Assembly: GCF_027257975.1 (NCBI RefSeq)
Contig: NZ_JANZKX010000003.1
Coordinates: 620,001 to 684,000 of the forward strand
DNA from: Pelomonas sp. BJYL3
GTDB taxonomy: Bacteria > Pseudomonadota > Gammaproteobacteria > Burkholderiales > Burkholderiaceae_C
Length of the DNA: 64,000 bases
Direction of reading: 5' to 3'
The notes under the pieces were generated by a model, which did no database searches, was not told the origin of the DNA, and saw only the letters and a list, made by a program, of their open reading frames with translations. Shown one piece after another: positions 1 to 64,000 of this stretch. The position numbers and the translations under genes were made by a program. How positions within the stretch are numbered: position 1 is the stretch's first letter; each line of letters begins with the position of its first letter.

Positions 1-43
1 CGTCACCCACGCCCTGAGTTCTTCGAGAACCACTTGCGGGTCG

Positions 44-71
44 AGAGCAGGCCCGGAGGGCCCGCTCTCTC
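44..71 (-). terminator. Stem-loop downstream of the first amine oxidase gene
   Basis: An interrupted inverted repeat (AGAGC-A-GGCCC, loop GGA, GGGCC-C-GCTCT) lies just past the stop of the minus-strand amine oxidase gene. The stem is strong and GC-rich, but no T-tract follows it in the minus direction. It could be an intrinsic or factor-assisted terminator, or only an mRNA-stabilising hairpin. Confidence 0.4.
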
Positions 72-73
72 GA

Positions 74-1459
74 TCAGGCCTTCAGTGCCAGGATCTGGTT
101 TGCAGCCCGCTCGCCGCTCAGGTAGGCGCCGTGCGTGGTTTGCGGATAGTCCGGGTGCGTGTGCTCACCGGCGAAGAACACGCGGTTCGATACCGCGGTG
201 GTGAGCGTCTTGACCATGGCCGGCGTGGAACCCGTGGCAAAGAAGGAGTAGGACCCATAGCTGAAGGGGTCCTGGTCCCAGCGGGTGACCTGGTAGTCGG
301 TCGGGTTGGGAATGCCATCACCGAACATGTCACGCAGCACATCCATGGCCTTGTCGACGATCTGCCAGTCGGCCAGCGCTTCTTGCTGCTGACCGTAGAA
401 GCCGGCTGTGAAACCAATGAGCACGGCCTTGCCGTTGAGCGCCGGAGAGGGATTGAACCAATCGTGGAACTTGCCCAGCTCGGCAGACGTCGGCACATAG
501 GCGAGCCAGTCCTTCGCCGGCCAGAACACTGACGGGAAGCGCAGCACCACCTTGTTCAGCACCCCGGTGCCCATGCCCAGCTTCGAGATGGCCGTTGAGT
601 AGGCGCTGGGCAGCGCCGGGCTGAAGCTGATCTTGTTCTTCTTCAATACGCCCAGCGGCACCGTGACGATGACCCGGTCGGCCGTGTAGGTGCCCACGTT
701 GGTGGTGACGGTCACGCCCGTGCCGGTGTAGGCGATCTTGCTCACGATCTGGTTCAGGCGGATGTCCTGCCCCTGGGCGAGCGCATTCACGATGGGCTCG
801 TAGCCGGTGTCGGGCAGATAGACCTCGGGGCCGGGGAATTCCTTGGCGTTATCCCAGTACCAGGCGGACAGTTCTGCGGTGTCGCCCGCATACTCGTAGC
901 CACCGATCTCCCGCATCCAATAGTCCGTCAGGCGCTTGTCATAGGCGTCCATCGACGCATAGCCGATCTTGTTCTTGGTGTACTGCATCAGTGACATCTC
1001 CGAATTGGAGTCGCCACTGCTTTCCATGGCCTTTCGGACCTTGTCGCCCATCGTGTTGAAGTAGGTCAGGTCCGCGCCGGTCAGCGGCCCGTCACCCGCC
1101 TCGTACGCGGTGGTCTTGTCATAGGAGTCGGCCGCGAGGCGCAGGCCCAGCGCCTTGGCGATCGGTGTAATGGGGTTGCCCTTGCCGGACTCATGGATCC
1201 AGGTCGCCCCCAGATCCATCGGCAGATCAGCCCACTTGTGGCTGGTGTAGCAGCGCCCGCCGAAGCGGTTACGGCCCTCCAGGATCGTCACCAGATGGCC
1301 TTTCGCCTTGAGGATCTGTCCCGCACGAAGCCCGGCGAGCCCGGCCCCGATGATCAACACGTTTTGCCGGCCGATCGCGTGGGCGACCTGAGGGACGGTG
1401 GCGGAGGCAGCGGCCAAGGCACCTGTGCCGGCCATCTGCAAGAGTTCACGACGCTTCAT
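74..1459 (-). CDS. Exported flavin monoamine oxidase (amine oxidase A)
   Basis: FAD-dependent amine oxidase of 461 aa, of the family that oxidises primary or secondary amines to aldehydes with release of H2O2 and amine. The N-terminus (MKRRELLQMAG, then an Ala-rich stretch to AHA near residue 28) looks like a twin-arginine leader, so a folded FAD enzyme in the periplasm is expected. The dinucleotide motif GAGLAG is at 38-43, with the ribose-binding Glu at 61, GGR at 67-69 and the family segment MDLGATWIH at 81-89. The C-terminal FAD motif FAGEHT starts near 429. An AGGAGA ribosome site sits about 8 nt before the ATG. It is the first of three related oxidases in the window. The substrate is unknown; the context suggests polyamines or similar amines. 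Confidence 0.88.
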   Translation of the reverse strand: MKRRELLQMAGTGALAAASATVPQVAHAIGRQNVLIIGAGLAGLRAGQILKAKGHLVTILEGRNRFGGRCYTSHKWADLPMDLGATWIHESGKGNPITPIAKALGLRLAADSYDKTTAYEAGDGPLTGADLTYFNTMGDKVRKAMESSGDSNSEMSLMQYTKNKIGYASMDAYDKRLTDYWMREIGGYEYAGDTAELSAWYWDNAKEFPGPEVYLPDTGYEPIVNALAQGQDIRLNQIVSKIAYTGTGVTVTTNVGTYTADRVIVTVPLGVLKKNKISFSPALPSAYSTAISKLGMGTGVLNKVVLRFPSVFWPAKDWLAYVPTSAELGKFHDWFNPSPALNGKAVLIGFTAGFYGQQQEALADWQIVDKAMDVLRDMFGDGIPNPTDYQVTRWDQDPFSYGSYSFFATGSTPAMVKTLTTAVSNRVFFAGEHTHPDYPQTTHGAYLSGERAANQILALKA

Positions 1460-1886
1460 CTCGACAATCTCCTGGAAGAGTGGAGGGCCCTCCGTGGAGG
1501 CGCCCGAACGGGGACAAGCTCATCAACCGAAACTGCGGATTCCCTCAACACCTGTCGCAATCACCGCGAACCAGGCGTCAGAGCGCCAGGCCAGCCTTGC
1601 TTCTTCTTGTCTTGGATCTGTGCGCCCGAGCCCCTGCGATGGCCAGGTGGCGGCGTGACGAGTAGCGTCACCCGGCGGACCGGAACCCCGGGCGCTCTCC
1701 CGCGATACGACAGGAGAACGACAGGCACACGGTAGCGAAGGGAGACCGGCGCTGTATGCCGGCCGATTGGAGGACAGGCGATTCTTCAAACGCTGCTAGG
1801 CCGGCGCCGATCAGCTTGGGGATGGCACCGACGCTCCCGCGTCGGCGATGGATGCGAGGCCGGCGCCGCGCGTGCAGCGCCGCCTG
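1460..1886. other. Intergenic region between amine oxidase A and alr (427 nt)
   Basis: No convincing gene. It must hold the promoter of the minus-strand amine oxidase gene and the end of the beta-alanine operon. A 7-bp stem (CCGACGC, loop TCCC, GCGTCGG) at 1828-1845 may mark the 3' end of the operon but has no T-tract. A short GC-rich word, GGCCGGCGCCG, occurs twice, near 1799 and 1858. Confidence 0.5.
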
Positions 1887-2954
1887 TCAGTCCAGGTACT
1901 GCAAGGGCACACGCTTGACGTTGCACAGCAACTCGTACGCAATCGTGCCCGCACGGGAGGCCACCTCGTTCACGGGAATCGTGGGCCCCCACAGCTCCAC
2001 GGGGCTGCCGATGCCCGCGTGCGGCAGGGGCGTGAGGTCGACGGTCAACATGTCCATGGACACGCGTCCGATCAGCCGCGTCCGTTGCCCGTCGACCGCC
2101 ACCGGCGTGCCCGTGGCCGCCGCGCGGGGGTAGCCGTCCGCGTAGCCCAGCGCCACCAGGCCCACGCGCGTGGGCTCTGTCGCGCGGAAGGCACCGCCGT
2201 AGCCGAGCGTCTCCCCGGGCTGCAGCAAGCGCTGAGAAAACACGTGGCTGCGAAGCGTCATGACCGGCGCCAGCGGCGAGGCACTGCTGCCGAGCGGATC
2301 GGCACCATACAAGGCAATACCGGGCCGACCCCAGTCCCGCCGGGCCGCTGGCCAGGCGAGGATGCCAGCGGAGTTGCACAGGCTGCGGGGCCCCGCCAGG
2401 CCTTGTGTGGCCGCCTCGAATACTGCCAGCTGCTCGCGTGTGGCGGGGCAGTCGGGCTCGTCCGCACGAGCAAAGTGAGTCATCAAGGTGATCGAATGCG
2501 CCTGCCCTGTTGCCTGCAATCGGCGATACGCCGCGGCGGCGGCGTCCGGCGCAAAGCCCGCGCGGTGCATGCCACTGTCGATCTTCAGCCAGAAGGAGGC
2601 GGGCACGCGAGGCAGTGGCGTTCGCTCGATCATGCGCAGTTGGTCCTCATGGTGGACCACCAATGCAATGCCGCCGGCCACGGCTTCCACGAGCTCCCGC
2701 GCATCGAAAGCGCCTTCCAGCACCAACAGCGGGCCTTCGATGCCCGCGGCACGCAGTTGGCGCGCCTCCTCCAGAAAGGCCACGCCGAAGCCGTCGCTGG
2801 TGCCGCCCAGTGCCCGGGCACAAGCCACCGCGCCATGCCCGTAGGCATTGGACTTGAGCACCGCGATCTGCCTTCCGCCATGCATGGAGCGCATCACCCG
2901 TGCGTTATGGCGCAAGGCACGCAGATCAATGAGCGCAGCACTGGGCCGCGTCAT
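1887..2954 (-). CDS. alr: Alanine racemase, catabolic type
   Basis: Interconverts L- and D-alanine using PLP in the cytoplasm. The 355-aa length is typical. The Schiff-base lysine is K34 in [11 protein letters not shown], and the catalytic tyrosine is in GYADGYPR (about residue 271). The ATG overlaps the stop of dadA by 4 nt, so the two are translationally coupled, as in the dadAX operons of other proteobacteria. Being last in an operon with a beta-alanine:pyruvate-type aminotransferase suggests a catabolic DadX role: it turns the L-alanine made by transamination into D-alanine for DadA. A cell-wall role is possible if this is the only racemase in the genome. Confidence 0.93.
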
Positions 2955-4252
2955 GACGTGGCCCCGACGGAGACCTCGGCGCTGCGGCCGCGCGGCTGGT
3001 CGAGGTAGCGGGCCATTGACAAGCCCTCCGTGCTGATCGCCGGGCGCCGGCCATTGATCTGGTCAGCCAGCAGCTGACCCGAGCCGCAGGCCATGGTCCA
3101 GCCGAGGGTGCCATGACCGGTATTCAGGAACAGCTCGGGATAGCGCGTCGCCCCGACGATGGGCGTGCCGTCGGGGGTCATCGGGCGCAGTCCCGTCCAG
3201 AAGGTGGCACGCGGCACATCACCGCCTGGGAAGAGGTCTTGGACCACCTTCTCCAGCGTCTCGCGTCGGCGTGGGTTCAGCCGCAGGTCAAAGCCGGCGA
3301 TCTCCGCCATCCCGCCGACCCGGATGCGCTGGTCAAAGCGAGTCAGCGCGATCTTGTAGGTCTCGTCGAGGACGGTGGACACCGGCGCGCGCCGTTCATC
3401 GGTCAGCGGCACCGTGAGCGAATAGCCTTTGAGCGGATAGACCGGGATATTCAAGCCCAGCGGCAGCAGCAGATCACGCGTGTAGCTGCCGAAGGCCTGG
3501 ACGTACCGGTCGGCGCGCAACAGCTCGCCGCTCGCGAGGCGGACACCACGTACGCGGCCGCCCTCCACCTCGATCGCCACGACACGGCTGTCAAAGCGCC
3601 CCTCCACCCCCAAGCCAGGCAATGTGCGGGCCAGCGCCCGTGTGAACAGATGGCAGTCGCCGGTCTCGTCGTTGGGCAGCCGCAAGCCACCCGCAAGCGG
3701 GCTCTGGACATGAGCCAGCGCCGGCTCGACCCTCGACAGGCCGCTGCGGTCCAGCAGCTCGAACGGCACGCCGCATTCGCGCAATACGGCGATGTCGCGC
3801 TGCGCGGCGTCCAGTTGTGCCTGCGAACGGAACAGCTGGAGCGTCCCGCCGGTGCGGTGCTCGTAGCCAAGGTACATCTCCTGGCGCAAGGCACGAAGGC
3901 AGTCCCGGCTGTACTCCGCCACCCGCATCATGCGCTCCTTGTTGACGGCATAGCGCTCGGACGTGCAGTTGCGCAGCATGGCGGCCATCCACTGCAGTTG
4001 GAAAAGCGTGCCGTCCGGGCGGATCGCCAGGGGCGCATGCCTTGAGAACAGCCATTTCATCGCCTTCAGCGGGATGCCAGGCGCCGCCCAGGGGGTGGAG
4101 TACCCCGGCGACACCTGCCCCGCGTTGGCGAAGCTGGTTTCCATTCCCGGGGTCGGCTGCCGATCCACCAGCGTGACCTCGGCCCCGCCTCGTGCCAGGT
4201 AGTACGCCGTGGTGGTGCCGACGACGCCGCCTCCGAGCACTAGAACTTTCAT
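2951..4252 (-). CDS. dadA: D-amino acid dehydrogenase, small subunit
   Basis: Membrane-associated FAD enzyme that oxidises D-alanine to pyruvate and ammonia and passes electrons to the quinone pool. The 433-aa length matches the family. The Rossmann motif GGGVVG is at 7-12. The DadA signature [20 protein letters not shown] lies at 40-59, and a C-terminal FAD segment contains [16 protein letters not shown]. It overlaps alr by 4 nt downstream and sits 15 nt after the semialdehyde dehydrogenase gene. With alr it can regenerate the pyruvate used as amino acceptor by the aminotransferase at the head of the operon. Confidence 0.94.
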
Positions 4253-4267
4253 GGCGTTGACCCCGGC

Positions 4268-5773
4268 TCAGCGACTGGACGGGAAGCTGAAGACCGCACC
4301 TTCGCGCACACCGGCGCTCGGCCAGCGCTGCGTGATGGCCTTGCGCCGCGTGTAGAAGCGCACGGCGTCGGGACCGTAGGCATGCAGGTCGCCGAAGAGT
4401 GAGCGCTTCCAGCCGCCGAAGGAGTGGTACGCCACGGGCACCGGCAGCGGCACGTTGACACCCACCATGCCCACCTCGATGTGGTCCGTGAAGTGGCGCG
4501 CGGCCTCGCCGTCCCGCGTGAAGATGCAGGTGCCATTGCCGTACTCATGAGCATCGATCAGTGCCATGGCCTGCTCCAGGGAGTCCACGCGCACCACGCC
4601 GAGCACCGGCCCGAAAATCTCCTCCTGGTAGATCCGCATGCCCGGCTTGACGTGGTCAAAGAGGCAGGGGCCGAGGAAGTAGCCCTCCGCATGGCCAGGC
4701 ACCTCGATGCCTCGGCCGTCGACAACGAGCGTGGCACCCTCCGCCACGCCTTGGTCGACATAGCTTCGCACCTTGGCCAGATGGGCCTGCGTCACGAGGG
4801 GGCCCATGTCGTTCTCCGGGTGGCGACCGGGGCCGACCTTCATCTTTGCAATCTCCGCGACCAGCCCCCGGACGATGGCATCCCCCGTCACCGGACCGAC
4901 CGCGACGATCAGCGGCACGGCCATGCAGCGCTCGCCGCAAGAGCCATACGCCGCCCCCATCAACGCGCTGATGGTGTTGGGCAGATCGGCATCCGGCATC
5001 ACCACCGCATGGTTCTTCGCGCCACCCAGCGCCTGCACGCGCTTGCCGTGGGCCGTCCCGGTTGCATAGATGGCTTCGGCGACCGGCGTCGACCCCACAA
5101 AGCTGACCGCCTTGACGCGGGGGTCCGTCAGAAGCACATCCACGGCTTCCTTGTCGCCCTGGACGACATTCAGCACGCCGGGCGGCAGGCCCGCTTCAAG
5201 GGCCAGTTCAGCGACGAGCAAGGCGCTAGAGGGCGCGCGTTCGGAGGGCTTGAGCACAAAGGTGTTGCCGCAGGCGACGGCCATGGGCCACATCCACAGC
5301 GGCACCATGACAGGGAAGTTGAATGGCGTGATGCCAGCAGCCACACCAATTGCCTGATGCTCACTCCAGGCGTCGATGCCGGGGCCGACCTGCCGGCTGT
5401 GCTCACCCTTCAGCAGCTCGGGCGCATAGCTCGCGTACTCCACGTTCTCGATACCGCGCTGCAGTTCGCCCATGCTGTCGGCCAGGACCTTGCCGTGCTC
5501 CAGCGTGATCAGCTCGCAAATGCGGGCGGCGTTGTCCTCCAGCAGCTGCTTCAGGCGGGACATGACACGGGCGCGCTTGAGCGGAGGCGTGGCCTTCCAG
5601 GCAGGCAGCGCCCGCTGCGCAGCGGCGATGGCGGCCTCCACGGTCGGCGCATCCGCGAGCGCCACCCTGGCGACAGGATGACCCGTGGAGGGATCGAATA
5701 CATCGGCGTGGCGCTGGCCGCCCGCCTGCAGGCGGCCATCGATGAGGTGCTGGACAGTTCGTGCTTCAGTCAT
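4268..5773 (-). CDS. mmsA: CoA-acylating (methyl)malonate-semialdehyde dehydrogenase
   Basis: Converts malonate semialdehyde (or methylmalonate semialdehyde) with CoA and NAD+ to acetyl-CoA (or propionyl-CoA) and CO2. The 501-aa length is normal. Subfamily marks are FNFPVMVPLWMWP in the NAD-binding half, GGAKNHAVVMPDAD where other aldehyde dehydrogenases have ELGGK (so the general-base Glu is absent, as expected for this CoA-dependent group), and the nucleophile Cys in SCGERCMA. The frame stays open upstream, but MTEARTVQHLIDG fits the family N-terminus. The gene lies 20 nt after the aminotransferase and 15 nt before dadA. In this setting the substrate is most likely malonate semialdehyde from beta-alanine, as for BauC of Pseudomonas; a valine-pathway role is the alternative. 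Confidence 0.92.
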   Translation of the reverse strand: MTEARTVQHLIDGRLQAGGQRHADVFDPSTGHPVARVALADAPTVEAAIAAAQRALPAWKATPPLKRARVMSRLKQLLEDNAARICELITLEHGKVLADSMGELQRGIENVEYASYAPELLKGEHSRQVGPGIDAWSEHQAIGVAAGITPFNFPVMVPLWMWPMAVACGNTFVLKPSERAPSSALLVAELALEAGLPPGVLNVVQGDKEAVDVLLTDPRVKAVSFVGSTPVAEAIYATGTAHGKRVQALGGAKNHAVVMPDADLPNTISALMGAAYGSCGERCMAVPLIVAVGPVTGDAIVRGLVAEIAKMKVGPGRHPENDMGPLVTQAHLAKVRSYVDQGVAEGATLVVDGRGIEVPGHAEGYFLGPCLFDHVKPGMRIYQEEIFGPVLGVVRVDSLEQAMALIDAHEYGNGTCIFTRDGEAARHFTDHIEVGMVGVNVPLPVPVAYHSFGGWKRSLFGDLHAYGPDAVRFYTRRKAITQRWPSAGVREGAVFSFPSSR

Positions 5774-5793
5774 GGTGGGGGACTCGTGGGGGA

Positions 5794-7143
5794 TCAGCGG
5801 GTTTCGTGCAGGGTCTGGCCGAGGGCGTCCACCAGGCGGTCGATTTCCTCGGGGGTGCTGGTGAAGGGGGGGGCAAGCTGCAGGGTGTCGCCGCCATAGC
5901 GCACGTAGAAGCCTTTCTCGTACATCGCCATCGCCACCTCGTAGGGCCGGCGTGCTGGCTCGCCGGGCGCACTGTCGACGGTGATGCCGGCCGCCAGACC
6001 GAAATTGCGGACGTCCGCCACATGCCGGACACCCTTCAGACCATGCACGGCCGATTCGAGGCGGGGGGACAGTTCGCGAACGCGGGCCAGGGCGTCGTCC
6101 TTCTCGAGCAGGTCGAGCGTCGCCAGTGCTGCGGCGCAGGCCACCGGGTGCGCCGAGTAGGTGTAGCCATGCGGGAACTCGAGGAGGTAGTCCGGCCCGC
6201 CTGCAGCCATGAAGGTGTCGTAGATCTCCTGCCGGGCGATGACGGCGCCCAGCGGCTGCGCGCCGTTGGTGACTTGCTTGGCGACGTTGATGATGTCCGG
6301 CGTCACCCCGAAGGCCTCGGCCCCCGTCCAATGTCCGGTGCGACCGAAGCCGGTGATGACCTCGTCAAAGATCAGCAGGATGTTGTGTGCCGTGCAGAGC
6401 TCCCGCAGGCGCTGCAGATAGCCCACCGGTGGCACCACCACACCGGCCGATCCAGAGAAGGGTTCGACGATGACGGCAGCGATGTTGGAGGCATCGTGCA
6501 GCTGGATCAGGTTCAGGAGGTCGTCAGCCAGATGCGCGCCTTCGGTCGGCATGCCCCGGAAGAAGCTGCCTGCGGGCGGCTGGGTGTGGGGGAGGTGGTC
6601 GGCCTCGACACCTTGCCCGTAGAGCTTGCGGTTGGCGGCAATGCCCCCGACCGAGATGCCACCAAAGTTGACACCGTGATAGCCCTTGCTTCGCCCGATG
6701 AGCCGCGTCTTGCCCGGCTGCCCCTTGAGTCGCCAGTAGGCGCGGGCCATCTTCAGCGAGGTATCCGCTGACTCAGAGCCCGATCCGGTGAAGAACACGC
6801 GATTGAGCCCGGCGGGCATGCGCTCAACGATGCGATTGGCCAGCTCAAACGACAGGGGATGCGCGAACTGAAACGCGGGCGAGTAGTCCAGGGTGCCCAC
6901 CTGCTGAGCGACGGCCTCGACGATCTCCCGGCGGGCATGCCCCAGGCCCGTGCACCACAGCCCCGACAGGCCGTCAAAGATGTCCCGGCCATCATCCGAC
7001 TTGTAGTAGTTGCCCTGCGCGGACGTGATGAGTCGGGCGTTCGCCTTGAACTCGCGATTGCCGGTGAAAGCCATCCAATGCGTGGCGAGGTGGGCGGGGT
7101 CCCGCTGAGGGCGGGGTGGGGTCCAAAGGACGTCGGTGCTCAT
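5794..7143 (-). CDS. bauA: Omega-amino acid (beta-alanine):pyruvate aminotransferase
   Basis: Class III PLP aminotransferase that moves the amino group of beta-alanine or other omega-amines to pyruvate, giving malonate semialdehyde and L-alanine. Started at MSTDVLWTPP it is 449 aa, the length I recall for the Pseudomonas putida enzyme. The PLP-phosphate region GSGSESADT is at 120-128, the Asp-Glu pair of LLIFDEVITGFGRTG at 260-261, and the PLP lysine is K289 in NVAKQVTNGAQPLGAV. The frame extends 20 codons further upstream, but a GGAG site precedes the chosen ATG. It heads the aminotransferase-mmsA-dadA-alr operon, opposite a LysR gene, the arrangement of bauA and bauR in Pseudomonas. Some homologues prefer putrescine or other diamines. 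Confidence 0.9.
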   Translation of the reverse strand: MSTDVLWTPPRPQRDPAHLATHWMAFTGNREFKANARLITSAQGNYYKSDDGRDIFDGLSGLWCTGLGHARREIVEAVAQQVGTLDYSPAFQFAHPLSFELANRIVERMPAGLNRVFFTGSGSESADTSLKMARAYWRLKGQPGKTRLIGRSKGYHGVNFGGISVGGIAANRKLYGQGVEADHLPHTQPPAGSFFRGMPTEGAHLADDLLNLIQLHDASNIAAVIVEPFSGSAGVVVPPVGYLQRLRELCTAHNILLIFDEVITGFGRTGHWTGAEAFGVTPDIINVAKQVTNGAQPLGAVIARQEIYDTFMAAGGPDYLLEFPHGYTYSAHPVACAAALATLDLLEKDDALARVRELSPRLESAVHGLKGVRHVADVRNFGLAAGITVDSAPGEPARRPYEVAMAMYEKGFYVRYGGDTLQLAPPFTSTPEEIDRLVDALGQTLHETR

Positions 7144-7211
7144 GGCGGGATCTCCAGGGGGTCGGTCAAAGGGTTGACAGGCAACGATGGGCGTGATCCT
7201 CATGGAACTTG

Positions 7212-7222
7212 TTATTCAATAA
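7212..7222. promoter_or_regulatory. Candidate LysR operator in the divergent bauA / LysR promoter region
   Basis: A perfect short dyad, TTATT-C-AATAA, lies in an AT-rich pocket between the two divergent genes (7144-7255), which is otherwise GC-rich. LysR regulators typically bind AT-rich dyads between their own gene and the target operon. The site is short, and no second copy was found, so this is only a candidate. Confidence 0.35.
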
Positions 7223-7255
7223 AATGACTCGATACACCACTTCACTTGACGCTTT

Positions 7256-8182
7256 ATGCAACCTAAGTCCAAAGCCCTGCTAGGGCGCGTCAGCGACATC
7301 GATCTGCGGCTGCTGCGCGTCTTCAAGGCGGTGGCGGACTGCGGCGGCATGGCCGCGGCCGAGCTGGAGCTGAACATCGCGATGTCGACCATCAGCCGGC
7401 ACATCAAGGACCTGGAGGAACGCCTCGGCCTCGTGCTATGCCGCCGGGGCCGAGCAGGGTTCGCACTGAGCCCGGAGGGCGAGCGCGTCTATGCCGCCGC
7501 GGAGCACCTGCTGTCGGCCACCGAGTCCTTCCGCAGCAGCCTGCACGACATTCATCGGGGATTGGGGGGCGAACTGCACGTGGCACTGTTCGAGAAGACG
7601 GCCACCAATCCGGCGGCTCGCATCCCGCAGGCCATCGCACGCTTCCGGGACGTGGCGCCGGAGGTCGAGCTGCACCTGCATGTCGGCTCCATCACGATGA
7701 TCGAGCAAGGCGTCATGGGGGGACAGTTCCTGCTGGGCATCATTCCCGAGCACCGGCGCTCCGAGAGCCTGGCCTACGACGAGCTCTTCGACGAGGTCAT
7801 GAAGCTATACGCCGCTCCCGGTCACCCCTGGTTTGCGCCGGGGCGTCAAACGCCCGGCTGGAAGGACCTGGGCACCCAGGCGCTGGCCGGCCTGGGCTAT
7901 CACTCGCCGAACATGATGCTGGCGCATGAGCACCGCCTCACTCGCGAGGCCACGGCCTCTGACCAGGAGGGCGTCGCCACCCTGGTGCTGTCGGGAGGCT
8001 TCGTCGGCTTCCTGCCGGACCACTATGCCGACACCTTCGTGCAAAGAGGCCAGATGAGGGCCGTGGCCCCGCGAACGCTGAACTACAGCTGTCGCTTCTC
8101 GTGTGTGCATCGCCGCGCCCCCGCCCTCTCCCGGGCCGCACAGATCTTCCGCGACGTCCTCATCGAGGCGCACCAGCGCTAA
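7256..8182 (+). CDS. LysR-family regulator, likely of the beta-alanine operon (BauR-like)
   Basis: Transcription factor of 308 aa. A LysR winged helix-turn-helix occupies residues 16-75 (DIDLRLLRVFKAVAD, then MSTISRHIKDLEERLG), followed by a periplasmic-binding-like effector domain. It is transcribed away from the aminotransferase operon with a 112-bp shared promoter region, which is the usual LysR self-and-target arrangement and matches bauR/bauABCD of Pseudomonas. The effector would be expected to be beta-alanine or a related intermediate. The start ATG at 7256 has no clear ribosome site. Confidence 0.85.
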   Translation: MQPKSKALLGRVSDIDLRLLRVFKAVADCGGMAAAELELNIAMSTISRHIKDLEERLGLVLCRRGRAGFALSPEGERVYAAAEHLLSATESFRSSLHDIHRGLGGELHVALFEKTATNPAARIPQAIARFRDVAPEVELHLHVGSITMIEQGVMGGQFLLGIIPEHRRSESLAYDELFDEVMKLYAAPGHPWFAPGRQTPGWKDLGTQALAGLGYHSPNMMLAHEHRLTREATASDQEGVATLVLSGGFVGFLPDHYADTFVQRGQMRAVAPRTLNYSCRFSCVHRRAPALSRAAQIFRDVLIEAHQR

Positions 8183-8585
8183 GGTCCAGTCCAGCGCTCA
8201 GCGACTCCCCGACTGCCCCGCTCGGCGCAGCAGATCGGTCACTTCAACCCGCACAGCGGGCCTGTCTGTCATCCCGCCAGCGGACAGACACGCGCAAGCC
8301 CCGCATCTACCGTATCGGCACCGCCTCCCGCGCCCCCTTGCGCTGGGCCGACCTCCCGCGACGCCTGTGAACCGGCACCGACGCCCCCTGCCTATGGACT
8401 CCCGCGCCCATCCTCTCCTGCCTCGCCGCCGCGAGGTGGCCGCACGCGTCTGGCACCTGCCGTGGCGCTGAGTGGCCGGCAAAGGTTGAGGACTGCCCTC
8501 AACTCGGGCTTCGCGGCCTGACACCGGTCTCTCGGTCGATCCTGACGCAGCCATCTGGCGCCCCCTTTTGAACCTTTGCACATTC
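8183..8585. other. Intergenic region upstream of the FAD oxidase (403 nt)
   Basis: No gene could be supported on either strand. The region is GC-rich without an obvious hairpin terminator. It presumably contains the promoter of the oxidase-cupin-aldehyde dehydrogenase group that starts at 8586. Confidence 0.4.
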
Positions 8586-9986
8586 ATGAAACCCACCGTC
8601 TTCGAACGACTTGCTCCGCCTGACTCCGTCATCAAGGCCTCGCTGGAGGGCAGCGTCAACCGCCCCTTCTGGCTCGACGACGTCGGCGAGCGGCCGAGCT
8701 ACCCCACCCTGCAAGGCGATGAGCAGGCTGATCTGGTCATCGTGGGCGGCGGCTTCCTCGGGCTGTGGACGGCCATCCTCGCCAAGGAGCGGGAGCCCCA
8801 GCGCAGCGTGATCCTGCTCGAGGGGCATTCCTTCGGATGGTCGGCCTCCGGCCGCAACGGCGGCTTCTGCGATCACAGCATCACGCACGGCGAGGAAAAC
8901 GGGCGCACCCGCTGGCCCGAGGAGTTCGACCAGCTGGAAGCCTTGGGTCACCAGAACCTCGACGAGTTCGAGGCGACGCTCAAGCGCTATGGCATCGACT
9001 GCGACTTCGAGCGCACGGGCGTGCTGACCGTCGCCGTAGAGCCCTACCAGGACGAGGCGCTGCGGGGCCCTGACTACCTAAGCGCCGAGCGCATCCGCGC
9101 AGAGGTCGATTCGCCGACTTTCCTGTCCGGCCACTGGCGCCGCAACACCACCGCCATGGTGCATCCCGGCAAGCTGGTGGTCGGGCTGGCCCGCGTGGCG
9201 GGCCAGCTGGGTGTGCGACTGTTTGAGAACTCGCCGGCCAAGGGCCTGCAGGAAGTCGGCAAGGGCATGCGCGTGAGCACCGCCGAAGGCAGCGTCACAG
9301 CAGGACGCGTGGTCCTGGCAACCAACGCCTTCCCCTCGCTGCTGATGCGCTACCGGCTGCACACCATCCCGGTGTATGACTATGTGCTGATGTCCGAGCC
9401 GCTGAGCCCGGCGCAGCTGGCGTCGATCGGCTGGAAGAACCGCCAGGGTATCGGCGACATGGCCAACCAGTTCCACTACTACCGGATCACCCGCAGCAAC
9501 CGGATCCTGTTCGGGGGCTATGACGCGGTCTACTACTTCTGCGGCACGGTGGACCCCAAGTACGACAACCGTCCAGTCTCCTTCGAGAAGCTGGCGAGTC
9601 ACTTCTTCACCACCTTCCCCCAGTTGCAGGGACTGCGCTTCACGCACCGCTGGGGCGGCGCAATCGACACCTCGACGCGCTTCTGCGCGTTCTACACGCT
9701 GGCATTCGGCGGCAAGGTGGCCTATGCCGCCGGCTTCACGGGGCTGGGCGTTGGCGCCACGCGCTTCGCTGCCAATGTGCTGCTGGACAAGGTGGAGGGC
9801 CGCGACACGGAGCGCACCCGACTTCGCATGGTCCGTGAAGTCCCGCTGCCCTTCCCGCCGGAGCCCATCGCCTACCCGACGATTCAGGCTGTTCGCTGGT
9901 CTCTCAACCGAGCGGACCACCGCGACGGCAAACGCAACCTGTTGCTGCGCACGCTGGACGCCTTGGGGCTCGGCTTCGATTCCTGA
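8586..9986 (+). CDS. FAD-dependent amine oxidoreductase (DAO family, PuuB-like)
   Basis: Predicted cytoplasmic flavoenzyme of 466 aa from the DAO superfamily that includes gamma-glutamylputrescine oxidase. The Rossmann motif IVGGGFLG is at 52-59, followed by the family signature GWSASGRNGGF, and a C-terminal AGFTGLGVGATRFAANVLLD segment closes the FAD site. An in-frame TTG 18 nt upstream is possible, but the ATG at 8586 gives the standard N-terminus. It is followed by a cupin gene and an aldehyde dehydrogenase gene, so oxidation of an amine to an aldehyde and on to an acid is the likely sequence. It is a second, divergent PuuB-type enzyme; the substrate is not identifiable. Confidence 0.84.
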   Translation: MKPTVFERLAPPDSVIKASLEGSVNRPFWLDDVGERPSYPTLQGDEQADLVIVGGGFLGLWTAILAKEREPQRSVILLEGHSFGWSASGRNGGFCDHSITHGEENGRTRWPEEFDQLEALGHQNLDEFEATLKRYGIDCDFERTGVLTVAVEPYQDEALRGPDYLSAERIRAEVDSPTFLSGHWRRNTTAMVHPGKLVVGLARVAGQLGVRLFENSPAKGLQEVGKGMRVSTAEGSVTAGRVVLATNAFPSLLMRYRLHTIPVYDYVLMSEPLSPAQLASIGWKNRQGIGDMANQFHYYRITRSNRILFGGYDAVYYFCGTVDPKYDNRPVSFEKLASHFFTTFPQLQGLRFTHRWGGAIDTSTRFCAFYTLAFGGKVAYAAGFTGLGVGATRFAANVLLDKVEGRDTERTRLRMVREVPLPFPPEPIAYPTIQAVRWSLNRADHRDGKRNLLLRTLDALGLGFDS

Positions 9987-10029
9987 TTCAGCCCCATCCC
10001 CCTCATCCCAAACACAGGAGTCACTGAGC

Positions 10030-10383
10030 ATGCGCAGCGAACTTGAACTGCTGGCCAACTGTTGCATCGAAGCAGCGGAGCTGCCCCTGAGCTACCGCAC
10101 CCTGCCGCCCGAGCAGACGCTGGCCGGCACACCCCGCGTGGGGTCCGCCCAGCTCGGGCAAATGGGCAGCCGCACGATCGGCGTGTGGGAGCTCACACCG
10201 AGCATCAGCACGGACATCGAGGTGGACGAGTTCTTCATCGTGCTGTCCGGTCGCGCCACGGTGGCGTTTGCGGACGGCCGTCCGCCGCTGGAACTCAAGC
10301 CCGGTGTACTGGGCCGGCTCGAAGCCGGCACCGCAACGCGCTGGATCGTGACCGAGACCCTGCGCAAGGTCTACATCGCCTGA
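10030..10383 (+). CDS. Cupin-domain protein (DUF861/EutQ-like)
   Basis: Single-domain cupin of 117 aa. The core has VDEFFIVLSGRATVAFADG and LKPGVLGRLEAGTATRWIV, typical of the cupin_3 (DUF861) family. A good GGAG ribosome site lies 9 nt before the ATG. It sits between the FAD oxidase (43 nt upstream) and the aldehyde dehydrogenase (12 nt downstream), so it belongs to that operon. Such cupins recur beside DAO-type oxidases and aldehyde dehydrogenases in polyamine clusters, but their function is not established. The canonical cupin metal-binding histidines are not evident, so a binding or stabilising role is as likely as catalysis. Confidence 0.78.
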   Translation: MRSELELLANCCIEAAELPLSYRTLPPEQTLAGTPRVGSAQLGQMGSRTIGVWELTPSISTDIEVDEFFIVLSGRATVAFADGRPPLELKPGVLGRLEAGTATRWIVTETLRKVYIA

Positions 10384-10395
10384 ACGGAGCGCTTC

Positions 10396-11877
10396 ATGCA
10401 GACTCACCAGAACTACATCAACGGCGCCTGGCAACCAGCCTTGGCGGGGGGCACGCGGGAGGTGATCAATCCCGCCAACGGCCAGGTCCTCGCGCGAGTC
10501 GCGGACAGCCAGGTCGAGGACACGAAGCAGGCCATTGCCGCAGCGCGCGAAGCCTTCTACGGCCACGGCACCTGGCGGCGCATGAGCGGGCCGCGGCGCG
10601 CCGAGCTGCTATTCGCCGTGGCGGACGCCATCAAGGCAAGGGCGGACGAACTCGCCCGGATCGACTGCCTCGACAACGGCAAGCCGCTGCGAGAGGCCCG
10701 CTCGGACGTCGACGATGCGGCCGCCTGCTTCCGCTACTACGCCGGCCTGATCGGCAAGCCCCAGGGCGGCATCTACGAAGTGGGGGACGGCTTCGGCCCC
10801 ATGCATGCCTACTCGTTGCACGAGCCCATCGGCGTGTGCGGCCTCATCACGCCGTGGAACTACCCGCTGCTGATGGCGGCCGGCAAGCTCGCTCCCGCGC
10901 TGGCAGCCGGCAACAGCGTGGTCTTCAAGCCCAGCGAGCTGACACCGCTGTCCGCCATCGCTCTGTTCGAGATCTTCGAGCAGGTGGGCCTGCCGCCTGG
11001 CACGGCCAATCTCGTGCTGGGCACCGGGCCGGCGGCCGGCCAGGAGCTGGCGCAAAGCCACGATGTCGACATGATCACCTTCACGGGCAGCACCCGCACG
11101 GGCCAGACCATCGCCACGGCAGCGGTTGGCAATCTGAAGAAGGTGGGGCTGGAGCTGGGCGGCAAGTCCCCCAACATCGTCTTCGCCGACGCGGACCTCG
11201 AAGGCGCCGTCGAATGGGCCATGATCGGCGTCTTCTTCAACCAGGGGCAGGTCTGCTCGGCCGGCTCACGGCTGCTGGTGGAGCGCCGCATCGCCGATCG
11301 CTTTGTCGCACGACTGGCAGAGAGGGCCAACGCCATGACCATCGGGCCAGGGCTGGAGAACCCGGACCTGGGTGCCCTCGTGTCTCAGGCCCAGCTTGAC
11401 AAGGTGCTGGGCTACATCGAGACCGCCAAGGCCCAAGGGGCACGGTTGGTCTGCGGGGGCAGCCGCTACACGGAAGGCGACTGCGCGAAGGGCTTCTTTG
11501 TGCGCCCGACGATCTTCGACCAGTGCCGGCCCGACATGGACATCGTCCGAGAGGAAGTGTTCGGCCCTGTCGTGACCGTGCAGACCTTCGACTCCGAAGC
11601 CGCGGCCATTGCCATGGCCAACGACACGATTTACGGCCTGGCCGGCGGCGTGTTCACCGCGGACGGCGCACGTGCCTTGCGCGTGATGAAGGAGCTGCGG
11701 GCCGGCATCACCTGGATCAACTGCTACAACCCGACCTTCAACGAGGCCCCCTGGGGCGGCTACAAGATGAGCGGCTACGGCCGTGACCTCGGCATCTACG
11801 GCCTTCAGGAGTATCAGCAGGTCAAGCAGGTGAACATCAATCTGCGCCCAGGCGTCGTCGGCTGGTACGCGCGCTGA
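10396..11877 (+). CDS. NAD(P)-dependent aldehyde dehydrogenase, aminoaldehyde type
   Basis: Oxidises an aldehyde to the acid. The 493-aa length is standard. Catalytic residues are all present: FTGSTRTGQ in the cofactor fold, general-base E253 in LELGGK and nucleophile C287 in GQVCSAGSR. The C-terminus has NCYNPTFNEAPWGGYKMSGYGRD in the betaine/aminobutyraldehyde dehydrogenase style (shown here as NCYNPTFNEA then PWGGYKMSG). It lies 12 nt after the cupin gene and downstream of an amine-oxidising flavoenzyme, so a likely substrate is an amino- or gamma-glutamylaminoaldehyde. It is distinct from the PuuC-type enzyme at 15123-16613. Which of the two handles gamma-glutamyl-gamma-aminobutyraldehyde cannot be told from sequence alone. 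Confidence 0.9.
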   Translation: MQTHQNYINGAWQPALAGGTREVINPANGQVLARVADSQVEDTKQAIAAAREAFYGHGTWRRMSGPRRAELLFAVADAIKARADELARIDCLDNGKPLREARSDVDDAAACFRYYAGLIGKPQGGIYEVGDGFGPMHAYSLHEPIGVCGLITPWNYPLLMAAGKLAPALAAGNSVVFKPSELTPLSAIALFEIFEQVGLPPGTANLVLGTGPAAGQELAQSHDVDMITFTGSTRTGQTIATAAVGNLKKVGLELGGKSPNIVFADADLEGAVEWAMIGVFFNQGQVCSAGSRLLVERRIADRFVARLAERANAMTIGPGLENPDLGALVSQAQLDKVLGYIETAKAQGARLVCGGSRYTEGDCAKGFFVRPTIFDQCRPDMDIVREEVFGPVVTVQTFDSEAAAIAMANDTIYGLAGGVFTADGARALRVMKELRAGITWINCYNPTFNEAPWGGYKMSGYGRDLGIYGLQEYQQVKQVNINLRPGVVGWYAR

Positions 11878-12263
11878 AGCTCCTGTCCCATCCCCTGTAG
11901 CCGCAGCGGCACCTGCCGCAGCTGCCATTGACGCCATCGACATGACGCTCGCCCTCTCGGACCACCGCCGCGGCCTGCGCTCGCGTGCGACGCCGCCAGT
12001 GCCACAGCGTGTGCGAGCCCGCGTGTCGATGCCATCACATACGCGGCAGGCGGCTCGCCCGGGGCTGCGGGTCGGCGTCGACCTGGACTTCTGGTCCCTC
12101 TACCACTGCCGGCATGCGCGCCCTCCGCATGCCGCGCTCGGCGTGTAGGCCGGCACCCAAGCCGCCGGCTCTCTGCCCGGTCTCGTACCCGAGCCCGGGC
12201 TGCCATCCCGTCCGCGGGCGTGCAGCGCGCTGGTGCGCGCTCCGCCGCATTGGAGAGATCCCC
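11878..12263. other. Intergenic region upstream of puuA (386 nt)
   Basis: GC-rich with no supportable gene. A ribosome site (GGAGAG at 12252) immediately precedes puuA. The length suggests that puuA-puuB has its own promoter here rather than reading through from the aldehyde dehydrogenase gene. Confidence 0.4.
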
Positions 12264-13628
12264 ATGACCTTCGCCATCGAGCAGGAAGCGCTCGACTTCC
12301 TGGACCAGAATCCCGACATCCACCTCTTCGAACTTTTCATCCTGGACGCCGCCGGCGTACCGCGCGGCAAGCTGCTCCACCGAGACGAGCTGCTCGCCGT
12401 CTACCGCACCGGGCGCCCGCTGCCCAGCGCCATCATGAACCTCTCGCTCAAGGGCGAGGACACCGAGGGCAGCGGACTCGTGTGGGACGTCGGCGATATC
12501 GACTGCCGTGCCTACCCCCTCCCCGGCAGCCTGGTGCGCCTTCCCTGGCGGCAAATGCCGACCGGCGCCGTGCAGGTACAGATGCATCCCACCGAGGGCT
12601 TGCCCGCCGTCGCGGCGGACCCTCGGCATGTGCTGAAGCGGGTGGTCACGGCGGCACACGCGGATGGCTTCTACCCGGTGATGGCCTGCGAGCTTGAGTT
12701 CTACCTGCTCGATGCGTGCGACGACGCCCAAGGCCGCCCTCGTCCTGCCCTCGATTCAGATGGAGGTCGCCCTCGCCAAACCCAGGTCTACGGGCTGCGA
12801 GAGCTGGAGCAGATCGAGCCCTTCCTGGCGTCGCTGTATGGGGCTTGCCGGGCGCAGGGACTGCCCGCTCGCACCGCCATCTCGGAGTACGCGCCCGGGC
12901 AGGTTGAGATCACGCTCGAACACGGACCGGCGCTGGAGGCGATGGACCAGGCCGTGCGGTACAAGCGCCTCGTCAAGGGTGTCGCCCATGCCCACGGCAT
13001 GCGAGCCTGCTTCATGGCCAAGCCCTTTGCCGACCTGGCGGGATCGGGCATGCACATGCACATCAGCGTGGCGGACCGCAGCGGTCGCAACCTCTTTGCA
13101 GCCGAGGACAAGGCGGGCTCGCCCTTGCTGCGCCAGGCGGTCGGCGGCATGAAGCACTTCCTGCTCGACTCGCTCCTGATGTTCTGCCCGAACGCCAACT
13201 CTTTCCGCCGCTTTCAGGCCCACAGCTATGCGCCGCTCACGCCCTCCTGGGGTGTGGACAACCGGACGGTGAGTCTGCGGGTTCCCGGAGGCCCGCAGGA
13301 GAGCCGTCACGTCGAGCATCGCGTCTGTGGCGCTGATGCCAACCCCTATCTGGCGGCGGCGGCGATCATTGCCGCTGCCCATGACGGCATTCTGCAGCGC
13401 ATGGACCCGGGCCCCGCCGTAGAAGGCAATGGCTATGCACAGACTCATCGCTTGTTGCCGACCGACTGGCTGAGCGCGCTCGACGCGCTGGACGACTCTG
13501 CGTGGGCCCGCGAGCGCTTTGGTGAGGACTTCATGCGCGTCTACCTGGCCATCAAGCGGGAAGAGTACCGTCAGTACATGAGCGAAGTCGGCGAGCAGGA
13601 CTGGCGCTGGTACATGCACCAAGCATGA
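12264..13628 (+). CDS. puuA: Gamma-glutamylpolyamine synthetase (glutamine synthetase family)
   Basis: ATP-dependent ligase of the glutamine synthetase fold that attaches glutamate to putrescine or a related amine, the first step of the gamma-glutamylation route. It is 454 aa from MTFAIEQEALDFLDQNPDIH, with GGAGAG 6 nt ahead; the frame is open upstream but codes nothing family-like. GS motifs seen in order are CELEFYLL, GSGMHMHIS, NRTVSLRVP and EHRVCGADANPYLAAA. The stop overlaps the puuB ATG by 4 nt. The tight coupling to PuuB and the nearby Pot transporter favour a polyamine substrate over ammonia. Confidence 0.91.
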   Translation: MTFAIEQEALDFLDQNPDIHLFELFILDAAGVPRGKLLHRDELLAVYRTGRPLPSAIMNLSLKGEDTEGSGLVWDVGDIDCRAYPLPGSLVRLPWRQMPTGAVQVQMHPTEGLPAVAADPRHVLKRVVTAAHADGFYPVMACELEFYLLDACDDAQGRPRPALDSDGGRPRQTQVYGLRELEQIEPFLASLYGACRAQGLPARTAISEYAPGQVEITLEHGPALEAMDQAVRYKRLVKGVAHAHGMRACFMAKPFADLAGSGMHMHISVADRSGRNLFAAEDKAGSPLLRQAVGGMKHFLLDSLLMFCPNANSFRRFQAHSYAPLTPSWGVDNRTVSLRVPGGPQESRHVEHRVCGADANPYLAAAAIIAAAHDGILQRMDPGPAVEGNGYAQTHRLLPTDWLSALDALDDSAWARERFGEDFMRVYLAIKREEYRQYMSEVGEQDWRWYMHQA

Positions 13629-14983
13629 ACGCGCAGCCCCTCGCCATTCCCAGGACGCCCATGGACACGATCACCAAGCCCCTGCATGCCAGGGCCGCCC
13701 GCGACCGGGCGCCCACGTACTACACCGCTACATTGCAGGAGGAGACCCGCTATCCCACACTGGAAGGCCACGCGACGGTCGACGTGGCCATCATCGGTGG
13801 AGGCTTCACGGGTGTCGCCACCGCAGTGGAACTCGCCGAGCGCGGGCTCACAGTCGCGCTGGTGGAAACACACCGCATCGGCTGGGGCGCCAGCGGCCGC
13901 AATGGCGGCCAAGTCACCGGCAGCCTCTCGGGCGATGCTGCCATGCGCCGGCAGATGCAGCGCCGGCTCGGCCGCGAGGTGGATGACTTCATCTGGCACC
14001 TGCGCTGGCGGGGCCACGACATCATCCGCGCCCGGGTCGCGAGGTACGGCATCTCCTGCGACCTGCGCGACGGCCATCTGCATGCAGCGATGACGCCCGC
14101 GCACATGGCCGATCTGCAGCGTGCCTTCGACGAGGCGCAGCAGCGCGGCATGAGTAGCGACGTGGCCTTGCTGGATGCCGCCGGCGTGCGGGAGCACCTG
14201 GCCAGCGAACGCTACGTCGGCGCGATCCGCAACATGCGCAACCTGCATCTGCATCCGCTGAATCTGTGCATCGGCGAGGCCCGCGCTGCCGCCTCGCTGG
14301 GCGTGCGCATTTTCGAGCACACCGAAGTCCTCGAGATCACGCACGGCCCACGGCCGATGTTGGTCACACGCCATGGCCGGATTCATGCCCGCCAGGTTCT
14401 ACTGGCCGGCGATGTGCACCACCAGCTGGAGCGCCGCAAGCTCGGCGGGATGATCTTCCCAGCGATGGGCGGCATCGTGACGACGGAGCCACTGGGGCCC
14501 CTGGCCCAGACGCTCAATCCGAGAAACTTCGCCGTCTACGACTGCCGCTTCGTGCTGGACTACTACCGGTTCACGCCCGAGGGGCGACTGCTGTTCGGGG
14601 GCGGCGCCAACTACTCGGGACGTGACTCCCGGGACGTCGCCGCTGAGCTGCGCCCGGCCATCGAGCAGACGTTCCCCCAGCTCAAGGGCGTGCGCATCGA
14701 CTTCGAATGGACCTGCGCCATGGGCATCGTCATCAATCGGATCCCGCAACTGGGCAAGCTCTCCGAGAACGTCTGGTACTGCCAGGGCTACTCGGGCCAT
14801 GGCGTCGCCACCAGCCATGTGATGGGGGAAATCATGGCCGAGGCCATCACCGGCACGCTCGGTCGCTTCGACACCTTCGCCTTGTGCCGACATATCTCGG
14901 TGCCCTTCGGTCGCGCCCTGGGTAACCCGCTGCTGGCGGTCGGCATGTGGTACTACCAGATGCGGGAGAAGCTGCGGGGGTGA
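13625..14983 (+). CDS. puuB: Gamma-glutamylputrescine oxidoreductase
   Basis: FAD enzyme that oxidises the gamma-glutamylated amine to the aldehyde. It is 452 aa. The PuuB-type N-terminus APTYYTATLQEETRYPTLEG leads into the Rossmann motif IIGGGFTG, then GWGASGRNGGQVTG, and a C-terminal GYSGHGVATSHVMGEIMAEA segment. It overlaps puuA by 4 nt, so the pair is translationally coupled. It converges on puuC, which comes from the other strand. An internal Met (MDTITKPLHA) could be the true start; the upstream ATG was kept because it coincides with the puuA stop. Confidence 0.92.
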   Translation: MNAQPLAIPRTPMDTITKPLHARAARDRAPTYYTATLQEETRYPTLEGHATVDVAIIGGGFTGVATAVELAERGLTVALVETHRIGWGASGRNGGQVTGSLSGDAAMRRQMQRRLGREVDDFIWHLRWRGHDIIRARVARYGISCDLRDGHLHAAMTPAHMADLQRAFDEAQQRGMSSDVALLDAAGVREHLASERYVGAIRNMRNLHLHPLNLCIGEARAAASLGVRIFEHTEVLEITHGPRPMLVTRHGRIHARQVLLAGDVHHQLERRKLGGMIFPAMGGIVTTEPLGPLAQTLNPRNFAVYDCRFVLDYYRFTPEGRLLFGGGANYSGRDSRDVAAELRPAIEQTFPQLKGVRIDFEWTCAMGIVINRIPQLGKLSENVWYCQGYSGHGVATSHVMGEIMAEAITGTLGRFDTFALCRHISVPFGRALGNPLLAVGMWYYQMREKLRG

Positions 14984-15061
14984 ATCCCGGCCCCTGAACC
15001 AGACCGGCAAGGGATAGCGGCTGATGGGCTTGGCACCTCCTGATGCTGAATCCACCAAGCG

Positions 15062-15088
15062 TCGAGGGGGCCTCAGCGGCCCCCTCGA
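15062..15088. terminator. Bidirectional stem-loop between puuB and puuC
   Basis: Perfect 11-bp stem TCGAGGGGGCC / GGCCCCCTCGA with loop TCAGC, midway between the convergent ends of puuB and puuC. There is no strong T-tract on either side, so efficiency is uncertain, but position and strength fit a shared terminator. Confidence 0.6.
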
Positions 15089-15122
15089 TGCATTGGCTCC
15101 TCCCGCGTGGCAGGCCAGCACT

Positions 15123-16613
15123 TCAATCGAGACTGATCCAGGTGGTTTTCAGCTCGGTGTACTTCTCGAAGGCGTGCAGGCTCTTGTCGCGCCCGTTGCC
15201 ACTTTGCTTGTAGCCGCCGAACGGCACCGTGATGTCGTCCTCGTCGTACTGGTTCACGTGAACCGTCCCGGCACGCAGCGCCCGGGACACCCGGTGGGCC
15301 CGGTTGAGGTCGTGGCTCCAGACGCTCGCCTGCAAGCCGTAGGGCGTGTCATTGGCCAGGGCAATCGCCTCTTCCTCGCTCTGGAATCGAAGGACGCTCA
15401 TCACCGGTCCGAAAATCTCCTCGCGTGCGATCTTCATCGAATTGGTCACCCCGTCGAAGATGGTGGGCTGCACGTAGTAGCCACCGCTGTCCTGGCGTGC
15501 CTGCTCGCCGCCAGTCACACAGCGGGCCCCGGCCTCTCGCCCAGCCGCCAGATAGCCAAGAACGGTCCGCAGCTGCTGCTCATCCACGAGGGCGCCCAGC
15601 TCGGTCTCGGGGTCCAGCGGATCACCCGGCGCGAAACTGCGTGCCTCGGCGGCCAGGAGTTGGACGAAGTCCTCCGCGATGTCCGCCTGCACCAGCACCC
15701 GGGACGGCGCATTGCAGCTCTCCCCCTGGTTGTAGAACATGCTGCCCGCCACCGTGCGCGCCGCGCGCTCGAGGTCCTTGTGGTCATCAAAGACCAGCAC
15801 CGCGGACTTGCCTCCCAGCTCGTTGTAGACGCGCTTGAGATTGCTTTGACCTGCATAGGCGAGCATGAGACGTCCGACACGGGTCGACCCCGTGAAGCCG
15901 ATGGCATCGACATCCATGTGCAAGGCCAACGCTTCGCCCGCCTCGTGGCCGAAACCAGGCACCACGTTGAACACCCCCGGCGGCAAGCCGGCCTCCATGG
16001 CCAGCTCGGCCAGGCGCATGGCCGTCAGCGGGCTCTTCTCACTGGGCTTGAGCACCACGCTGTTGCCCGCGGCCAGTGCGGGACCGAGCTTCCAGGCCGC
16101 CATGACCATCGGGTAGTTCCAGGGCACAACGGCGCCGATCACGCCCATCGGCTCACGGGCGATCAGCGCCAGCGCATCATCGGCCGTCGGTGCGATCTCG
16201 CCGTACACCTTGTCGAGTGCCTCTGCATACCAGGCGATGCAGCTCGCGGTGGCGGCCACGTCCTCCTCGAGGGCGTACTGGATCGGCTTGCCCATGTCGA
16301 GCGTTTCCAGCAGTGCCAGCTCGTCGCGCGCCGCCAGGATCAGTTCAGAGAAGCGGTGCAGGACCTTCTTGCGAGACGCTGGCGGCATGCCTGCCCAGCG
16401 CCGGCCCTCGAAGGCTCGCCGTGCACTCTGAACGGCGGCGTCGATGTCCGCGGCCTGCCCGCGGGCAACAGCCCCCAGCGGCCGACCGTCGATAGGGGAT
16501 TGCCGGTCAAAGGTAAGGCCGTCGATCGCTGCGACACGGCGACCCTCGATGAAGGCGCGCCCGTCCGGGCGCAGTTCGGCCGCCCGTGCGGCCCACAGTT
16601 TGCTTTGGATCAT
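15123..16613 (-). CDS. puuC: Gamma-glutamyl-gamma-aminobutyraldehyde dehydrogenase
   Basis: NAD(P)-dependent aldehyde dehydrogenase of 496 aa, expected to oxidise the gamma-glutamyl aminoaldehyde produced by PuuB. Motifs in order are VVPWNYPMVMAAWKLGPALA, GFTGSTRVG, the general base in NELGGKSA and the nucleophile in GESCNAPSR. The C-terminus has PFGGYKQSGNGRDKSLHAFE, the E. coli PuuC style. It is the last gene of the minus-strand run potFGHI - outer-membrane protein - puuC, 83 nt after the latter, so uptake and oxidation are probably co-transcribed. Confidence 0.9.
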   Translation of the reverse strand: MIQSKLWAARAAELRPDGRAFIEGRRVAAIDGLTFDRQSPIDGRPLGAVARGQAADIDAAVQSARRAFEGRRWAGMPPASRKKVLHRFSELILAARDELALLETLDMGKPIQYALEEDVAATASCIAWYAEALDKVYGEIAPTADDALALIAREPMGVIGAVVPWNYPMVMAAWKLGPALAAGNSVVLKPSEKSPLTAMRLAELAMEAGLPPGVFNVVPGFGHEAGEALALHMDVDAIGFTGSTRVGRLMLAYAGQSNLKRVYNELGGKSAVLVFDDHKDLERAARTVAGSMFYNQGESCNAPSRVLVQADIAEDFVQLLAAEARSFAPGDPLDPETELGALVDEQQLRTVLGYLAAGREAGARCVTGGEQARQDSGGYYVQPTIFDGVTNSMKIAREEIFGPVMSVLRFQSEEEAIALANDTPYGLQASVWSHDLNRAHRVSRALRAGTVHVNQYDEDDITVPFGGYKQSGNGRDKSLHAFEKYTELKTTWISLD

Positions 16614-16696
16614 GTGTTGCCCAGAGGCAGGAGTGGCAGCGCCGGCCCGGCCCCCGAATTCACTCGAGGTTGCCAGGCACCGGCGCCAGGAAGCGG

Positions 16697-18067
16697 CTAG
16701 AAGGCGACTACCAGCGAGGCAATCAGCAAGCTGTTCGTCTTCTTGATGTCACCCGACTTGGCGTCGTTGAACACGGCACGGTCCGCACCGTCCAGGCGGT
16801 ACTCGACCTTGAGCGTCGTGGCCTTGTCGAAGGCGTACTTCAGGCCGGCGGTGATGGCGTAGCGATTGGCGCCGCGCGAGACGTCGTCTCGAACGTCCGG
16901 GCCGATGCCGTTACGGCCGTCATAGCCATAGCTGATCGTGCCGTCGGCATTGACCTTCGAGAGGCCGGTGGTGCCGAACAGCCCCCCGCCATGGCTGTCG
17001 TTCTGGATGTAGTCAGCACGCACCAGCGCTTGCAGGCGCGGCGTGAGCATGTAGCCAAACAAGCCAGAGATGCCCACCCACCGGGAGTCGTGCCAGGTGC
17101 CATCGTCGTCCGGCGTGATCGCTCCCTGGCGCTGACCGCCGATGGCGATTTGGCCCTGCAGCGTGAGATCCCCACGCGTGAAGAAGCCGTCAAGCTCCGT
17201 CAGATAGGCCATGGTGTTGCTGCCCGTATTCAGGTTGGGCTGCTTGCCCAGCAGGCTGGCGAAGCCGAAGCCGACGAACTCGCCCTTGGCGTAGTCGATG
17301 CGGAAGGCCCAGCTCGGCGAGCGCTCGTTGGCCTTGCGAATCGGTGTGTTCGCATTGGCCAGCGCCGAGCGGATCCACCACTTGTCGACCTTCACATCCA
17401 ACCCGATCCCGACAAAGCTGACCGGCGCGGTGAAGTCATACAGCAGGTTGTGGCTGGTCAGGGGATTCAGTGTGGGCTGCTGGTACTCGTAGCCCGACCA
17501 GTCAGGAATCTGACCAGCGATGAGGCGTCGAGCCGGGCTGTCCAAGGCGATGGACACCGAGGCCTCTTGAATGATGCTCTTGCCGTCCATGACCGAGCCT
17601 GCGCCACGATTGGGGCTGAGCGTCAAGCGCCACTGCGTGCCGCTGTCCGTCTCCTTTAGCAGATCGAGAACGGCCGAACCCATGAACGAGGTGTCATAGG
17701 CATAGCCATCCGACTGCTGGTTGAGGAACTGGAAGCCGGCTCGGTTCTGACGCTGGTTGTAGATGAACACCGGCTCGATGTAGCCGGACAGCTTCAGCGC
17801 CTTGTAGCCGTTGGTCTCCTGCGCCGTCTCCAGTGCGTCCGTCTTGACCATCTGCCGGTTCAGCTCCCGCTCCTGAGCGGCCGCCCCTTGTGCGGCCTCC
17901 GCTGCCGCTGCCTTGCGGGCACGGGCCTCCTTTTCGAGCTCCTCCACCCGGGCGCGCAGCGCCTGGATTTCCTTGGACTGATCCTGTCCACCCGGCGTCT
18001 GGGCGGACGCTGCCTCGAAGGACATCAGCAGGGCCACCGACAGCGCGGTCATTCGAATTGTCTTCAT
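16697..18067 (-). CDS. Outer-membrane beta-barrel protein with N-terminal coiled coil (DUF3138-like)
   Basis: A predicted 456-aa outer-membrane protein. Residues 1-22 form a signal peptide (MKTIRMTALSVALLMSFEAA, cleaved after ASA). Residues about 30-80 are a heptad-rich coiled coil (EIQALRARVEELEKEARARK). The rest has alternating polar/aromatic strands and ends in the aromatic LLIASLVVAF typical of barrels. I recall the barrel resembling the DUF3138 family of Burkholderiales, with moderate certainty. A GGAG site precedes the chosen ATG. It lies 53 nt after potI and 83 nt before puuC, inside the polyamine operon, so an outer-membrane channel for polyamines is an attractive inference but unproven. 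Confidence 0.75.
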   Translation of the reverse strand: MKTIRMTALSVALLMSFEAASAQTPGGQDQSKEIQALRARVEELEKEARARKAAAAEAAQGAAAQERELNRQMVKTDALETAQETNGYKALKLSGYIEPVFIYNQRQNRAGFQFLNQQSDGYAYDTSFMGSAVLDLLKETDSGTQWRLTLSPNRGAGSVMDGKSIIQEASVSIALDSPARRLIAGQIPDWSGYEYQQPTLNPLTSHNLLYDFTAPVSFVGIGLDVKVDKWWIRSALANANTPIRKANERSPSWAFRIDYAKGEFVGFGFASLLGKQPNLNTGSNTMAYLTELDGFFTRGDLTLQGQIAIGGQRQGAITPDDDGTWHDSRWVGISGLFGYMLTPRLQALVRADYIQNDSHGGGLFGTTGLSKVNADGTISYGYDGRNGIGPDVRDDVSRGANRYAITAGLKYAFDKATTLKVEYRLDGADRAVFNDAKSGDIKKTNSLLIASLVVAF

Positions 18068-18120
18068 GGGATCTCCGTTAGGGTGCAAGGAATTGCCCCG
18101 GACTAATCGTCTCGGGACGC

Positions 18121-18957
18121 TTAACTAATTTCTTGGGTACGCCGACGTTTTGATCGAGCCACCAGAACACTGGCCACGGTGACGCAGATCGCCACGACGA
18201 CGATGGTCACGCTGGCCACGGCATTCACGCTGGGATTGAGGCCGAGGCGGGCGCGGGAGAAGATGACGAGTGGCAAGGTCGTGGCGCCCGGCCCGGACAG
18301 GAATGCCGAGGTCACCACGTCATCCAGTGACAGGCTGAAGGTGAGCAACCAGGCCGCGCCCAGTGATTGGCTGATCATGGGCAGCGTGACCAGGCGAAAC
18401 ACATTCCAGGGGCGCGCCCCGAGATCCATCGCTGCTTCCTCGAGCTGCGGATTCAACGATTGCAAGCGGGCTGAGATCACGACCGCCGCATAGGCGAGCC
18501 CGAGCACGACGTGCCCGATCAGGATGGTGAGAAAGCCGCGCTCGAGGAAACCGAAGGAGGACTGGATCGCCACCAGCATCAGGAGCAGGGACAGCCCCAG
18601 AATCACCTCGGGCATCACGAGCGGCGCGTTCACCATGCCGGTGAAGAAGGTCCTGCCGGAGAAGCGCTTGTACTTGACCAGGGTGAACGCGGCCATCGTG
18701 CCCAGCATCACCGACAGTGTGGCGGACCAGAACGCGATCTTGAGGGACAGCCACAGCGCGCCCAGAAGCTCCTTGTCCCGGGCCAGCTTGCCGTAGAACT
18801 CCAGCGTGAAGCCGCCCCATACGTCGGGCATCGGCGACTTGTTGAAGGAGTACACGATCAGCGTGAACATGGGGAGGTACAGGAACAGCAGCCCCCCGGC
18901 CAGCCAGCTCTTGCCCAATGCCGCCGTTGCGCGACGACCTTGAAATGCCCGGATCAT
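18121..18957 (-). CDS. potI: Polyamine ABC transporter permease
   Basis: Inner-membrane permease of 278 aa with about six hydrophobic helices and the binding-protein-dependent transport loop (EEAAMDLGARPWNVFRLVTLP) that contacts the ATPase; the loop is given here as EEAAMDLGARPW. It overlaps potH by 4 nt. Order and sequence match the PotI/PotC subunit of putrescine/spermidine importers. It works with PotH, PotG and PotF encoded just upstream. Confidence 0.92.
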   Translation of the reverse strand: MIRAFQGRRATAALGKSWLAGGLLFLYLPMFTLIVYSFNKSPMPDVWGGFTLEFYGKLARDKELLGALWLSLKIAFWSATLSVMLGTMAAFTLVKYKRFSGRTFFTGMVNAPLVMPEVILGLSLLLMLVAIQSSFGFLERGFLTILIGHVVLGLAYAAVVISARLQSLNPQLEEAAMDLGARPWNVFRLVTLPMISQSLGAAWLLTFSLSLDDVVTSAFLSGPGATTLPLVIFSRARLGLNPSVNAVASVTIVVVAICVTVASVLVARSKRRRTQEIS

Positions 18958-19874
18958 GACTTCAGCTCCTGCGCCTGCATCTGGTACTTGTTGAAGACCG
19001 CCAGGGGCACGACGATGAGCAGTACCAGCACCACGGCCACGGACGAGGCCATGGGCCAGTCGTTGTTGGTGAAGAACTCATCCCAGATCACCCGGGCGAT
19101 CATCAGCGTCTGCGGTCCGCCCAGCAGCTCGGGGATGACGTACTCGCCGATGCTCGGGATGAACACGAGCATCGAGCCCGCGACGATGCCGGCACGTGAT
19201 AGCGGCACGGTCACCTTCCAGAACGTCAGCCACGGCGTGGCCCCGAGGTCGGCAGCCGCCTCGAGCAATCGCAAGTCCAACTTCGCCAGGTTCGAGTAGA
19301 GCGGCAGGATCATGAAGGGCAGGTAGGTGTAAGTCATGCCCACCACCAGCGAGAACGGCGTGTGCAGATAGACCCCCGGCGCACTGATCAGCCCCAGCGC
19401 CAGCAGCAGCGTGTCGACATGGAGCGAGGTGAGCACGCTGGCCAGCCAGCCGCGCTCATCAAGCAGCCCCTTCCAGGCGTACACGCGCAAGAGGAACGAG
19501 GTCCAGAACGGCAGCATCACCATCATCAGCAGCGCGGGCTGCAGCGTCGGCCGCGAGCGCGCCATGAAGTAGGAGAAGGGATAGCCGATCAGGAGGCAGC
19601 ACACCGTCGTGATCGCGGCGTACTTCAGGCTCGAGACATAGGCCATGAAGTACCAGCCATCCGTGGCGATGAAGGCGTAGTTGGCATACTTCGCCACCAG
19701 CCGGATGGCGCCGTCGGACACCGTGACGATGTCATGGACGGTCACGAGGCCCATCTCGGAGAACGAGTACTTCAGGACGATCAGGAACGGGGCGAAGAAG
19801 AAGACCAGCAACCAGGCATAGGGGATGCCAATCACGGCCGTGCGGCCGCGCGGAAGAAAGCGTTTCATGGTCAT
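18954..19874 (-). CDS. potH: Polyamine ABC transporter permease
   Basis: Inner-membrane permease of 306 aa. It starts with a hydrophobic helix (YAWLLVFFFAPFLIVLKYSF) and carries the coupling loop LEAAADLGATPWLTFWKVT near residue 220. It overlaps potG at its start and potI at its end, by 4 nt each. It forms the heterodimeric channel with PotI in a PotFGHI-type importer; the substrate is probably putrescine, by homology. Confidence 0.92.
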   Translation of the reverse strand: MTMKRFLPRGRTAVIGIPYAWLLVFFFAPFLIVLKYSFSEMGLVTVHDIVTVSDGAIRLVAKYANYAFIATDGWYFMAYVSSLKYAAITTVCCLLIGYPFSYFMARSRPTLQPALLMMVMLPFWTSFLLRVYAWKGLLDERGWLASVLTSLHVDTLLLALGLISAPGVYLHTPFSLVVGMTYTYLPFMILPLYSNLAKLDLRLLEAAADLGATPWLTFWKVTVPLSRAGIVAGSMLVFIPSIGEYVIPELLGGPQTLMIARVIWDEFFTNNDWPMASSVAVVLVLLIVVPLAVFNKYQMQAQELKS

Positions 19875-20962
19875 TGGGTCAGCACAACCTGGGTCGTCGT
19901 CGACCAGTTCGCCCAGACGGCGTCACCCTGGCTGAACTGCTCGGCATAGCGTTCGTGATTGGCCTGACTGACGGCGATCACTTGGCCACTGCCGAGCTTG
20001 ATGCGGTAGAGGGTGACGCTGCCAAAGTAGGACATCGACTCCACGCGGCCATAGGCATAGTTGAAGTCATCCACCGGGGCCTGAGCCGAGAGCTGGATCT
20101 TCTCGGGACGCACCGCCACCCAGACGGCCATGCCCTGCGTGCCCGTGATGCCGTGCCCGACATAGTGGCGGCAGTCCGCGCAGTCGATGATCACGTGATC
20201 CGCCTCGTCAACAGCCACCGTGCCCTGCATGAGGTTCACATTGCCGATGAAGTCCGCCACGAAGCGGCTGGAGGGGGTCTCGTAGATTTCCTCCGGTGCA
20301 CCGACTTGCAGCAGGCGCCCCTCGCTCATCACCGCGATGCGCGACGCCAGCGTCATGGCTTCCTCCTGATCATGCGTGACCATGACGCAGGTGACGCCGA
20401 CCTGCCGGATGATGTTGGCCAGCTCGATCTGTGTCTGCTCGCGCAGCTTCTTGTCGAGCGCCCCGAGCGGCTCGTCGAGCAGCAGCAACTGCGGCTGCTT
20501 GGCCAGGCTGCGTGCCAAGGCCACCCGCTGCTGCTGGCCGCCGGAGAGCTGGTGCGGCTTGCGCTTTGCGAACTTTCCCAGCTGGACCAGACGCAGCATG
20601 GCATCCACTCGCTCGGCGACCTGGTCCCGTGGCAAGCCATCGCGTCGCAGCCCGAAGGCAATGTTGTCCCACACGGTCAGGTGGGGAAACAAAGCGTACG
20701 ACTGGAACATCATGTTCAGCGGCCGCTGGTAGGGCGGCATGCCACTCAGTTCCACGCCGTTGAGCGTGATGCTGCCGGCGCTGAGCGTCTCGAAGCCGGC
20801 CAGCATGCGCAGCAGCGTCGTCTTGCCGCATCCCGAAGAGCCCAGCAGGGCGAAGATCTCGCCCTTCGCGATGTCCAGCGAAACGTTGTCCACGGCCGTG
20901 TACGGGCCGAACTTCTTCGTGACGTCCTTGATGCGAAGGAAGCCCGCGTTCTCATGCGCCAT
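19871..20962 (-). CDS. potG: Polyamine ABC transporter ATP-binding protein
   Basis: ATPase subunit of 363 aa. Walker A GSSGCGKT is at 41-48, the ABC signature LSGGQQQ at 139-145 and Walker B LLLLDEP at 159-165, with a switch His in [10 protein letters not shown]. The C-terminal third is a TOBE-type regulatory domain. It starts 12 nt after potF and overlaps potH by 4 nt. It energises import by the PotH/PotI channel. Confidence 0.94.
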
Positions 20963-20974
20963 GACCCCGGCTCC

Positions 20975-22090
20975 TCACAGACCGGTCTTGAACACCGAAT
21001 AGACGCGGTTCTGCTGTCGCCGGTTCTCGTTGCTCAAGGTGCCGGCGGTGCTCTTCATCCGGGCCAGGTTCTCTTCCGACAAGAACACGGTCGGGTTGTT
21101 CGCCACGTCAGGAACGACGAACTTCTTGGATACCGCGGTGGTGGGATTGGCGTAGAAGACCTTGTTCGTCAGCGACGCGCTGATCTCAGGACGAAGGATG
21201 AAGTTGATCCACTTGAGCGCATTCTCGGGATGCGGCGCATCCGCGGGAATCGCCATGGTGTCGAACCACAGAGGCCCGCCGGTCTTGGGGATCAGCGCCT
21301 CGATCTTCTGGCCCGTCTTGCCGTCGATCGCACGCTGCCGCGCGATGTTGATGTCGCCGGACCAGCCGACCGACACGCACAAGGAGCCGCTCGCCAGGTC
21401 GTTGATGTAGCCCGAGGAGCTGAACAGCGTCACGTAGGGACGGATCGACTTCAGCAGGGCAGTCGCCGCCGCGTAGTCAGCCGGCGTCTTGTTCGCGCCG
21501 TCCCGGCCCAGGTACTGCAGCGCCACGACGACCACCTCGTCGGCGGAGTCGAGGAAGGACACGCCGCAGGACTTCAGCTTGCTGATGTACTCCGGCTTCA
21601 TGACGAGATCCCACACGTTCTCAGGGAGCGGTCCTCCCAGCGCAGCCTTCACCTTGTCGACGTTGATGCCGACCGTCGTGTAGCCCCACAACCAGGTGAC
21701 CAGGAACTTGTTGCCAGGATCCACCTTGGAGAGCCGCTCATTGATGCTCGGGTCGATGTTCTTGAGGTTCGGGATCTTCGACTTGTCCAGTTCCTGCAGC
21801 AGCCCGCCAAGGATCTGCAGGCCGGCCCAGTTCGATCCGGGTACCACCACGTCATAGCCCGTCCGGCCAGCCACGAGCTTGGCATGCAGGATCTCGTTGT
21901 TGTCGAAGACGTCGTAGCGGACCTTGATGCCCGTCTCCTTCTCGAACTTCTGGATGGTCTCCTCGGAGATGTAGTCCGACCAGTTGTAGACGTTCAGGAC
22001 CTTTTCTTCTTCCGCGTGTGCAGCGCCTCCGGCGGCGAAGAGCAGAGCGCCAAGAAGCGTCAGGGCACAGCGGGCTGGCGAGAGTTTCAT
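20975..22090 (-). CDS. potF: Periplasmic putrescine/polyamine-binding protein
   Basis: Substrate-binding protein of 371 aa with a clear signal peptide (MKLSPARCALTLLGALLFAA, cleaved near AHA). The mature start has VLNVYNWSDYISEETI, and the ligand pocket shows the family residues in YNWSDY and GSNWAGLQ. It heads the potFGHI run. In the family these residues bind putrescine or spermidine amines; which is preferred here cannot be read from the sequence. The promoter must lie in the 499-nt region upstream, which carries short tandem repeats. Confidence 0.93.
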   Translation of the reverse strand: MKLSPARCALTLLGALLFAAGGAAHAEEEKVLNVYNWSDYISEETIQKFEKETGIKVRYDVFDNNEILHAKLVAGRTGYDVVVPGSNWAGLQILGGLLQELDKSKIPNLKNIDPSINERLSKVDPGNKFLVTWLWGYTTVGINVDKVKAALGGPLPENVWDLVMKPEYISKLKSCGVSFLDSADEVVVVALQYLGRDGANKTPADYAAATALLKSIRPYVTLFSSSGYINDLASGSLCVSVGWSGDINIARQRAIDGKTGQKIEALIPKTGGPLWFDTMAIPADAPHPENALKWINFILRPEISASLTNKVFYANPTTAVSKKFVVPDVANNPTVFLSEENLARMKSTAGTLSNENRRQQNRVYSVFKTGL

Positions 22091-22589
22091 CAGGGGATCT
22101 CCGTAATGTCGAGCGTTGGGGAGGGCAGGATTGAGAGAAGTGATCGGCCCTTGCTGCTGCCTGGCTCCGGCGTTCGAGGGGACAGCGGCGCCAACGTTAC
22201 GGGGGGGCGTCTGCCTTGTATGTCAGCCCGCGGGAGGACAGACGTCACCGCGTCGATCCAACGGAGCGCGTTGCCCGTTGCCAGGCAGATGCAAGCTGCC
22301 GGCGCACGCACCGCGCGTGGGCATCAGCGGTGCTGAGCCGGTGCTTGCATGCATGCTTCAGGTGCATGCGGCAGGTGTATGCAGCAGGTGCACACGGACG
22401 GCACAAGCGACAGGGGCATGGGGTGGTCGCACGCGGCAAGCGCGCCCGGCAACAAGACCCCAGGCCTGCGCTCCGCCGGTGTGGGCGTGTGTACCGCGGT
22501 GCAGTTGTGCGAACGCCTCGCCTGGTGCGCTGCGGCGCAGGGATGGAGAGGGTGAGTGGCGGGTAGGCGCGCTTGCGGCGCCCTGGGCG
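22091..22589. promoter_or_regulatory. Intergenic region upstream of potF (499 nt)
   Basis: No gene could be supported. The region separates the histidine kinase gene from potF, and both are on the minus strand. It should contain the potF operon promoter. Its most notable content is the cluster of tandem repeats at 22359-22397. Confidence 0.5.
22359..22397. repeat. Three imperfect 13-bp tandem repeats upstream of potF
   Basis: Three adjacent units: CAGGTGCATGCGG, CAGGTGTATGCAG and CAGGTGCACACGG. They share CAGGTG and a similar tail and directly abut at a 13-bp period. A palindromic GCATGCATGC stretch lies just to the left, near 22347. They lie about 270-310 bp upstream of the potF ATG and could be an operator array, for example for the adjacent two-component regulator. 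Confidence 0.6.
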
Positions 22590-23678
22590 TCAGTCGGTCG
22601 AGCGGGCCGCGTCTGGAGATGCAATCGGCCAGCGGATCGAGAAGCTCGTTCCACCGGCTTCGTTCGCCGTGCAGCGGGCGTCGCCGCCGTGGGCCATCGC
22701 GATGGCCTTCACGACAGACAGTCCGAGCCCGTTGCCGCCAGCGATCTTGGCGCTGACACTGTCGGCCTGCCAAAACGCCTGGAAGACCTGCTGCATGGCG
22801 GCGTCGGGCAGGCCGGGGCCAGCGTCGTTCACTCGCAGGACGTTGTCTTCCCCCTCGCGGGCGAAGCAAACCCAGAGCTCACCGGCCGTGGCGTACTTCA
22901 GAGCGTTGTCCAGCAAGGCCACCAGCGCCTGGCGGATGCGCAGCGGGTCGCAGCGCACTGGCATCGCCTCCACCAGGATTCGCAGACGCAGCCCTGCCTT
23001 TTGCAGCATGGGCTCGTAGATATCGCCCACCGTCCGGATCTCTTGCTCGAGGTTGACACTGCGAAGGTCCAGTCGCAGCTGATGGGACTCAAACAGACTC
23101 AGCAGGCGCAAGTCCTCGATCAGGCGGGACAGCCCGTCGACCTGCGTCAACAGCTTGCGCAGCGCCTCTTCCGTCGGAGGAAAGACGCCATCGGCAAAGC
23201 CCAACAGGCGCCCGCGCAGGATGGTCACCGGCGTGCGAAGCTCGTGGGCGATGGCCGCATTCCACTGAGCTCGTTCATTCACAGCGCGCTGCAGCTTTTC
23301 TGCCATCTGGTTGAAGTCCTGAACCAGCGCAGACGCCTCGCCCAGCGGCGCCTCAGTGGCCTGAGCCCGGGCGTCAAGGTCGCCTGCCGCCACACGGCGA
23401 ATGCCGGTGGCCACGCTGTTCAACGGCTCCACCAGGCGACGGGCGATCCGCGTGGAAAAGTAGAGCGACACCAGCACAGCCACCAGCCCCAGCACCAGGA
23501 AGAGCAGGAAGTCTGGCAGGGTCGGCAGGTCCGATTCGCAGTCGAACAGCGTGGGCCAGTACTTGCCCGCCAGGTAGTAGATGGCGTAGCAGAGAATGAA
23601 GATCACCGCATGGACCAGCAGGACCGTGCTGGCCACCGCGCTGGCGATCTTTCGCCCCAGGCCGTAGCTCAGGTTCAT
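22590..23678 (-). CDS. Sensor histidine kinase
   Basis: Membrane kinase of 362 aa. Two transmembrane segments (about 12-37 and 57-75) flank a periplasmic stretch of only about 20 residues. A HAMP linker (STRIARRLVEPLNSVATGIR) follows, then the dimerisation domain with phospho-accepting H145 in AAIAHELRTP. The ATPase domain has DNALKYA, NDAGPGLP and GGNGLGLSVVKAIA. The ATG overlaps the response-regulator stop by 4 nt. The tiny periplasmic part suggests that the signal is sensed in the membrane, by the cytoplasmic parts or by a partner protein. The position beside the polyamine genes makes their control a reasonable but unproven role. Confidence 0.9.
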   Translation of the reverse strand: MNLSYGLGRKIASAVASTVLLVHAVIFILCYAIYYLAGKYWPTLFDCESDLPTLPDFLLFLVLGLVAVLVSLYFSTRIARRLVEPLNSVATGIRRVAAGDLDARAQATEAPLGEASALVQDFNQMAEKLQRAVNERAQWNAAIAHELRTPVTILRGRLLGFADGVFPPTEEALRKLLTQVDGLSRLIEDLRLLSLFESHQLRLDLRSVNLEQEIRTVGDIYEPMLQKAGLRLRILVEAMPVRCDPLRIRQALVALLDNALKYATAGELWVCFAREGEDNVLRVNDAGPGLPDAAMQQVFQAFWQADSVSAKIAGGNGLGLSVVKAIAMAHGGDARCTANEAGGTSFSIRWPIASPDAARSTD

Positions 23679-24388
23679 CGACGCTCCAGACAGTAGCCAA
23701 CGCCTCGGACGCCGGCGGGCATGCCCTCCAGCCCCAGCTGCTCGATCTTCTTGCGCAGCTTGCTCATGTGGCTGTCGATCGTGCGCTCCTGCGTGTCACC
23801 CTCGGGCAGGCAGGCATCCATGAGTTCGGCACGGCTGAAGACACGCGTCGGCACCTGCGCCAGCACCTGGAGCAGCCGGAACTCTGTCACCGTGAGCACC
23901 AGCGGGCGGCGCTCCCCCTGCACATGCAGCCAAGCGCTGTGGCTCTGACGGTCCAGCTCCAAGGGCCCAGCCTTCAGCACGGCGGGGGACAAGTCCACGG
24001 ACGCCACCAGCGTTCGACGGAGCACCGCCCGGACGCGGGCCACGACCTCCGAAGGGTTGAAGGGCTTGACGATGTAGTCGTCCGCCCCGATGCGCAGCGC
24101 GGAGATCTTGTCCACATCGCCCTCCAAAGCGGTCAGCATGATGACGGGCGTCCCGCCCCGCTGCCGCAAGGCAGAGAGGACCTCCCACCCGTCCATGACC
24201 GGCATCTGCACGTCCAGCAGCACCAGGTCCGGATTGAGCGCCAAGTGGAGCTGCAGCGCCTCCCTGCCATCGCGCGCCCAGGCCGTGCGCAGCCCCTCCC
24301 GCTGAAGGTAGGCGCCCACGATGTCGGCGATCTCGGACTCGTCCTCCACGACAAGGACCAGCGCCGAACCCGAACTCTTGGCATGCAT
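23675..24388 (-). CDS. OmpR/PhoB-family response regulator
   Basis: DNA-binding response regulator of 237 aa. The receiver has acidic residues E15/D16, phospho-acceptor D59 in LVLLDVQMP, and K108 in DDYIVKPF. A C-terminal winged helix carries LTVTEFRLLQVLAQ and the recognition-helix region ERTIDSHMSKLRKKIEQLG. The frame is open for 58 more codons upstream, but MHAKSSGSALVLVVEDE gives the normal N-terminus. It precedes its kinase with a 4-nt overlap and is divergent from the lipoprotein amine oxidase gene. Confidence 0.92.
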   Translation of the reverse strand: MHAKSSGSALVLVVEDESEIADIVGAYLQREGLRTAWARDGREALQLHLALNPDLVLLDVQMPVMDGWEVLSALRQRGGTPVIMLTALEGDVDKISALRIGADDYIVKPFNPSEVVARVRAVLRRTLVASVDLSPAVLKAGPLELDRQSHSAWLHVQGERRPLVLTVTEFRLLQVLAQVPTRVFSRAELMDACLPEGDTQERTIDSHMSKLRKKIEQLGLEGMPAGVRGVGYCLERR

Positions 24389-24605
24389 ACGGAACCCTTT
24401 TTTGTGTTTTGTTGCACTCGATTCTGAGGGCAACAGGCCCGCTCCACACAACCTCCACCGTTCCTCATCCTTGCATCCACGCCGGCCTTCGACACTTCCG
24501 CCAAGCAGCCGACAGGCTCGGGCAAGACAGGCCAACGACTGGGCCCACCGTCCGGCTGGCACGCCTGCGTGGAGTCAGGTGGCCCTCCAGCAAACAGAGC
24601 AAGAC

Positions 24606-26060
24606 ATGCAACGACGACACTTCTTCACTTTGACGGGAACCCTGGCCTTGGCAGGCTGCGGCGGCGGCTCCGACGGAGCGGATGCCCCCATGACTCCGTC
24701 GCCGACTCCATCGCCGGCACCGGCGCCCAGCCCCACGCCGAGCCCGCCGCCGACGCCCACACCGGGCCCTGCGCCGAGCGCGCAAGCGGTCTTGGTGATC
24801 GGTGCTGGCATGGCTGGCCTTGCTGCCGCACGCCGCCTGCGCGATGCGGGTCGAGAGGTGGTCGTCCTGGAGGCTCGGCAGCGCCTAGGCGGGCGGCTGT
24901 TCACATCCACCCAATGGGCGGATGCCCCGCTGGATGTGGGCGCCACGTGGATCCACGGGGATGGCCCAGGCAACCCGATCTCCGACTTGGCACGTCGGGC
25001 CGGGGCTCGCCTGGCCCAGACCAGCTTCGGCCGGGACCAGGCCTTCGAGGCCGACGGTCGCCGGCTTGACGCTGCGGGTGCAGCGCAACTCGACAGCCTG
25101 CGCGCCAGCATTCGCAAGGCCATCAGCGACTACCAACGCTCGGAGAGTGACACCACCTTGCGCGACGCCGTCTATCGCGGGCTCGGCTACAACGAGCGCA
25201 GCGCGCTGGAGCAGCAGCGCATCGACTACCTGATCAACACGACCTATGAGCACGAGTACAGCGGTGACGCCAGCCAGCTGTCGGCTCTCTGGTTTGACAG
25301 CGACAGCCGCTACGAAGGTGTCGAGAGCTTGTTTCTCGATGGCTACCGCGTGCTGATCGACTTCCTGGCCAAGGACCTCGACGTTCGACTCGGACAAGTT
25401 GTGCAGAGCGTCCGCCACAACGAGCAGGGCGTGACCGTCCAGACCAGCCAGGGCAGCTTCTCCGGCGCGGCGGTGGTGGTGACGCTGCCGCTGGGTGTGC
25501 TGCAGTCCGGGCAGGTGAGCTTCGATCCCCCACTGCCAGCACGCAAAGCCCAAGCCATCGACAAGCTGGGCATGGGCGTCCTGAACAAGTGCTTCCTGCG
25601 CTTCCCCACGGCCTTCTGGGACACCAAGACGGACTGGCTCAACTACATCCCGAGTGCTGAGCGCAATGGCCAGTGGGCCGAGTGGGTGAGCCTTGCACGG
25701 CCGACCGGCCAACCGATCCTGCTCGGTTTCAACGCCGCCGCCGTCGGGCAGGCCATGGAGGCGTGGTCAGACCAGGACATCGTCGCCAGTGCCATGCGCA
25801 CGCTGCGCACGATGTTCGGCGCGGGCATTCCCGATCCGGTCAGCTGGCAAATCTCGCGCTGGGCCTCAGACCCCTTCGCACGTGGCGCGTACTCCTTCAA
25901 CAAGCTCGGCTCGGCGCCCGGCATGCGCGAGGATCTCGCGGCGGCTGTGGGTCGCTCCTTGTACTTCGCAGGCGAGGCAACGGATCCACGCTACTTCCAG
26001 TCGGTGCATGGAGCCTATCTGTCCGGGCAACGCGCGGCAGCAGAGGTACTCGCCCGCTAG
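24606..26060 (+). CDS. Lipoprotein flavin monoamine oxidase with proline-rich tether (amine oxidase B)
   Basis: Flavin amine oxidase of 484 aa with unusual targeting. It begins MQRRHFFTLTGTLALAGC: a twin-arginine motif RRHFF plus a lipobox ending at C18, so a Tat-exported lipoprotein is predicted. Residues about 29-60 form a Pro/Thr/Ser/Ala-rich tether made of PTPSP-like units. The enzyme domain follows with GAGMAG, GGRLFTST, DVGATWIHGDGPGNP and, at the C-terminus, FAGEATDPRYFQSVHGAYLS. It would be anchored to a membrane with the catalytic domain held off the surface. It stands next to a paralogue (26207-27670) and opposite the two-component genes. Substrate unknown. Confidence 0.88.
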   Translation: MQRRHFFTLTGTLALAGCGGGSDGADAPMTPSPTPSPAPAPSPTPSPPPTPTPGPAPSAQAVLVIGAGMAGLAAARRLRDAGREVVVLEARQRLGGRLFTSTQWADAPLDVGATWIHGDGPGNPISDLARRAGARLAQTSFGRDQAFEADGRRLDAAGAAQLDSLRASIRKAISDYQRSESDTTLRDAVYRGLGYNERSALEQQRIDYLINTTYEHEYSGDASQLSALWFDSDSRYEGVESLFLDGYRVLIDFLAKDLDVRLGQVVQSVRHNEQGVTVQTSQGSFSGAAVVVTLPLGVLQSGQVSFDPPLPARKAQAIDKLGMGVLNKCFLRFPTAFWDTKTDWLNYIPSAERNGQWAEWVSLARPTGQPILLGFNAAAVGQAMEAWSDQDIVASAMRTLRTMFGAGIPDPVSWQISRWASDPFARGAYSFNKLGSAPGMREDLAAAVGRSLYFAGEATDPRYFQSVHGAYLSGQRAAAEVLAR

Positions 26061-26206
26061 CGCACCCCAGCCCAATTTCCGGGACACGGCCTGGCCATAG
26101 CCTTGACGGCGCCTGCGCTCATTCGTCTACTGACCGAGCCCGTGTCCAGGTCGGGGCCGCTCCCGCTCGGGGCTTGAGGCCCTCGATTCGAATGAAAGGT
26201 TGAGCA

Positions 26207-27670
26207 ATGAAGCGTCGGACCGTCATGAAAACAGCAGGAATGGGATTGGGAGCCTTCATGGGACTCGGCACTCAGCGAGCGTTGGCCTTGACCGGTCGGG
26301 CGAGCGACCAGGCCGGCATGACGCCCAGCCAAGGGCCACGCAAGGCGATCGTGATCGGCGCCGGCATCTCGGGCCTCGCCGCGGCCCAACGCCTTCGAAC
26401 GGCGGGCCTGGAGGTGCTCGTCTTGGAAGCCCGAGACCGCATCGGTGGACGGCTGCACACCAGCACGGCATGGCGTGGCCCGGCCATGGACTTAGGGGCC
26501 TCGTGGATTCACGGCGCCGGCCCGGGCAACCCCGTTGCCGTGCTGGCCAAGCAGCTCGGCGCGCGTCTGACCTCGACAACGTACGACAACGCGGAGGCTT
26601 ATGACGGCGAAGGGGGCGAGTTGGCCGACCACCACAACCGCCTGCTCGAAGCCATCCAACGCCAAGTCGCCACGGCCATTGCCGAGCGGGATCGCCGAAA
26701 AGAGCAGTCTCTCAAAGCGCTGGTCTATGACGAGTTGGACTACCAGGATCGACCGGTGCTGGAGCAGCGGATGATCGACTTCGCGCTCAACGGCACCTAC
26801 GAGCACGAGTACGGCGCATCAGCGGACCAACTGTCCGCGAAGTGGTTCGACAGTGGCGAGGCATTCGAGGGGCCCGAGCACCTGTTTCTCGATGGCTACC
26901 AATTGTTGAGCACCCATCTCGCCGCCGGCCTCAACATCAAGCTCAAACATGAGGTGAGTGCAGTCACCTACCAAGGCCCGAGCGGCGTGACCGTGCAGAC
27001 CAACCAGGGTGAGTTTTCCGCACACTACGTCGTCGTCACCCTGCCGCTTGGCGTTTTGAAATCGGGGCGCGTCAACTTCACCCCGGCTCTGCCCACCAGC
27101 AAGCGTGCCGCGATCGAGGGGCTAGGCGTTGGTGTGCTCAACAAGTGCTGTCTGCTGTTCCCTCAGACGTTCTGGAACAGCCGCCTTGACTGGCTGAACC
27201 AGCTGCCCAGACAGGGCAAGGCTGGCCAGTGGGCGGAATGGGTGAGCTTCGCCCGCCCCACGGGCCGCCCGGTGCTGATGGGTTTCAACGCAGCAGACTT
27301 CGGACGCAAGATCGAGAGCTGGGACGACACGGCCATCGTTCAAAGCGCGATGGGCGCCCTGCGTACCATGTTTGGCCAAGGCATTCCCGCACCTGTGGAC
27401 GCCCTCGTCACCCGCTGGGCCGCTGACCCCTATGCCCGTGGCGCCTACTCATGCCACGTGGTCGGTTCCACGCCGCAACAGCGGGACGACCTGGCCCAGA
27501 GCATCAACGGCCGCCTCTTCTTCGCGGGAGAGGCGACGGAGCGGCAGTACTATCAGACGGTCCACGGTGCGTACCTGTCCGGCCTCAGGGCGGCCAATGA
27601 AGTGCTGCGGCAGAACACAGGCAGCACGGCCGCGGCACCGTGGCGCCCCATGGCTTCGCCGCTGGGCTGA
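26207..27670 (+). CDS. Exported flavin monoamine oxidase (amine oxidase C)
   Basis: Flavin amine oxidase of 487 aa, a tandem paralogue of the preceding gene. The leader MKRRTVMKTAGMGLGAFMGL ends near ALA and resembles a twin-arginine signal, but it lacks a lipobox cysteine, so the protein should be soluble in the periplasm. Motifs are VIGAGISG, GGRLHTSTAW, DLGASWIHGAGPGNP and FAGEATERQYYQTVHGAYLS. It is more like oxidase B than oxidase A in the residues that can be compared by eye. A small membrane-protein gene follows 23 nt downstream and is probably co-transcribed. Confidence 0.88.
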   Translation: MKRRTVMKTAGMGLGAFMGLGTQRALALTGRASDQAGMTPSQGPRKAIVIGAGISGLAAAQRLRTAGLEVLVLEARDRIGGRLHTSTAWRGPAMDLGASWIHGAGPGNPVAVLAKQLGARLTSTTYDNAEAYDGEGGELADHHNRLLEAIQRQVATAIAERDRRKEQSLKALVYDELDYQDRPVLEQRMIDFALNGTYEHEYGASADQLSAKWFDSGEAFEGPEHLFLDGYQLLSTHLAAGLNIKLKHEVSAVTYQGPSGVTVQTNQGEFSAHYVVVTLPLGVLKSGRVNFTPALPTSKRAAIEGLGVGVLNKCCLLFPQTFWNSRLDWLNQLPRQGKAGQWAEWVSFARPTGRPVLMGFNAADFGRKIESWDDTAIVQSAMGALRTMFGQGIPAPVDALVTRWAADPYARGAYSCHVVGSTPQQRDDLAQSINGRLFFAGEATERQYYQTVHGAYLSGLRAANEVLRQNTGSTAAAPWRPMASPLG

Positions 27671-27693
27671 ACCTGCAGCTGGAGCGAGCAACG

Positions 27694-28038
27694 ATGACTG
27701 CACCGATCTCAAATCATGAGCCCGCCGCGCCCGCAACGGTAGACCTCAAGGACTACCGTCAACCCATGGTCACGGCCATTGGCATCATCCTGGGCTTCCT
27801 GATCGGTTTCCTGGGCAACTGGGTGACCGAGGGCAACTTCAAACTCACCAGCGCCGATGACCGGCTCACCTTCTGGGGCTGCCTGGCTGGCTCGGCATGC
27901 CTGTACGTCGCACTCATCCGCATGTTGCGCATTGCGCCGGCGACCGACACCCAGCGCTACTACGAACGGACGCTGCTGATCTTCAGCGCCGGGGTCGCGC
28001 TGGCCTTCTTGAGTATCTTGATGTCGGGCTTCATCTGA
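27694..28038 (+). CDS. Small membrane protein of unknown function
   Basis: Protein of 114 aa with three predicted transmembrane helices: about 22-41 (MVTAIGIILGFLIGFLGNWV region), about 56-74 (FWGCLAGSACLYVALIRML) and a C-terminal helix LLIFSAGVALAFLSILMSGF. A GGAG site lies upstream of the chosen ATG, which is only 23 nt after amine oxidase C. I do not recognise the family. Membrane topology and tight linkage suggest a partner of the exported oxidase, for example in electron transfer or anchoring, but nothing in the sequence proves it. Confidence 0.75.
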   Translation: MTAPISNHEPAAPATVDLKDYRQPMVTAIGIILGFLIGFLGNWVTEGNFKLTSADDRLTFWGCLAGSACLYVALIRMLRIAPATDTQRYYERTLLIFSAGVALAFLSILMSGFI

Positions 28039-28142
28039 CCTGAGTTGCCACCGGCACTACCCGCACCTCGTGGAACAGCCGGCGCTCGCGAGCGACAAGA
28101 CGGCCTCCTGCTCACAGCGCGCTTCATACCAACCGACGCCCC

Positions 28143-28814
28143 ATGATCACCCTGTACCACTGCATGAGCGCCCGGTCGTTCCGCCCGCTGTGGATGGTGG
28201 AGGAACTGTCTCTCCCCTACCGGCTGGTCATGCTGCCATTCCCTCCTCGGGTCGTGGCACCGACGTATCTGGACATCAATCCCCTTGGAACCGTCCCACT
28301 GATGGTCGACGGGGCCGCGCGGATGACGGAGTCCGCGGCCATCTGCCACTACCTTTGCACCTTGGCAGCGCCCACGCCCCTGCAGGTCGAAGCTGGTGAG
28401 CCGCATTTCGCGAGCTTCCTCAACTACCTTCACTTCGGCGAAGCCACACTCACATTCCCCCAAACGCTCATCCTGCGGTACACCCGCTTCGAGCCCGAGG
28501 AGCGCCGACAGCCGCAGGTGGTGCAGGACTACACCCGCTGGTTCCTGGCCCGACTGCGAACGCTGGAGCCGGTCCTGGCGGATCAGCCCTTCCTGTGCGG
28601 AGGCCGGTTCACTGCAGCCGATGTGTCAGTCGGGTATGCCTTGATGCTGGCCGAGCATCTGGGCCTGCGCGAGCGCTTCACGCCCCACGTCGAGCGCTAT
28701 TGGCACTCGCTTCAGCAGCGAGAGGCCTATCAGCGAGCTTTGGCCTCACAGAACGCCGCTGCTGAGCTGCAGGGAGTGCCGGCGACGCCTGCGCCAGAGC
28801 TCAGGATGAATTAG
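28143..28814 (+). CDS. Glutathione S-transferase family protein
   Basis: Cytoplasmic protein of 223 aa. The N-terminal thioredoxin-like domain begins ITLYHCMSARSFRPLWMVEEL. NPLGTVPLMVDG carries the cis-Pro, and TESAAICHYL is the glutathione gamma-glutamyl binding segment. The C-terminal helical domain has FTAADVSVGYALMLAEHLG. It may detoxify aldehydes or peroxide-derived products near the amine oxidases, but this is guesswork; GST neighbours are common in Burkholderiales. A Ser close to the N-terminus is the likely thiol-activating residue. Confidence 0.87.
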   Translation: MITLYHCMSARSFRPLWMVEELSLPYRLVMLPFPPRVVAPTYLDINPLGTVPLMVDGAARMTESAAICHYLCTLAAPTPLQVEAGEPHFASFLNYLHFGEATLTFPQTLILRYTRFEPEERRQPQVVQDYTRWFLARLRTLEPVLADQPFLCGGRFTAADVSVGYALMLAEHLGLRERFTPHVERYWHSLQQREAYQRALASQNAAAELQGVPATPAPELRMN

Positions 28815-29003
28815 AGACTGCTTGAATCGCCCGGGATTCAGCTAGTCGAAAACTGGCGCTCCGCGCTGAGTGCATGCCGTGCACCTTAGCAGCTTGCTAG
28901 ACCTCATTCTGTATTGAGCTGCGTACGTACCGTCCTAGCTGGCGAGCCGTATTGGCGAACTGCTGCAGCACCACTGGCCAGCAGGTGCTGCGACACTGGG
29001 CGC

Positions 29004-29585
29004 ATGAGCACCAAGTTCCAGCGCGCCCAGCCTCGTATCGCCTACCAGCTGCGCATCGAGCTGCAGCACATTGCCCCCCTGATCTGGCGGCGCATCCTCG
29101 TACCCGACACCATCAAGCTTGCCAAGCTCAACCGCATCGTGCAGGCCGCCATGGGCTGGACCAACAGCCATCTGCACGACTGGCACATCGAGCGACAACG
29201 CTACGGCATCCCTGACGACGAATGGGCGGGCAGTGGCGACATGCGAGACGAGCGCAAGTTCACTGTCGGCGCCGTACTGGGCGAGGAGGTCTCCGAGTTC
29301 ATGTACAGCTACGACTTCGGCGATGGGTGGGATCACCGCATCACGGTCGAAGAGCGGCTGCCGATCCAGGACGGCCGCAACGACTGGCCAATGTGCCTGG
29401 CCGGCGAGAACGCCTGCCCACCGGAGAACGTTGGAGGCCCACCGGGCTACACGGACTTTCTGCAGGCTATGCGTGACCCGCGGAACGATCAGCACGCCGA
29501 CTACTGGTCCTGGTGGGGCGGCCCATTCGACCCGGCGGGCTTCGACATCAACGCAGCCAACATGGCGATCCGCAAGCTGCGCTGA
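29004..29585 (+). CDS. Plasmid pRiA4b ORF-3 family protein
   Basis: Protein of 193 aa. It has the family pattern: YQLRIELQHIAPLIWRRILV at the N-terminus, MGWTNSHLHDWHI, FMYSYDFGDGWDHRITVE in the middle, and a C-terminal NVGGPPGYTDFLQAM region. The family is widespread; some members travel in IS1096-like elements as passengers, others are chromosomal. No transposase or terminal repeats were found around it, so no mobile element is called. The chosen ATG removes an unconserved upstream extension. Function unknown. Confidence 0.82.
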   Translation: MSTKFQRAQPRIAYQLRIELQHIAPLIWRRILVPDTIKLAKLNRIVQAAMGWTNSHLHDWHIERQRYGIPDDEWAGSGDMRDERKFTVGAVLGEEVSEFMYSYDFGDGWDHRITVEERLPIQDGRNDWPMCLAGENACPPENVGGPPGYTDFLQAMRDPRNDQHADYWSWWGGPFDPAGFDINAANMAIRKLR

Positions 29586-29664
29586 CCTCGCGTGCATCAA
29601 GGCCGCCTTGCCAGACGCCTAGAAGGCTGCCACCAATCATCAGCAAACACGAAAGGAAGGGGCC

Positions 29665-29883
29665 ATGCGACTTTATGGCTATGAACTCACCGATCCCCTG
29701 CCTGAGGACATCGTTCCTTCAGCACTGGCCGAGCTCGACTTGCTTGAGCACCGCCACGATCTGCTCCACCGAAAAACGACTCCGTCTCACGACTTCTCCT
29801 GCGCCCCATTCTCGAGGCCGAATCGCCGAAAGACTAACGCTCAGCGTGTCTCGATTTCTTCAATGCAGATCAGACGACTTTGA
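29665..29883 (+). CDS. Doubtful small ORF, possibly a decayed gene
   Basis: Encodes 72 aa. A strong-looking ribosome site (GGAAGGGG) precedes the ATG, and the first ~28 residues (MRLYGYELTDPLPEDIVPSA onwards) look protein-like. After about residue 30 the sequence becomes basic and compositionally odd. This fits a small gene whose frame was lost after the conserved start. I do not recognise the family. Confidence 0.35.
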   Translation: MRLYGYELTDPLPEDIVPSALAELDLLEHRHDLLHRKTTPSHDFSCAPFSRPNRRKTNAQRVSISSMQIRRL

Positions 29884-30037
29884 CGGAAGTCGGCCGGCGA
29901 GCTGACGCGCTGGCAAACGGCTCTGATCGCTGGAGGACAACTGCCGGCCAATGGCCGAGAGCACACCGTCGGTGCTGGCCTTGTGAAGGCCCCCGCTGCA
30001 TGGCAGACAGCCCAACACCACCGACTCGAATCACCCG

Positions 30038-30069
30038 AAAAGAAGAAGGGGCCTCCCGGCCCCTTCTTC
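30038..30069 (-). terminator. Intrinsic terminator downstream of glmS
   Basis: Perfect 12-bp stem GAAGAAGGGGCC / GGCCCCTTCTTC with a 4-nt loop. Read on the minus strand it is followed by TTTTCGGG, and it lies about 80 nt past the glmS stop. It could also stop plus-strand transcripts. Confidence 0.8.
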
Positions 30070-30077
30070 AGTTACTT

Positions 30078-30114
30078 CCGACTGACTTTATTCCACACCG
30101 ACTGACTTTATTCC
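30078..30114. repeat. Two 17-bp tandem repeats
   Basis: The word CCGACTGACTTTATTCC occurs twice with a 20-bp period (30078-30094 and 30098-30114), between the glmS stop and its terminator. It is AT-richer than its surroundings. Function unknown; it could be a regulatory 3'UTR element or a slip-strand duplication. Confidence 0.75.
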
Positions 30115-30146
30115 TTCCAGTCACCTCGGAGTCAATCCAACACCCC

Positions 30147-32018
30147 TCACTCCACCGTCACACTCTTCGCCAGATTGCGCGGCTTGTCCACGTCCGTGCC
30201 ACGCGCGCAGGCGGTGTGGTAGGCCAGCAGCTGCAGCGGGATGACGTGCAGGATGGGGCTCAGGGCGCCGTAGTGCTCGGGCATGCGGATCACGTGCAGG
30301 CCCGGCTCGCTCTCGATCCGGGTGTCACTGTCGGCAAAGACGAAGAGCTCACCGCCGCGGGCGCGCACTTCCTGCATATTGCTCTTGAGCTTCTCCAGCA
30401 GCGCATCGTTGGGGGCCACGGTGACCACGGGCATCTCAGCCGTCACGAGGGCCAGGGGGCCGTGCTTGAGCTCGCCGGCCGGATAGGCCTCCGCATGGAT
30501 GTAGCTGATCTCCTTGAGCTTCAGCGCGCCTTCCAGGGCGATGGGGTAGTGCAGGCCGCGGCCCAGGAACAAGGCGTTCTCCTTGCGGGCGAACTCCTCG
30601 CTCCAGGCGATGACCTGGGGCTCCAGGGCCACCACGGCCTGCACGGCCACGGGCAGGTGACGCAGGGCCTTGAGGTGCTCAGCCTCCTGGGCCTCGCTCA
30701 GATGGCCGCGGGTCTGGGCCAGGGCCAGGGTCAGCAGGAAGAGACCGACCAGCTGCGTGGTGAAGGCCTTGGTCGAAGCCACGCCGATCTCGGCGCCGGC
30801 ACGGGTGATGAAGGCCATCTCGCACTCGCGCACCATGGCGCTGGTGGAAACGTTGCAGACGGTCAGGGTGTGCATCATGCCCTGCGCGCGCGCATGCTTC
30901 AGCGCGGCCAGGGTATCGGCGGTCTCACCGCTCTGGCTGATGGTGACGACCAGGGTGCGCGGATTGGGCACGCTGTCGCGGTAGCGGTACTCGCTGGCGA
31001 TCTCCACGCTGGTCGGGATCTTGGCAATGCTCTCCAGCCAGTACTTGGCGGTGGAGCCCGCATAGAAGCTGGTGCCGCAGGCCAGGATCAGCACGGAGTC
31101 GATCTCCTTGAAGGCGCGGTAGGCGCCGTCACCGAAGATCTCGGGGCTGATGCCCGTCACGGCGTCCAGGGTGTTGGCGATGGCCACGGGCTGCTCGAAG
31201 ATCTCCTTCTGCATGTAGTGGCGATAGGGCCCCAGCTCGGCCGCGCCGCTGTGCGCATGAACGGTGCGGACTTCGCGCTGCACGGTCTCGAAGCGCTCGC
31301 TGTCGGCCAGGCGCTGGGTGATCCAGTAGCGGCCCAGCTGCATGTCCACCACGTCCCCCTCTTCCAGGTAGACGATCTGGTCGGTGACACCGGCCAGCGC
31401 CATGGCATCGGAGGCCAGGAAGAACTCGCCCTGCCCTGCTTCCGTGCCCACGCCCAGCACCAGGGGCGAGCCCTCGCGGGCGCCGACCACGCGGTGCGGC
31501 TCGTCGCGGCTGAACACGGCGATGGCGTAGGCCCCCTTGAGTCGCTGCACGGCCTGCTGCACGGCCACCAGCAGGTCGCCCTGGTAGAGATGGTCGATCA
31601 GGTGGGCGATGACCTCGGTGTCCGTCTGGCTGTGGAAGGTGTAGCCGCGGGCCTTGAGCTCGGCGCGCAGTTCATCGTGGTTCTCGATGATGCCGTTGTG
31701 GACCAGGGCGATGCGGCCGGCCGCGCCCTGTGCGGCATGGGCGCCGTGCGAGAAATGCGGGTGGGCGTTGTGCACCGCCGGCACGCCGTGCGTGGCCCAG
31801 CGGGTATGGGCGATGCCGGTGCCGGAGGCGATGCCGTCCTCGGCAGTCTGGCTGTGCAGCTCGGCCACGCGCGAGGTGCTGCGGGCACGACGCAGCTCGC
31901 CCTCCTGGTGCACGGCCACGCCGCAAGAGTCATAGCCGCGGTATTCCAGGCGCTTCAGGCCCTCGATCAGGATGGGGACGATATTGCGCTGCGAAACGGC
32001 GCCGACGATGCCACACAT
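30147..32018 (-). CDS. glmS: Glutamine--fructose-6-phosphate aminotransferase (isomerizing)
   Basis: Makes glucosamine-6-phosphate from fructose-6-phosphate and glutamine, the first step towards UDP-GlcNAc for cell wall and LPS. It is 623 aa from [10 protein letters not shown], with the nucleophile Cys2 exposed after Met removal and a GGAGG site upstream. The N-terminal Ntn glutaminase domain has [11 protein letters not shown] and [10 protein letters not shown]. Two SIS domains follow, with ACGTSFYAG and [13 protein letters not shown]. The C-terminus ends [13 protein letters not shown] as in E. coli. No glmS ribozyme is expected or seen. The gene is divergent from an Lrp-type regulator. Confidence 0.97.
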
Positions 32019-32097
32019 GGATGAAACCTCCTCTGGAACAGCCCCGTGGGCTGCGATGGGTGCGAATCCTAGGAGGGCGCCTCCGGCATGTGCAGTC

Positions 32098-32126
32098 AAA
32101 TTTCAGGCCATTTTGGCCATAAATTT
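32098..32126. promoter_or_regulatory. Inverted repeat in the glmS / Lrp-type gene promoter region
   Basis: A 29-bp imperfect dyad: AAATTTCAGGCCA, spacer TTT, TGGCCATAAATTT, with 11 of 13 arm positions complementary. It lies in an AT-rich window between the divergent starts of glmS (32018) and the regulator (32180). Lrp/AsnC proteins often bind such dyads near their own promoter, so it is a good operator candidate for one or both genes. Confidence 0.55.
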
Positions 32127-32179
32127 CACCCATCAAAAGATAAGATGAAATTGGTCAAAAATCATCTATCAATGAAATC

Positions 32180-32650
32180 TTGATTCATCTCGACGCCACC
32201 GATCACCGCATCCTGGGGGTGCTGCAGGACGACGCCTCGCTCTCCAACCTGGACCTGGCGCGACGGGCGGCCGTGTCGCCGGCCACCTGCCTGCGCCGGG
32301 TGAAGCGCCTGCGCGAGCTGGGGGTGATCGAACAGCAGGTGGCCATCCTCAGCCCGGAGCTCCTGGGCGCCGGCCTCATCGCCATTGTCGAGATCACGCT
32401 GGAGCGCCAGACGGCCGAAGCCCTCGCGGCCTTCCAGGCCCTGGCGGTGGCCCGCGCAGAGGTGCAGCAGTGCTACCAGGTGTCACCCGGGCCGGACTTC
32501 GTGCTGGTCATCCAGGTGCCGGACATGGCGGCGTATCACCAGCTGGTCCAGACCTTCTATGGCGCGGACAGCAATGTGCGCAACGTGAAGGCCTTCTTCA
32601 GCGTGCACCGGGCGAAGTTCTCGCCGCGCCTGCATCTGCCGGCCGGCTGA
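32180..32650 (+). CDS. Lrp/AsnC-family transcriptional regulator
   Basis: Protein of 156 aa. The N-terminal helix-turn-helix covers about 3-55 (LDATDHRILGVLQDDASLSN, then VSPATCLRRVKRLRELGVI), and a C-terminal RAM ligand-binding domain covers about 70-150. The frame starts with TTG at 32180; no in-frame ATG fits, because the ATG at 32172 runs into a stop after three codons. It is divergent from glmS and shares a promoter region containing a long dyad. It probably controls itself and perhaps glmS or an amino-acid gene elsewhere; the ligand is unknown. Confidence 0.88.
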   Translation: MIHLDATDHRILGVLQDDASLSNLDLARRAAVSPATCLRRVKRLRELGVIEQQVAILSPELLGAGLIAIVEITLERQTAEALAAFQALAVARAEVQQCYQVSPGPDFVLVIQVPDMAAYHQLVQTFYGADSNVRNVKAFFSVHRAKFSPRLHLPAG

Positions 32651-32696
32651 GGCCGCGCAGCGCGGCGGCGGTGCTCTCACCCGGGCCCGCAACGAA

Positions 32697-32718
32697 AAAC
32701 GGCCCCGAGGGGCCGTTT
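32697..32718. terminator. Bidirectional terminator between the Lrp-type gene and the protease gene
   Basis: Stem AAACGGCCCC / GGGGCCGTTT with a GA centre, flanked by A-rich sequence on the left and T residues on the right. It lies between two convergent genes, so it can end both transcripts. Confidence 0.82.
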
Positions 32719-32739
32719 CCATGCGAGGCGAGCAGGCGC

Positions 32740-33831
32740 TCAGGCACGCGGGCGGCGGCGCACGGCGCCCAGGCCGAACAGGGCCAGCAGGGCCAGGGCG
32801 GCGCTGCCGGGCTCGGGGACGCCCATCTGGGCATTGATCCAGGCGAGGTGGGAGTAGACGGCGGTGGAACCGGAGAGGTCACCGTAGCTGGAGCCGTTCT
32901 TCTTGGCGGCATCGCAGCTCAGGCCGAAGCTCTGGCAGGCCTGCCAGCCCCAGCTGTGCACGCCGGTCAGCAGGAACTGGGTGCCGTCCCAGACGAAGTC
33001 GCCACCACCGGAGTCGCCGCCGGCGATCAGGCCTTCATCCTTGCCGTGGCCGGTGTCGCTGCCCCACAGCGAGGTCCCGACGGCGTCTGCCAGGATCTGC
33101 AGGGTGTTGTTGCCTTCGGAGCCGCTGTCGAAGTCCGACATATAGGTCACGCCGAACTTGTAGTAGTCGGGGTCGTACCAGCCGGGGATGGCGTCGCCGA
33201 CGGCCTTGTTGAAGGTCTTGCTGTCGACGTCGATCTTGTTCCAGGCGTAGTGGCCGTACATCCAGTCGTTCCAGTTGGTGGGCGAGTTCACGTCCGCCTT
33301 CTGGGTGGTGCCGTAGCCGGCCACCAGGATGTCCTTGCCGATGTCCAGCGTGTTGCTGAGCTTGTAGCCCTTGATGGTGGTGACGGCCTCGTCCAGGCGC
33401 AGCAGGGCGATGTCGGCGCCCGTGTCCAGGTCACCGGTCCAGCCGGAATGCACGATGGCATTGCCGACGGCCACGGAGCGCGACACCGTGGAGGCGCCGC
33501 CGGCCCAGCCGAAGTCGACCTTCATCTTGACGAAGTCGTCGGCGCAGTGCGCGGCGGTCAGCACGTACTGGCCACCCGCCAGCAGGGAGCCGGAGCAGGC
33601 GTAGGAGTTGCCGTCCTTGGTCTGGAAGCTGAGCATGGCCACGCCGTCCAGGGCGCCGGCGACGCCGTTGAAGCTCTGGCCAGGCAGGAAGCGCCAGTCA
33701 GCGGGCGCGCTGGTGTTGCCGGTGAAGGGCACCAGGTCCTTGCCGAAGCTCGTGATGGCGGTGCTGGCCTGGGCCGAAGACAGGGCACCGGCGCTCAGCA
33801 GCGCCAGCGCCAGAGAAGACAAGACTTTCAT
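32740..33831 (-). CDS. Trypsin-like serine protease with PEP-CTERM sorting signal
   Basis: Exported S1-type serine protease of 363 aa. The signal peptide is 1-22 (ending SSAQA). The catalytic triad is visible as H95 in LTAAHC, D140 in GADIALLRL and S274 in GGDSGGG. Cys pairs 79/96 and 299/306 are candidates for disulfides. The C-terminus is a PEP-CTERM tripartite signal: VPEP at 338-341, a hydrophobic helix (ALALLALFGLGA) and a basic tail RRRPRA. Such proteins are processed by an exosortase (XrtA/EpsH type) and linked to exopolysaccharide or the cell surface. No exosortase is in the window, but a FemAB-type partner of that system lies at 50835-51878. Confidence 0.92.
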   Translation of the reverse strand: MKVLSSLALALLSAGALSSAQASTAITSFGKDLVPFTGNTSAPADWRFLPGQSFNGVAGALDGVAMLSFQTKDGNSYACSGSLLAGGQYVLTAAHCADDFVKMKVDFGWAGGASTVSRSVAVGNAIVHSGWTGDLDTGADIALLRLDEAVTTIKGYKLSNTLDIGKDILVAGYGTTQKADVNSPTNWNDWMYGHYAWNKIDVDSKTFNKAVGDAIPGWYDPDYYKFGVTYMSDFDSGSEGNNTLQILADAVGTSLWGSDTGHGKDEGLIAGGDSGGGDFVWDGTQFLLTGVHSWGWQACQSFGLSCDAAKKNGSSYGDLSGSTAVYSHLAWINAQMGVPEPGSAALALLALFGLGAVRRRPRA

Positions 33832-33987
33832 TGAAATTCCCTCGTTGAAATGCGCGCCCGGGGCACTGCCGGATGGCTTGGACTGCCGTGACGAAGTTCA
33901 CGGATTTGCCATCTTTGGGCGCGAGGTCGGAGGTATACCTCGAAGCGTCTTGTCCCCTCTATAGGGCACACCCTGAGAAGCCCTGTT

Positions 33988-35169
33988 TCATCGCTTCAGC
34001 AGCAACAGTCCCTTCAGGTACTCCCCTTCCGGGAAGCAGATGGTCTGCGGATGGTCCGGCGTGGCGCCCACGCGGTCCAGGATGAAGCCATCCACCCCGG
34101 CATCCATGCCCGCCCCCGCCACGATCTTGTGGAAGAGCTCGGGCCCCACCCCGCCGGAGCAGGAGAAGGTGAAGAGCACGCCACCGGGCTCCAGCAGCTT
34201 GAAGGCCAGGCGGTTGATGTCCTTGTAGGCGCGGGCGGCGCGCTCGGCATGAGCGGCGGTGGGCGCGAACTTGGGCGGGTCCAGCACGATGGCGTCGAAG
34301 GTCCGGCCCTGCTTGATGAAGTCGCGCAGGGTCTGGTTGACGTCGGCATCCAGGGCCGTGTGGCGGGCGGGGTCGAAGCCGTTGAGCGTCACGTGGGCAT
34401 TGGCGCGGGCCAGGGCCGGGCCGGAGGAGTCCACGCTGGTCACCTCGGCCGCGCCGCCGGCCAGCGCTGCCACCGAGAAGCCGCCGGTGTAGCAGTAGCA
34501 GTTCAGCACGCGCTGCAGGCCGTACTGGCGCACGGTCTCGGCGAACTTCTTGCGGTTGTCGCGCTGGTCCAGGTAGTAGCCGGTCTTGTGGCCTTCCTGA
34601 ACGTCCAGCGTGAGCTTCCACTCATGCTCCTCGATGGTCAGCTCGGTGTGGCCGTCGCCACGCAGCCAGCCGGTCACGGGCGGCAGGCCTTCCAGCTGGC
34701 GCACCCCGGAATCCGAGCGTTCGTAGAGGCGGCTCAGGCCGGTGGCGGCCACCAGGCTGTCGGCGATGGTCTGCTTCCAGCGCTCGGTGCCAGCGGAGAG
34801 GAACTGGGCGACGAGCGTGTCGTCGTAGCGATCGACGATCAGCCCCGGCAGGCCATCGGCCTCGCCATGGATCAGCCGCCGGGCATTGGAGACGATGGGC
34901 ATGCGCTCGCGCACGGCGATGGCACGGCGCACGCGGCGGTCGAAGAATTCGGCGTCGACGCGCTCGGACTCGTCGAAGCTCCACGCCCGCACCCGGATCA
35001 TGGAGCTGGGGCTGAAGGATGCCCAGCACAGGAATTGCCCGCTGTCTGACTCCACCCGCACGGTTTCACCGGCGTCGGCCTTGCCCTTTTCCACGGAACC
35101 CTGGAAGACCCAGGGATGACGGCGCAGCAGCGAACGCTCCTTGCCGGCTCTCAGACGAATGACTTTCAT
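33988..35169 (-). CDS. rlmI: 23S rRNA (cytosine-C5)-methyltransferase, RlmI-like
   Basis: SAM-dependent methyltransferase of 393 aa, close to the 396 aa of E. coli RlmI, which makes m5C1962 in 23S rRNA. An N-terminal PUA domain starts MKVIRLRAGKERSLLRRHPW, with VFQGSVEKGKADAGETV after it. The Rossmann domain has LNCYCYTGGFSVAALAGGAA for SAM binding and AIVLDPPKF for the catalytic segment. The frame is open far upstream, but the family N-terminus fixes the ATG at 35169. It lies 32 nt after the unknown outer-membrane protein gene. RlmI is the best match; RlmK-type members share the fold. Confidence 0.88.
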   Translation of the reverse strand: MKVIRLRAGKERSLLRRHPWVFQGSVEKGKADAGETVRVESDSGQFLCWASFSPSSMIRVRAWSFDESERVDAEFFDRRVRRAIAVRERMPIVSNARRLIHGEADGLPGLIVDRYDDTLVAQFLSAGTERWKQTIADSLVAATGLSRLYERSDSGVRQLEGLPPVTGWLRGDGHTELTIEEHEWKLTLDVQEGHKTGYYLDQRDNRKKFAETVRQYGLQRVLNCYCYTGGFSVAALAGGAAEVTSVDSSGPALARANAHVTLNGFDPARHTALDADVNQTLRDFIKQGRTFDAIVLDPPKFAPTAAHAERAARAYKDINRLAFKLLEPGGVLFTFSCSGGVGPELFHKIVAGAGMDAGVDGFILDRVGATPDHPQTICFPEGEYLKGLLLLKR

Positions 35170-35201
35170 GGCGCGTATTGTCGCGCCAGAGTCGGCAGCC
35201 C

Positions 35202-36755
35202 TTACAGCGTGCCCCAGGCGTAGCCCAGCGCGAGGTTCAGCTGCGAGCTGGACGCGCCGCGCCCGCGCAGGTCCTGCCAGCGGCCGACGCCCACGCGCAC
35301 ACGCAGAGGCTTGTAGTCCTCCTGCCCCTGCCACTGGAGCCAGGCCTCGGACTGGCGCAGCGCGCCACCGCCCAGGCCCACGCCACCACCGCCACCGGCG
35401 CCCAGCATCATCTCGCCGCCGACCCGCCAACGGCTGCCCCACAGCGGGTCGCTGCGCAGGCCCAGGCCGAAGAGACCGTAGGCATAGGCGCCGGCCTTGC
35501 CCTGCACGGCCGCGCCGGCGGCTGCCGCGCCGTAGGCATGCGCGCCCAGGCTGCGGACCAGCAGCAGCCCCTGCTGCGTGACGCCCTCCTGGCTGCCGTC
35601 CTTGAAGGCGACATGAGGGATGCGCTGCAGCGTGGCATACATGGCCTGTTCATGGACTTCGCCGCCCAGCAGGGCCTCAGGCGCCTCGCGCCGTTTCAGG
35701 GGCTCCAGCGGCAAGGACAGGCTGGCGCGCAGATAGGGTGCCGTGAAGGTTCCGCGGGACCACAGCTTGCCCAGCTCCATGCGAACAGCCGGCCCCCAGG
35801 GGCTCTGCCAGCGGATGCTGGGCCCCGCACGCCAGATCCAGCCACTGCCGGTGGACACGTCGCCACCGCCCGCCAGGCCCATCGCCAGCTGCCCGCCGAC
35901 GCGCAGGCCGCTGCGCCCGATCTCCCAATCCTGCCCGGCGGTGCCGAGCACTTCCATGTAGCCGTCGATGCCCCCCTTGGCCGCGCCGCTGGCCTCCAGG
36001 CCCAGCCAGGCGCCTGGGGCGAAGTACTGGCGGAGATCAGCGCCGATCACGGCCGTGTTCCGCCCCATGCTCCGTCCGGAGCGGGTCCGCTGCGAGTCGG
36101 CGGGCCGGTAGACGGCACTGCTCAGCGACACCTCGTCGAAGCCCAGACCGGAGCGCGTGCTGATCTCGCCCTGCACGCCATGGCCTGCCACGTCGAAGCC
36201 ATCGAACAGGCCCATGCGGCCAAAGGACAGGCTGACCTGGCTGCCGCTCAAATTGCCGCTGGGGAAGCGCAGGTGCGAGATCCCCGCCCCTGCGTACCAG
36301 CGGCCGAACTCCGTGCGGACCGAGAGCTCGGGCCGGATCATCAGTCCGCTGCCGAAGTGGACGCTCTCCGAGGACCGCCCGCCGCCACCGCCGGCGAAGA
36401 AGCTGGCGGCCAGATGGGTGTTGGGGCCGAGTCGCCAGCGACGCTGCCCCGTCATGCCGAAGACGAAGAGCCCGCCGAAGTCGCCGCGCGCCGCGCCATA
36501 GATCGTCGGCCCCAGGCCCCAGTCGTCGTTGACTGCCACCAGGGCGCCGGCGCCCAGCATGCCGATGGGCGCACCGTCCGCGGACTTGAGCTGCGTCCAG
36601 TTGACCTCCCAGGCCACGGGGCGCGATTCGGCCGGACGCCGGGGCGCGGTCCCACTTTCAGACCCGGCTGCGCAGGCTGGCTGCGAGACAGCAAGGGCGG
36701 CGCCGGCCAGACCGGCGGCAAGAAGGGATCGGGAAAGCAGGCTGGGGCGAAGCAT
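35202..36755 (-). CDS. Predicted outer-membrane beta-barrel protein, unknown
   Basis: Protein of 517 aa with a signal peptide (MLRPSLLSRSLLAAGLAGAA, cleaved near ACA about residue 29). The mature part is a long series of amphipathic strands separated by Gly/Ser-rich turns, ending LALGYAWGTL, as expected for a barrel. A Gly-rich run GAGGGGGVGLGGGA lies near residue 455. I do not recognise a named family. It lies 71 nt after xerC and 32 nt before rlmI, so it may be the tail of the lpxL-dapF-xerC transcript. A longer start is possible, but only this ATG yields a clean signal peptide. Confidence 0.75.
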   Translation of the reverse strand: MLRPSLLSRSLLAAGLAGAALAVSQPACAAGSESGTAPRRPAESRPVAWEVNWTQLKSADGAPIGMLGAGALVAVNDDWGLGPTIYGAARGDFGGLFVFGMTGQRRWRLGPNTHLAASFFAGGGGGRSSESVHFGSGLMIRPELSVRTEFGRWYAGAGISHLRFPSGNLSGSQVSLSFGRMGLFDGFDVAGHGVQGEISTRSGLGFDEVSLSSAVYRPADSQRTRSGRSMGRNTAVIGADLRQYFAPGAWLGLEASGAAKGGIDGYMEVLGTAGQDWEIGRSGLRVGGQLAMGLAGGGDVSTGSGWIWRAGPSIRWQSPWGPAVRMELGKLWSRGTFTAPYLRASLSLPLEPLKRREAPEALLGGEVHEQAMYATLQRIPHVAFKDGSQEGVTQQGLLLVRSLGAHAYGAAAAGAAVQGKAGAYAYGLFGLGLRSDPLWGSRWRVGGEMMLGAGGGGGVGLGGGALRQSEAWLQWQGQEDYKPLRVRVGVGRWQDLRGRGASSSQLNLALGYAWGTL

Positions 36756-36826
36756 GGGCAGTCGATCAGGAGGTCGGACAGGCCTTGCGGGCAAGGCCGG
36801 AATCAGGCCCCCGCGGCGACGGCAGG

Positions 36827-37786
36827 TCATCGCTTGCGGGCGCGCGGGTGGGCGGCATCATAGACCTTGGCCAGGTGCTGGAAGTCCAGCTTGGTATAGA
36901 CCTGGGTGGTGCTGATGTTGGCGTGGCCCAGCAGGTCCTGCACCGCGCGCAGGTCCCCGCTGGACTGCAGGACGTGGGAGGCGAAGGAATGCCGCAGCAT
37001 GTGCGGGTGCACGTGGCTGGGCGACCCTGCCGCCAGGGCACGCTGGCCCAGGCGCTGGCGCACCTGGGTGGCCCCCATGCGCCCCCCGCGCGGGCCGATG
37101 AAGAGGGCCGTCTCGGTGCTGCCGGCGGCCAGCCATTCCCCGCGGCACTGCAGCCAGCCGCGCACGGCCGCGAGCGCGGCGCTGCCGATGGGCACGATGC
37201 GCTGCTTGCTGCCCTTGCCCAGCACATGCGCCTCGGCGCCGTCCAGGTCCAGCCAGCCGCGGGCGCTCGCGCCCGGCACCACGTCCAGGCCCACCAGCTC
37301 GCCGACGCGCAGCCCGCAGCTGTAGAGCAGCTCCACGAGGGCCGTGTCGCAGGCCTCGCGCACCGGGTCCGCGGACTCATCGCGGTAGGACGCCAGCTGC
37401 ACTGCGTCGTCCACCGCCAGGGCCTTGGGCAGCAGCTTGCTGCCCTTGGGGGCGCGCAGGCCGTCCACCGGATTGAGTTCGACCAGGCCCTGCCGGCCCA
37501 TCCAGCGGTACCAGCTGCGCCAGGCCGACATCATCAGGGCCAGGCTGCGCGGGGACAGGTCTTGTCCATGCAGACGCGCGACCCAGCGCCGCACCTGCTG
37601 GACGCTGACGCGCTCCAGCGCCACCCCCGCTTCATCGGCCAGCTGGCACAGGCGGCGCAGGGCCTGTTCGTAGAGGACCAGCGTGCGCAGCGCCAGCCGG
37701 CGCTCCACGCGAAGGTGTTCCAGGTAGCGCTGCTGCGTCAGCGGCAGCGGCACCGGCGCTGTAGGTTCAGGCGCCGGCCTGTCCAT
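36827..37786 (-). CDS. xerC: Site-specific tyrosine recombinase
   Basis: Resolves chromosome dimers at dif together with XerD. It is 319 aa. The N-terminal core-binding SAM-like domain includes YLEHLRVERRLALRTLVLYE. Catalytic residues are in SCGLRVGELVGLD (Arg), HMLRHSFASHVL (His-x-x-Arg) and the nucleophile Tyr in ISTTQVYTKLD. It overlaps the upstream DUF484 gene by 20 nt. The dapF-DUF484-xerC order is conserved in proteobacteria and argues for a housekeeping Xer rather than a phage integrase. Confidence 0.94.
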   Translation of the reverse strand: MDRPAPEPTAPVPLPLTQQRYLEHLRVERRLALRTLVLYEQALRRLCQLADEAGVALERVSVQQVRRWVARLHGQDLSPRSLALMMSAWRSWYRWMGRQGLVELNPVDGLRAPKGSKLLPKALAVDDAVQLASYRDESADPVREACDTALVELLYSCGLRVGELVGLDVVPGASARGWLDLDGAEAHVLGKGSKQRIVPIGSAALAAVRGWLQCRGEWLAAGSTETALFIGPRGGRMGATQVRQRLGQRALAAGSPSHVHPHMLRHSFASHVLQSSGDLRAVQDLLGHANISTTQVYTKLDFQHLAKVYDAAHPRARKR

Positions 37787-38471
37787 CCGGCAGCAGCCGC
37801 GTCAGGGCAGCACCGGCGAGCTCGCCGATGCGCTGCAGGAACTCGGTGCCCATTTCGGCCGTGTAGCGCGTCGGGTCCGGCGAGCCCAGCAGCAGCAGGC
37901 CGAAGGGTTCGGCGGCGGAGCCACGGCGCAGAGGGATCAGGGCCAGCGAGGCGATGGCCGCCTCGTCGCCCAGCCAGCGCACGGCCTCGAAACCGCTGTT
38001 CACGCCGCAATAGGGCTGGGCCAGGCTGGCGGCAAAGCTGCGCAGGTCCTCGGTGACGGGCTGCGCGTAGTCGGCCGCGGCATGGGCAGCGTCCAGGCCC
38101 CACAGCCGCAGGCCCGCGGCGGGAATCAGGAAGTGATGACGCAGCTCGCGCAGCAGCACCTCGGGCAGGGCGGCCGCGTCTGCCGTGAGCATCAGGCTCA
38201 GGGTCCAGGCGTGCAGGCGGTCGGCAATGGCGACGTTCTCCTGGCCATTGCGGATCATCTCGATGAGCTTGTGCTCCAGTCCCTTGATCTTCTCGCGCAG
38301 CATCTCGGCCTGGCGCTCCTGCAGGCTCACCGCCCGCTGACCATGCGGATGGCTCAGCTGCACGCTGGCCAGCAGTTCGGCGTGGCGCTGGAAGAAGCCG
38401 GGGTTGCGCAGCAGGTACTGGGCGAGGTCCTGCTCGGTCAGGCCCTGCGGGGCGTCGTCTTGGGTGCTCAC
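37767..38471 (-). CDS. DUF484 family protein
   Basis: Protein of 234 aa. It starts with a short helical region ([20 protein letters not shown], characteristic of the family) and a coiled segment ([20 protein letters not shown]). A GAF-like domain containing LRLWGLDAA and [20 protein letters not shown] follows. The function is not established, though the gene is found between dapF and xerC in many proteobacteria. Here it overlaps dapF by 4 nt and xerC by 20 nt. Confidence 0.9.
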
Positions 38472-39334
38472 AGCGAGATCTCTCCTTCAAACACGGTCTC
38501 GGCCGGGCCGGTCATCCAGACCGGGGCCTGCGGGCCCTGGCTCAGGCCGGCCCATTCGATGCGCAGCTGGCCGCCGCGCGTCTGCACTTCCACGGCTTCG
38601 TCCAGCCAGCCCAGGCGGATGCCGGCCACCACGGCCGCGCAGGCGCCGGTGCCGCAGGTCAGCGTCTCGCCCGCATCGCGCTCATAGACGCGCAACTTCA
38701 CATGGCCGCGGTCGATGACCTGCAGGAAGCCGGCGTTGACGCGGCGCGGGAAGGCGGCGTGACCCTCGACCTGCGGGCCGCGCTGGGACACGGGCGCGTG
38801 GTCGACGTCTGCCACGCGCTGCACCGCATGCGGATTGCCCATGGACAGGACGGCCACCTCGCAGGCGTCGCCGTCGGCCAGGGGCAGGGACCACAGCTCG
38901 CCCTGCCCTTCCTTGCGCGCCACAAGGCCCGCGGGGTCGAAGGGCAGCGAGGGGTGGTCGAAGGCCGGTGGCCCCATGTCCACGCTGACCCGGCCGTCGT
39001 CGCGCAGGTGCAGCTCGAGCAGCCGGTTGACGGTGCGCACCTTGACGCTGCGCTTGTCGGACAGGCCCTTCTCGGACACATAGCGCACGAAGCAGCGCGC
39101 GCCATTGCCGCAGTGCTCGACCTCGTCGCCGGTGTTGTTGAAGATGCGGTAGCGGAAGTCCACGCCAGGCTCATTGCTGGACTCGATCACCAGGATCTGG
39201 TCGCAGCCCACGCCGAAGCGGCGGTCGCCCAGGTGGCGGATCTGCTCGGGGCTCAGGCCCAGGGGTTCGCGGGTGGCGTCGATGACCACGAAGTCATTGC
39301 CGGCGCCCTGCATCTTGGTGAATCGCAGCTTCAT
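38468..39334 (-). CDS. dapF: Diaminopimelate epimerase
   Basis: Converts LL- to meso-diaminopimelate for lysine and peptidoglycan synthesis. It is 288 aa. The two catalytic cysteines are C75 in EHCGNGARC and C227 in LTCGTGACA, each in the expected half of the duplicated fold. The N-terminus [19 protein letters not shown] is the family start. It lies 18 nt after an LpxL-type acyltransferase gene and overlaps DUF484 by 4 nt. Confidence 0.97.
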
Positions 39335-39352
39335 GCGGCCATTATCAGGGCG

Positions 39353-40228
39353 TCAGTACACCGACGGCTCGCCGGCCGGGCGCGTCTTGAAGCGCTTGTG
39401 GACCCAGAAGTACTGGGCCGGATGACGCCGCACGCGGGCCTCCAGCCAGGCATTGACGGTGTGCGCGTCCGCCAGCGGGTCCTCGCTCGGGTAGCCCGGG
39501 ATGGGTTCACAGGCTTCGACCTCGTAGCCCTGCCCGCCCGGCAGCATGGTCACCACCAGGGGCTGCACCACCATGCCCTGGCTGGCCGCCATGCGGGCCG
39601 GGGCGAGCAGGGTGCAGGCCGGCACGCCGAAGAAGGGCACGAAGGCGGAGTCCTTCTCGCCATGGTCCAGGTCGGGCGCATTGAGGAAGGCATAGCCCTG
39701 CTTGATCAGGCGCAGCACGGGGCGGATGCCGTCATGACGGTCGACGAAGGCCGTGGTCCCGAAGCGCGATCGCCCGGCCAGGATGCGGGCGTCGAGCACG
39801 GCGTTGCTCTGCGGCTGGTAGACGTCCACGCCGGGCCGCTTCTGGTTGAGCATCAGGGCCGGGCCCACCCATTCCAGGCCCACGAAATGCGGCAGCAGCC
39901 ACATCATGGCACCGGGGGTCTGCTCGGCCAGCCGGATATTGCCCTTGATGCGGATCAGCCGCTGCAGGCGCTCGGGCGAGGCAAACCACAGCAGGCCGCG
40001 CTCCAGCAGGCTGCGCCCCACCATGGCGAAGTGCTCGCGGGCCAGGGCCTCGCGCTCGGCCGCCGGCAGCTCGGGAAAGCACAGCTCCAGGTTCTTGAGG
40101 GCGATGCGACGCCGGCTCCCGGCCAGCCACCACAGCAGCCGACCCAGGCCGCGGCCCAGAGCGGCCAGCAGGCCCAGCGGCAGGAAATGCAGCAGCCACA
40201 GCAGGCCGATCAGCAGGCGCGCACTCAT
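39353..40228 (-). CDS. LpxL/HtrB-type lipid A acyltransferase (second of two)
   Basis: Inner-membrane acyltransferase of 291 aa that adds a secondary acyl chain to lipid A. The N-terminal membrane helix is RLLIGLLWLLHFLPLGLLAA. The catalytic HX4E motif is in LPHFVGLEWVG. The ATG overlaps the stop of the preceding paralogue by 4 nt. It ends 18 nt before dapF. Acyl-chain preference (lauroyl, myristoyl or other) cannot be read from sequence. Confidence 0.9.
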   Translation of the reverse strand: MSARLLIGLLWLLHFLPLGLLAALGRGLGRLLWWLAGSRRRIALKNLELCFPELPAAEREALAREHFAMVGRSLLERGLLWFASPERLQRLIRIKGNIRLAEQTPGAMMWLLPHFVGLEWVGPALMLNQKRPGVDVYQPQSNAVLDARILAGRSRFGTTAFVDRHDGIRPVLRLIKQGYAFLNAPDLDHGEKDSAFVPFFGVPACTLLAPARMAASQGMVVQPLVVTMLPGGQGYEVEACEPIPGYPSEDPLADAHTVNAWLEARVRRHPAQYFWVHKRFKTRPAGEPSVY

Positions 40229-41073
40229 TCGAGCCCGCCCTCGCGGGGCGACTTGTAGCGGTTGTAGCCCCAGAGGTATTGGTCGGGCGCTTCCAGGATC
40301 AAGGCTTGCATGGACTGGTTGATGAGCTCGGCCGCGCATTCTGGACTGGAATCGGCCGGGATTTGCGGACCGGGTCGCACATGCACCACATAGCCTCGCC
40401 CCCAGGAGAGACGCTCACCCCAGGCCAGCAGCACGCTGGCGCCGGTCTGCAGGGCCAGACGCTGGGCCAGGGTCATGGTGTAGGCCGGCTTGCCGAAGAA
40501 AGGCGCCCAGACGCCCTGCCCCAGCGGCGGCACCTGGTCAGGCAGCAGGCCCACGGTCCGCCCCTGGCGCAGGGCGCGCAGCATCTGGCGCACGCCGGAC
40601 AGCGTGGCCGGCGCCGCCTCCAGCCCCGGCCGCTGGCGCGAGGCCGCGACGATGCCGCGCATCCAGGCCTTGCGCGCGGGGCGGTAGAGCACGGTGATGG
40701 CGCCGTGGCTGGCAGCGAACTGCTCGGCATAGGCCTGGGCCGTGACCTCGAAGCAGCCCATGTGCGGCGTCAGGAAGAGCAGGCCTCGGCCCGGCGGCAG
40801 GGCGCGGATGTGCTCATCGCCCTCCCATCGCACGCGGGTGCCCAGGGGGCGATCCGCGGGCCGCAGCCACAGCCACGGCAGCTCGGCGAGCATGCGCCCC
40901 GCCTCCGCCACCGCGCCCATGCCCTGCCAGCCCCGCAGGCCCGCCAGCGCCCTGTGCTCACGGATACGGCGGCGGTAGGACGGGCTCAGCAGCCAGCTGA
41001 GCCAGCCCACGCAGGCGCCCAGGCCGTGCAAAAACCACAGGGGACACCGAGACAGCAAGCGCAGCAGGAGCAT
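40225..41073 (-). CDS. LpxL/HtrB-type lipid A acyltransferase (first of two)
   Basis: Paralogue of the downstream gene, 282 aa from MLLLRLLSRCPLWFLHGLGA. The membrane anchor is at the N-terminus, and the HX4E catalytic motif is in TPHMGCFEV. LPDQVPPLGQGVWAPFFGKP is the usual second conserved block. The frame is open upstream, but the hydrophobic start and the divergent metK promoter at 41079-41084 argue for this ATG. Two tandem acyltransferase genes beside metK is a recurrent Burkholderiales arrangement. Confidence 0.9.
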   Translation of the reverse strand: MLLLRLLSRCPLWFLHGLGACVGWLSWLLSPSYRRRIREHRALAGLRGWQGMGAVAEAGRMLAELPWLWLRPADRPLGTRVRWEGDEHIRALPPGRGLLFLTPHMGCFEVTAQAYAEQFAASHGAITVLYRPARKAWMRGIVAASRQRPGLEAAPATLSGVRQMLRALRQGRTVGLLPDQVPPLGQGVWAPFFGKPAYTMTLAQRLALQTGASVLLAWGERLSWGRGYVVHVRPGPQIPADSSPECAAELINQSMQALILEAPDQYLWGYNRYKSPREGGLE

Positions 41074-41078
41074 GTTTC

Positions 41079-41084
41079 TATAAT
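41079..41084 (+). promoter_or_regulatory. Probable -10 element for metK
   Basis: A perfect TATAAT occurs just outside the start of the divergent acyltransferase gene. The -35 region is weak. Transcription from here would give metK a leader of about 160 nt, which contains a strong hairpin and a small ORF. Confidence 0.5.
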
Positions 41085-41125
41085 GAACAGATCGCCGAGT
41101 TAACTTGGACAACTTGCGGGGCGAT

Positions 41126-41156
41126 GCGGTCCGGATCGAGAGATCACCTGGGCCGC
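41126..41156 (+). promoter_or_regulatory. Structured leader hairpin upstream of metK
   Basis: The metK leader folds into a clear hairpin: outer stem GCGGTCC with GGGCCGC (one G-U), an asymmetric internal loop, and inner stem GATC / GATC closed by the tetraloop GAGA. No T-tract follows, so it is not a terminator. It does not match the SAM riboswitch consensus sequences I know. It may be part of a cis-regulatory RNA for metK. Confidence 0.45.
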
Positions 41157-41176
41157 CGGGCTGAAAGGCTCCACAA

Positions 41177-41233
41177 ATGCCGCTAAAGCGTTCGCCGCCT
41201 GACTCCACCAGCACGGCAACGCCGATGGACTAA
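41177..41233 (+). CDS. Possible 18-aa leader ORF ahead of metK
   Basis: ATG-to-TAA frame encoding [18 protein letters not shown], with AAAGG about 9 nt before the ATG. It ends 19 nt before the metK GTG. It may be a translated upstream ORF coupled to metK, or chance. It has Pro-Pro and many Ser/Thr/Pro codons, and two Met codons. Confidence 0.25.
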
Positions 41234-41252
41234 CACACTGGAGTTTAAAAAC

Positions 41253-42434
41253 GTGGCGAACAGCGATTTTCTCTTCACTTCGGAGTCGGTCTCGGAAGGC
41301 CACCCCGACAAGGTCGCGGACCAGATCTCCGACGCGATCCTCGATGCCATCTTCACCCAGGATCCCCGTTCGCGCGTAGCGGCTGAGACCCTCTGCAACA
41401 CGGGCCTCGTGGTGCTGGCGGGCGAGATCACCACCAACGCCCATGTCGACTACATCCAGGTCGCGCGGGACACCATCAAGCGCATCGGCTACGACAACAC
41501 CGAGTACGGCATCGACTACAAGGGTTGCGCCGTGCTGGTCGCCTACGACAAGCAGTCCAATGACATCGCCCAGGGCGTGGACCATGCCAGCGACGACCAC
41601 CTGAACACCGGCGCCGGCGACCAGGGCCTGATGTTCGGCTACGCCTGCGACGAGACGCCCGAGCTGATGCCCGCGCCCATCTACTACGCCCACCGCCTCG
41701 TGGAGCGCCAGGCCCAGCTGCGCAAGGACGGCCGCCTGCCCTTCCTGCGCCCGGACGCCAAGAGCCAGGTCACGATGCGCTATGTCGACGGCAAGCCGCA
41801 CAGCATCGACACCGTGGTGCTCTCCACCCAGCACGCCCCCGAGATGAGCCTGGGCGACAAGATGAAGCCCGAGTTCTACGAGGCCGTCATCGAGGAGATC
41901 ATCAAGCCCGTGCTGCCCAAGGAATGGCTGCAGGAGACCAAGTACCTGGTCAACCCGACCGGCCGCTTCGTCATCGGCGGCCCGCAGGGTGACTGCGGCC
42001 TGACCGGCCGCAAGATCATCGTCGACACCTACGGCGGCGCCTGCCCGCACGGCGGTGGCGCCTTCTCGGGCAAGGACCCGACGAAGGTGGACCGCTCGGC
42101 CGCCTATGCCGCCCGTTACGTGGCCAAGAACATCGTGGCCGCCGGCCTGGCTCGCCAGTGCCAGATCCAGGTCGCCTACGCCATCGGCGTGGCCCGCCCG
42201 ATGAACGTCACCGTCTACACCGAAGGCACCGGCGTCATCCCTGACGAGCAGATCGCCAAGCTCGTCCAGGAGCACTTCGACCTGCGCCCCAAGGGCATCA
42301 TCCAGATGCTGGACCTGCTGCGCCCGATCTACTCCAAGACCGCGGCCTATGGGCACTTCGGCCGCGAAGAGCCGGAGTTCACGTGGGAGCGTACGGACAA
42401 AGCGGCTGCGCTGCGTGCGGCGGCCGGCCTGTAA
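41253..42434 (+). CDS. metK: S-adenosylmethionine synthetase
   Basis: Makes SAM from methionine and ATP. It is 393 aa. Motifs are [27 protein letters not shown] and the phosphate-binding [19 protein letters not shown]. The start is GTG at 41253 ([13 protein letters not shown]), with GGAG 9 nt upstream. A weak GTG start plus a long structured leader suggests translational control. It is transcribed away from the lipid A genes and ends in a strong terminator. With ahcY and metF nearby it forms a methyl-cycle neighbourhood. Confidence 0.97.
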
Positions 42435-42453
42435 AGGCATTCCCTCAAGCAAA

Positions 42454-42476
42454 AGCCGCCCTCGGGCGGCTTTTTT
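42454..42476 (+). terminator. Intrinsic terminator of metK
   Basis: Stem GCCGCC / GGCGGC (extended by A-T) with loop CTCG and six T residues, 20 nt past the metK stop. Canonical rho-independent structure. Confidence 0.92.
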
Positions 42477-42497
42477 CATGCGCACGACCAGGCGATC

Positions 42498-42869
42498 TCA
42501 CGCCATCCCGCACAGCTTCCTGAACGGTCCCAGCACCGCCTCGCCCTTGAAGGGCTTGACGATCCAGCCGGTCACGCCGATGGCCTTGCCACGCTCGCGC
42601 ATGTTCTGGTTGTCTTCCGTGGTCAGCATCACGATGCGCACCTGCTTGTTGCCCAGCTCGGTGCGTATCTTCTCGGCCATGGTCAGGCCGTCCATATTGG
42701 GCATGTTGACGTCGCTGACCACCAGCTTGATGCCGGGGTCCTTCTGCAGCTGGTGCAGGCCATCGCGGCCGTCGGTGGCCACCGCCACCTCGAAGCCGTT
42801 CTTGCTCAGGAAGCTGGCGACGATCTCTCGCATGGTGCTGGAATCGTCCACCACGAGAATGTGAGCCAT
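42498..42869 (-). CDS. CheY-like single-domain response regulator
   Basis: Stand-alone receiver of 123 aa. It has the acidic pair D8/D9, phospho-acceptor D53 in LVVSDVNMP, T83/T84 in MLTTEDN and K105 in WIVKPFKGE. It has no output domain, so it acts by protein contact, probably in chemotaxis, twitching or a phosphorelay. It lies 52 nt after a CheX-domain protein gene that could dephosphorylate it, a functional pair by inference. Confidence 0.92.
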   Translation of the reverse strand: MAHILVVDDSSTMREIVASFLSKNGFEVAVATDGRDGLHQLQKDPGIKLVVSDVNMPNMDGLTMAEKIRTELGNKQVRIVMLTTEDNQNMRERGKAIGVTGWIVKPFKGEAVLGPFRKLCGMA

Positions 42870-42921
42870 ATCGGGGGTCTCCTCGGGAACTTCGTTCGGT
42901 CGCGTTGTACGGCAGGGTCGG

Positions 42922-43887
42922 TCAGAAGAGTTCCAGCTCGCCCGTGGGCGCCACGTCGGGCGGGGCGCTGTCGAACTCGGCGAACTCTTCGGGCGACCAA
43001 TGCAGGTTGAAGATGAAGCGCTGCACGATCATCAAGGGCGGCAGGCCCGGCCGCTTGGGGTCGGAGAGCTGGTAGCGGATGCACAGCTGCGGATCCTGCG
43101 AGCCGAAGGAGATGTACTTGTGCTCGTGGTTGATCACGATGGGCACCTGCGTCTGCTGGTTGGCAAAGGCCTTGGGCGGGATGTAGCGGTTCTTGAAGGC
43201 GCCCCAGATCAGGTTGGTGGTCTCGCCCAGCATGTTGTTGAGCTCGCGGAAGTTGAGGTCACCGCCCACGCCCTCGTAGCCGAAGCCCTGGATCAGGCCC
43301 TGGCGAAGGGCGCTCTCCTCGGTCTGCAGCATCATGTAGCCGCGGCACCAGGTGCTCTCGATGGCGATCAGCGTGGACACCTCGCCATGGATGATGCGGT
43401 CGTGCACGACATACGGCGACTCCGCCGTCACCAGCGCATTGGGAAACATGGAGCCCAGCGCCGAGCAGGTCAGCTGCACGATGCCGTTGACCAGGCTGGT
43501 CGGGTAGCGCAGGCTGAAGATGGCGCGTTCCACCGCCTCGCGCAGGGGCTCCATCTCGCCGGAGCGCCATTCGTGGCGCAGCGTGGCCTGTTCCTCCGGG
43601 CTCAGCGGGCGCTCGCTGGTGCGGCGCAGGAAGATGGGCAGCTCGGGCCGCAGCTTGTGGATGGCACGCGCCAGGGTCAGGCCGTCGGGTCCCTCGCAGG
43701 GCAGGTTCTCGGCCAGCAGCACGCCGCCCAGGTCCTTGTGCTGGGACAGCGTCGGCAGCGCATCGCCCGCGGAGCGCGGCAGGGCGACCAGACCGACCTG
43801 GGCACAGAAATCGGACAGGCGCCGGTACTGCTCGGGCTCATGCTCCAGCAGCAGCACCTTGGCTTCCAGTTGCGTGGTTTCCGTCAT
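42922..43887 (-). CDS. CheX-domain protein with degenerate receiver
   Basis: Protein of 321 aa. Residues about 10-125 have a receiver fold, but the acidic pair is reduced to EHE and the phospho-acceptor position is A59 (VLLAENLP instead of LLDxxMP), so it should not be phosphorylated. Residues about 150-300 resemble a CheC/CheX phosphatase domain, with the ExxN motif E215/N218 in RELNNMLGE. The likely role is dephosphorylating a CheY such as the one encoded just downstream, with the dead receiver serving for docking or dimerisation. Domain assignment is by pattern and not certain. Confidence 0.75.
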   Translation of the reverse strand: MTETTQLEAKVLLLEHEPEQYRRLSDFCAQVGLVALPRSAGDALPTLSQHKDLGGVLLAENLPCEGPDGLTLARAIHKLRPELPIFLRRTSERPLSPEEQATLRHEWRSGEMEPLREAVERAIFSLRYPTSLVNGIVQLTCSALGSMFPNALVTAESPYVVHDRIIHGEVSTLIAIESTWCRGYMMLQTEESALRQGLIQGFGYEGVGGDLNFRELNNMLGETTNLIWGAFKNRYIPPKAFANQQTQVPIVINHEHKYISFGSQDPQLCIRYQLSDPKRPGLPPLMIVQRFIFNLHWSPEEFAEFDSAPPDVAPTGELELF

Positions 43888-44185
43888 GGGCTCAGCAGGG
43901 TCGGGCCCTGTCCGCTAAGACCGCCGGGGCGGTCGGGCTTGTACGGCGGGCATGCCGGCCTGGTGCAGCCAGGGGCATGCCCGGGGCTCGAGCGGCGCCG
44001 ACAGGCGCCCCACGGACCTCGGCCCATGCTACGCCTGCAGCGGCGATTGAACAGAGGCCGCCTCGTGCAGGATTCACGGCTTTGCCCCCCCCTTCGCCGC
44101 GACTGCATCTGGCGTGTGGGCATCCCATGGCAGCCGGACCGTAGTGGCGCTACTCTAGCGATCTGCCTCCGCCGGCAATCGCCTC

Positions 44186-45196
44186 ATGAGCACGCACTTC
44201 CAAGCCGCCCCCCTGACCATCCTGATCGTCGACGACCAGAATGCCACCCGGGTCGCCCTGGCCGCGGAGCTGGACCGTGCCGGCCACCGCGTCCTGGAGG
44301 CCGCCAGCGCCGACTGGGGCCTGCAGCTCTTCGAACGCTACCGGCCGGACCTGGTCCTGCTGGATGTGGAGATGCCCGAGAAAGACGGCTACTGGGCCGC
44401 CCGCGCCATGCGCAGCGCCGAACCCGGCGGCTGGACGCCCATCATCTTCCTCTCGCAGCACAGCCAGGATGCCAATGTCTGGAAGGGCATCGAGGCCGGC
44501 GGGGACGACTACCTCGTCAAGCCCGTCACGCCCATGATCCTGCACGCCAAGCTGCGGGCGATGCAGCGGCTCTCGCACATGCGCCAGCGCCTGGTCTCGG
44601 TCTCCGAGGAGCTGCGCCAGGCCAATGCGCAGCTGCATGAGCTCAGCCAGGTCGATTCGCTGACCGGGCTGATGAACCGCCGCGGCCTGGACGCGCGGCT
44701 GCAACAGGAGATCGCCGCGGCTCGGCGCAGCGGCCAGCCCCTGACGCTGATGCTCTGCGACGTCGACCATTTCAAGCGCTACAACGACGCCCTGGGCCAT
44801 GTGGAGGGCGACCAGTGCCTGCGCCATGTGGCCCGGTTGCTGAAGGACCTCTGCCGCCGCCCTGCCGACTGCGCGGCCCGCTACGGCGGCGAGGAGTTCG
44901 CCCTGCTGCTGCCCAACACGCCGCGCTCCGGCGCCATGACCTATGCCCGCGCCCTGCTGCGCACGCTGGCGCAGGGGCAGTTGCCCCATCCGGACTCGCC
45001 CATCGCCAGCCACATCACGCTCTCGGGCGGCATCACCACCTGCATCCCCGACGAAACGACGAACGCCGAAGGTCTGCTCATGCGTGCCGACGACGCGCTC
45101 TACAACGCCAAGGCCTACGGCCGGAACCGCTTCTTCAGCTACGAGATGCAGATGGACACCGACGAGCAGCGCCAGGCCCTGCGCGGCGGCCGCTGA
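44186..45196 (+). CDS. Response-regulator diguanylate cyclase (REC-GGDEF)
   Basis: Makes cyclic di-GMP when its receiver is phosphorylated (PleD/WspR-like design). It is 336 aa. The receiver has D16/D17, phospho-acceptor D60 in LVLLDVEMPE and K112 in DDYLVKPV. A coiled linker (LVSVSEELRQANAQLHELSQ) leads to a GGDEF domain with active site GGEEF at 234-238. The inhibitory I-site RPAD is at 225-228, so product feedback is expected. There is no partner kinase next to it. The start codon fits the receiver N-terminus. Confidence 0.93.
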   Translation: MSTHFQAAPLTILIVDDQNATRVALAAELDRAGHRVLEAASADWGLQLFERYRPDLVLLDVEMPEKDGYWAARAMRSAEPGGWTPIIFLSQHSQDANVWKGIEAGGDDYLVKPVTPMILHAKLRAMQRLSHMRQRLVSVSEELRQANAQLHELSQVDSLTGLMNRRGLDARLQQEIAAARRSGQPLTLMLCDVDHFKRYNDALGHVEGDQCLRHVARLLKDLCRRPADCAARYGGEEFALLLPNTPRSGAMTYARALLRTLAQGQLPHPDSPIASHITLSGGITTCIPDETTNAEGLLMRADDALYNAKAYGRNRFFSYEMQMDTDEQRQALRGGR

Positions 45197-45259
45197 AGCC
45201 GGGCAAACGGCACTGTACAAAATCACAGTCTCCAGGCAAGCTGCCGGTCATCCTGACCG

Positions 45260-46396
45260 ATGCCCCCGCTGCCCACCGTGAGCCGTACCCGCCCGCCCAG
45301 CCTCGAGCAACTCCGCCGCTATGCCATCGCGCGCAGCCTCTTCGCGCCCACCACCCTGCCCCAGGCCATCCGCCGCCTGGGCTTTGTGCAGGCCGACCCC
45401 ATGCGCGCGCCGGCGCGGGCCCAGGACCTGATCCTGGCCTGGCGGGTCAAGGACTACCGCGCCGGCGAGCTCGAAAGCCGCTACCGCCGCCTGGCCGTCG
45501 AGGAGGACTGCTTCGTCAACTACGGTTTCCTGCCGCGCGAGCACCTGGCGCTGATGCACCCGCGCACCGCCCGCAAGCCCTGGGACCGCGAGACCCAGGC
45601 CCGCGCGCAGGAGCTGCTGGCCCATATCACCGAGGCCGGCCCCCAGCATCCCGCCCAGGTCCAGGCCCTGTTCGATCACGGCCAGGTGCGCGGCTACTGG
45701 GGCGGGCAGTCCAATGGCGTGACGCATCTGCTGGACGGCATGCATTACCGCGGCCTGCTGCGCGTGCACCGGCGCGACAGCGGGACGCGCGTCTACGAGG
45801 CCGTCCAGCACCCGCCCCAGGACGACAGCCCGGCCGCCCGCCTGGCCCGCGCCGAGATGCTGCTGGACATGGTGCTGAAGCTCTACGCCCCGCTGCCTGC
45901 CCGCAGCTTCGGCTACCTGGGCACCCTGCTGCGCTACGGCGCCCCGCATCTGCAGCCCGAGATCCGCCTGCTGCTCAAGAAGGCCCGGCAGCGCTATCCG
46001 CATGCCGAGGTCGAGGGTCAGGTCTGGTTCTGGCCGGCCGACGAAGACCCGCGCTCGCGCCGGCACCGCCCGCATGAATCGCTGCGCCTGCTGGCGCCCT
46101 TCGACCCGGTCGTGTGGGACCGCCACCGCTTCGAGCTGTTCTGGGGCTGGCCCTATCGCTTCGAGGCCTACACGCCCGCCGCGCGGCGCAAGATGGGCCA
46201 TTACGCCCTCCCGCTCCTGTGGGGTGAAGCGGTGCCGGGCTGGGCCAATCTCAAGGTGGTCGATGGCCGGCTGCAGTGCGAGACCGGCTTCGTCGGCGAA
46301 CGTCCGCGTGGCGCGCATTTCGAAGAAGCACTGGATCAGGCGCTGGCGCACCTGTCACGCTTCCTGGGCCTGGAGGACGGTGCGGGCGAAGGCTGA
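45260..46396 (+). CDS. YcaQ/AlkX-type DNA glycosylase (winged-helix HTH_42)
   Basis: Protein of 378 aa of the family whose E. coli member YcaQ excises alkylated bases and unhooks interstrand crosslinks. It starts LEQLRRYAIARSLFAPTT after a short N-terminal tail. The catalytic-type QxD triad is Q44-A-D46 in GFVQADPMRAPARAQDL, as in the YcaQ branch rather than the QxQ of AlkZ. A further block is NYGFLPREHLALMHPRT, and GYWGGQSNGVTHLLD marks the winged-helix part. It follows the cyclase gene with a 63-nt gap; any link is accidental as far as can be seen. Confidence 0.85.
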   Translation: MPPLPTVSRTRPPSLEQLRRYAIARSLFAPTTLPQAIRRLGFVQADPMRAPARAQDLILAWRVKDYRAGELESRYRRLAVEEDCFVNYGFLPREHLALMHPRTARKPWDRETQARAQELLAHITEAGPQHPAQVQALFDHGQVRGYWGGQSNGVTHLLDGMHYRGLLRVHRRDSGTRVYEAVQHPPQDDSPAARLARAEMLLDMVLKLYAPLPARSFGYLGTLLRYGAPHLQPEIRLLLKKARQRYPHAEVEGQVWFWPADEDPRSRRHRPHESLRLLAPFDPVVWDRHRFELFWGWPYRFEAYTPAARRKMGHYALPLLWGEAVPGWANLKVVDGRLQCETGFVGERPRGAHFEEALDQALAHLSRFLGLEDGAGEG

Positions 46397-46447
46397 ATTG
46401 CCGCATCGTTCAGGCCCAAATTCACGCACCGTGCGGCGCGCAGCCCC

Positions 46448-46453
46448 TACAAT
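46448..46453 (+). promoter_or_regulatory. Probable -10 element for ahcY
   Basis: TACAAT positioned so that transcription would start at about the first base of the SAH riboswitch. A well-spaced -35 element is not obvious. Confidence 0.4.
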
Positions 46454-46461
46454 CCGCGCTG

Positions 46462-46573
46462 ATCCGAGGAGCGTTGCAACCTTCACTGCCTGATACGGGC
46501 GCCTGAAGGCCAGGCTCGGAACCGGTCGAGCGATCCACCTCCTGGACCCGACCTCTTGCAACCGCGCTCACCC
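46462..46573 (+). ncRNA. SAH riboswitch upstream of ahcY
   Basis: Matches the S-adenosylhomocysteine riboswitch consensus by eye. CCGAG (46464-46468) pairs with CTCGG (46515-46519) for P1. GAGCG (46469-46473) pairs with CGCTC (46565-46569) for the pseudoknot. The conserved words GCAAC (46476-46480), CCAGGCTCGG and GCAACCGCGCTCACC are present in order. An additional hairpin (GGTC / GACC with inner TCCA / TGGA) lies between P1 and the pseudoknot strand. SAH binding should turn on ahcY to remove the inhibitor. Found almost always ahead of ahcY in beta- and gamma-proteobacteria. Confidence 0.88.
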
Positions 46574-46659
46574 GCTGCCGTCTGGCCTGGGTGATCGCGT
46601 CTTCCTCGACCCCTCCCCTGCCCGGCGTCAGCGGCTTCAGACCATGAAGGAGCCTGCCC

Positions 46660-48081
<1,422 letters not shown>

Positions 48082-48109
48082 GCAAGGGCTACTGCGCGAC
48101 ACGCTGGCG

Positions 48110-48200
48110 TCGTTGGGCGGTGCTCGGGATCCTCACGACCCACAAGGTCGTTCCGGTCCCTGCGCTCCGTCCGCCTAGCCAGCGCGCCGCTCGCTACGCC
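48110..48200. repeat. Possible dispersed palindromic intergenic element
   Basis: The ahcY-tlyA gap contains GGATCCTCACGACC, CACAA, GGTCGTTCCGGTCC with a perfect ACGACC/GGTCGT core near 48137-48154, flanked by CGTCGTTGGGCGGTGC and CTGCGCTCCGTCCGCC. I recall similar GC-rich palindromic units scattered between genes in Burkholderiales, but only one copy is seen in this window, so the repeat nature is not shown here. Confidence 0.35.
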
Positions 48201-48262
48201 CCGAGACACCGAGCCGGGTTCCTCTGGCACGACCAAGCATTGCCCCCAGATCCATTTCCTCG

Positions 48263-49045
48263 ATGCGCGCCGACCAACGCCTCATGACCCTGCAACTCGC
48301 GCCTACGCGCTCGGCCGCCCAGCGGCTGATCGAACGGGGCGCGGTGCTGCGGGCGTCGGGGGCGAAGGTGAGGAAGGCGGGCGAGGACGTGGGCGAGCAC
48401 GAGGTGCTGGCGGTGACGGACGACGCGGAGCTGCGCTACGTCTCGCGCGGCGGCCTGAAGCTGGAAGGCGCGCTGCAGGCCAGCGGCATTGCCGTGCAAG
48501 GCCTCACGGTGCTGGACATGGGCCAGAGCACCGGCGGCTTCACCGACTGCCTGCTCAAGCACGGCGCCGCGCGGGTCGTGGGTGTGGACGTGGGGCATGG
48601 GCAGCTGCATGCGACCCTGCAGACCGATGCGCGCGTCACCGCGCTCGAGGGCCTGCATGTGCGCGAGCTGGCGGGCTCGGCCCTGACTGCCCATGTGCCG
48701 AGCGGCGGCTTCCCGCTGATCGTGGGAGACCTGAGCTTCATCTCCATGACGGGCGCCTTCGCGCAACTGGACCCCTGGCTCGCGGCGGAGGGTCAGGTCT
48801 TGCTCCTGATCAAGCCGCAGTTCGAGCTGGGCCCCAAGGCCCTCTCCAGGGGCGGACTGGTCAAGGACCCTTCGCTGTACCCGCAACTGGAACAGCAGGC
48901 CCGCAACGCCGCCCAAGGCCTGGGCTGGCAGGTGCAGGGCTACTTCAGCAGCGCCATCACCGGCGGTGATGGCAACACGGAATTCTTTCTGTGGGCCCGC
49001 AAGACGAGCGGCCACCCCACAGCCACAGGAAAGGCATCGCCATGA
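48263..49045 (+). CDS. tlyA: TlyA-family rRNA ribose methyltransferase
   Basis: Protein of 260 aa. An N-terminal S4-like RNA-binding segment (MRADQRLMTLQLAPTRSAAQ, then RLIERGAVLR) is followed by YVSRGGLKLEGAL and a SAM-dependent FtsJ-like domain with VLDMGQSTGGFTDCLL and IVGDLSFISM. LLIKPQFELG matches the TlyA signature. In mycobacteria the protein 2'-O-methylates rRNA; here the target is unknown. The stop overlaps metF by 4 nt, so SAM use, SAH removal and methyl-folate supply are encoded side by side. Confidence 0.9.
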   Translation: MRADQRLMTLQLAPTRSAAQRLIERGAVLRASGAKVRKAGEDVGEHEVLAVTDDAELRYVSRGGLKLEGALQASGIAVQGLTVLDMGQSTGGFTDCLLKHGAARVVGVDVGHGQLHATLQTDARVTALEGLHVRELAGSALTAHVPSGGFPLIVGDLSFISMTGAFAQLDPWLAAEGQVLLLIKPQFELGPKALSRGGLVKDPSLYPQLEQQARNAAQGLGWQVQGYFSSAITGGDGNTEFFLWARKTSGHPTATGKASP

Positions 49046-49899
49046 GCCCCACGAACACCACGCCGGCCAAGCCGCCGGTCAGCTTCGAGTTCTTCCCTCC
49101 CAACACGCCCGTGGGCACCGAGAAGCTGCGTACCGTCGTGCAGGAGCTGAGCGCCGTCCAGCCGCACTACTTCAGCGTGACTTACGGCGCCGGTGGCTCC
49201 ACTCGCGAGAAGACCCTGGCCACCGTCAGCGAGATCGCCGCGGCCGGCCATGAGGCCGCACCACACCTCTCCTGCGTGGGCTCGACCCGCGAGAACATCG
49301 CCGAGATCCTGGCCACCTACCGCGCGCAGAACATCCGCCGCGTCGTGGCCCTGCGAGGCGACCTGCCCAGCGGCACGGCCACGGCCGGCGAGTTCCGCTA
49401 TGCCGCCGAGCTGGTGCAGTTCATCCGCGAGACGCAAGGCGCAGACTGGCAGATCGAGGTGGCCGCCTATCCGGAGTACCACCCACAACAGCGTTATGCC
49501 GCACGGGACCTCCAGCACTTCGCTGACAAGATGAAGGCCGGCGCAAGCGGCGCCATCACCCAGTTCTTCTTCAACCCGGACGCCTACTTCCACTTCGTGG
49601 ACGAGGCCCGCCGGCTGGGCGTCACCGCGCCCATCGTGCCGGGCATCATGCCCTTCCACAACTACGGCCGCATCGCGCAGTTCGCCGCCCGTGACGGCAT
49701 TGAGATCCCGCGCTGGGTCGCGCTGAAGATGGAAGGCTATATGGACGACACCGCCTCCATCCGCGCCTTCGGCCTGGACGTGGTCACGCGTGTGTGCGAA
49801 CGCCTGATCGCCGGCGGCGCCCCGGGCATCCACTTCTATACGCTCAACCAGAGCGGTCTGGTGCTGGAGTTGTGCAAACGCCTCGGTCTGGGCGCATGA
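49042..49899 (+). CDS. metF: 5,10-methylenetetrahydrofolate reductase
   Basis: FAD enzyme of 285 aa that makes 5-methyl-THF for methionine synthesis. The family start is VSFEFFPPNTPVGTEKLR. YFSVTYGAGGSTREKT and LRGDLPSGTATAG are folate/FAD-site blocks, and AITQFFFNPDAYFHFVDEAR is typical. The ATG overlaps the tlyA stop by 4 nt. It may share the riboswitch-controlled ahcY transcript, though the gap before tlyA is 181 nt. Confidence 0.95.
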   Translation: MSPTNTTPAKPPVSFEFFPPNTPVGTEKLRTVVQELSAVQPHYFSVTYGAGGSTREKTLATVSEIAAAGHEAAPHLSCVGSTRENIAEILATYRAQNIRRVVALRGDLPSGTATAGEFRYAAELVQFIRETQGADWQIEVAAYPEYHPQQRYAARDLQHFADKMKAGASGAITQFFFNPDAYFHFVDEARRLGVTAPIVPGIMPFHNYGRIAQFAARDGIEIPRWVALKMEGYMDDTASIRAFGLDVVTRVCERLIAGGAPGIHFYTLNQSGLVLELCKRLGLGA

Positions 49900-49939
49900 C
49901 CTTGCGGCGGATCAAGTCGCCCTAGAGTCCACATGAACC

Positions 49940-49960
49940 GCGGGGGCAAGGCGCCCCCGC
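49940..49960 (+). terminator. Stem-loop downstream of metF
   Basis: Stem GCGGGGGC / GCCCCCGC with a 5-nt loop, about 40 nt past the metF stop, followed by ATTTGCG. The T-tract is short, so termination strength is uncertain. Confidence 0.6.
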
Positions 49961-50047
49961 ATTTGCGTCATATCAAGGGATAACCCTGGCGCGACATCTC
50001 CAATAGCTTCATCGGGAACGTTCCCATTCTTTGAAGGAGCTATTGAG

Positions 50048-50659
50048 ATGAGCAAGCTTGTTGCACGCACCCTGATCGCCGCCACCCTCGCCGCTGGCGC
50101 CTTTGCCGCCCAGGCCGCCGAGAGCCCCTGGCTGATGCGCGTGCGTGCCGTGAACCTCGACTCGGCCAACAAGGACACGACCGGTCTGGACCTGAGCGTC
50201 AACAGCAAGGTCATCCCCGAAGTCGACTTCAGCTACTTCTTCAGCCCCAACCTGGCCGCTGAGCTGATCCTGACCTATCCGCAGAAGCACACGCTGTCGG
50301 CCGGTGGCACCGAGATCGGTACCCTGAAGCACCTGCCGCCCACCCTGAGCCTGCAGTACCACTTCGCCCCCAATGACACCTTCCGTCCTTACGTGGGCGC
50401 CGGCCTGAACTACACGATCTTCTCGAACGTGGAATTCATCCCGGCCGTGGATACCGCCCTGTCGCCCAGCGTCAAGCACACCAGCGTGGGCCTGTCCTTC
50501 CAGGTTGGCTTCGACTACGAGATCAGCAAGAACCTGTACCTGAACGTGGACATCAAGAAGGTGCAGATCGGCACCAAGGTCTACTCCAAGGGCACCGAAG
50601 TCGGCAAGTTCAAGGTCGACCCGCTGCTGGTGGGCGTGGGTCTGGGCTTCCGCTTCTGA
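50048..50659 (+). CDS. ompW: OmpW-family outer-membrane protein
   Basis: Small eight-stranded barrel of 203 aa. The signal peptide is cleaved near residue 24 (FAAQAAES). The OmpW pattern follows: SPWLMRVRAVNL, the strand PPTLSLQYHFAPNDTFRPYV leading into VGAGLNYT, and a C-terminal VGVGLGFRF ending in Phe. A strong AAGGAG site precedes the ATG. The family forms channels for small hydrophobic molecules and is often stress-regulated. It has its own terminator. Confidence 0.94.
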   Translation: MSKLVARTLIAATLAAGAFAAQAAESPWLMRVRAVNLDSANKDTTGLDLSVNSKVIPEVDFSYFFSPNLAAELILTYPQKHTLSAGGTEIGTLKHLPPTLSLQYHFAPNDTFRPYVGAGLNYTIFSNVEFIPAVDTALSPSVKHTSVGLSFQVGFDYEISKNLYLNVDIKKVQIGTKVYSKGTEVGKFKVDPLLVGVGLGFRF

Positions 50660-50701
50660 GCGAGCCCCGCGTTTTCTTCTGAGCAATCCTCTTTGTTTTG
50701 A

Positions 50702-50735
50702 GCCGCCGCGCCCGGCCGGGCCCGGCGGCCTTTTT
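50702..50735 (+). terminator. Intrinsic terminator of ompW
   Basis: Stem GCCGCCG / CGGCGGC around a nested GC-rich loop (CCCGGCCGGG), followed by five T residues. Confidence 0.88.
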
Positions 50736-50834
50736 ACGTCTGCACACCTCAGACCCTGAGTCGGGCGGTGCAGCGTCCGCAGGGGATGACATAGGATGCG
50801 GGGCCCTTCAACGCGCCCCCAGCACCGCCCACGC

Positions 50835-51878
50835 ATGCCCGACACGACCCTGCACCAGGCCCCGCAACCGCCCGCCGGCTGGAATGCATACCTGCAGCGC
50901 TTCGGCTATGACGGCTTCCATCTGCGCCAGGAGTGGTCGGCAGTCCTGCGGCAGGCCCTGCGCCATGAGCCGCACTTCCTGTGGCTGACGCGCGGCGAGG
51001 CCATCGTCGGCGTGCTGCCCCTGCAGCTGGTGAGCGGCCCCATCTTCGGGCGCTACCTGGTGAGCCAGCCCTATCTCAACACCGGCGGCGTGCTGGCTGA
51101 CAGCCCCGCGGACGAAGCCCGGCTGGTCGAGGCCGCCGTCGAGCTGGCCCGCCGCCTGGATGTCAAGCACCTGGAGCTGCGCCATGAGCGCGAGCTGCAG
51201 CACCCGGCCTTCAATGCGCTGGTGACCGAAAAGGTTCACATGCGCCTGCCCCTGCCGGCCACGCCGGAGCTGCTGTGGGAGAAGGGCATCAAGTCCAAGC
51301 TGCGCAGCCAGATCCGCAAGCCGCTGTCCGATGATCGCTTCAGCATGGCCTTCGGGCGCGAGGAGCTGCTGGACGAGTTCTACCGCGTCTTCGCCCGCAA
51401 TATGCGCGACCTGGGCACGCCACCCTACGGCCGGGCCCTCTTCGCCCAGATGCTGGCGCAGTTCCCCGCCGAGGCCGAGATCGCCGTGCTGCGCCACGAG
51501 GGCCGCGCGGTGGCCGCTGGCTTCCTGCTGCATGCGCCGGGCTGCACCCTGATCCCCAGCGCCAGCGCGCTGCGCGAGTACAACCACCTCAGCGTCAATG
51601 TGCTGATGTACTGGCGCGTGCTGGAGCGCAGCATTCAGCGCGGCCAGCCCTTGTTCGACTTCGGCCGCAGCACGGTGGACAGCGGCACCTACAAGTTCAA
51701 GCAGCAGTGGGGCGCCACGGCCCATCCGGCCTACTGGCAGTACCACTCATTCAAGGGCTCGGTGGGCGACGCCCGCCCCAGCAACGGCAAGTTCGCGCTG
51801 CTGGTGCGGGCCTGGCAGAAGCTGCCGGTGTGGTTCAGCAGCCTGCTGGGGCCGCACATCGTGCGCGGCATCCCCTGA
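50835..51878 (+). CDS. FemAB family protein, XrtA/PEP-CTERM-system associated
   Basis: GNAT-like peptidyl/amino-acyl transferase fold of 347 aa. Marks of the PEP-CTERM-associated FemAB group are LVSQPYLNTGGVLAD, KSKLRSQIRKPLS, ARNMRDLGTPPYG, and FDFGRSTVDSGTYKFKQQWG near the C-terminus. Members usually lie in exosortase/exopolysaccharide clusters; here the gene stands alone, with ompW upstream. Together with the PEP-CTERM protease at 32740-33831 it implies an exosortase locus elsewhere in the genome. A start 13 codons upstream is possible. Confidence 0.85.
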   Translation: MPDTTLHQAPQPPAGWNAYLQRFGYDGFHLRQEWSAVLRQALRHEPHFLWLTRGEAIVGVLPLQLVSGPIFGRYLVSQPYLNTGGVLADSPADEARLVEAAVELARRLDVKHLELRHERELQHPAFNALVTEKVHMRLPLPATPELLWEKGIKSKLRSQIRKPLSDDRFSMAFGREELLDEFYRVFARNMRDLGTPPYGRALFAQMLAQFPAEAEIAVLRHEGRAVAAGFLLHAPGCTLIPSASALREYNHLSVNVLMYWRVLERSIQRGQPLFDFGRSTVDSGTYKFKQQWGATAHPAYWQYHSFKGSVGDARPSNGKFALLVRAWQKLPVWFSSLLGPHIVRGIP

Positions 51879-51887
51879 TCGATCGAC

Positions 51888-53237
51888 TCAAGCCAGCGAT
51901 GCGAAGGCGTCGCGCGTGAGGTTCTCCGGCGCGCCTTCGGCACGGCACACCACATCGTCCTCGATGCGGATGCCGCCAAAGCGCGCCAGGCGCTCCACCT
52001 TCGCCCAGTCCACGGCCTTCGCCGCCGGGGTGGCGCGCAGCTTGTTCAGCAGCGTGGGGATGAAGTAGAGGCCCGGCTCGATGGTCACGCACATGCCGGC
52101 GGCCAGGTCGCGGGTCAGGCGCAGATAGGGATGCCCGTCCGGCTTGCCCCGCGTGCCACCGGCCTCGCTGGCCATGAAGCCGCCGACGTCATGCACCTGC
52201 AGGCCCAGGAAGTGGCCGATGCCATGCGGGAAGAAGGTGCTGGTCACGCGCTCGGCCAGCATCGCCTCCTCGCTCATGGCCACCAGCTGCTGCTCGCGCA
52301 GGATGCGGGCGATGTGGCGGTGGGTGCTGAGGTGGATCTCGCGGTAGTCCACGCCCTGCCGGACCTCGTCGACCAGGGCCAGCTGCGCCGATTCCATGGC
52401 GGCGAGCAGGGCGTCGAACTCGGCGCTGGCGGCATCGCCGCGGGTCCAGGTGCGGGTGATGTCAGACGCATAGCCCGCCACCTGTGCGCCCGCATCCACC
52501 AGCAGGGTCAGGTGTTGCGCGGGGCGCGCCGTGTCCTGGTACTGGTAGTGCAGCACGGCGGCGTGCTCGTTGAGACCCACGATATTGCTGTAGGGCAGGT
52601 CGCGGTCGGTGTGCCCAGCCGCGATCAGGTAGGCACGGTGGATCTCGGCCTCGGAGCCGCCGGCCAGGAAGGCATCACGCGCCGCCAGATGCGCACGAGC
52701 GCCGATGCGCGAGGCCTCGCGCAGGCATTGCAGCTCATAGGGCGTCTTGCAGGCGCGGGCCCAGTGCAGGCTGTGGATCAGGGCCTCGGGGTTGTTGGGG
52801 ATGAGGTGCTGCAGGGCGGCGTCGGCCTCGCCGACGATGGCCAGGCGGCTCACGTCCGCGGGCAGGTGCTGCAGCGCCTGCTCGGGCTCGCTGATCACGC
52901 GCAGCTCGACCTGGTCCACCCAGTAGCCGGCGGGCGGCGCGGGGGGCACGTGCCAGTAGTCGTCCGGCTGGTAGTAGACGAGCAGCGGCTTGGTGCCGGG
53001 GCGCACCAGCAACCAGCTGTAGGGATGCGCCACCAGCGGCAGCCAGGCCTTGAAATGCGGGTTGGGCTGGAAGAGGTAGGGCCGGTCGTCCAGGAAGGCG
53101 TATTTCTCGACGCCCGAGGCGATCAGCAGGGCCTCATGGCCGCTGAGGCTCAATGCACGCTCGGCGCGGGCCTGGCAGGTCTGGAGGTGCTCGGCGTAGA
53201 GCGAGGCGATGCGGGGGTCTTGGGCGGCGTGGCTCAT
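51888..53237 (-). CDS. pepQ: Xaa-Pro dipeptidase (M24 family)
   Basis: Metallopeptidase of 449 aa with a PepQ-like N-terminal domain and a C-terminal pita-bread domain. Metal ligands can be seen in order: DAGAQVAGYASDITRTW (two Asp), HGIGHFLGLQVHDVGG (His), VTIEPGLYFIP (Glu) and GIRIEDDVV (Glu). Length and the SHAAQDPRIASLYAEHLQTC start fit E. coli PepQ (443 aa). It cleaves X-Pro dipeptides and, in the family, some organophosphate-type esters. Confidence 0.92.
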   Translation of the reverse strand: MSHAAQDPRIASLYAEHLQTCQARAERALSLSGHEALLIASGVEKYAFLDDRPYLFQPNPHFKAWLPLVAHPYSWLLVRPGTKPLLVYYQPDDYWHVPPAPPAGYWVDQVELRVISEPEQALQHLPADVSRLAIVGEADAALQHLIPNNPEALIHSLHWARACKTPYELQCLREASRIGARAHLAARDAFLAGGSEAEIHRAYLIAAGHTDRDLPYSNIVGLNEHAAVLHYQYQDTARPAQHLTLLVDAGAQVAGYASDITRTWTRGDAASAEFDALLAAMESAQLALVDEVRQGVDYREIHLSTHRHIARILREQQLVAMSEEAMLAERVTSTFFPHGIGHFLGLQVHDVGGFMASEAGGTRGKPDGHPYLRLTRDLAAGMCVTIEPGLYFIPTLLNKLRATPAAKAVDWAKVERLARFGGIRIEDDVVCRAEGAPENLTRDAFASLA

Positions 53238-53344
53238 GGCGACAGGAGGGGGCGCGGTGGCGCGCGGTGGCGTTCTGGTGAAGCCCGCATTCTCGGTCAG
53301 GCGGCCGCCGCTTGACCCCGGTCATGCCCGGGGGCCTGCCCGGT

Positions 53345-53947
53345 TCAGCCGCGCTCGTCCCAGACCACGCCTTCCTCGGTGATCATGGCCTGCAGGGGCA
53401 CGTCGTGCGGCTCGGCCTTCAGCAGCGGCAGGAAGCCATGGGCATAGCCCACGCCTACCGTGGCAGGGCGCGGCTTCAGCGCCGCCAGCGTCCGGTCCAT
53501 GAAGCCGCCGCCATAGCCCAGGCGCAGGCCGCAGGGCCCGAAACCCACGCAGGGCACCACCAGCAGCTGGGGCTCGAAGACCTCGGTGTCCTTGGGCTTG
53601 GGGATGCCGTAGGCGTCCTCCTCCATGGGGCAGCCCGGGTACCAGACGTGGAAGCGCAGGGTGCCGTGCTCCTTGTCCACCACCGGCAGGCCGATGCGGC
53701 GATCCTCGTGGGCCTCGCTCCAGCGGTAGAGAGCCGGCAGCGGGTCGAACTCGCCCTTGATGGGCCAGTAGGCACCGATGGTCATCTCGCGGCGCGTCAC
53801 CAGCCAGACGCGCAGGACCTCCTGCAGATCGGCCGAGAGTTCGAGGCGATGGGGCAGGTCCAGGCGGTCCTGGATGAGCTTGCGGCGCAGCGCGACCTTG
53901 TCGTTCAAATCCACAGGCAAGACCCTTGCATGGCAGGAAGCCTGCAT
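53345..53947 (-). CDS. 5-formyltetrahydrofolate cyclo-ligase, copy 1
   Basis: ATP-dependent enzyme of 200 aa that returns 5-formyl-THF to the folate pool. Substrate motif is VVPCVGFGPCGLRLGYGGGF followed by MDRTL. The family block IGAYWPIKGEFDP is present, and an insertion with YPGCPMEEDAYGIPKPK is typical of the Burkholderiales type. It differs from copy 2 (56385-56963) in GYGGGFMDR versus GYGGGYYDR. The start is not certain; a Val codon near residue 9 could be used. Confidence 0.85.
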   Translation of the reverse strand: MQASCHARVLPVDLNDKVALRRKLIQDRLDLPHRLELSADLQEVLRVWLVTRREMTIGAYWPIKGEFDPLPALYRWSEAHEDRRIGLPVVDKEHGTLRFHVWYPGCPMEEDAYGIPKPKDTEVFEPQLLVVPCVGFGPCGLRLGYGGGFMDRTLAALKPRPATVGVGYAHGFLPLLKAEPHDVPLQAMITEEGVVWDERG

Positions 53948-54026
53948 CCTAGCCGGGGTCAGGCCTTGCTGCCAGCCTGATCGTCAGGGCGGTGGCTGCA
54001 GGGGCGCTTGCGCCTATCATGGGCCG

Positions 54027-54404
54027 ATGTCCAAGGAACTGCTCGACCACGCCCTGGAGCTGCTGGCGCCGCTGGGGCCCCTGCGCAGCCGCCGCATGTT
54101 CGGTGGCTGGGGCATCTATGTGGATGACCTCTTCATCGCCATCATCGCCTTCGACCAGCTCTTCCTGAAGGCGGACGACACCACCCTCCCCCGCTTCGAG
54201 GCCGCCGGCTGCCGGCGTTTCGAGTATGAGCGCGAGGGCAAGCTGGCCGGCCTGCGCTATTTCAGCCCGCCGGAGGACGCGATGGAGTCGCCAGCGCTGA
54301 TGCGGCCATGGGCGCAGCTGGCGGTGGAGGCGGCGTTGCGCGCGCGGCAGAAGCCGGCGACACGCAAGCCGAAGCCCTCCTCCTCAGCCAGCCGCAAGTA
54401 CTGA
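54027..54404 (+). CDS. TfoX N-terminal-domain protein
   Basis: Protein of 125 aa with the TfoX-N fold: LLAPLGPLRSRRMFGGWGIY, then VDDLFIAIIAFDQLFLKADD and FSPPEDAMESP. The TfoX C-terminal domain is missing, and the tail (RQKPATRKPKPSSSASRKY) is basic and probably disordered. Full-length TfoX/Sxy activates competence in some gamma-proteobacteria; short forms have no known role. Confidence 0.85.
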   Translation: MSKELLDHALELLAPLGPLRSRRMFGGWGIYVDDLFIAIIAFDQLFLKADDTTLPRFEAAGCRRFEYEREGKLAGLRYFSPPEDAMESPALMRPWAQLAVEAALRARQKPATRKPKPSSSASRKY

Positions 54405-54426
54405 GCGCCAGGCGATGGCGCGGTGC

Positions 54427-54894
54427 CTAGGCGCGCCGCACCTCGGCCAGCGCCACCAGCACCTCCTCTTCGCCATTCATGTAGAGGCGCTTGCCCTGGT
54501 GCGGGTAGTCGCAGACGTCCTGCTCCAGGTGGATGCGGGCGGCGAACATCAGGAGCGGCTCGCTGCCGCTGTTGTGGATGCTGTGCGCCTCACCCCGGGC
54601 CGCGAAGCCCAGGAAGTCCCCGGTGCGCAGCGGGTGCCACTGGTCCTCGATCAGCACCCGCCCCTCGCCGCTCAGCACATAGAAGCACTGCTCCTCGTAC
54701 AGGTGGCGGTGGTACTCGGCCGAGGAGCGACCGGGCGCCAGGCTCATCAGCTGGCAGCCCAGCTGCTCCATCCCGGTGGCCGCGGACAGGAAGCGGGCCT
54801 GGCGCACGGCCTGGGGATCCAGCAGGTGCGTCTTCTCCTGCACCGGCAGGGCCTCGATGGCCGCACGGCTCAACAGTGCGCGAGGCCCTGCCAT
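54427..54894 (-). CDS. Cupin-domain protein
   Basis: Protein of 155 aa with one cupin barrel. The first motif is AEYHRHLYEEQCFYVLSGEG, which retains two His and a Glu for metal binding. The second motif region is DFLGFAARGEAHSIHNSGSE. It lies 2 nt after the DUF2917 gene on the same strand and is probably co-transcribed with it. The reaction, if any, is unknown. Confidence 0.8.
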   Translation of the reverse strand: MAGPRALLSRAAIEALPVQEKTHLLDPQAVRQARFLSAATGMEQLGCQLMSLAPGRSSAEYHRHLYEEQCFYVLSGEGRVLIEDQWHPLRTGDFLGFAARGEAHSIHNSGSEPLLMFAARIHLEQDVCDYPHQGKRLYMNGEEEVLVALAEVRRA

Positions 54895-54896
54895 GA

Positions 54897-55256
54897 TCAG
54901 GCGATCACCAGGCCGTGGCTGCGCTGGTTGACCGTCACCGGGCGGCGCTGCACGTCAGGGCAGGCCAGAGGCGGCACCAGCAGCTGGAAGCGGGCCTGCG
55001 GCCAGGCTTCCAGGACCAGCTCGGCGCCCGAGGGCACGGTCAGGCTGTCCCCGGCTTCGAGCCAGACGTCCAGGGCCGGGCGGTTCAGGCGACCGTCACG
55101 GGTCAGCCAGACCCGGCCTTCCAGCACCTGCAGCTCGCGCGGGCCCGGGCCGATGGGCAGCTTCAGGGCCTCGCCCTGGGCCAGGCGCCAGTCGGCGCCG
55201 TGATCGGCGGCACGATGGATTGATGCGGATTCTGCGGCAGTGATTCGGCTGAACAT
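54897..55256 (-). CDS. DUF2917 family protein
   Basis: Protein of 119 aa. The family pattern shows as LQVLEGRVWLTRDGRLNRPA, then DVWLEAGDSLTVPSGAELVLE. This half-barrel, cupin-like family is common in Burkholderiales beside LysR genes. The chosen ATG (MFSRITAAESAS) drops an unconserved upstream stretch. It is divergent from a LysR gene and followed by a cupin gene. The role is unknown. Confidence 0.82.
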   Translation of the reverse strand: MFSRITAAESASIHRAADHGADWRLAQGEALKLPIGPGPRELQVLEGRVWLTRDGRLNRPALDVWLEAGDSLTVPSGAELVLEAWPQARFQLLVPPLACPDVQRRPVTVNQRSHGLVIA

Positions 55257-55388
55257 GGCTTTCCCCTCTGCTCCCGCTGGCCCTTGATTCAATGGAGGCC
55301 CGTAAAAATCGGGAACGTGGAGGGATACTAGGGTCTCCACTGATCAGCGTCCAATGAGATCATTGCGCCGTATTGATGCGTTTCAGTC

Positions 55389-56381
55389 ATGAATCCAAGC
55401 CGCCAACGCCCCCTTGCCATCGGCCCGCTGCGCGCCTTCGAGGCCGTCGCACGGCACCTGAGCTTCCGCGCCGCAGCCGAAGAGCTGCACCTGACGCAGT
55501 CAGCCATCAGCCGCCAGATCCGCTCGCTGGAGGAGGAGGTCGGCTGCCAGCTCCTGCTGCGCGGCACCCGGCATGTGGAGCTGAGCAGCCACGGCTCCCT
55601 GCTGCTGGGCACGGTCCGCGGGGTCCTGGACCGGCTGGACACCACGGTGCGGCAGATCCGCCAGAGCCAGGGGCGCAAGGTGGTCAACGTGACCACCTTC
55701 GCCTCCTTTGCCTCGCTGTGGCTGCTGCCGCGCCTGGAGGCTTTCCACCGCCTGCATCCGGACATGGACATCCGGGTCTCGGCCCATGACCAGATCATCG
55801 AGCTCGATGACAGCGAGATGGATCTGGCCCTGCGCTACGACACCACCAGCGAGATGCCGGTGGATGCCCAGCGCCTCTTCGGCGAGATCCTGACTCCCGT
55901 GGTCAGCCCCTGGCTGCTGCAGCAGGCGCAGCAGGGGCAGCTGCCGCCCCTGCGCCAGGCCAGCGACCTGGCCCTGCACACCCTGGCCGAGGAGGACGAC
56001 CAGCGCCCCTCGGGCGTCTACGTCAGCTGGCGGCGCTGGCTGGCCCAGCAGGGTCAGAAGGACCTGCAGCCGCGGCGCTGGATGTACCTCAACTTCACCT
56101 ACCAGCAGGTGCAGGCGGCGCTGTCAGGCCAGGCCGTGGCTCTGGCGCGGCTGGCCCTGGTGAGCGAGTCCCTGCAGCGCAAGGAGCTGGTGGAGCCCTT
56201 CGGCCCCACGGCCCGCATCGACGCGCCCTCCGCCTACTGGCTGGTGATCTCCCGCCAGGGCCGGCAGCGGCCCGAGGCGCTGGAGTTCGCGCGCTGGGTA
56301 CAGGAGCAGGCCGCACTCACCCGCGAGGCCATCGGCGACGGCCCGGTGGGCGAGAACGAAGAGGGCCTGGGCGGCGACTGA
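55389..56381 (+). CDS. LysR-family regulator (GcvA-like)
   Basis: Regulator of 330 aa. The N-terminal winged helix is AFEAVARHLSFRAAAEELHL with SAISRQIRSLEEEVGCQL. The effector domain has VTTFASFASLWLLPRLEAF and SEMDLALRYD, the GcvA-type pattern. It shares a 132-bp promoter region with the divergent DUF2917 gene, which is its likely target. It ends 3 nt before the convergent cyclo-ligase gene, with no room for a terminator between them. Confidence 0.9.
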   Translation: MNPSRQRPLAIGPLRAFEAVARHLSFRAAAEELHLTQSAISRQIRSLEEEVGCQLLLRGTRHVELSSHGSLLLGTVRGVLDRLDTTVRQIRQSQGRKVVNVTTFASFASLWLLPRLEAFHRLHPDMDIRVSAHDQIIELDDSEMDLALRYDTTSEMPVDAQRLFGEILTPVVSPWLLQQAQQGQLPPLRQASDLALHTLAEEDDQRPSGVYVSWRRWLAQQGQKDLQPRRWMYLNFTYQQVQAALSGQAVALARLALVSESLQRKELVEPFGPTARIDAPSAYWLVISRQGRQRPEALEFARWVQEQAALTREAIGDGPVGENEEGLGGD

Positions 56382-56384
56382 GGC

Positions 56385-56963
56385 TCAGGGCGCCAGCAGC
56401 GCCGACTCGGTCAGGATGACGGTCAGCGCCTGGTCATGGGGCTGCACGTCCAGCTCGATCGCCCCCAGCTGCCAGGCCAGGCCGACCGTCGTCACGCCGG
56501 GATGCGCCGCCAGCCAGCGGTCGTAGTAGCCGCCGCCATAGCCCAGGCGGTAGCCCGCCGGGCTGAAGCCCACGCAGGGCACCAGCAGCACATCCGGCAG
56601 GACCACGGCGCCTTCGCTGCTCGGGATGCCGCATTCGTCCTTGACGGCCGGCGGCTGCCCGTCCCAGCGGCGAAAGTCCATCTGGCGGTTCGCCTTGCGC
56701 GCAAAAGGCAGGGCCAGGGTGCAGTCCTCAAGGCCCTCAGCCGCCTGGAGCAGCGCAGCTGCGTTAAATTCGCCCTCGAGAGGCCAGTAAAGCCCCAGGC
56801 ACTGCGGCTCCAGCTGCGCCAGCAGGCTCAGCAGGCTCCGGCCCAGCTGTGCTTCGGCGTCGGCAAAGGCCGGCGAGGCGATGAATTCGCGGCGCTGCCG
56901 CAGCAGCTCTTTACGCAGACTTGCCCGATCGGGCGCGGCACTGGTCGTCACGGGACACCCCAT
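56385..56963 (-). CDS. 5-formyltetrahydrofolate cyclo-ligase, copy 2
   Basis: Protein of 192 aa. It has LRKELLRQRREFIASPAFA at the N-terminus, GLYWPLEGEFNAAALL, and the ATP/substrate motif VPCVGFSPAGYRLGYGGGYY followed by DRWL. It is closer to the general bacterial (YgfA) type than copy 1. The ATG used gives MGCPVTTSAAPDRAS; a GTG four codons in is an alternative. It is divergent from slt with only 12 nt between the start codons, and convergent with the LysR gene. Confidence 0.87.
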   Translation of the reverse strand: MGCPVTTSAAPDRASLRKELLRQRREFIASPAFADAEAQLGRSLLSLLAQLEPQCLGLYWPLEGEFNAAALLQAAEGLEDCTLALPFARKANRQMDFRRWDGQPPAVKDECGIPSSEGAVVLPDVLLVPCVGFSPAGYRLGYGGGYYDRWLAAHPGVTTVGLAWQLGAIELDVQPHDQALTVILTESALLAP

Positions 56964-56975
56964 CAAGGACACGCA

Positions 56976-59054
56976 TTGAACGCAGTATATGGAGCGCCCG
57001 GCGCAGCGCCGGGCCCATCGGGGACACGCAAGGGCGCGGGCCGCCTGCTCGGCTGGACGCTGGCCGGCCTGCTGGCCCTGGCCGGTGCCGAGGCCCGAAC
57101 GCAGACCATCCCCCTGCCCCTGAACACGCCGCAGACCGACCTGATCACCGAAGCGCGCGAGGCCCTCAAGACGCGGGACAAAAAACGCCTGCAGGCCGCC
57201 GCGCAGCAGGCCTACGCCAGCCAGCATCCCCTGGCCTCCTGGGTGGCCTACTGGGACTACGGCCAGCGCCTGAGCGAGCTGAGCCAGGCCGAGCTCGAGG
57301 ACTTCTACGCCCGCTTCCCCGGCACTTACGTGGAGGACCGCCTGCGCAACGACTGGCTGCTGGAGCTGGGGCGCCGCCGTGACTGGTCCAACTTCCAGCG
57401 CGAGCTGCCCCGCTTCAAGATGGCGGACGACCGCGAGGTGGTCTGCTACGGCCTGCTCGCCGAGCACAGCCAGGGCCGCGATGTCCACGAGCGCGCCCGC
57501 GCCGCCTGGCTCGCCCAGAAGGACGGCGACGACGGCTGCGCCGCGCTGGCCGCCACGCTGTTCGAGGCGCGCAAGTTCAGCGCGGCCGATGTCTGGACCA
57601 AGCTGCGCCTGTCCGTCGAGTACGCCCGCCCCCGCGCGATCCGCCAGGCCACCGAGCTGCTGCCCAAGCCCGTGCAGCAGGGCATCCAGGACGCCCTGGA
57701 GAACAACGCCCGCTTCATGGCACGCAAGGTCGCCGGCCTGGGCCGGTCGCAGGCCGAGCTCGCCACGCTGGGGCTGGTCAAGCTGGCGGGCAGTGACCCG
57801 GCCCAGGCCGCCGACGCCCTGCAGCAGCGCTGGGCCCAGGCCCTGCCCTCCGAGCTGGCCGCCTGGGCCTGGGCGCAGGTCGCCAAGCAATCGGCCTTCC
57901 GCCTCCAGCCCGAAGCGGCCGACTACGCCGAGCAGGCGCTCACGCTGCAGGGGCGCGCGCCCGCCCGCGACTGGAGCGAGGACAGCTGGGCCTGGATCGC
58001 CCGCGCGGCCCTGCGTGCCGACCAGGGCCGCGGCCGCCCGGCGCTCTTCAACGCGGCCCACGAGGCCCTGCAGGCCTTCGAGGCCAAGGAGCCCGTCTGG
58101 GCCTACTGGCGCGCCCGCCTGCAACTGAGCCAGGCCCCGGCGGGCACGGCGGGCGAAGCCCAGCGCCAGCAGGCGCGCGCCGCCCTGCAGGCCATCGCCA
58201 ACCCGCTGCATTTCTACGGCCAGCTGGCCGCCGAGGACCTGGGCCTGACCCTGCCCCTGCCGCCGGCACCGGCGCCGCTCACCCCGCATGAGCGCGGTGT
58301 CGCCTTCGCCCACGGCGGGCTCAACCGTGCCCTGGCGCTGATCAGCCTGGGGCTGCGCAACGAAGGCGTCAGGGAGTGGAACTTCAGCCTGCGCGGCATG
58401 AGCGACCGCGAGCTGCTGGCCGCGGCGCAGCTGGCCTGCGATCGGGAGGTCTGGGACCGCTGCATCAACAGCAGCGAGCGCACCCGCAGCGAGATCGACC
58501 TCAGCCAGCGCTTCCCCCAGCCCCTTGCCAAGGAGCTCGGCGCCAAGGCGGCCGAGGCGGGGCTGGACCTGCCTTATGTCTACGGTCTCATCCGGCAGGA
58601 ATCCCGCTTCATCCAGGATGCCCGCTCGCATGTGGGCGCCAGCGGCCTGATGCAGGTGATGCCGGCCACGGCCAAATGGACGGCCCGGAAGCTGGGCGTG
58701 GACTACCGCCCCGAATTCCTGACGGACCGTGACTTCAACCTGCGCATCGGTACCGGCTACCTGAAGCTGGTGCTGGACGACTTCGGTGGCGCCATGCCCC
58801 TGGCCGCCGCGGCCTACAACGCCGGTCCCAACCGCCCGCGCCGCTGGCGCGAGGGCCAGGTGCTGGACGCCTCGCTGTGGACCGAGAACGTCCCCTTCAA
58901 CGAGACCCGCGACTACGTGAAGAAGGTGCTGGCCAATGCCACGGTCTATGCACGCCTGATGGGTTCGCCCCGCAGCTCGCTGCGGGAACGCCTGGGCGCC
59001 ACCATCGGCCCGCGCGAGACCACGGCGCCTCAGGCCAACCAGGACCTGCCATGA
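56976..59054 (+). CDS. slt: Soluble lytic murein transglycosylase
   Basis: Periplasmic enzyme of about 692 aa that cleaves peptidoglycan to 1,6-anhydro-muropeptides. A hydrophobic export segment (RLLGWTLAGLLALAGAEA) is near the N-terminus. A long alpha-helical superhelix follows. The C-terminal GEWL-type catalytic domain has E542 in YGLIRQESRF, GASGLMQVMPATAKW and AAAYNAGPNR. No in-frame ATG fits; a TTG at 56976 with AAGGA 6 nt upstream is the best start. The start region is squeezed against the divergent cyclo-ligase gene. Confidence 0.9.
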   Translation: MNAVYGAPGAAPGPSGTRKGAGRLLGWTLAGLLALAGAEARTQTIPLPLNTPQTDLITEAREALKTRDKKRLQAAAQQAYASQHPLASWVAYWDYGQRLSELSQAELEDFYARFPGTYVEDRLRNDWLLELGRRRDWSNFQRELPRFKMADDREVVCYGLLAEHSQGRDVHERARAAWLAQKDGDDGCAALAATLFEARKFSAADVWTKLRLSVEYARPRAIRQATELLPKPVQQGIQDALENNARFMARKVAGLGRSQAELATLGLVKLAGSDPAQAADALQQRWAQALPSELAAWAWAQVAKQSAFRLQPEAADYAEQALTLQGRAPARDWSEDSWAWIARAALRADQGRGRPALFNAAHEALQAFEAKEPVWAYWRARLQLSQAPAGTAGEAQRQQARAALQAIANPLHFYGQLAAEDLGLTLPLPPAPAPLTPHERGVAFAHGGLNRALALISLGLRNEGVREWNFSLRGMSDRELLAAAQLACDREVWDRCINSSERTRSEIDLSQRFPQPLAKELGAKAAEAGLDLPYVYGLIRQESRFIQDARSHVGASGLMQVMPATAKWTARKLGVDYRPEFLTDRDFNLRIGTGYLKLVLDDFGGAMPLAAAAYNAGPNRPRRWREGQVLDASLWTENVPFNETRDYVKKVLANATVYARLMGSPRSSLRERLGATIGPRETTAPQANQDLP

Positions 59055-59106
59055 CCGGCGCATGCAGCGCGCCGGATCCTCGCCCGATGCTTGCCCCGAC
59101 ACCCCC

Positions 59107-60060
59107 ATGAAGACCACACCAGACCCGGACACTCGCCTGCTGATCTTCGGCGGCAGCGGCTTTGTCGGCCGCGCCCTCTGCCGCCAGCTGGTGGCGGCGG
59201 GATACGCCCGCATCACCGTGCCCACGCGCCATCGCGCGCATGCCAAGGCCTTGAGCGTGCTGCCCGGGGTCACGGTGCTGGAGACTCGGCCGCTCGACGA
59301 CGACACCCTGCAGGCCCTGGTGGCGGGCGCGGAGGTGGTCGTCAACCTGATCGCCATCCTGCAGGGGAGCGAGGCCGCCTTCGAGGCCACGCATGTGCAC
59401 TGGCCCCGGCGCCTGGTGCAGGCCTGCGAGGCCGCGGGCGGGCGGCGCCTGGTGCATGTCAGCGCCCTGGGCGTGGCCGAGGACGCGCCCTCGCGCTACC
59501 TGCGCTCCAAGGCCCGGGGTGAAGCCGTGATCCGCGCCAGCGGCCTGGACTGGCGGCTGCTGCGGCCCTCGGTGATCTTCGGTGCAGAGGACCGCTTCCT
59601 GAACCTCTTCGCCGAGCTGCAGCAGGTCTTGCCGGTCCTGCCCCTGGCCGGCGCGACGGCGCAGTTCCAGCCCGTGTGGGTAGAGGACGTCGCCGCGGCC
59701 CTGGGTCAGCTGATCGTGAGGCCCGAGGCCGCGGGCCAGGTCTTCGAGGCCGCCGGCCCGCAGGTGCTGAGCCTTCGCGAGCTGGTGCAGCTGGCGGGGC
59801 AGCTGCTGAGCCGCCCTCGCCCCATCGTGCCCCTGCCGCACGCGCTGGCCTGGCTGCAGGCCCTGTTCATGGAATGCATGCCGGGCGAGCCGATGATGTC
59901 GCGCGACAACCTGGCCTCGATGCGGGTGCCCAACGTCGCCAGCGGCCTGCTGCCCGGGCTGGCGGAGCTGGGCCTGCGGCCGCGCAGCGTGACCGGCGTG
60001 CTGGACGTCCTGCCGCGGGCACTGCGCCTGGACGACTGGCGCCGGCGCTTGCGGGGCTGA
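59107..60060 (+). CDS. NDUFA9-like SDR-family protein
   Basis: NAD(P)-binding protein of 317 aa of the complex I NDUFA9/atypical SDR type. The nucleotide motif is FGGSGFVG at 14-21. HVSALGVAEDAPSRYLRSKA contains the YxxxK-like region, LRPSVIFGAEDRFLNLFAEL follows, and a C-terminal LPHALAWLQALFMECMPGEP is characteristic. The family is thought to bind NADPH or UDP-sugars or quinone-related substrates; bacterial roles are unsettled. It follows slt by 52 nt. Confidence 0.87.
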   Translation: MKTTPDPDTRLLIFGGSGFVGRALCRQLVAAGYARITVPTRHRAHAKALSVLPGVTVLETRPLDDDTLQALVAGAEVVVNLIAILQGSEAAFEATHVHWPRRLVQACEAAGGRRLVHVSALGVAEDAPSRYLRSKARGEAVIRASGLDWRLLRPSVIFGAEDRFLNLFAELQQVLPVLPLAGATAQFQPVWVEDVAAALGQLIVRPEAAGQVFEAAGPQVLSLRELVQLAGQLLSRPRPIVPLPHALAWLQALFMECMPGEPMMSRDNLASMRVPNVASGLLPGLAELGLRPRSVTGVLDVLPRALRLDDWRRRLRG

Positions 60061-60204
60061 TCCTGCCTGCCCGCGCCAGCCGGTGGCCCTGCCCATACGC
60101 TGCGCGCATCAATCCCATGCCGATTTCTCAGCAGTGCTGCGCGGGTCATGCCGCTAAGCTTCAGCGTCCTGATTCCATGAACCCCTGAACTCTGAGGAAC
60201 GCCC

Positions 60205-60888
60205 ATGAAGCTGGTGATCGGCAACAAGAACTACTCGTCCTGGTCCATGCGGCCCTGGGTCCTGGCCAAGGGCCTGGGCATTCCCTTCGAGGAGGTCAAG
60301 CTGCGCTTCGACTTCAACGCCGGTTCGCCCTTCTACCAGGCGCTTGCCAGGCACACGCCGGCGGGCAAGGTGCCGGTGCTGGTGGAGGATGACGGCTTTG
60401 CCGTCTGGGACACGCTGGCCATCACGGAGTACCTGGCCGAGCGACATCCCGAAGCGGGCGTGTGGCCTGCCGATGCCCGCCAGCGTGCGCGCGCCCGCAG
60501 CCTCTGTGCCGAGATGCACTCGGGCTTCGGCAAGCTGCGCTCGCTGTGCCCCATGAACATCGAGGCGGCGCTGCAGGCCAAGGGCGCCGAGCTGCTGGCC
60601 AGCGAACCCGGCCTGGGCAAGGACCTCGCCCGCATCAGCGAGCTGCTGCAAGGCGCGCTGGCTGCAAGTGGCGGCCCCTTCCTGTTCGGCACCTTCTGCG
60701 CGGCCGACGCCTTCTACGCTCCGGTGGCCATGCGCATCCGCAGCTATGGGCTGCCGGTGCCACCCGTGGTCGGCGCCTACCTCGACCGCCTGGCCTCGGC
60801 GCCCGGCGTGCGCGAATGGATCACCGATGCCCTGGCCGAGCACGACTTCATCGCGGACGACGAGCCCTACCGCACGGCACCGGCCTGA
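60205..60888 (+). CDS. Glutathione S-transferase
   Basis: Protein of 227 aa. The thioredoxin-like domain begins KLVIGNKNYSSWSMRPWVLA with the active-site Ser. TPAGKVPVLVEDD carries the cis-Pro, and AVWDTLAITEYLAERHP is the glutathione-contact region. A C-terminal helical domain follows (PFLFGTFCAADAFYAPVAMR). GAGGAACG upstream serves as the ribosome site. Likely detoxification; substrate unknown. Confidence 0.9.
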   Translation: MKLVIGNKNYSSWSMRPWVLAKGLGIPFEEVKLRFDFNAGSPFYQALARHTPAGKVPVLVEDDGFAVWDTLAITEYLAERHPEAGVWPADARQRARARSLCAEMHSGFGKLRSLCPMNIEAALQAKGAELLASEPGLGKDLARISELLQGALAASGGPFLFGTFCAADAFYAPVAMRIRSYGLPVPPVVGAYLDRLASAPGVREWITDALAEHDFIADDEPYRTAPA

Positions 60889-60944
60889 GCCCGCGCCGGG
60901 CGCCGCCAGGCCTCCGGCCGCGGGAGCGCGCCGGACGCCGCGAT

Positions 60945-62057
60945 TCAGCGCCGCAGCGGGTCCGCCTTGAGGCCGGAGGCGGCGAGCGCCTCGCCCCACT
61001 GCTGCTGCTGGCGTGCGAATTCCGCCCACTCGGCCGCAGCGCGCTCCTGGTGATGGGCCGCCGCGGCCGTCTCGCCCACGGCGGCAAAGATCTGCGCCAG
61101 GCGGGTGTGGGTGGCCGCGCGGTCGTCGACATCGCACAGCGGATCCAGCTCGACCGCGGCCTCCCGGGCCTGCTGCACGGCGGCCTCGGTCTCGTCGCAA
61201 TTCAGGCGGCACCAGGCGAGGTCGGACAGCAGGCTGCTGCCCAGGCGGGCCAGGCCGCGCGAGATGGCCAGGGGCAGGTGCTCCTCGTAGAGCGCCTTGG
61301 CCTGAGGGAAGTCCCCCTGGATGGCGAGGATCTGCGCCCGCAGCAGCGGGGTCAGCTCCGCCAGCACCGCGGCGCCGACGGCGGCGTCGTAGTGCTTGAC
61401 GGAGTCCACGCCCAGCAGCAGCTCGGGCGCCAGGGCGGCCGTGCTGGACAGCGCCTTCCAGCGCACCTGGGCCGTGCGCATCACGGCCATGTTGTACATG
61501 AGGGCCGAGATGGTGGCGTCGTCGCCATCGGCCGCGGCATAGGCGCGGGAGCGCTGGAACCAGGGCAGCGCCTGCTCCAGCTGGCCGGCGTACTGCCAGC
61601 ACACGCCCATCACCATGTGCACCCGGCCGCGGGCCACGTGGTGCTCCGGCGCGGCCACGCGCAGGCATTCGGCCGCATGGCTGAGCACCACCGGCAGGTC
61701 ATGCCGCACATAGGCCAGCTGCGTGAGCCAGGCATGGGCCAGGGCCTCGACCTCGGTCTGCCCGATGCTGCGGGAGATGCTCAGCGCGCGCTGGATCTTC
61801 TCCTGGGCGCTGCTGCCGAAGTCGGTGTAGTAGCTCATCAGGCCCTCGGCCAGATGGAGCCAGGCGCCCACCTCGGGATGCGGATGCTGGAAGGCCAGCT
61901 GGTGTAGCACGGTCAGCTGCTCGCGGGCCTCGTTGAGGGCGCCGTGGCGGGCCAGCAGGATGGCTCGCCGTGCCTTCAGGCAGGCCGCCGGCACCGGGCT
62001 CTTCGCCGCCGCGATGTCCTTGTCCAGCTGCTTGAGCAGGCGCGACTTGATCTCCAT
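60945..62057 (-). CDS. TPR-repeat protein of unknown function
   Basis: All-helical protein of 370 aa that looks like eight or so tetratricopeptide-like helix pairs, for example RAILLARHGALNEAREQLTV, HMVMGVCWQYAGQLEQALPW, RAQILAIQGDFPQAKALYEE and ARLAQIFAAVGETAAAA-like units near the end. There is no signal peptide and no catalytic motif. It could be a cytoplasmic scaffold or a sensor part of a regulator that has lost its output domain. Neighbours give no clue. Confidence 0.75.
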   Translation of the reverse strand: MEIKSRLLKQLDKDIAAAKSPVPAACLKARRAILLARHGALNEAREQLTVLHQLAFQHPHPEVGAWLHLAEGLMSYYTDFGSSAQEKIQRALSISRSIGQTEVEALAHAWLTQLAYVRHDLPVVLSHAAECLRVAAPEHHVARGRVHMVMGVCWQYAGQLEQALPWFQRSRAYAAADGDDATISALMYNMAVMRTAQVRWKALSSTAALAPELLLGVDSVKHYDAAVGAAVLAELTPLLRAQILAIQGDFPQAKALYEEHLPLAISRGLARLGSSLLSDLAWCRLNCDETEAAVQQAREAAVELDPLCDVDDRAATHTRLAQIFAAVGETAAAAHHQERAAAEWAEFARQQQQWGEALAASGLKADPLRR

Positions 62058-62180
62058 GCAAGACTCCCTCGCTTCGGCGCGCCATCCGGGCGCCAGGCGT
62101 ACCCCAGGGTCCGCCGGTTGATTCGATCCGGGTACAGCTTGCCAGACGGAGGGCCAGCGCGGGCCCGGTCTGGATCAATT

Positions 62181-63077
62181 TCAGCGCGTCAGGCGCTCCA
62201 GGGCTTCCTGGTACTTGGCGGCGGTCTTCTCGATCACCTCGGCGGGCAGCGCCGGCGCAGGGGCGACCTTGCCCCAGGGCTTGCCATCCACCTGGGCCTG
62301 CTCAAGCCAGTCGCGCAGGAACTGCTTGTCGTAGCTGGGCGGGTTGCTGCCCACGGCGTAGCTCTCGGCCGGCCAGTAGCGGGAGGAGTCGGGGGTCAGC
62401 ACCTCGTCCATGAGGGTCAGGGTGCCGTCGGCGTCCAGGCCGAACTCGAACTTGGTGTCGGCGATGATGATGCCCTTGGTCAGGGCGTAGTCGGCGGCAC
62501 GCTGGTAGAGCTGGATGGCAATGTCGCGCACCTTCTCGGCCATCTCGCGACCGATGATGGCAGCGCAGCGCTCGAAGTCGATGTTCTCGTCGTGGTCGCC
62601 CATCTCGGCCTTGGTGGCCGGCGTGAAGATGGGCTGGGGCAGCTTGGAAGCGTTCTGCAGGCCGGCCGGCAGCTCGACACCACAGACCTTGCCGCTCTCC
62701 TTGTACTCGGCCCAGCCGCTGCCGGCCAGGTAACCGCGCACCACGGCCTCGATGGGCAGGGGCTTCAGGCGCTTGACCAGCATGGCGCGGTCGCGCACCT
62801 GCTCGCGCTCAGCCTCGCTCACCACGGACAGCGGGTCTTCGCCCGTCAGGTGGTTGGGGACGATACCCTGCAGCTTGTCGAACCAGAACAGCGCCATCTT
62901 CGTGAGCAGCGCGCCCTTGCCCGGGATGGGCTCGCCCATGATGACGTCGTAGGCCGAGATGCGGTCGCTGGCGATCATCAGGATGCGGTCCTCACCAACT
63001 GCGTAGTTCTCGCGCACCTTGCCGCGGGCCAGGAGGGGAAGCGAGGTGAGGGAGGAGTTCAGCAGGGCAGCGGTCAT
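62181..63077 (-). CDS. purC: Phosphoribosylaminoimidazole-succinocarboxamide synthase
   Basis: Joins CAIR and aspartate in purine synthesis (SAICAR synthetase). It is 298 aa, the longer beta-proteobacterial/yeast-like type. Motifs are [47 protein letters not shown] and [12 protein letters not shown]. The chosen ATG ([15 protein letters not shown]) fits family length; the frame is open 16 codons further. The fba gene lies upstream on the same strand, with a terminator between them. Confidence 0.96.
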
Positions 63078-63123
63078 GGTGGGCATCCGTCGAAGAGGCG
63101 CCGATTTTACGGGCGCCGCGGGC

Positions 63124-63159
63124 AAAAAAAGACCCGCGGGCCTCTGGACCAGCGGGTCT
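63124..63159 (-). terminator. Intrinsic terminator of the aldolase gene
   Basis: Stem AGACCCGC / GCGGGTCT with a 14-nt loop, followed on the minus strand by seven T residues, just past the aldolase stop. Confidence 0.9.
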
Positions 63160-63187
63160 CGTTGACGGAGCCGTTGCCGTCACTGCA

Positions 63188-64000
63188 TCACTGCACGACC
63201 TGCGCGAGCTCGCCGCGTGCATAGGCCTCGGCCACCTGCACCAGGCTCAGGGGCTTGATCTTCGCGGCCTGGCCTTCGCAGCCGAACTCCAGATAGCGGG
63301 CCTTGCAGACCAGCTTGGCGGCCTCGCGGGCGGGCTTGAGCCATTCGCGGGCATCGAACTTGTCCGGGTTCTCGAACAGGAACTTGCGCACCGCGCCGGT
63401 CATGGCCAGGCGGATGTCGGTGTCGATGTTGATCTTGCGCACGCCGTGCTTGATGGCTTCCTGGATTTCCTCGACGGGCACGCCGTAGGTTTCCTTCATC
63501 TTGCCGCCGTACTGGTTGATGATGGCCAGCAGCTCGGCAGGCACCGAGGACGAGCCATGCATCACCAGGTGGGTGTTGGGAATGCGCTTGTGGATTTCCT
63601 TGACGCGGCTGATGGCCAGGATGTCGCCCGTGGGCTTGCGCGAGAACTTGTAGGCGCCGTGGCTGGTGCCGATGGCGATGGCCAGGGCATCCAGCTGGGT
63701 GGCCTTCACGAAGGTGGCGGCCTCTTCCGGGTCGGTCAGCATCTGGCTGTGGTCCAGCTTGCCGGCGGCGCCGATGCCGTCTTCCTCACCGGCATCACCG
63801 GTTTCCAGGTTGCCCAGGCAGCCCAGCTCGCCTTCCACGGTCACGCCGACCTTGTGGGCCATCTCGACGACCTTGCGGGTGACGTCCACGTTGTAGTCGA
63901 AGGACGAGGGCGTCTTGCCGTCTTCCATCAGCGAGCCGTCCATCATCACCGAGCCGAAGCCCAGGTCGATGGCGCCGGCGCAGACCTTGGGGCTGGTGCC
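63188..64000 (-). CDS. fba: Class II fructose-1,6-bisphosphate aldolase (3' part)
   Basis: Zn-dependent aldolase of glycolysis/Calvin cycle; the final 270 codons are in the window and the gene runs off the right edge. Visible family blocks are [44 protein letters not shown] and [20 protein letters not shown], and the C-terminus ends [10 protein letters not shown]. Both class IIA metal and substrate segments are intact. Beta-proteobacteria carry this form as fba/cbbA beside purC. A GTG near 63949 is internal, not the start. Confidence 0.95.

Follow-up and report, generated by a model that had tools for sequence, protein, structure and literature searches.

The window, a 64,000-nucleotide stretch of a Pelomonas sp. 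BJYL3 contig, carries three flavin amine oxidase genes (FAO1-3) at the two ends of a set of genes resembling those for polyamine uptake and breakdown. The features are as follows.

74..1459, minus strand: FAO1, predicted Tat-leader flavin amine oxidoreductase of 461 aa without lipobox (PF01593 match; SD-like AGGAG upstream)
1887..2954, minus: alanine racemase, alr/dadX-like (TIGR00492, 334 bits; cut-off 168)
2951..4252, minus: D-amino acid dehydrogenase, dadA (NF001933, 692 bits; cut-off 383)
4268..5764, minus, start hand-chosen: CoA-acylating methylmalonate/malonate semialdehyde dehydrogenase, mmsA (TIGR01722, 649 bits; cut-off 448.5)
5794..7203, minus: omega-aminotransferase, aptA (NF052567, 688 bits; cut-off 500)
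7256..8182, plus: by eye, a LysR-type regulator (without an NCBIfam family at E<=1e-30)
8568..9986, plus: PuuB-like FAD oxidoreductase 1 (below curated cut-offs)
10396..11877, plus: aldehyde dehydrogenase, betaine/aminobutyraldehyde type (below cut-off)
12252..13628, plus: PuuA-like glutamine-synthetase-family ligase (below cut-off)
13625..14983, plus: PuuB-like FAD oxidoreductase 2 (below cut-offs)
15123..16613, minus: PuuC-like aldehyde dehydrogenase (665 bits; cut-off 850)
16697..18088, minus: putative outer-membrane beta-barrel, DUF3138/BBP2 (profile match)
18121..22090, minus: potIHGF-like polyamine ABC importer (PotA-type ATPase alone over cut-off, TIGR01187)
22590..24388, minus: histidine kinase and response regulator, AdeS/AdeR-like (below cut-offs; divergent from FAO2)
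24606..26060, plus: FAO2, predicted Tat lipoprotein-type flavin amine oxidoreductase of 484 aa (PF01593 match, translation)
24606..24659, plus: FAO2 Tat leader with lipobox LAG-Cys18 (unchanged in the sister species, G002)
24660..24782, plus: proline-rich linker of FAO2, spanning residues 19-59 with 16 Pro in 41 (kept in G002)
26207..27670, plus: FAO3, predicted Tat-leader flavin amine oxidoreductase of 487 aa, Ala-X-Ala type (PF01593 match, translation)
27694..28038, plus, 23 bp past FAO3: 114-aa protein, three TM segments judged likely by eye

The three open reading frames of the original prediction are all present, each with a PF01593 match whose E-value is no worse than 3e-75 (255-262 bits against a Pfam cut-off of 19.8), and the GAG of the GxGxxG FAD motif is invariant across 18 aligned rows. 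The strand of FAO1, missing from that prediction, is minus; the plus-strand reading of 74-1459 contains stops. Pairwise identity is 54% for FAO2/FAO3, 43% for FAO2/FAO1 and 40% for FAO3/FAO1. A recent tandem duplication giving FAO2 and FAO3 is unsupported by the tree, where FAO3 groups with L121 and L103 (100/100) and then L102 (96/92), with FAO2 outside. The sister species keeps all three FAO genes and the order of the intervening genes. Within the genus, two of three genomes have both an FAO (E<=1e-60) and PuuA (E<=1e-100), and the third has neither. The FAO family itself is broad and sporadic, being found in 9/200 family genomes at E<=1e-70, the genome studied here included.

The puu gene names come from scores under curated cut-offs; AptA, MmsA, DadA, Alr and the PotA-type ATPase score above theirs. 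Judging by its gene content, the aptA-mmsA-dadA-alr operon could consume beta-alanine; FAO1, 427 bp from alr, may lie outside it. Promoter and terminator scans returned nothing clearly above shuffles. Neither GC content, at 0.63-0.69 over positions 1-30000, nor a tRNA search, which found none in the window, gives an island signal.

Polyamine-oxidase likeness and gene neighbourhoods

Residues in the FAOs suggest an enzyme of the SMO/PAOX type, with a catalytic-type Lys and a Trp-x-His motif that would correspond to SMO Trp80/His82. Lys328 of FAO2 is invariant in 18 aligned rows, as is W-I-H, and its counterpart in FAO3 aligns with a Lys of LSD2, presumably the catalytic Lys of that enzyme. When a 43-aa segment of FAO3 was compared with the PDB, it matched PAOX and SMO only, at weak E-values (0.049 and 0.15), with a WIHG..NP motif in common; the best PDB scores of the window FAOs were to the histone demethylases LSD2/LSD1, not SMO. 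FAO2 is also 46% identical over 406 aligned columns to the Synechocystis sp. PCC 6803 pSYSM protein SGL_RS00435, which we take to be Slr5093, a characterised polyamine oxidase. Among the active-site residues of SMO, the excerpted text of PMC3517346 names Trp80, His82, Lys367, Tyr482 and Thr528; the SMO pocket also includes Gln200, Glu216, Ser218, Glu224, Trp427 and Ser527, and our comparison covered the Lys and Trp-x-His of it.

The proposed coupling of the FAOs to a polyamine uptake operon is supported by where the genes lie and by their synteny in a single sister species, but most relatives do not lie beside polyamine genes. A PotF-like gene occurs near the FAO in four of 46 other FAO loci (L024, L044, L048 and L104, among L022-L054, L102-L106 and L119-L126) versus none of the 47 loci that scored low in that scan (L055-L101), a weak count since many loci are short and the cut-offs were 1e-15 and 1e-12. 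At L024 and L104 the FAO stands together with aldehyde dehydrogenase, LysR and PotF-like genes. Two of the four loci belong to one genus and have a leaderless FAO. No polyamine-gene neighbour was found for most close relatives (e.g. L102, L103, L105, L119, L120 and L122-L125), and none is named among the 15 features shown around SGL_RS00435.

Such neighbourhoods, together with the breadth and sporadic occurrence of the family, would fit exported FAOs acting on other amines (monoamines, amino acids, N-methyl amines or plant alkaloids), the polyamine genes being incidental neighbours. We find this reading doubtful, however, given the SMO/PAOX-like motif (with its weak E-values), the Synechocystis relative and the recurrence of PotF-like and aldehyde dehydrogenase genes beside FAOs.

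Candidate oxidants and the small membrane protein

The original prediction held that no such pathway had been described, which is only partly right: Tat-exported bacterial FAOs, including NicA2, Pnao and others, are already published and predicted to be periplasmic, according to excerpts of PMC12224317, whose main text does not use the word "lipoprotein". What seems little described is a polyamine-oxidase-like exported branch beside a polyamine breakdown cluster. In the same excerpts, dehydrogenases of the NicA2/Pnao kind have an adjacent cytochrome c gene, whereas Tat-FAOs without one mostly acted as oxidases and most such FAOs are fast with O2; an Erythrobacter Tat-FAO with no cytochrome c neighbour is slow with O2.

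The window has no PF00034/PF13442 match at E<=0.001, and the contig has none closer than ~36 kb left of FAO1; no cytochrome c gene adjacent to the window FAOs was found. A crude scan for CXXCH open reading frames with a leader found none in the window and two across 41 sources (the window, L022-L054 and L102-L108, with L119-L126 outside the scan), one antisense to the FAO at L104 and one more than 5 kb from the FAO at L029. With no cytochrome c gene found nearby, O2/H2O2 chemistry is the likelier oxidant on the pattern reported in the excerpts of PMC12224317.

The FAOs might instead be amine dehydrogenases, exported by Tat and, like NicA2 and Pnao, handing their electrons on to cytochrome c or to some other carrier in the membrane or periplasm. 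The export route would be the same, with a precedent in the excerpts of PMC12224317; another Tat-like FAO in this genome (L004) has a stop that overlaps a 147-aa open reading frame bearing CXXCH and, by eye, a Sec-like leader; and a small membrane protein follows FAO3. Both cytochrome searches of the window, and the speed of most such FAOs with O2, argue against this alternative, and we consider it improbable. For neither FAO2 nor FAO1 do the 60 best matches in the PDB include the structure 5ttj, presumably NicA2.

Homologues of the 114-aa membrane protein occur near an FAO in two other genomes, and also away from any FAO. Among 369 class genomes, a model of it matches only the 3 in which an FAO is also found at E<=1e-85, the model having been built from those three. 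The L119 copy as query matched 50 plasmid records at E<=0.05 (36 of them Rhizobium), and the window copy matched none at 1e-3; local tblastn at 1e-6 found no FAO in six loci with a homologue (L151-L156). An FAO-only partnership, supported at first, was weakened by the plasmid matches and these FAO-free loci. In genome G723, an opposite-strand open reading frame separates the homologue from the FAO.

Leaders, lipobox and proline-rich linker

Direct reading of the N-termini, MKRRELLQMAGTGALAAASATVPQVAHA for FAO1, MQRRHFFTLTGTLALAGC for FAO2 and MKRRTVMKTAGMGLGAFMGLGTQRALA for FAO3, bears out the predicted twin-arginine-like leader on each protein and the lipobox Cys at residue 18 of FAO2 (LAG-Cys18). 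Each has an RR motif followed by a hydrophobic segment, and TatC is encoded in the genome, as expected of putative Tat substrates; in FAO2 the lipobox Cys follows the hydrophobic segment, and lipidation is predicted. Export of all three and lipid anchoring of FAO2 are thus supported by sequence, from which we infer localisation outside the cytoplasm, and a periplasm-facing FAO2 is a simpler reading than an outer-surface one.

Leader and lipobox calls came from a hand-made rule applied to 45 rows: the three window FAOs and 42 relatives at loci with an FAO tblastn score of at least 190 bits. L038, which is cut off and in which no FAD motif was found, was dropped, as was every locus with a lower score, L052-L054 among them. 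The rule, in a loosened form, called a Tat-like leader in 34/45 rows and a lipobox in 13; a stricter first version had given 30 and 12 and was loosened since clear leaders had been missed. For the tree, states were set by hand for L103, L119 and L126 (leader) and L047 (lipobox). As a clade marker the lipobox failed, with 12 changes on the tree versus a shuffled mean of 12.0 and a count as low in 315/500 shuffles. Leaders occur across phyla and also in Haloarcula, and relatives in Curtobacterium and Microbacterium are leaderless. Between the window and G002, the leaders of FAO2 (residues 1-18) and FAO1 (1-30) show no amino-acid change and that of FAO3 (1-43) shows one. Despite the leaderless relatives, this conservation in FAO1 and FAO2 and the spread of leaders to other phyla and Haloarcula make it highly improbable that the leaders are non-functional and FAO1-3 cytoplasmic.

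The Pro-rich tether of FAO2 is real and, at 41 residues, somewhat longer than the ~30 first proposed. It was not conserved among the homologues seen: it was observed in this genus only, and the linkers of the 12 other lipobox rows have 1-3 Pro each versus 16. The G002 linker keeps 15 Pro, yet 6/41 of its residues are changed versus 4/425 in the domain. Within the genome a lipobox-CGGG pattern has 19 matches, and in 4 of them, one being FAO2, at least 11 of the 45 residues that follow the Cys are Pro (the reversed pattern gave one match, and some of the 19, e.g. L132 and L145, resemble chance frames). We therefore reject the tether as a functional hallmark: it was not seen in other lipobox relatives, and further lipoproteins of the same genome have linkers in this style. 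A Chloroflexi relative with no lipobox call (L023) also has a Pro-rich stretch ahead of the domain.

A proposed route and its relation to known systems

We lean, by a little, towards FAO1-3 being extracytoplasmic, spermine-oxidase-like enzymes that use O2 and feed the pot/puu and beta-alanine routes; their substrate, oxidant and flux are inferred. As FAD enzymes of the polyamine-oxidase/LSD-like branch, they would acquire their FAD in the cytoplasm and leave it through Tat in the folded state. FAO2 would then be lipidated at Cys18 and tethered to the membrane facing the periplasm, and FAO1 and FAO3 would become soluble periplasmic or membrane-near enzymes. They would most likely convert spermidine/spermine-type amines and O2 to H2O2, a shorter amine and an aminoaldehyde. 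Putrescine would enter via PotFGHI and follow the puu route. An aldehyde dehydrogenase would turn 3-aminopropanal into beta-alanine, AptA would transaminate this to malonate semialdehyde and MmsA would make acetyl-CoA from it, with the resulting alanine recycled to pyruvate by Alr and DadA.

More tentatively, bacteria and some haloarchaea may share a branch of polyamine oxidases that is exported, is repeatedly lipid-anchored and takes the first breakdown step outside the cytoplasm, here feeding a dedicated beta-alanine/alanine-recycling operon and puu/pot, with the three-TM protein as a possible membrane partner of FAO3. If so, polyamine breakdown in some bacteria would begin at the cell envelope, and the H2O2 and aminoaldehydes released there could act on neighbours, hosts or the outside polyamine pool. 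The way the FAO superfamily has recently been revised, with oxidases set against cytochrome c dehydrogenases, would also extend to a polyamine-oxidase-like branch, with FAO1-3 as concrete enzymes for assay.

A similar division of labour is known from E. coli TynA, a periplasmic amine oxidase, where the amine is oxidised outside the cytoplasm and the aldehyde used inside, but TynA is a copper/topaquinone enzyme with a fold unrelated to FAOs. Animal SMO/PAOX and maize PAO resemble the FAOs in the catalytic-type Lys and are sequence relatives with solved structures; they are eukaryotic, with known substrates and O2 use. With translation begun at an in-frame ATG that lies 39 bp upstream of its annotated start, SGL_RS00435 has, like FAO2, a Tat-lipoprotein-like leader (RRR...STSC), but it has no Pro tether and carries WIQG where the window FAOs carry WIHG (His to Gln). 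NicA2 and Pnao, as excerpted from their literature, share with FAO1-3 a PF01593-type FAD enzyme, a Tat leader and a bacterial origin, and differ in the adjacent cytochrome c gene of that dehydrogenase kind, none having been found by the window FAOs. A parallel for the route is P. aeruginosa, in which, according to excerpts of PMC9397018, polyamine is cleaved to give 3-aminopropanaldehyde, which passes through beta-alanine to acetyl-CoA, as proposed here; its spermidine dehydrogenase, SpdH, is heme-binding by the title of the structure paper, whereas the first step here would fall to an exported PF01593 FAO.

Three leader-bearing flavin amine oxidoreductases and their relatives

Each of the three flavin amine oxidoreductases in the window (FAO1–3) has a twin-arginine leader, so that the original observation of three leader-bearing enzymes is sound:

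74-1459, minus strand: FAO1, PF01593 match, RR leader
24606-26060, plus strand: FAO2, PF01593 match, RR leader
26207-27670, plus strand: FAO3, PF01593 match, RR leader

FAO2 and FAO3 share 54% identity, and FAO1 is 43% identical to FAO2 and 40% to FAO3. The lipobox Cys placed at position 18 of FAO2 can be read in the sequence (LAG-Cys18); the Pro-rich tether behind it, originally put at about 30 residues, is likewise present, with 16 Pro, but as a linker of residues 19-59.

Nine of the 12 PF01593 matches in this genome span at least 250 model positions, and an RR leader was recognized by eye in seven of these (FAO1–3 and L004-L007) and was absent from two (L008, L157). One of the seven, L007, lies about 1.4 kb from FAO1 and has a possible VASC lipobox:

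L021:11187-12680 (G000:C22, immediately left of the window): L007, Tat leader, PF01593

Outside relatives were the best 80 of at least 146 loci from one contig scan, together with loci from further genome searches. For the 45 rows whose FAO score reached 190 bits or more, a hand-made rule assigned a leader to 34 and a lipobox to 13; by eye, a few additional rows carry one or the other beyond the rule (L103, L119, L126, L047). Rows with a lipobox include Burkholderiales and records that bear the labels Cyanobacteria, Actinomycetota, Chloroflexota, Myxococcota, and Bacteroidota; lipobox status is dispersed over the tree (12 changes versus a shuffled mean of 12.0). A Haloarcula plasmid relative has the N-terminus TRRAALAGGAAALTGLAGC. 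The Pro tether of FAO2 is also present in the sister species (G002), and three further ORFs of the own genome (L128, L130, L144) share its lipobox-CGGG-Pro style. Within the sampled part of the branch, this survey points to export, as predicted from leaders, as the rule, and to predicted lipid anchoring as recurrent, with the long tether apparently belonging to FAO2 of this genus.

For the FAO homologue on Synechocystis sp. PCC 6803 pSYSM (SGL_RS00435), the annotated reading frame seems to begin too late—an in-frame ATG 39 bp upstream (L146:3818-3856) adds a Tat-lipoprotein-like leader, MIRRRSFFKLSQLMFVSYLLSTSC.

The family is sporadically distributed: counting the own genome, matches occur in 9 of 200 family genomes (E ≤ 1e-70), 5 of 399 order genomes (E ≤ 1e-75), and 3 of 369 class genomes (E ≤ 1e-85). 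Two of three genomes in the genus contain both an FAO (E ≤ 1e-60) and PuuA (E ≤ 1e-100); no match to either was found in the third.

Gene neighbourhood and a possible route

The minus strand carries aptA, mmsA, dadA, and alr in that order: 29 bp separate the first pair and 15 bp the next, while dadA and alr overlap by 4 bp (figures that rest on an mmsA start chosen by hand); all four score above NCBIfam cut-offs, and FAO1 comes 427 bp after alr. Their products could convert beta-alanine and pyruvate to acetyl-CoA, with alanine recycled. Right of this operon are puuB-like, ALDH, puuA-like, puuB-like, and puuC-like genes, a beta-barrel protein, and potIHGF-like genes, of which only the ATPase (TIGR01187) passes a curated cut-off; the puu names are therefore by similarity. 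A conversion of 3-aminopropanaldehyde through beta-alanine to acetyl-CoA is described for P. aeruginosa in PMC9397018. We propose that a first step of the spermine oxidase type would supply one product to each half of the cluster. Divergent from FAO2, an AdeS/AdeR-like histidine kinase/response regulator pair that scores below cut-offs (22590-24388, minus strand) is a candidate regulator.

A small protein begins 23 bp after FAO3:

27694-28038, plus strand: 114-aa protein, three likely TM segments (by eye)

No Pfam family matches it over cut-off. Its homologue begins 29 bp after the FAO in one genome of the same class (G494); in another (G723) it starts about 1.1 kb downstream of the FAO, and an ORF on the opposite strand intervenes. 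A model of the protein matched 3 of 369 class genomes, the same three used to build it. Homologues also occur in plasmid records of Rhizobium, Mesorhizobium, Phyllobacterium, Cupriavidus, and Tsukamurella, the last adjoining an agmatine deiminase family gene, and no FAO was found at the six plasmid loci examined. A link to FAO3 is possible.

Elsewhere, an ALDH gene ends 35 bp before the FAO of Pseudomonas alcaligenes (L024), with LysR and PotF-like genes adjoining, and at L104 a DAO-type gene, an FAO, and a PotF-like gene follow in order; most other relatives showed no such polyamine-type neighbours in the neighbourhood search. Two leaderless relatives from Curtobacterium (L044, L048) cluster with PotF-, PotG-, ALDH-, AptA-, and PuuB-like genes, a set similar to that of the window around an enzyme predicted to be cytoplasmic.

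Substrate

Top entries in a PDB comparison were LSD2, LSD1, maize PAO, SMO, and PAOX, and the segment around WIHG matched only PAOX and SMO, with weak E-values (0.049 and 0.15). W115, I116, H117, K328, and Y429 (FAO2 numbering) are invariant in 18 rows, where position 466 is mostly Thr, and Ser in FAO2. The pSYSM relative, which we take to be Slr5093, a biochemically studied polyamine oxidase, shares 46% identity with FAO2 and has Gln in place of the WIHG His, so that this His is not a strict requirement. Active-site residues of SMO include Trp80, His82, Lys367, Tyr482, and Thr528, according to PMC3517346. By our own reading of the sequences, K328, Y429, and position 466 would correspond to Lys367, Tyr482, and Thr528, and the site of SMO Ser527 would be Gln in the window enzymes. 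The most likely function of FAO1–3 is predicted to be extracytoplasmic polyamine oxidation.

Oxidant and comparison with described enzymes

The original view that an outer-surface or periplasm-anchored flavin amine oxidase coupled to a polyamine uptake operon is not known to be described is too strong as a claim of novelty, since Tat-leader FAOs reported in PMC12224317 (Akram and others 2025) are already predicted to be periplasmic; this kind of enzyme is known, and what stands is that the branch of FAO1–3 and its gene cluster seem little studied. Its main text uses none of the terms lipoprotein, lipobox, spermidine, and putrescine, and "polyamine" occurs once, within the references. Beyond it, no exported or lipid-anchored bacterial polyamine oxidase appeared among the papers listed, as judged by titles and abstract openings in a collection with few subscription journals.

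The same source shows that bacterial FAOs combining a Tat leader with a neighbouring cytochrome c, NicA2 and Pnao among them, act as dehydrogenases; most tested Tat-leader FAOs without such a neighbour, with one exception, react fast with O2. Cytochrome c families PF00034 and PF13442 had no match at E ≤ 0.001 within the window or to the right of its FAOs on the same contig, on which the closest match, about 36 kb left of FAO1, sits at 583 kb. Under the published rule, FAO1–3 would more likely be oxidases than dehydrogenases. They differ in this from another FAO of the same genome:

G000:C23:272442-274489: L004 / L158, Tat-like FAO overlapping a 147-aa ORF

The stop of L004 overlaps this ORF, which has CAACH and a Sec-like leader (by eye), and the two are likely an FAO/cytochrome c dehydrogenase pair of the published type.
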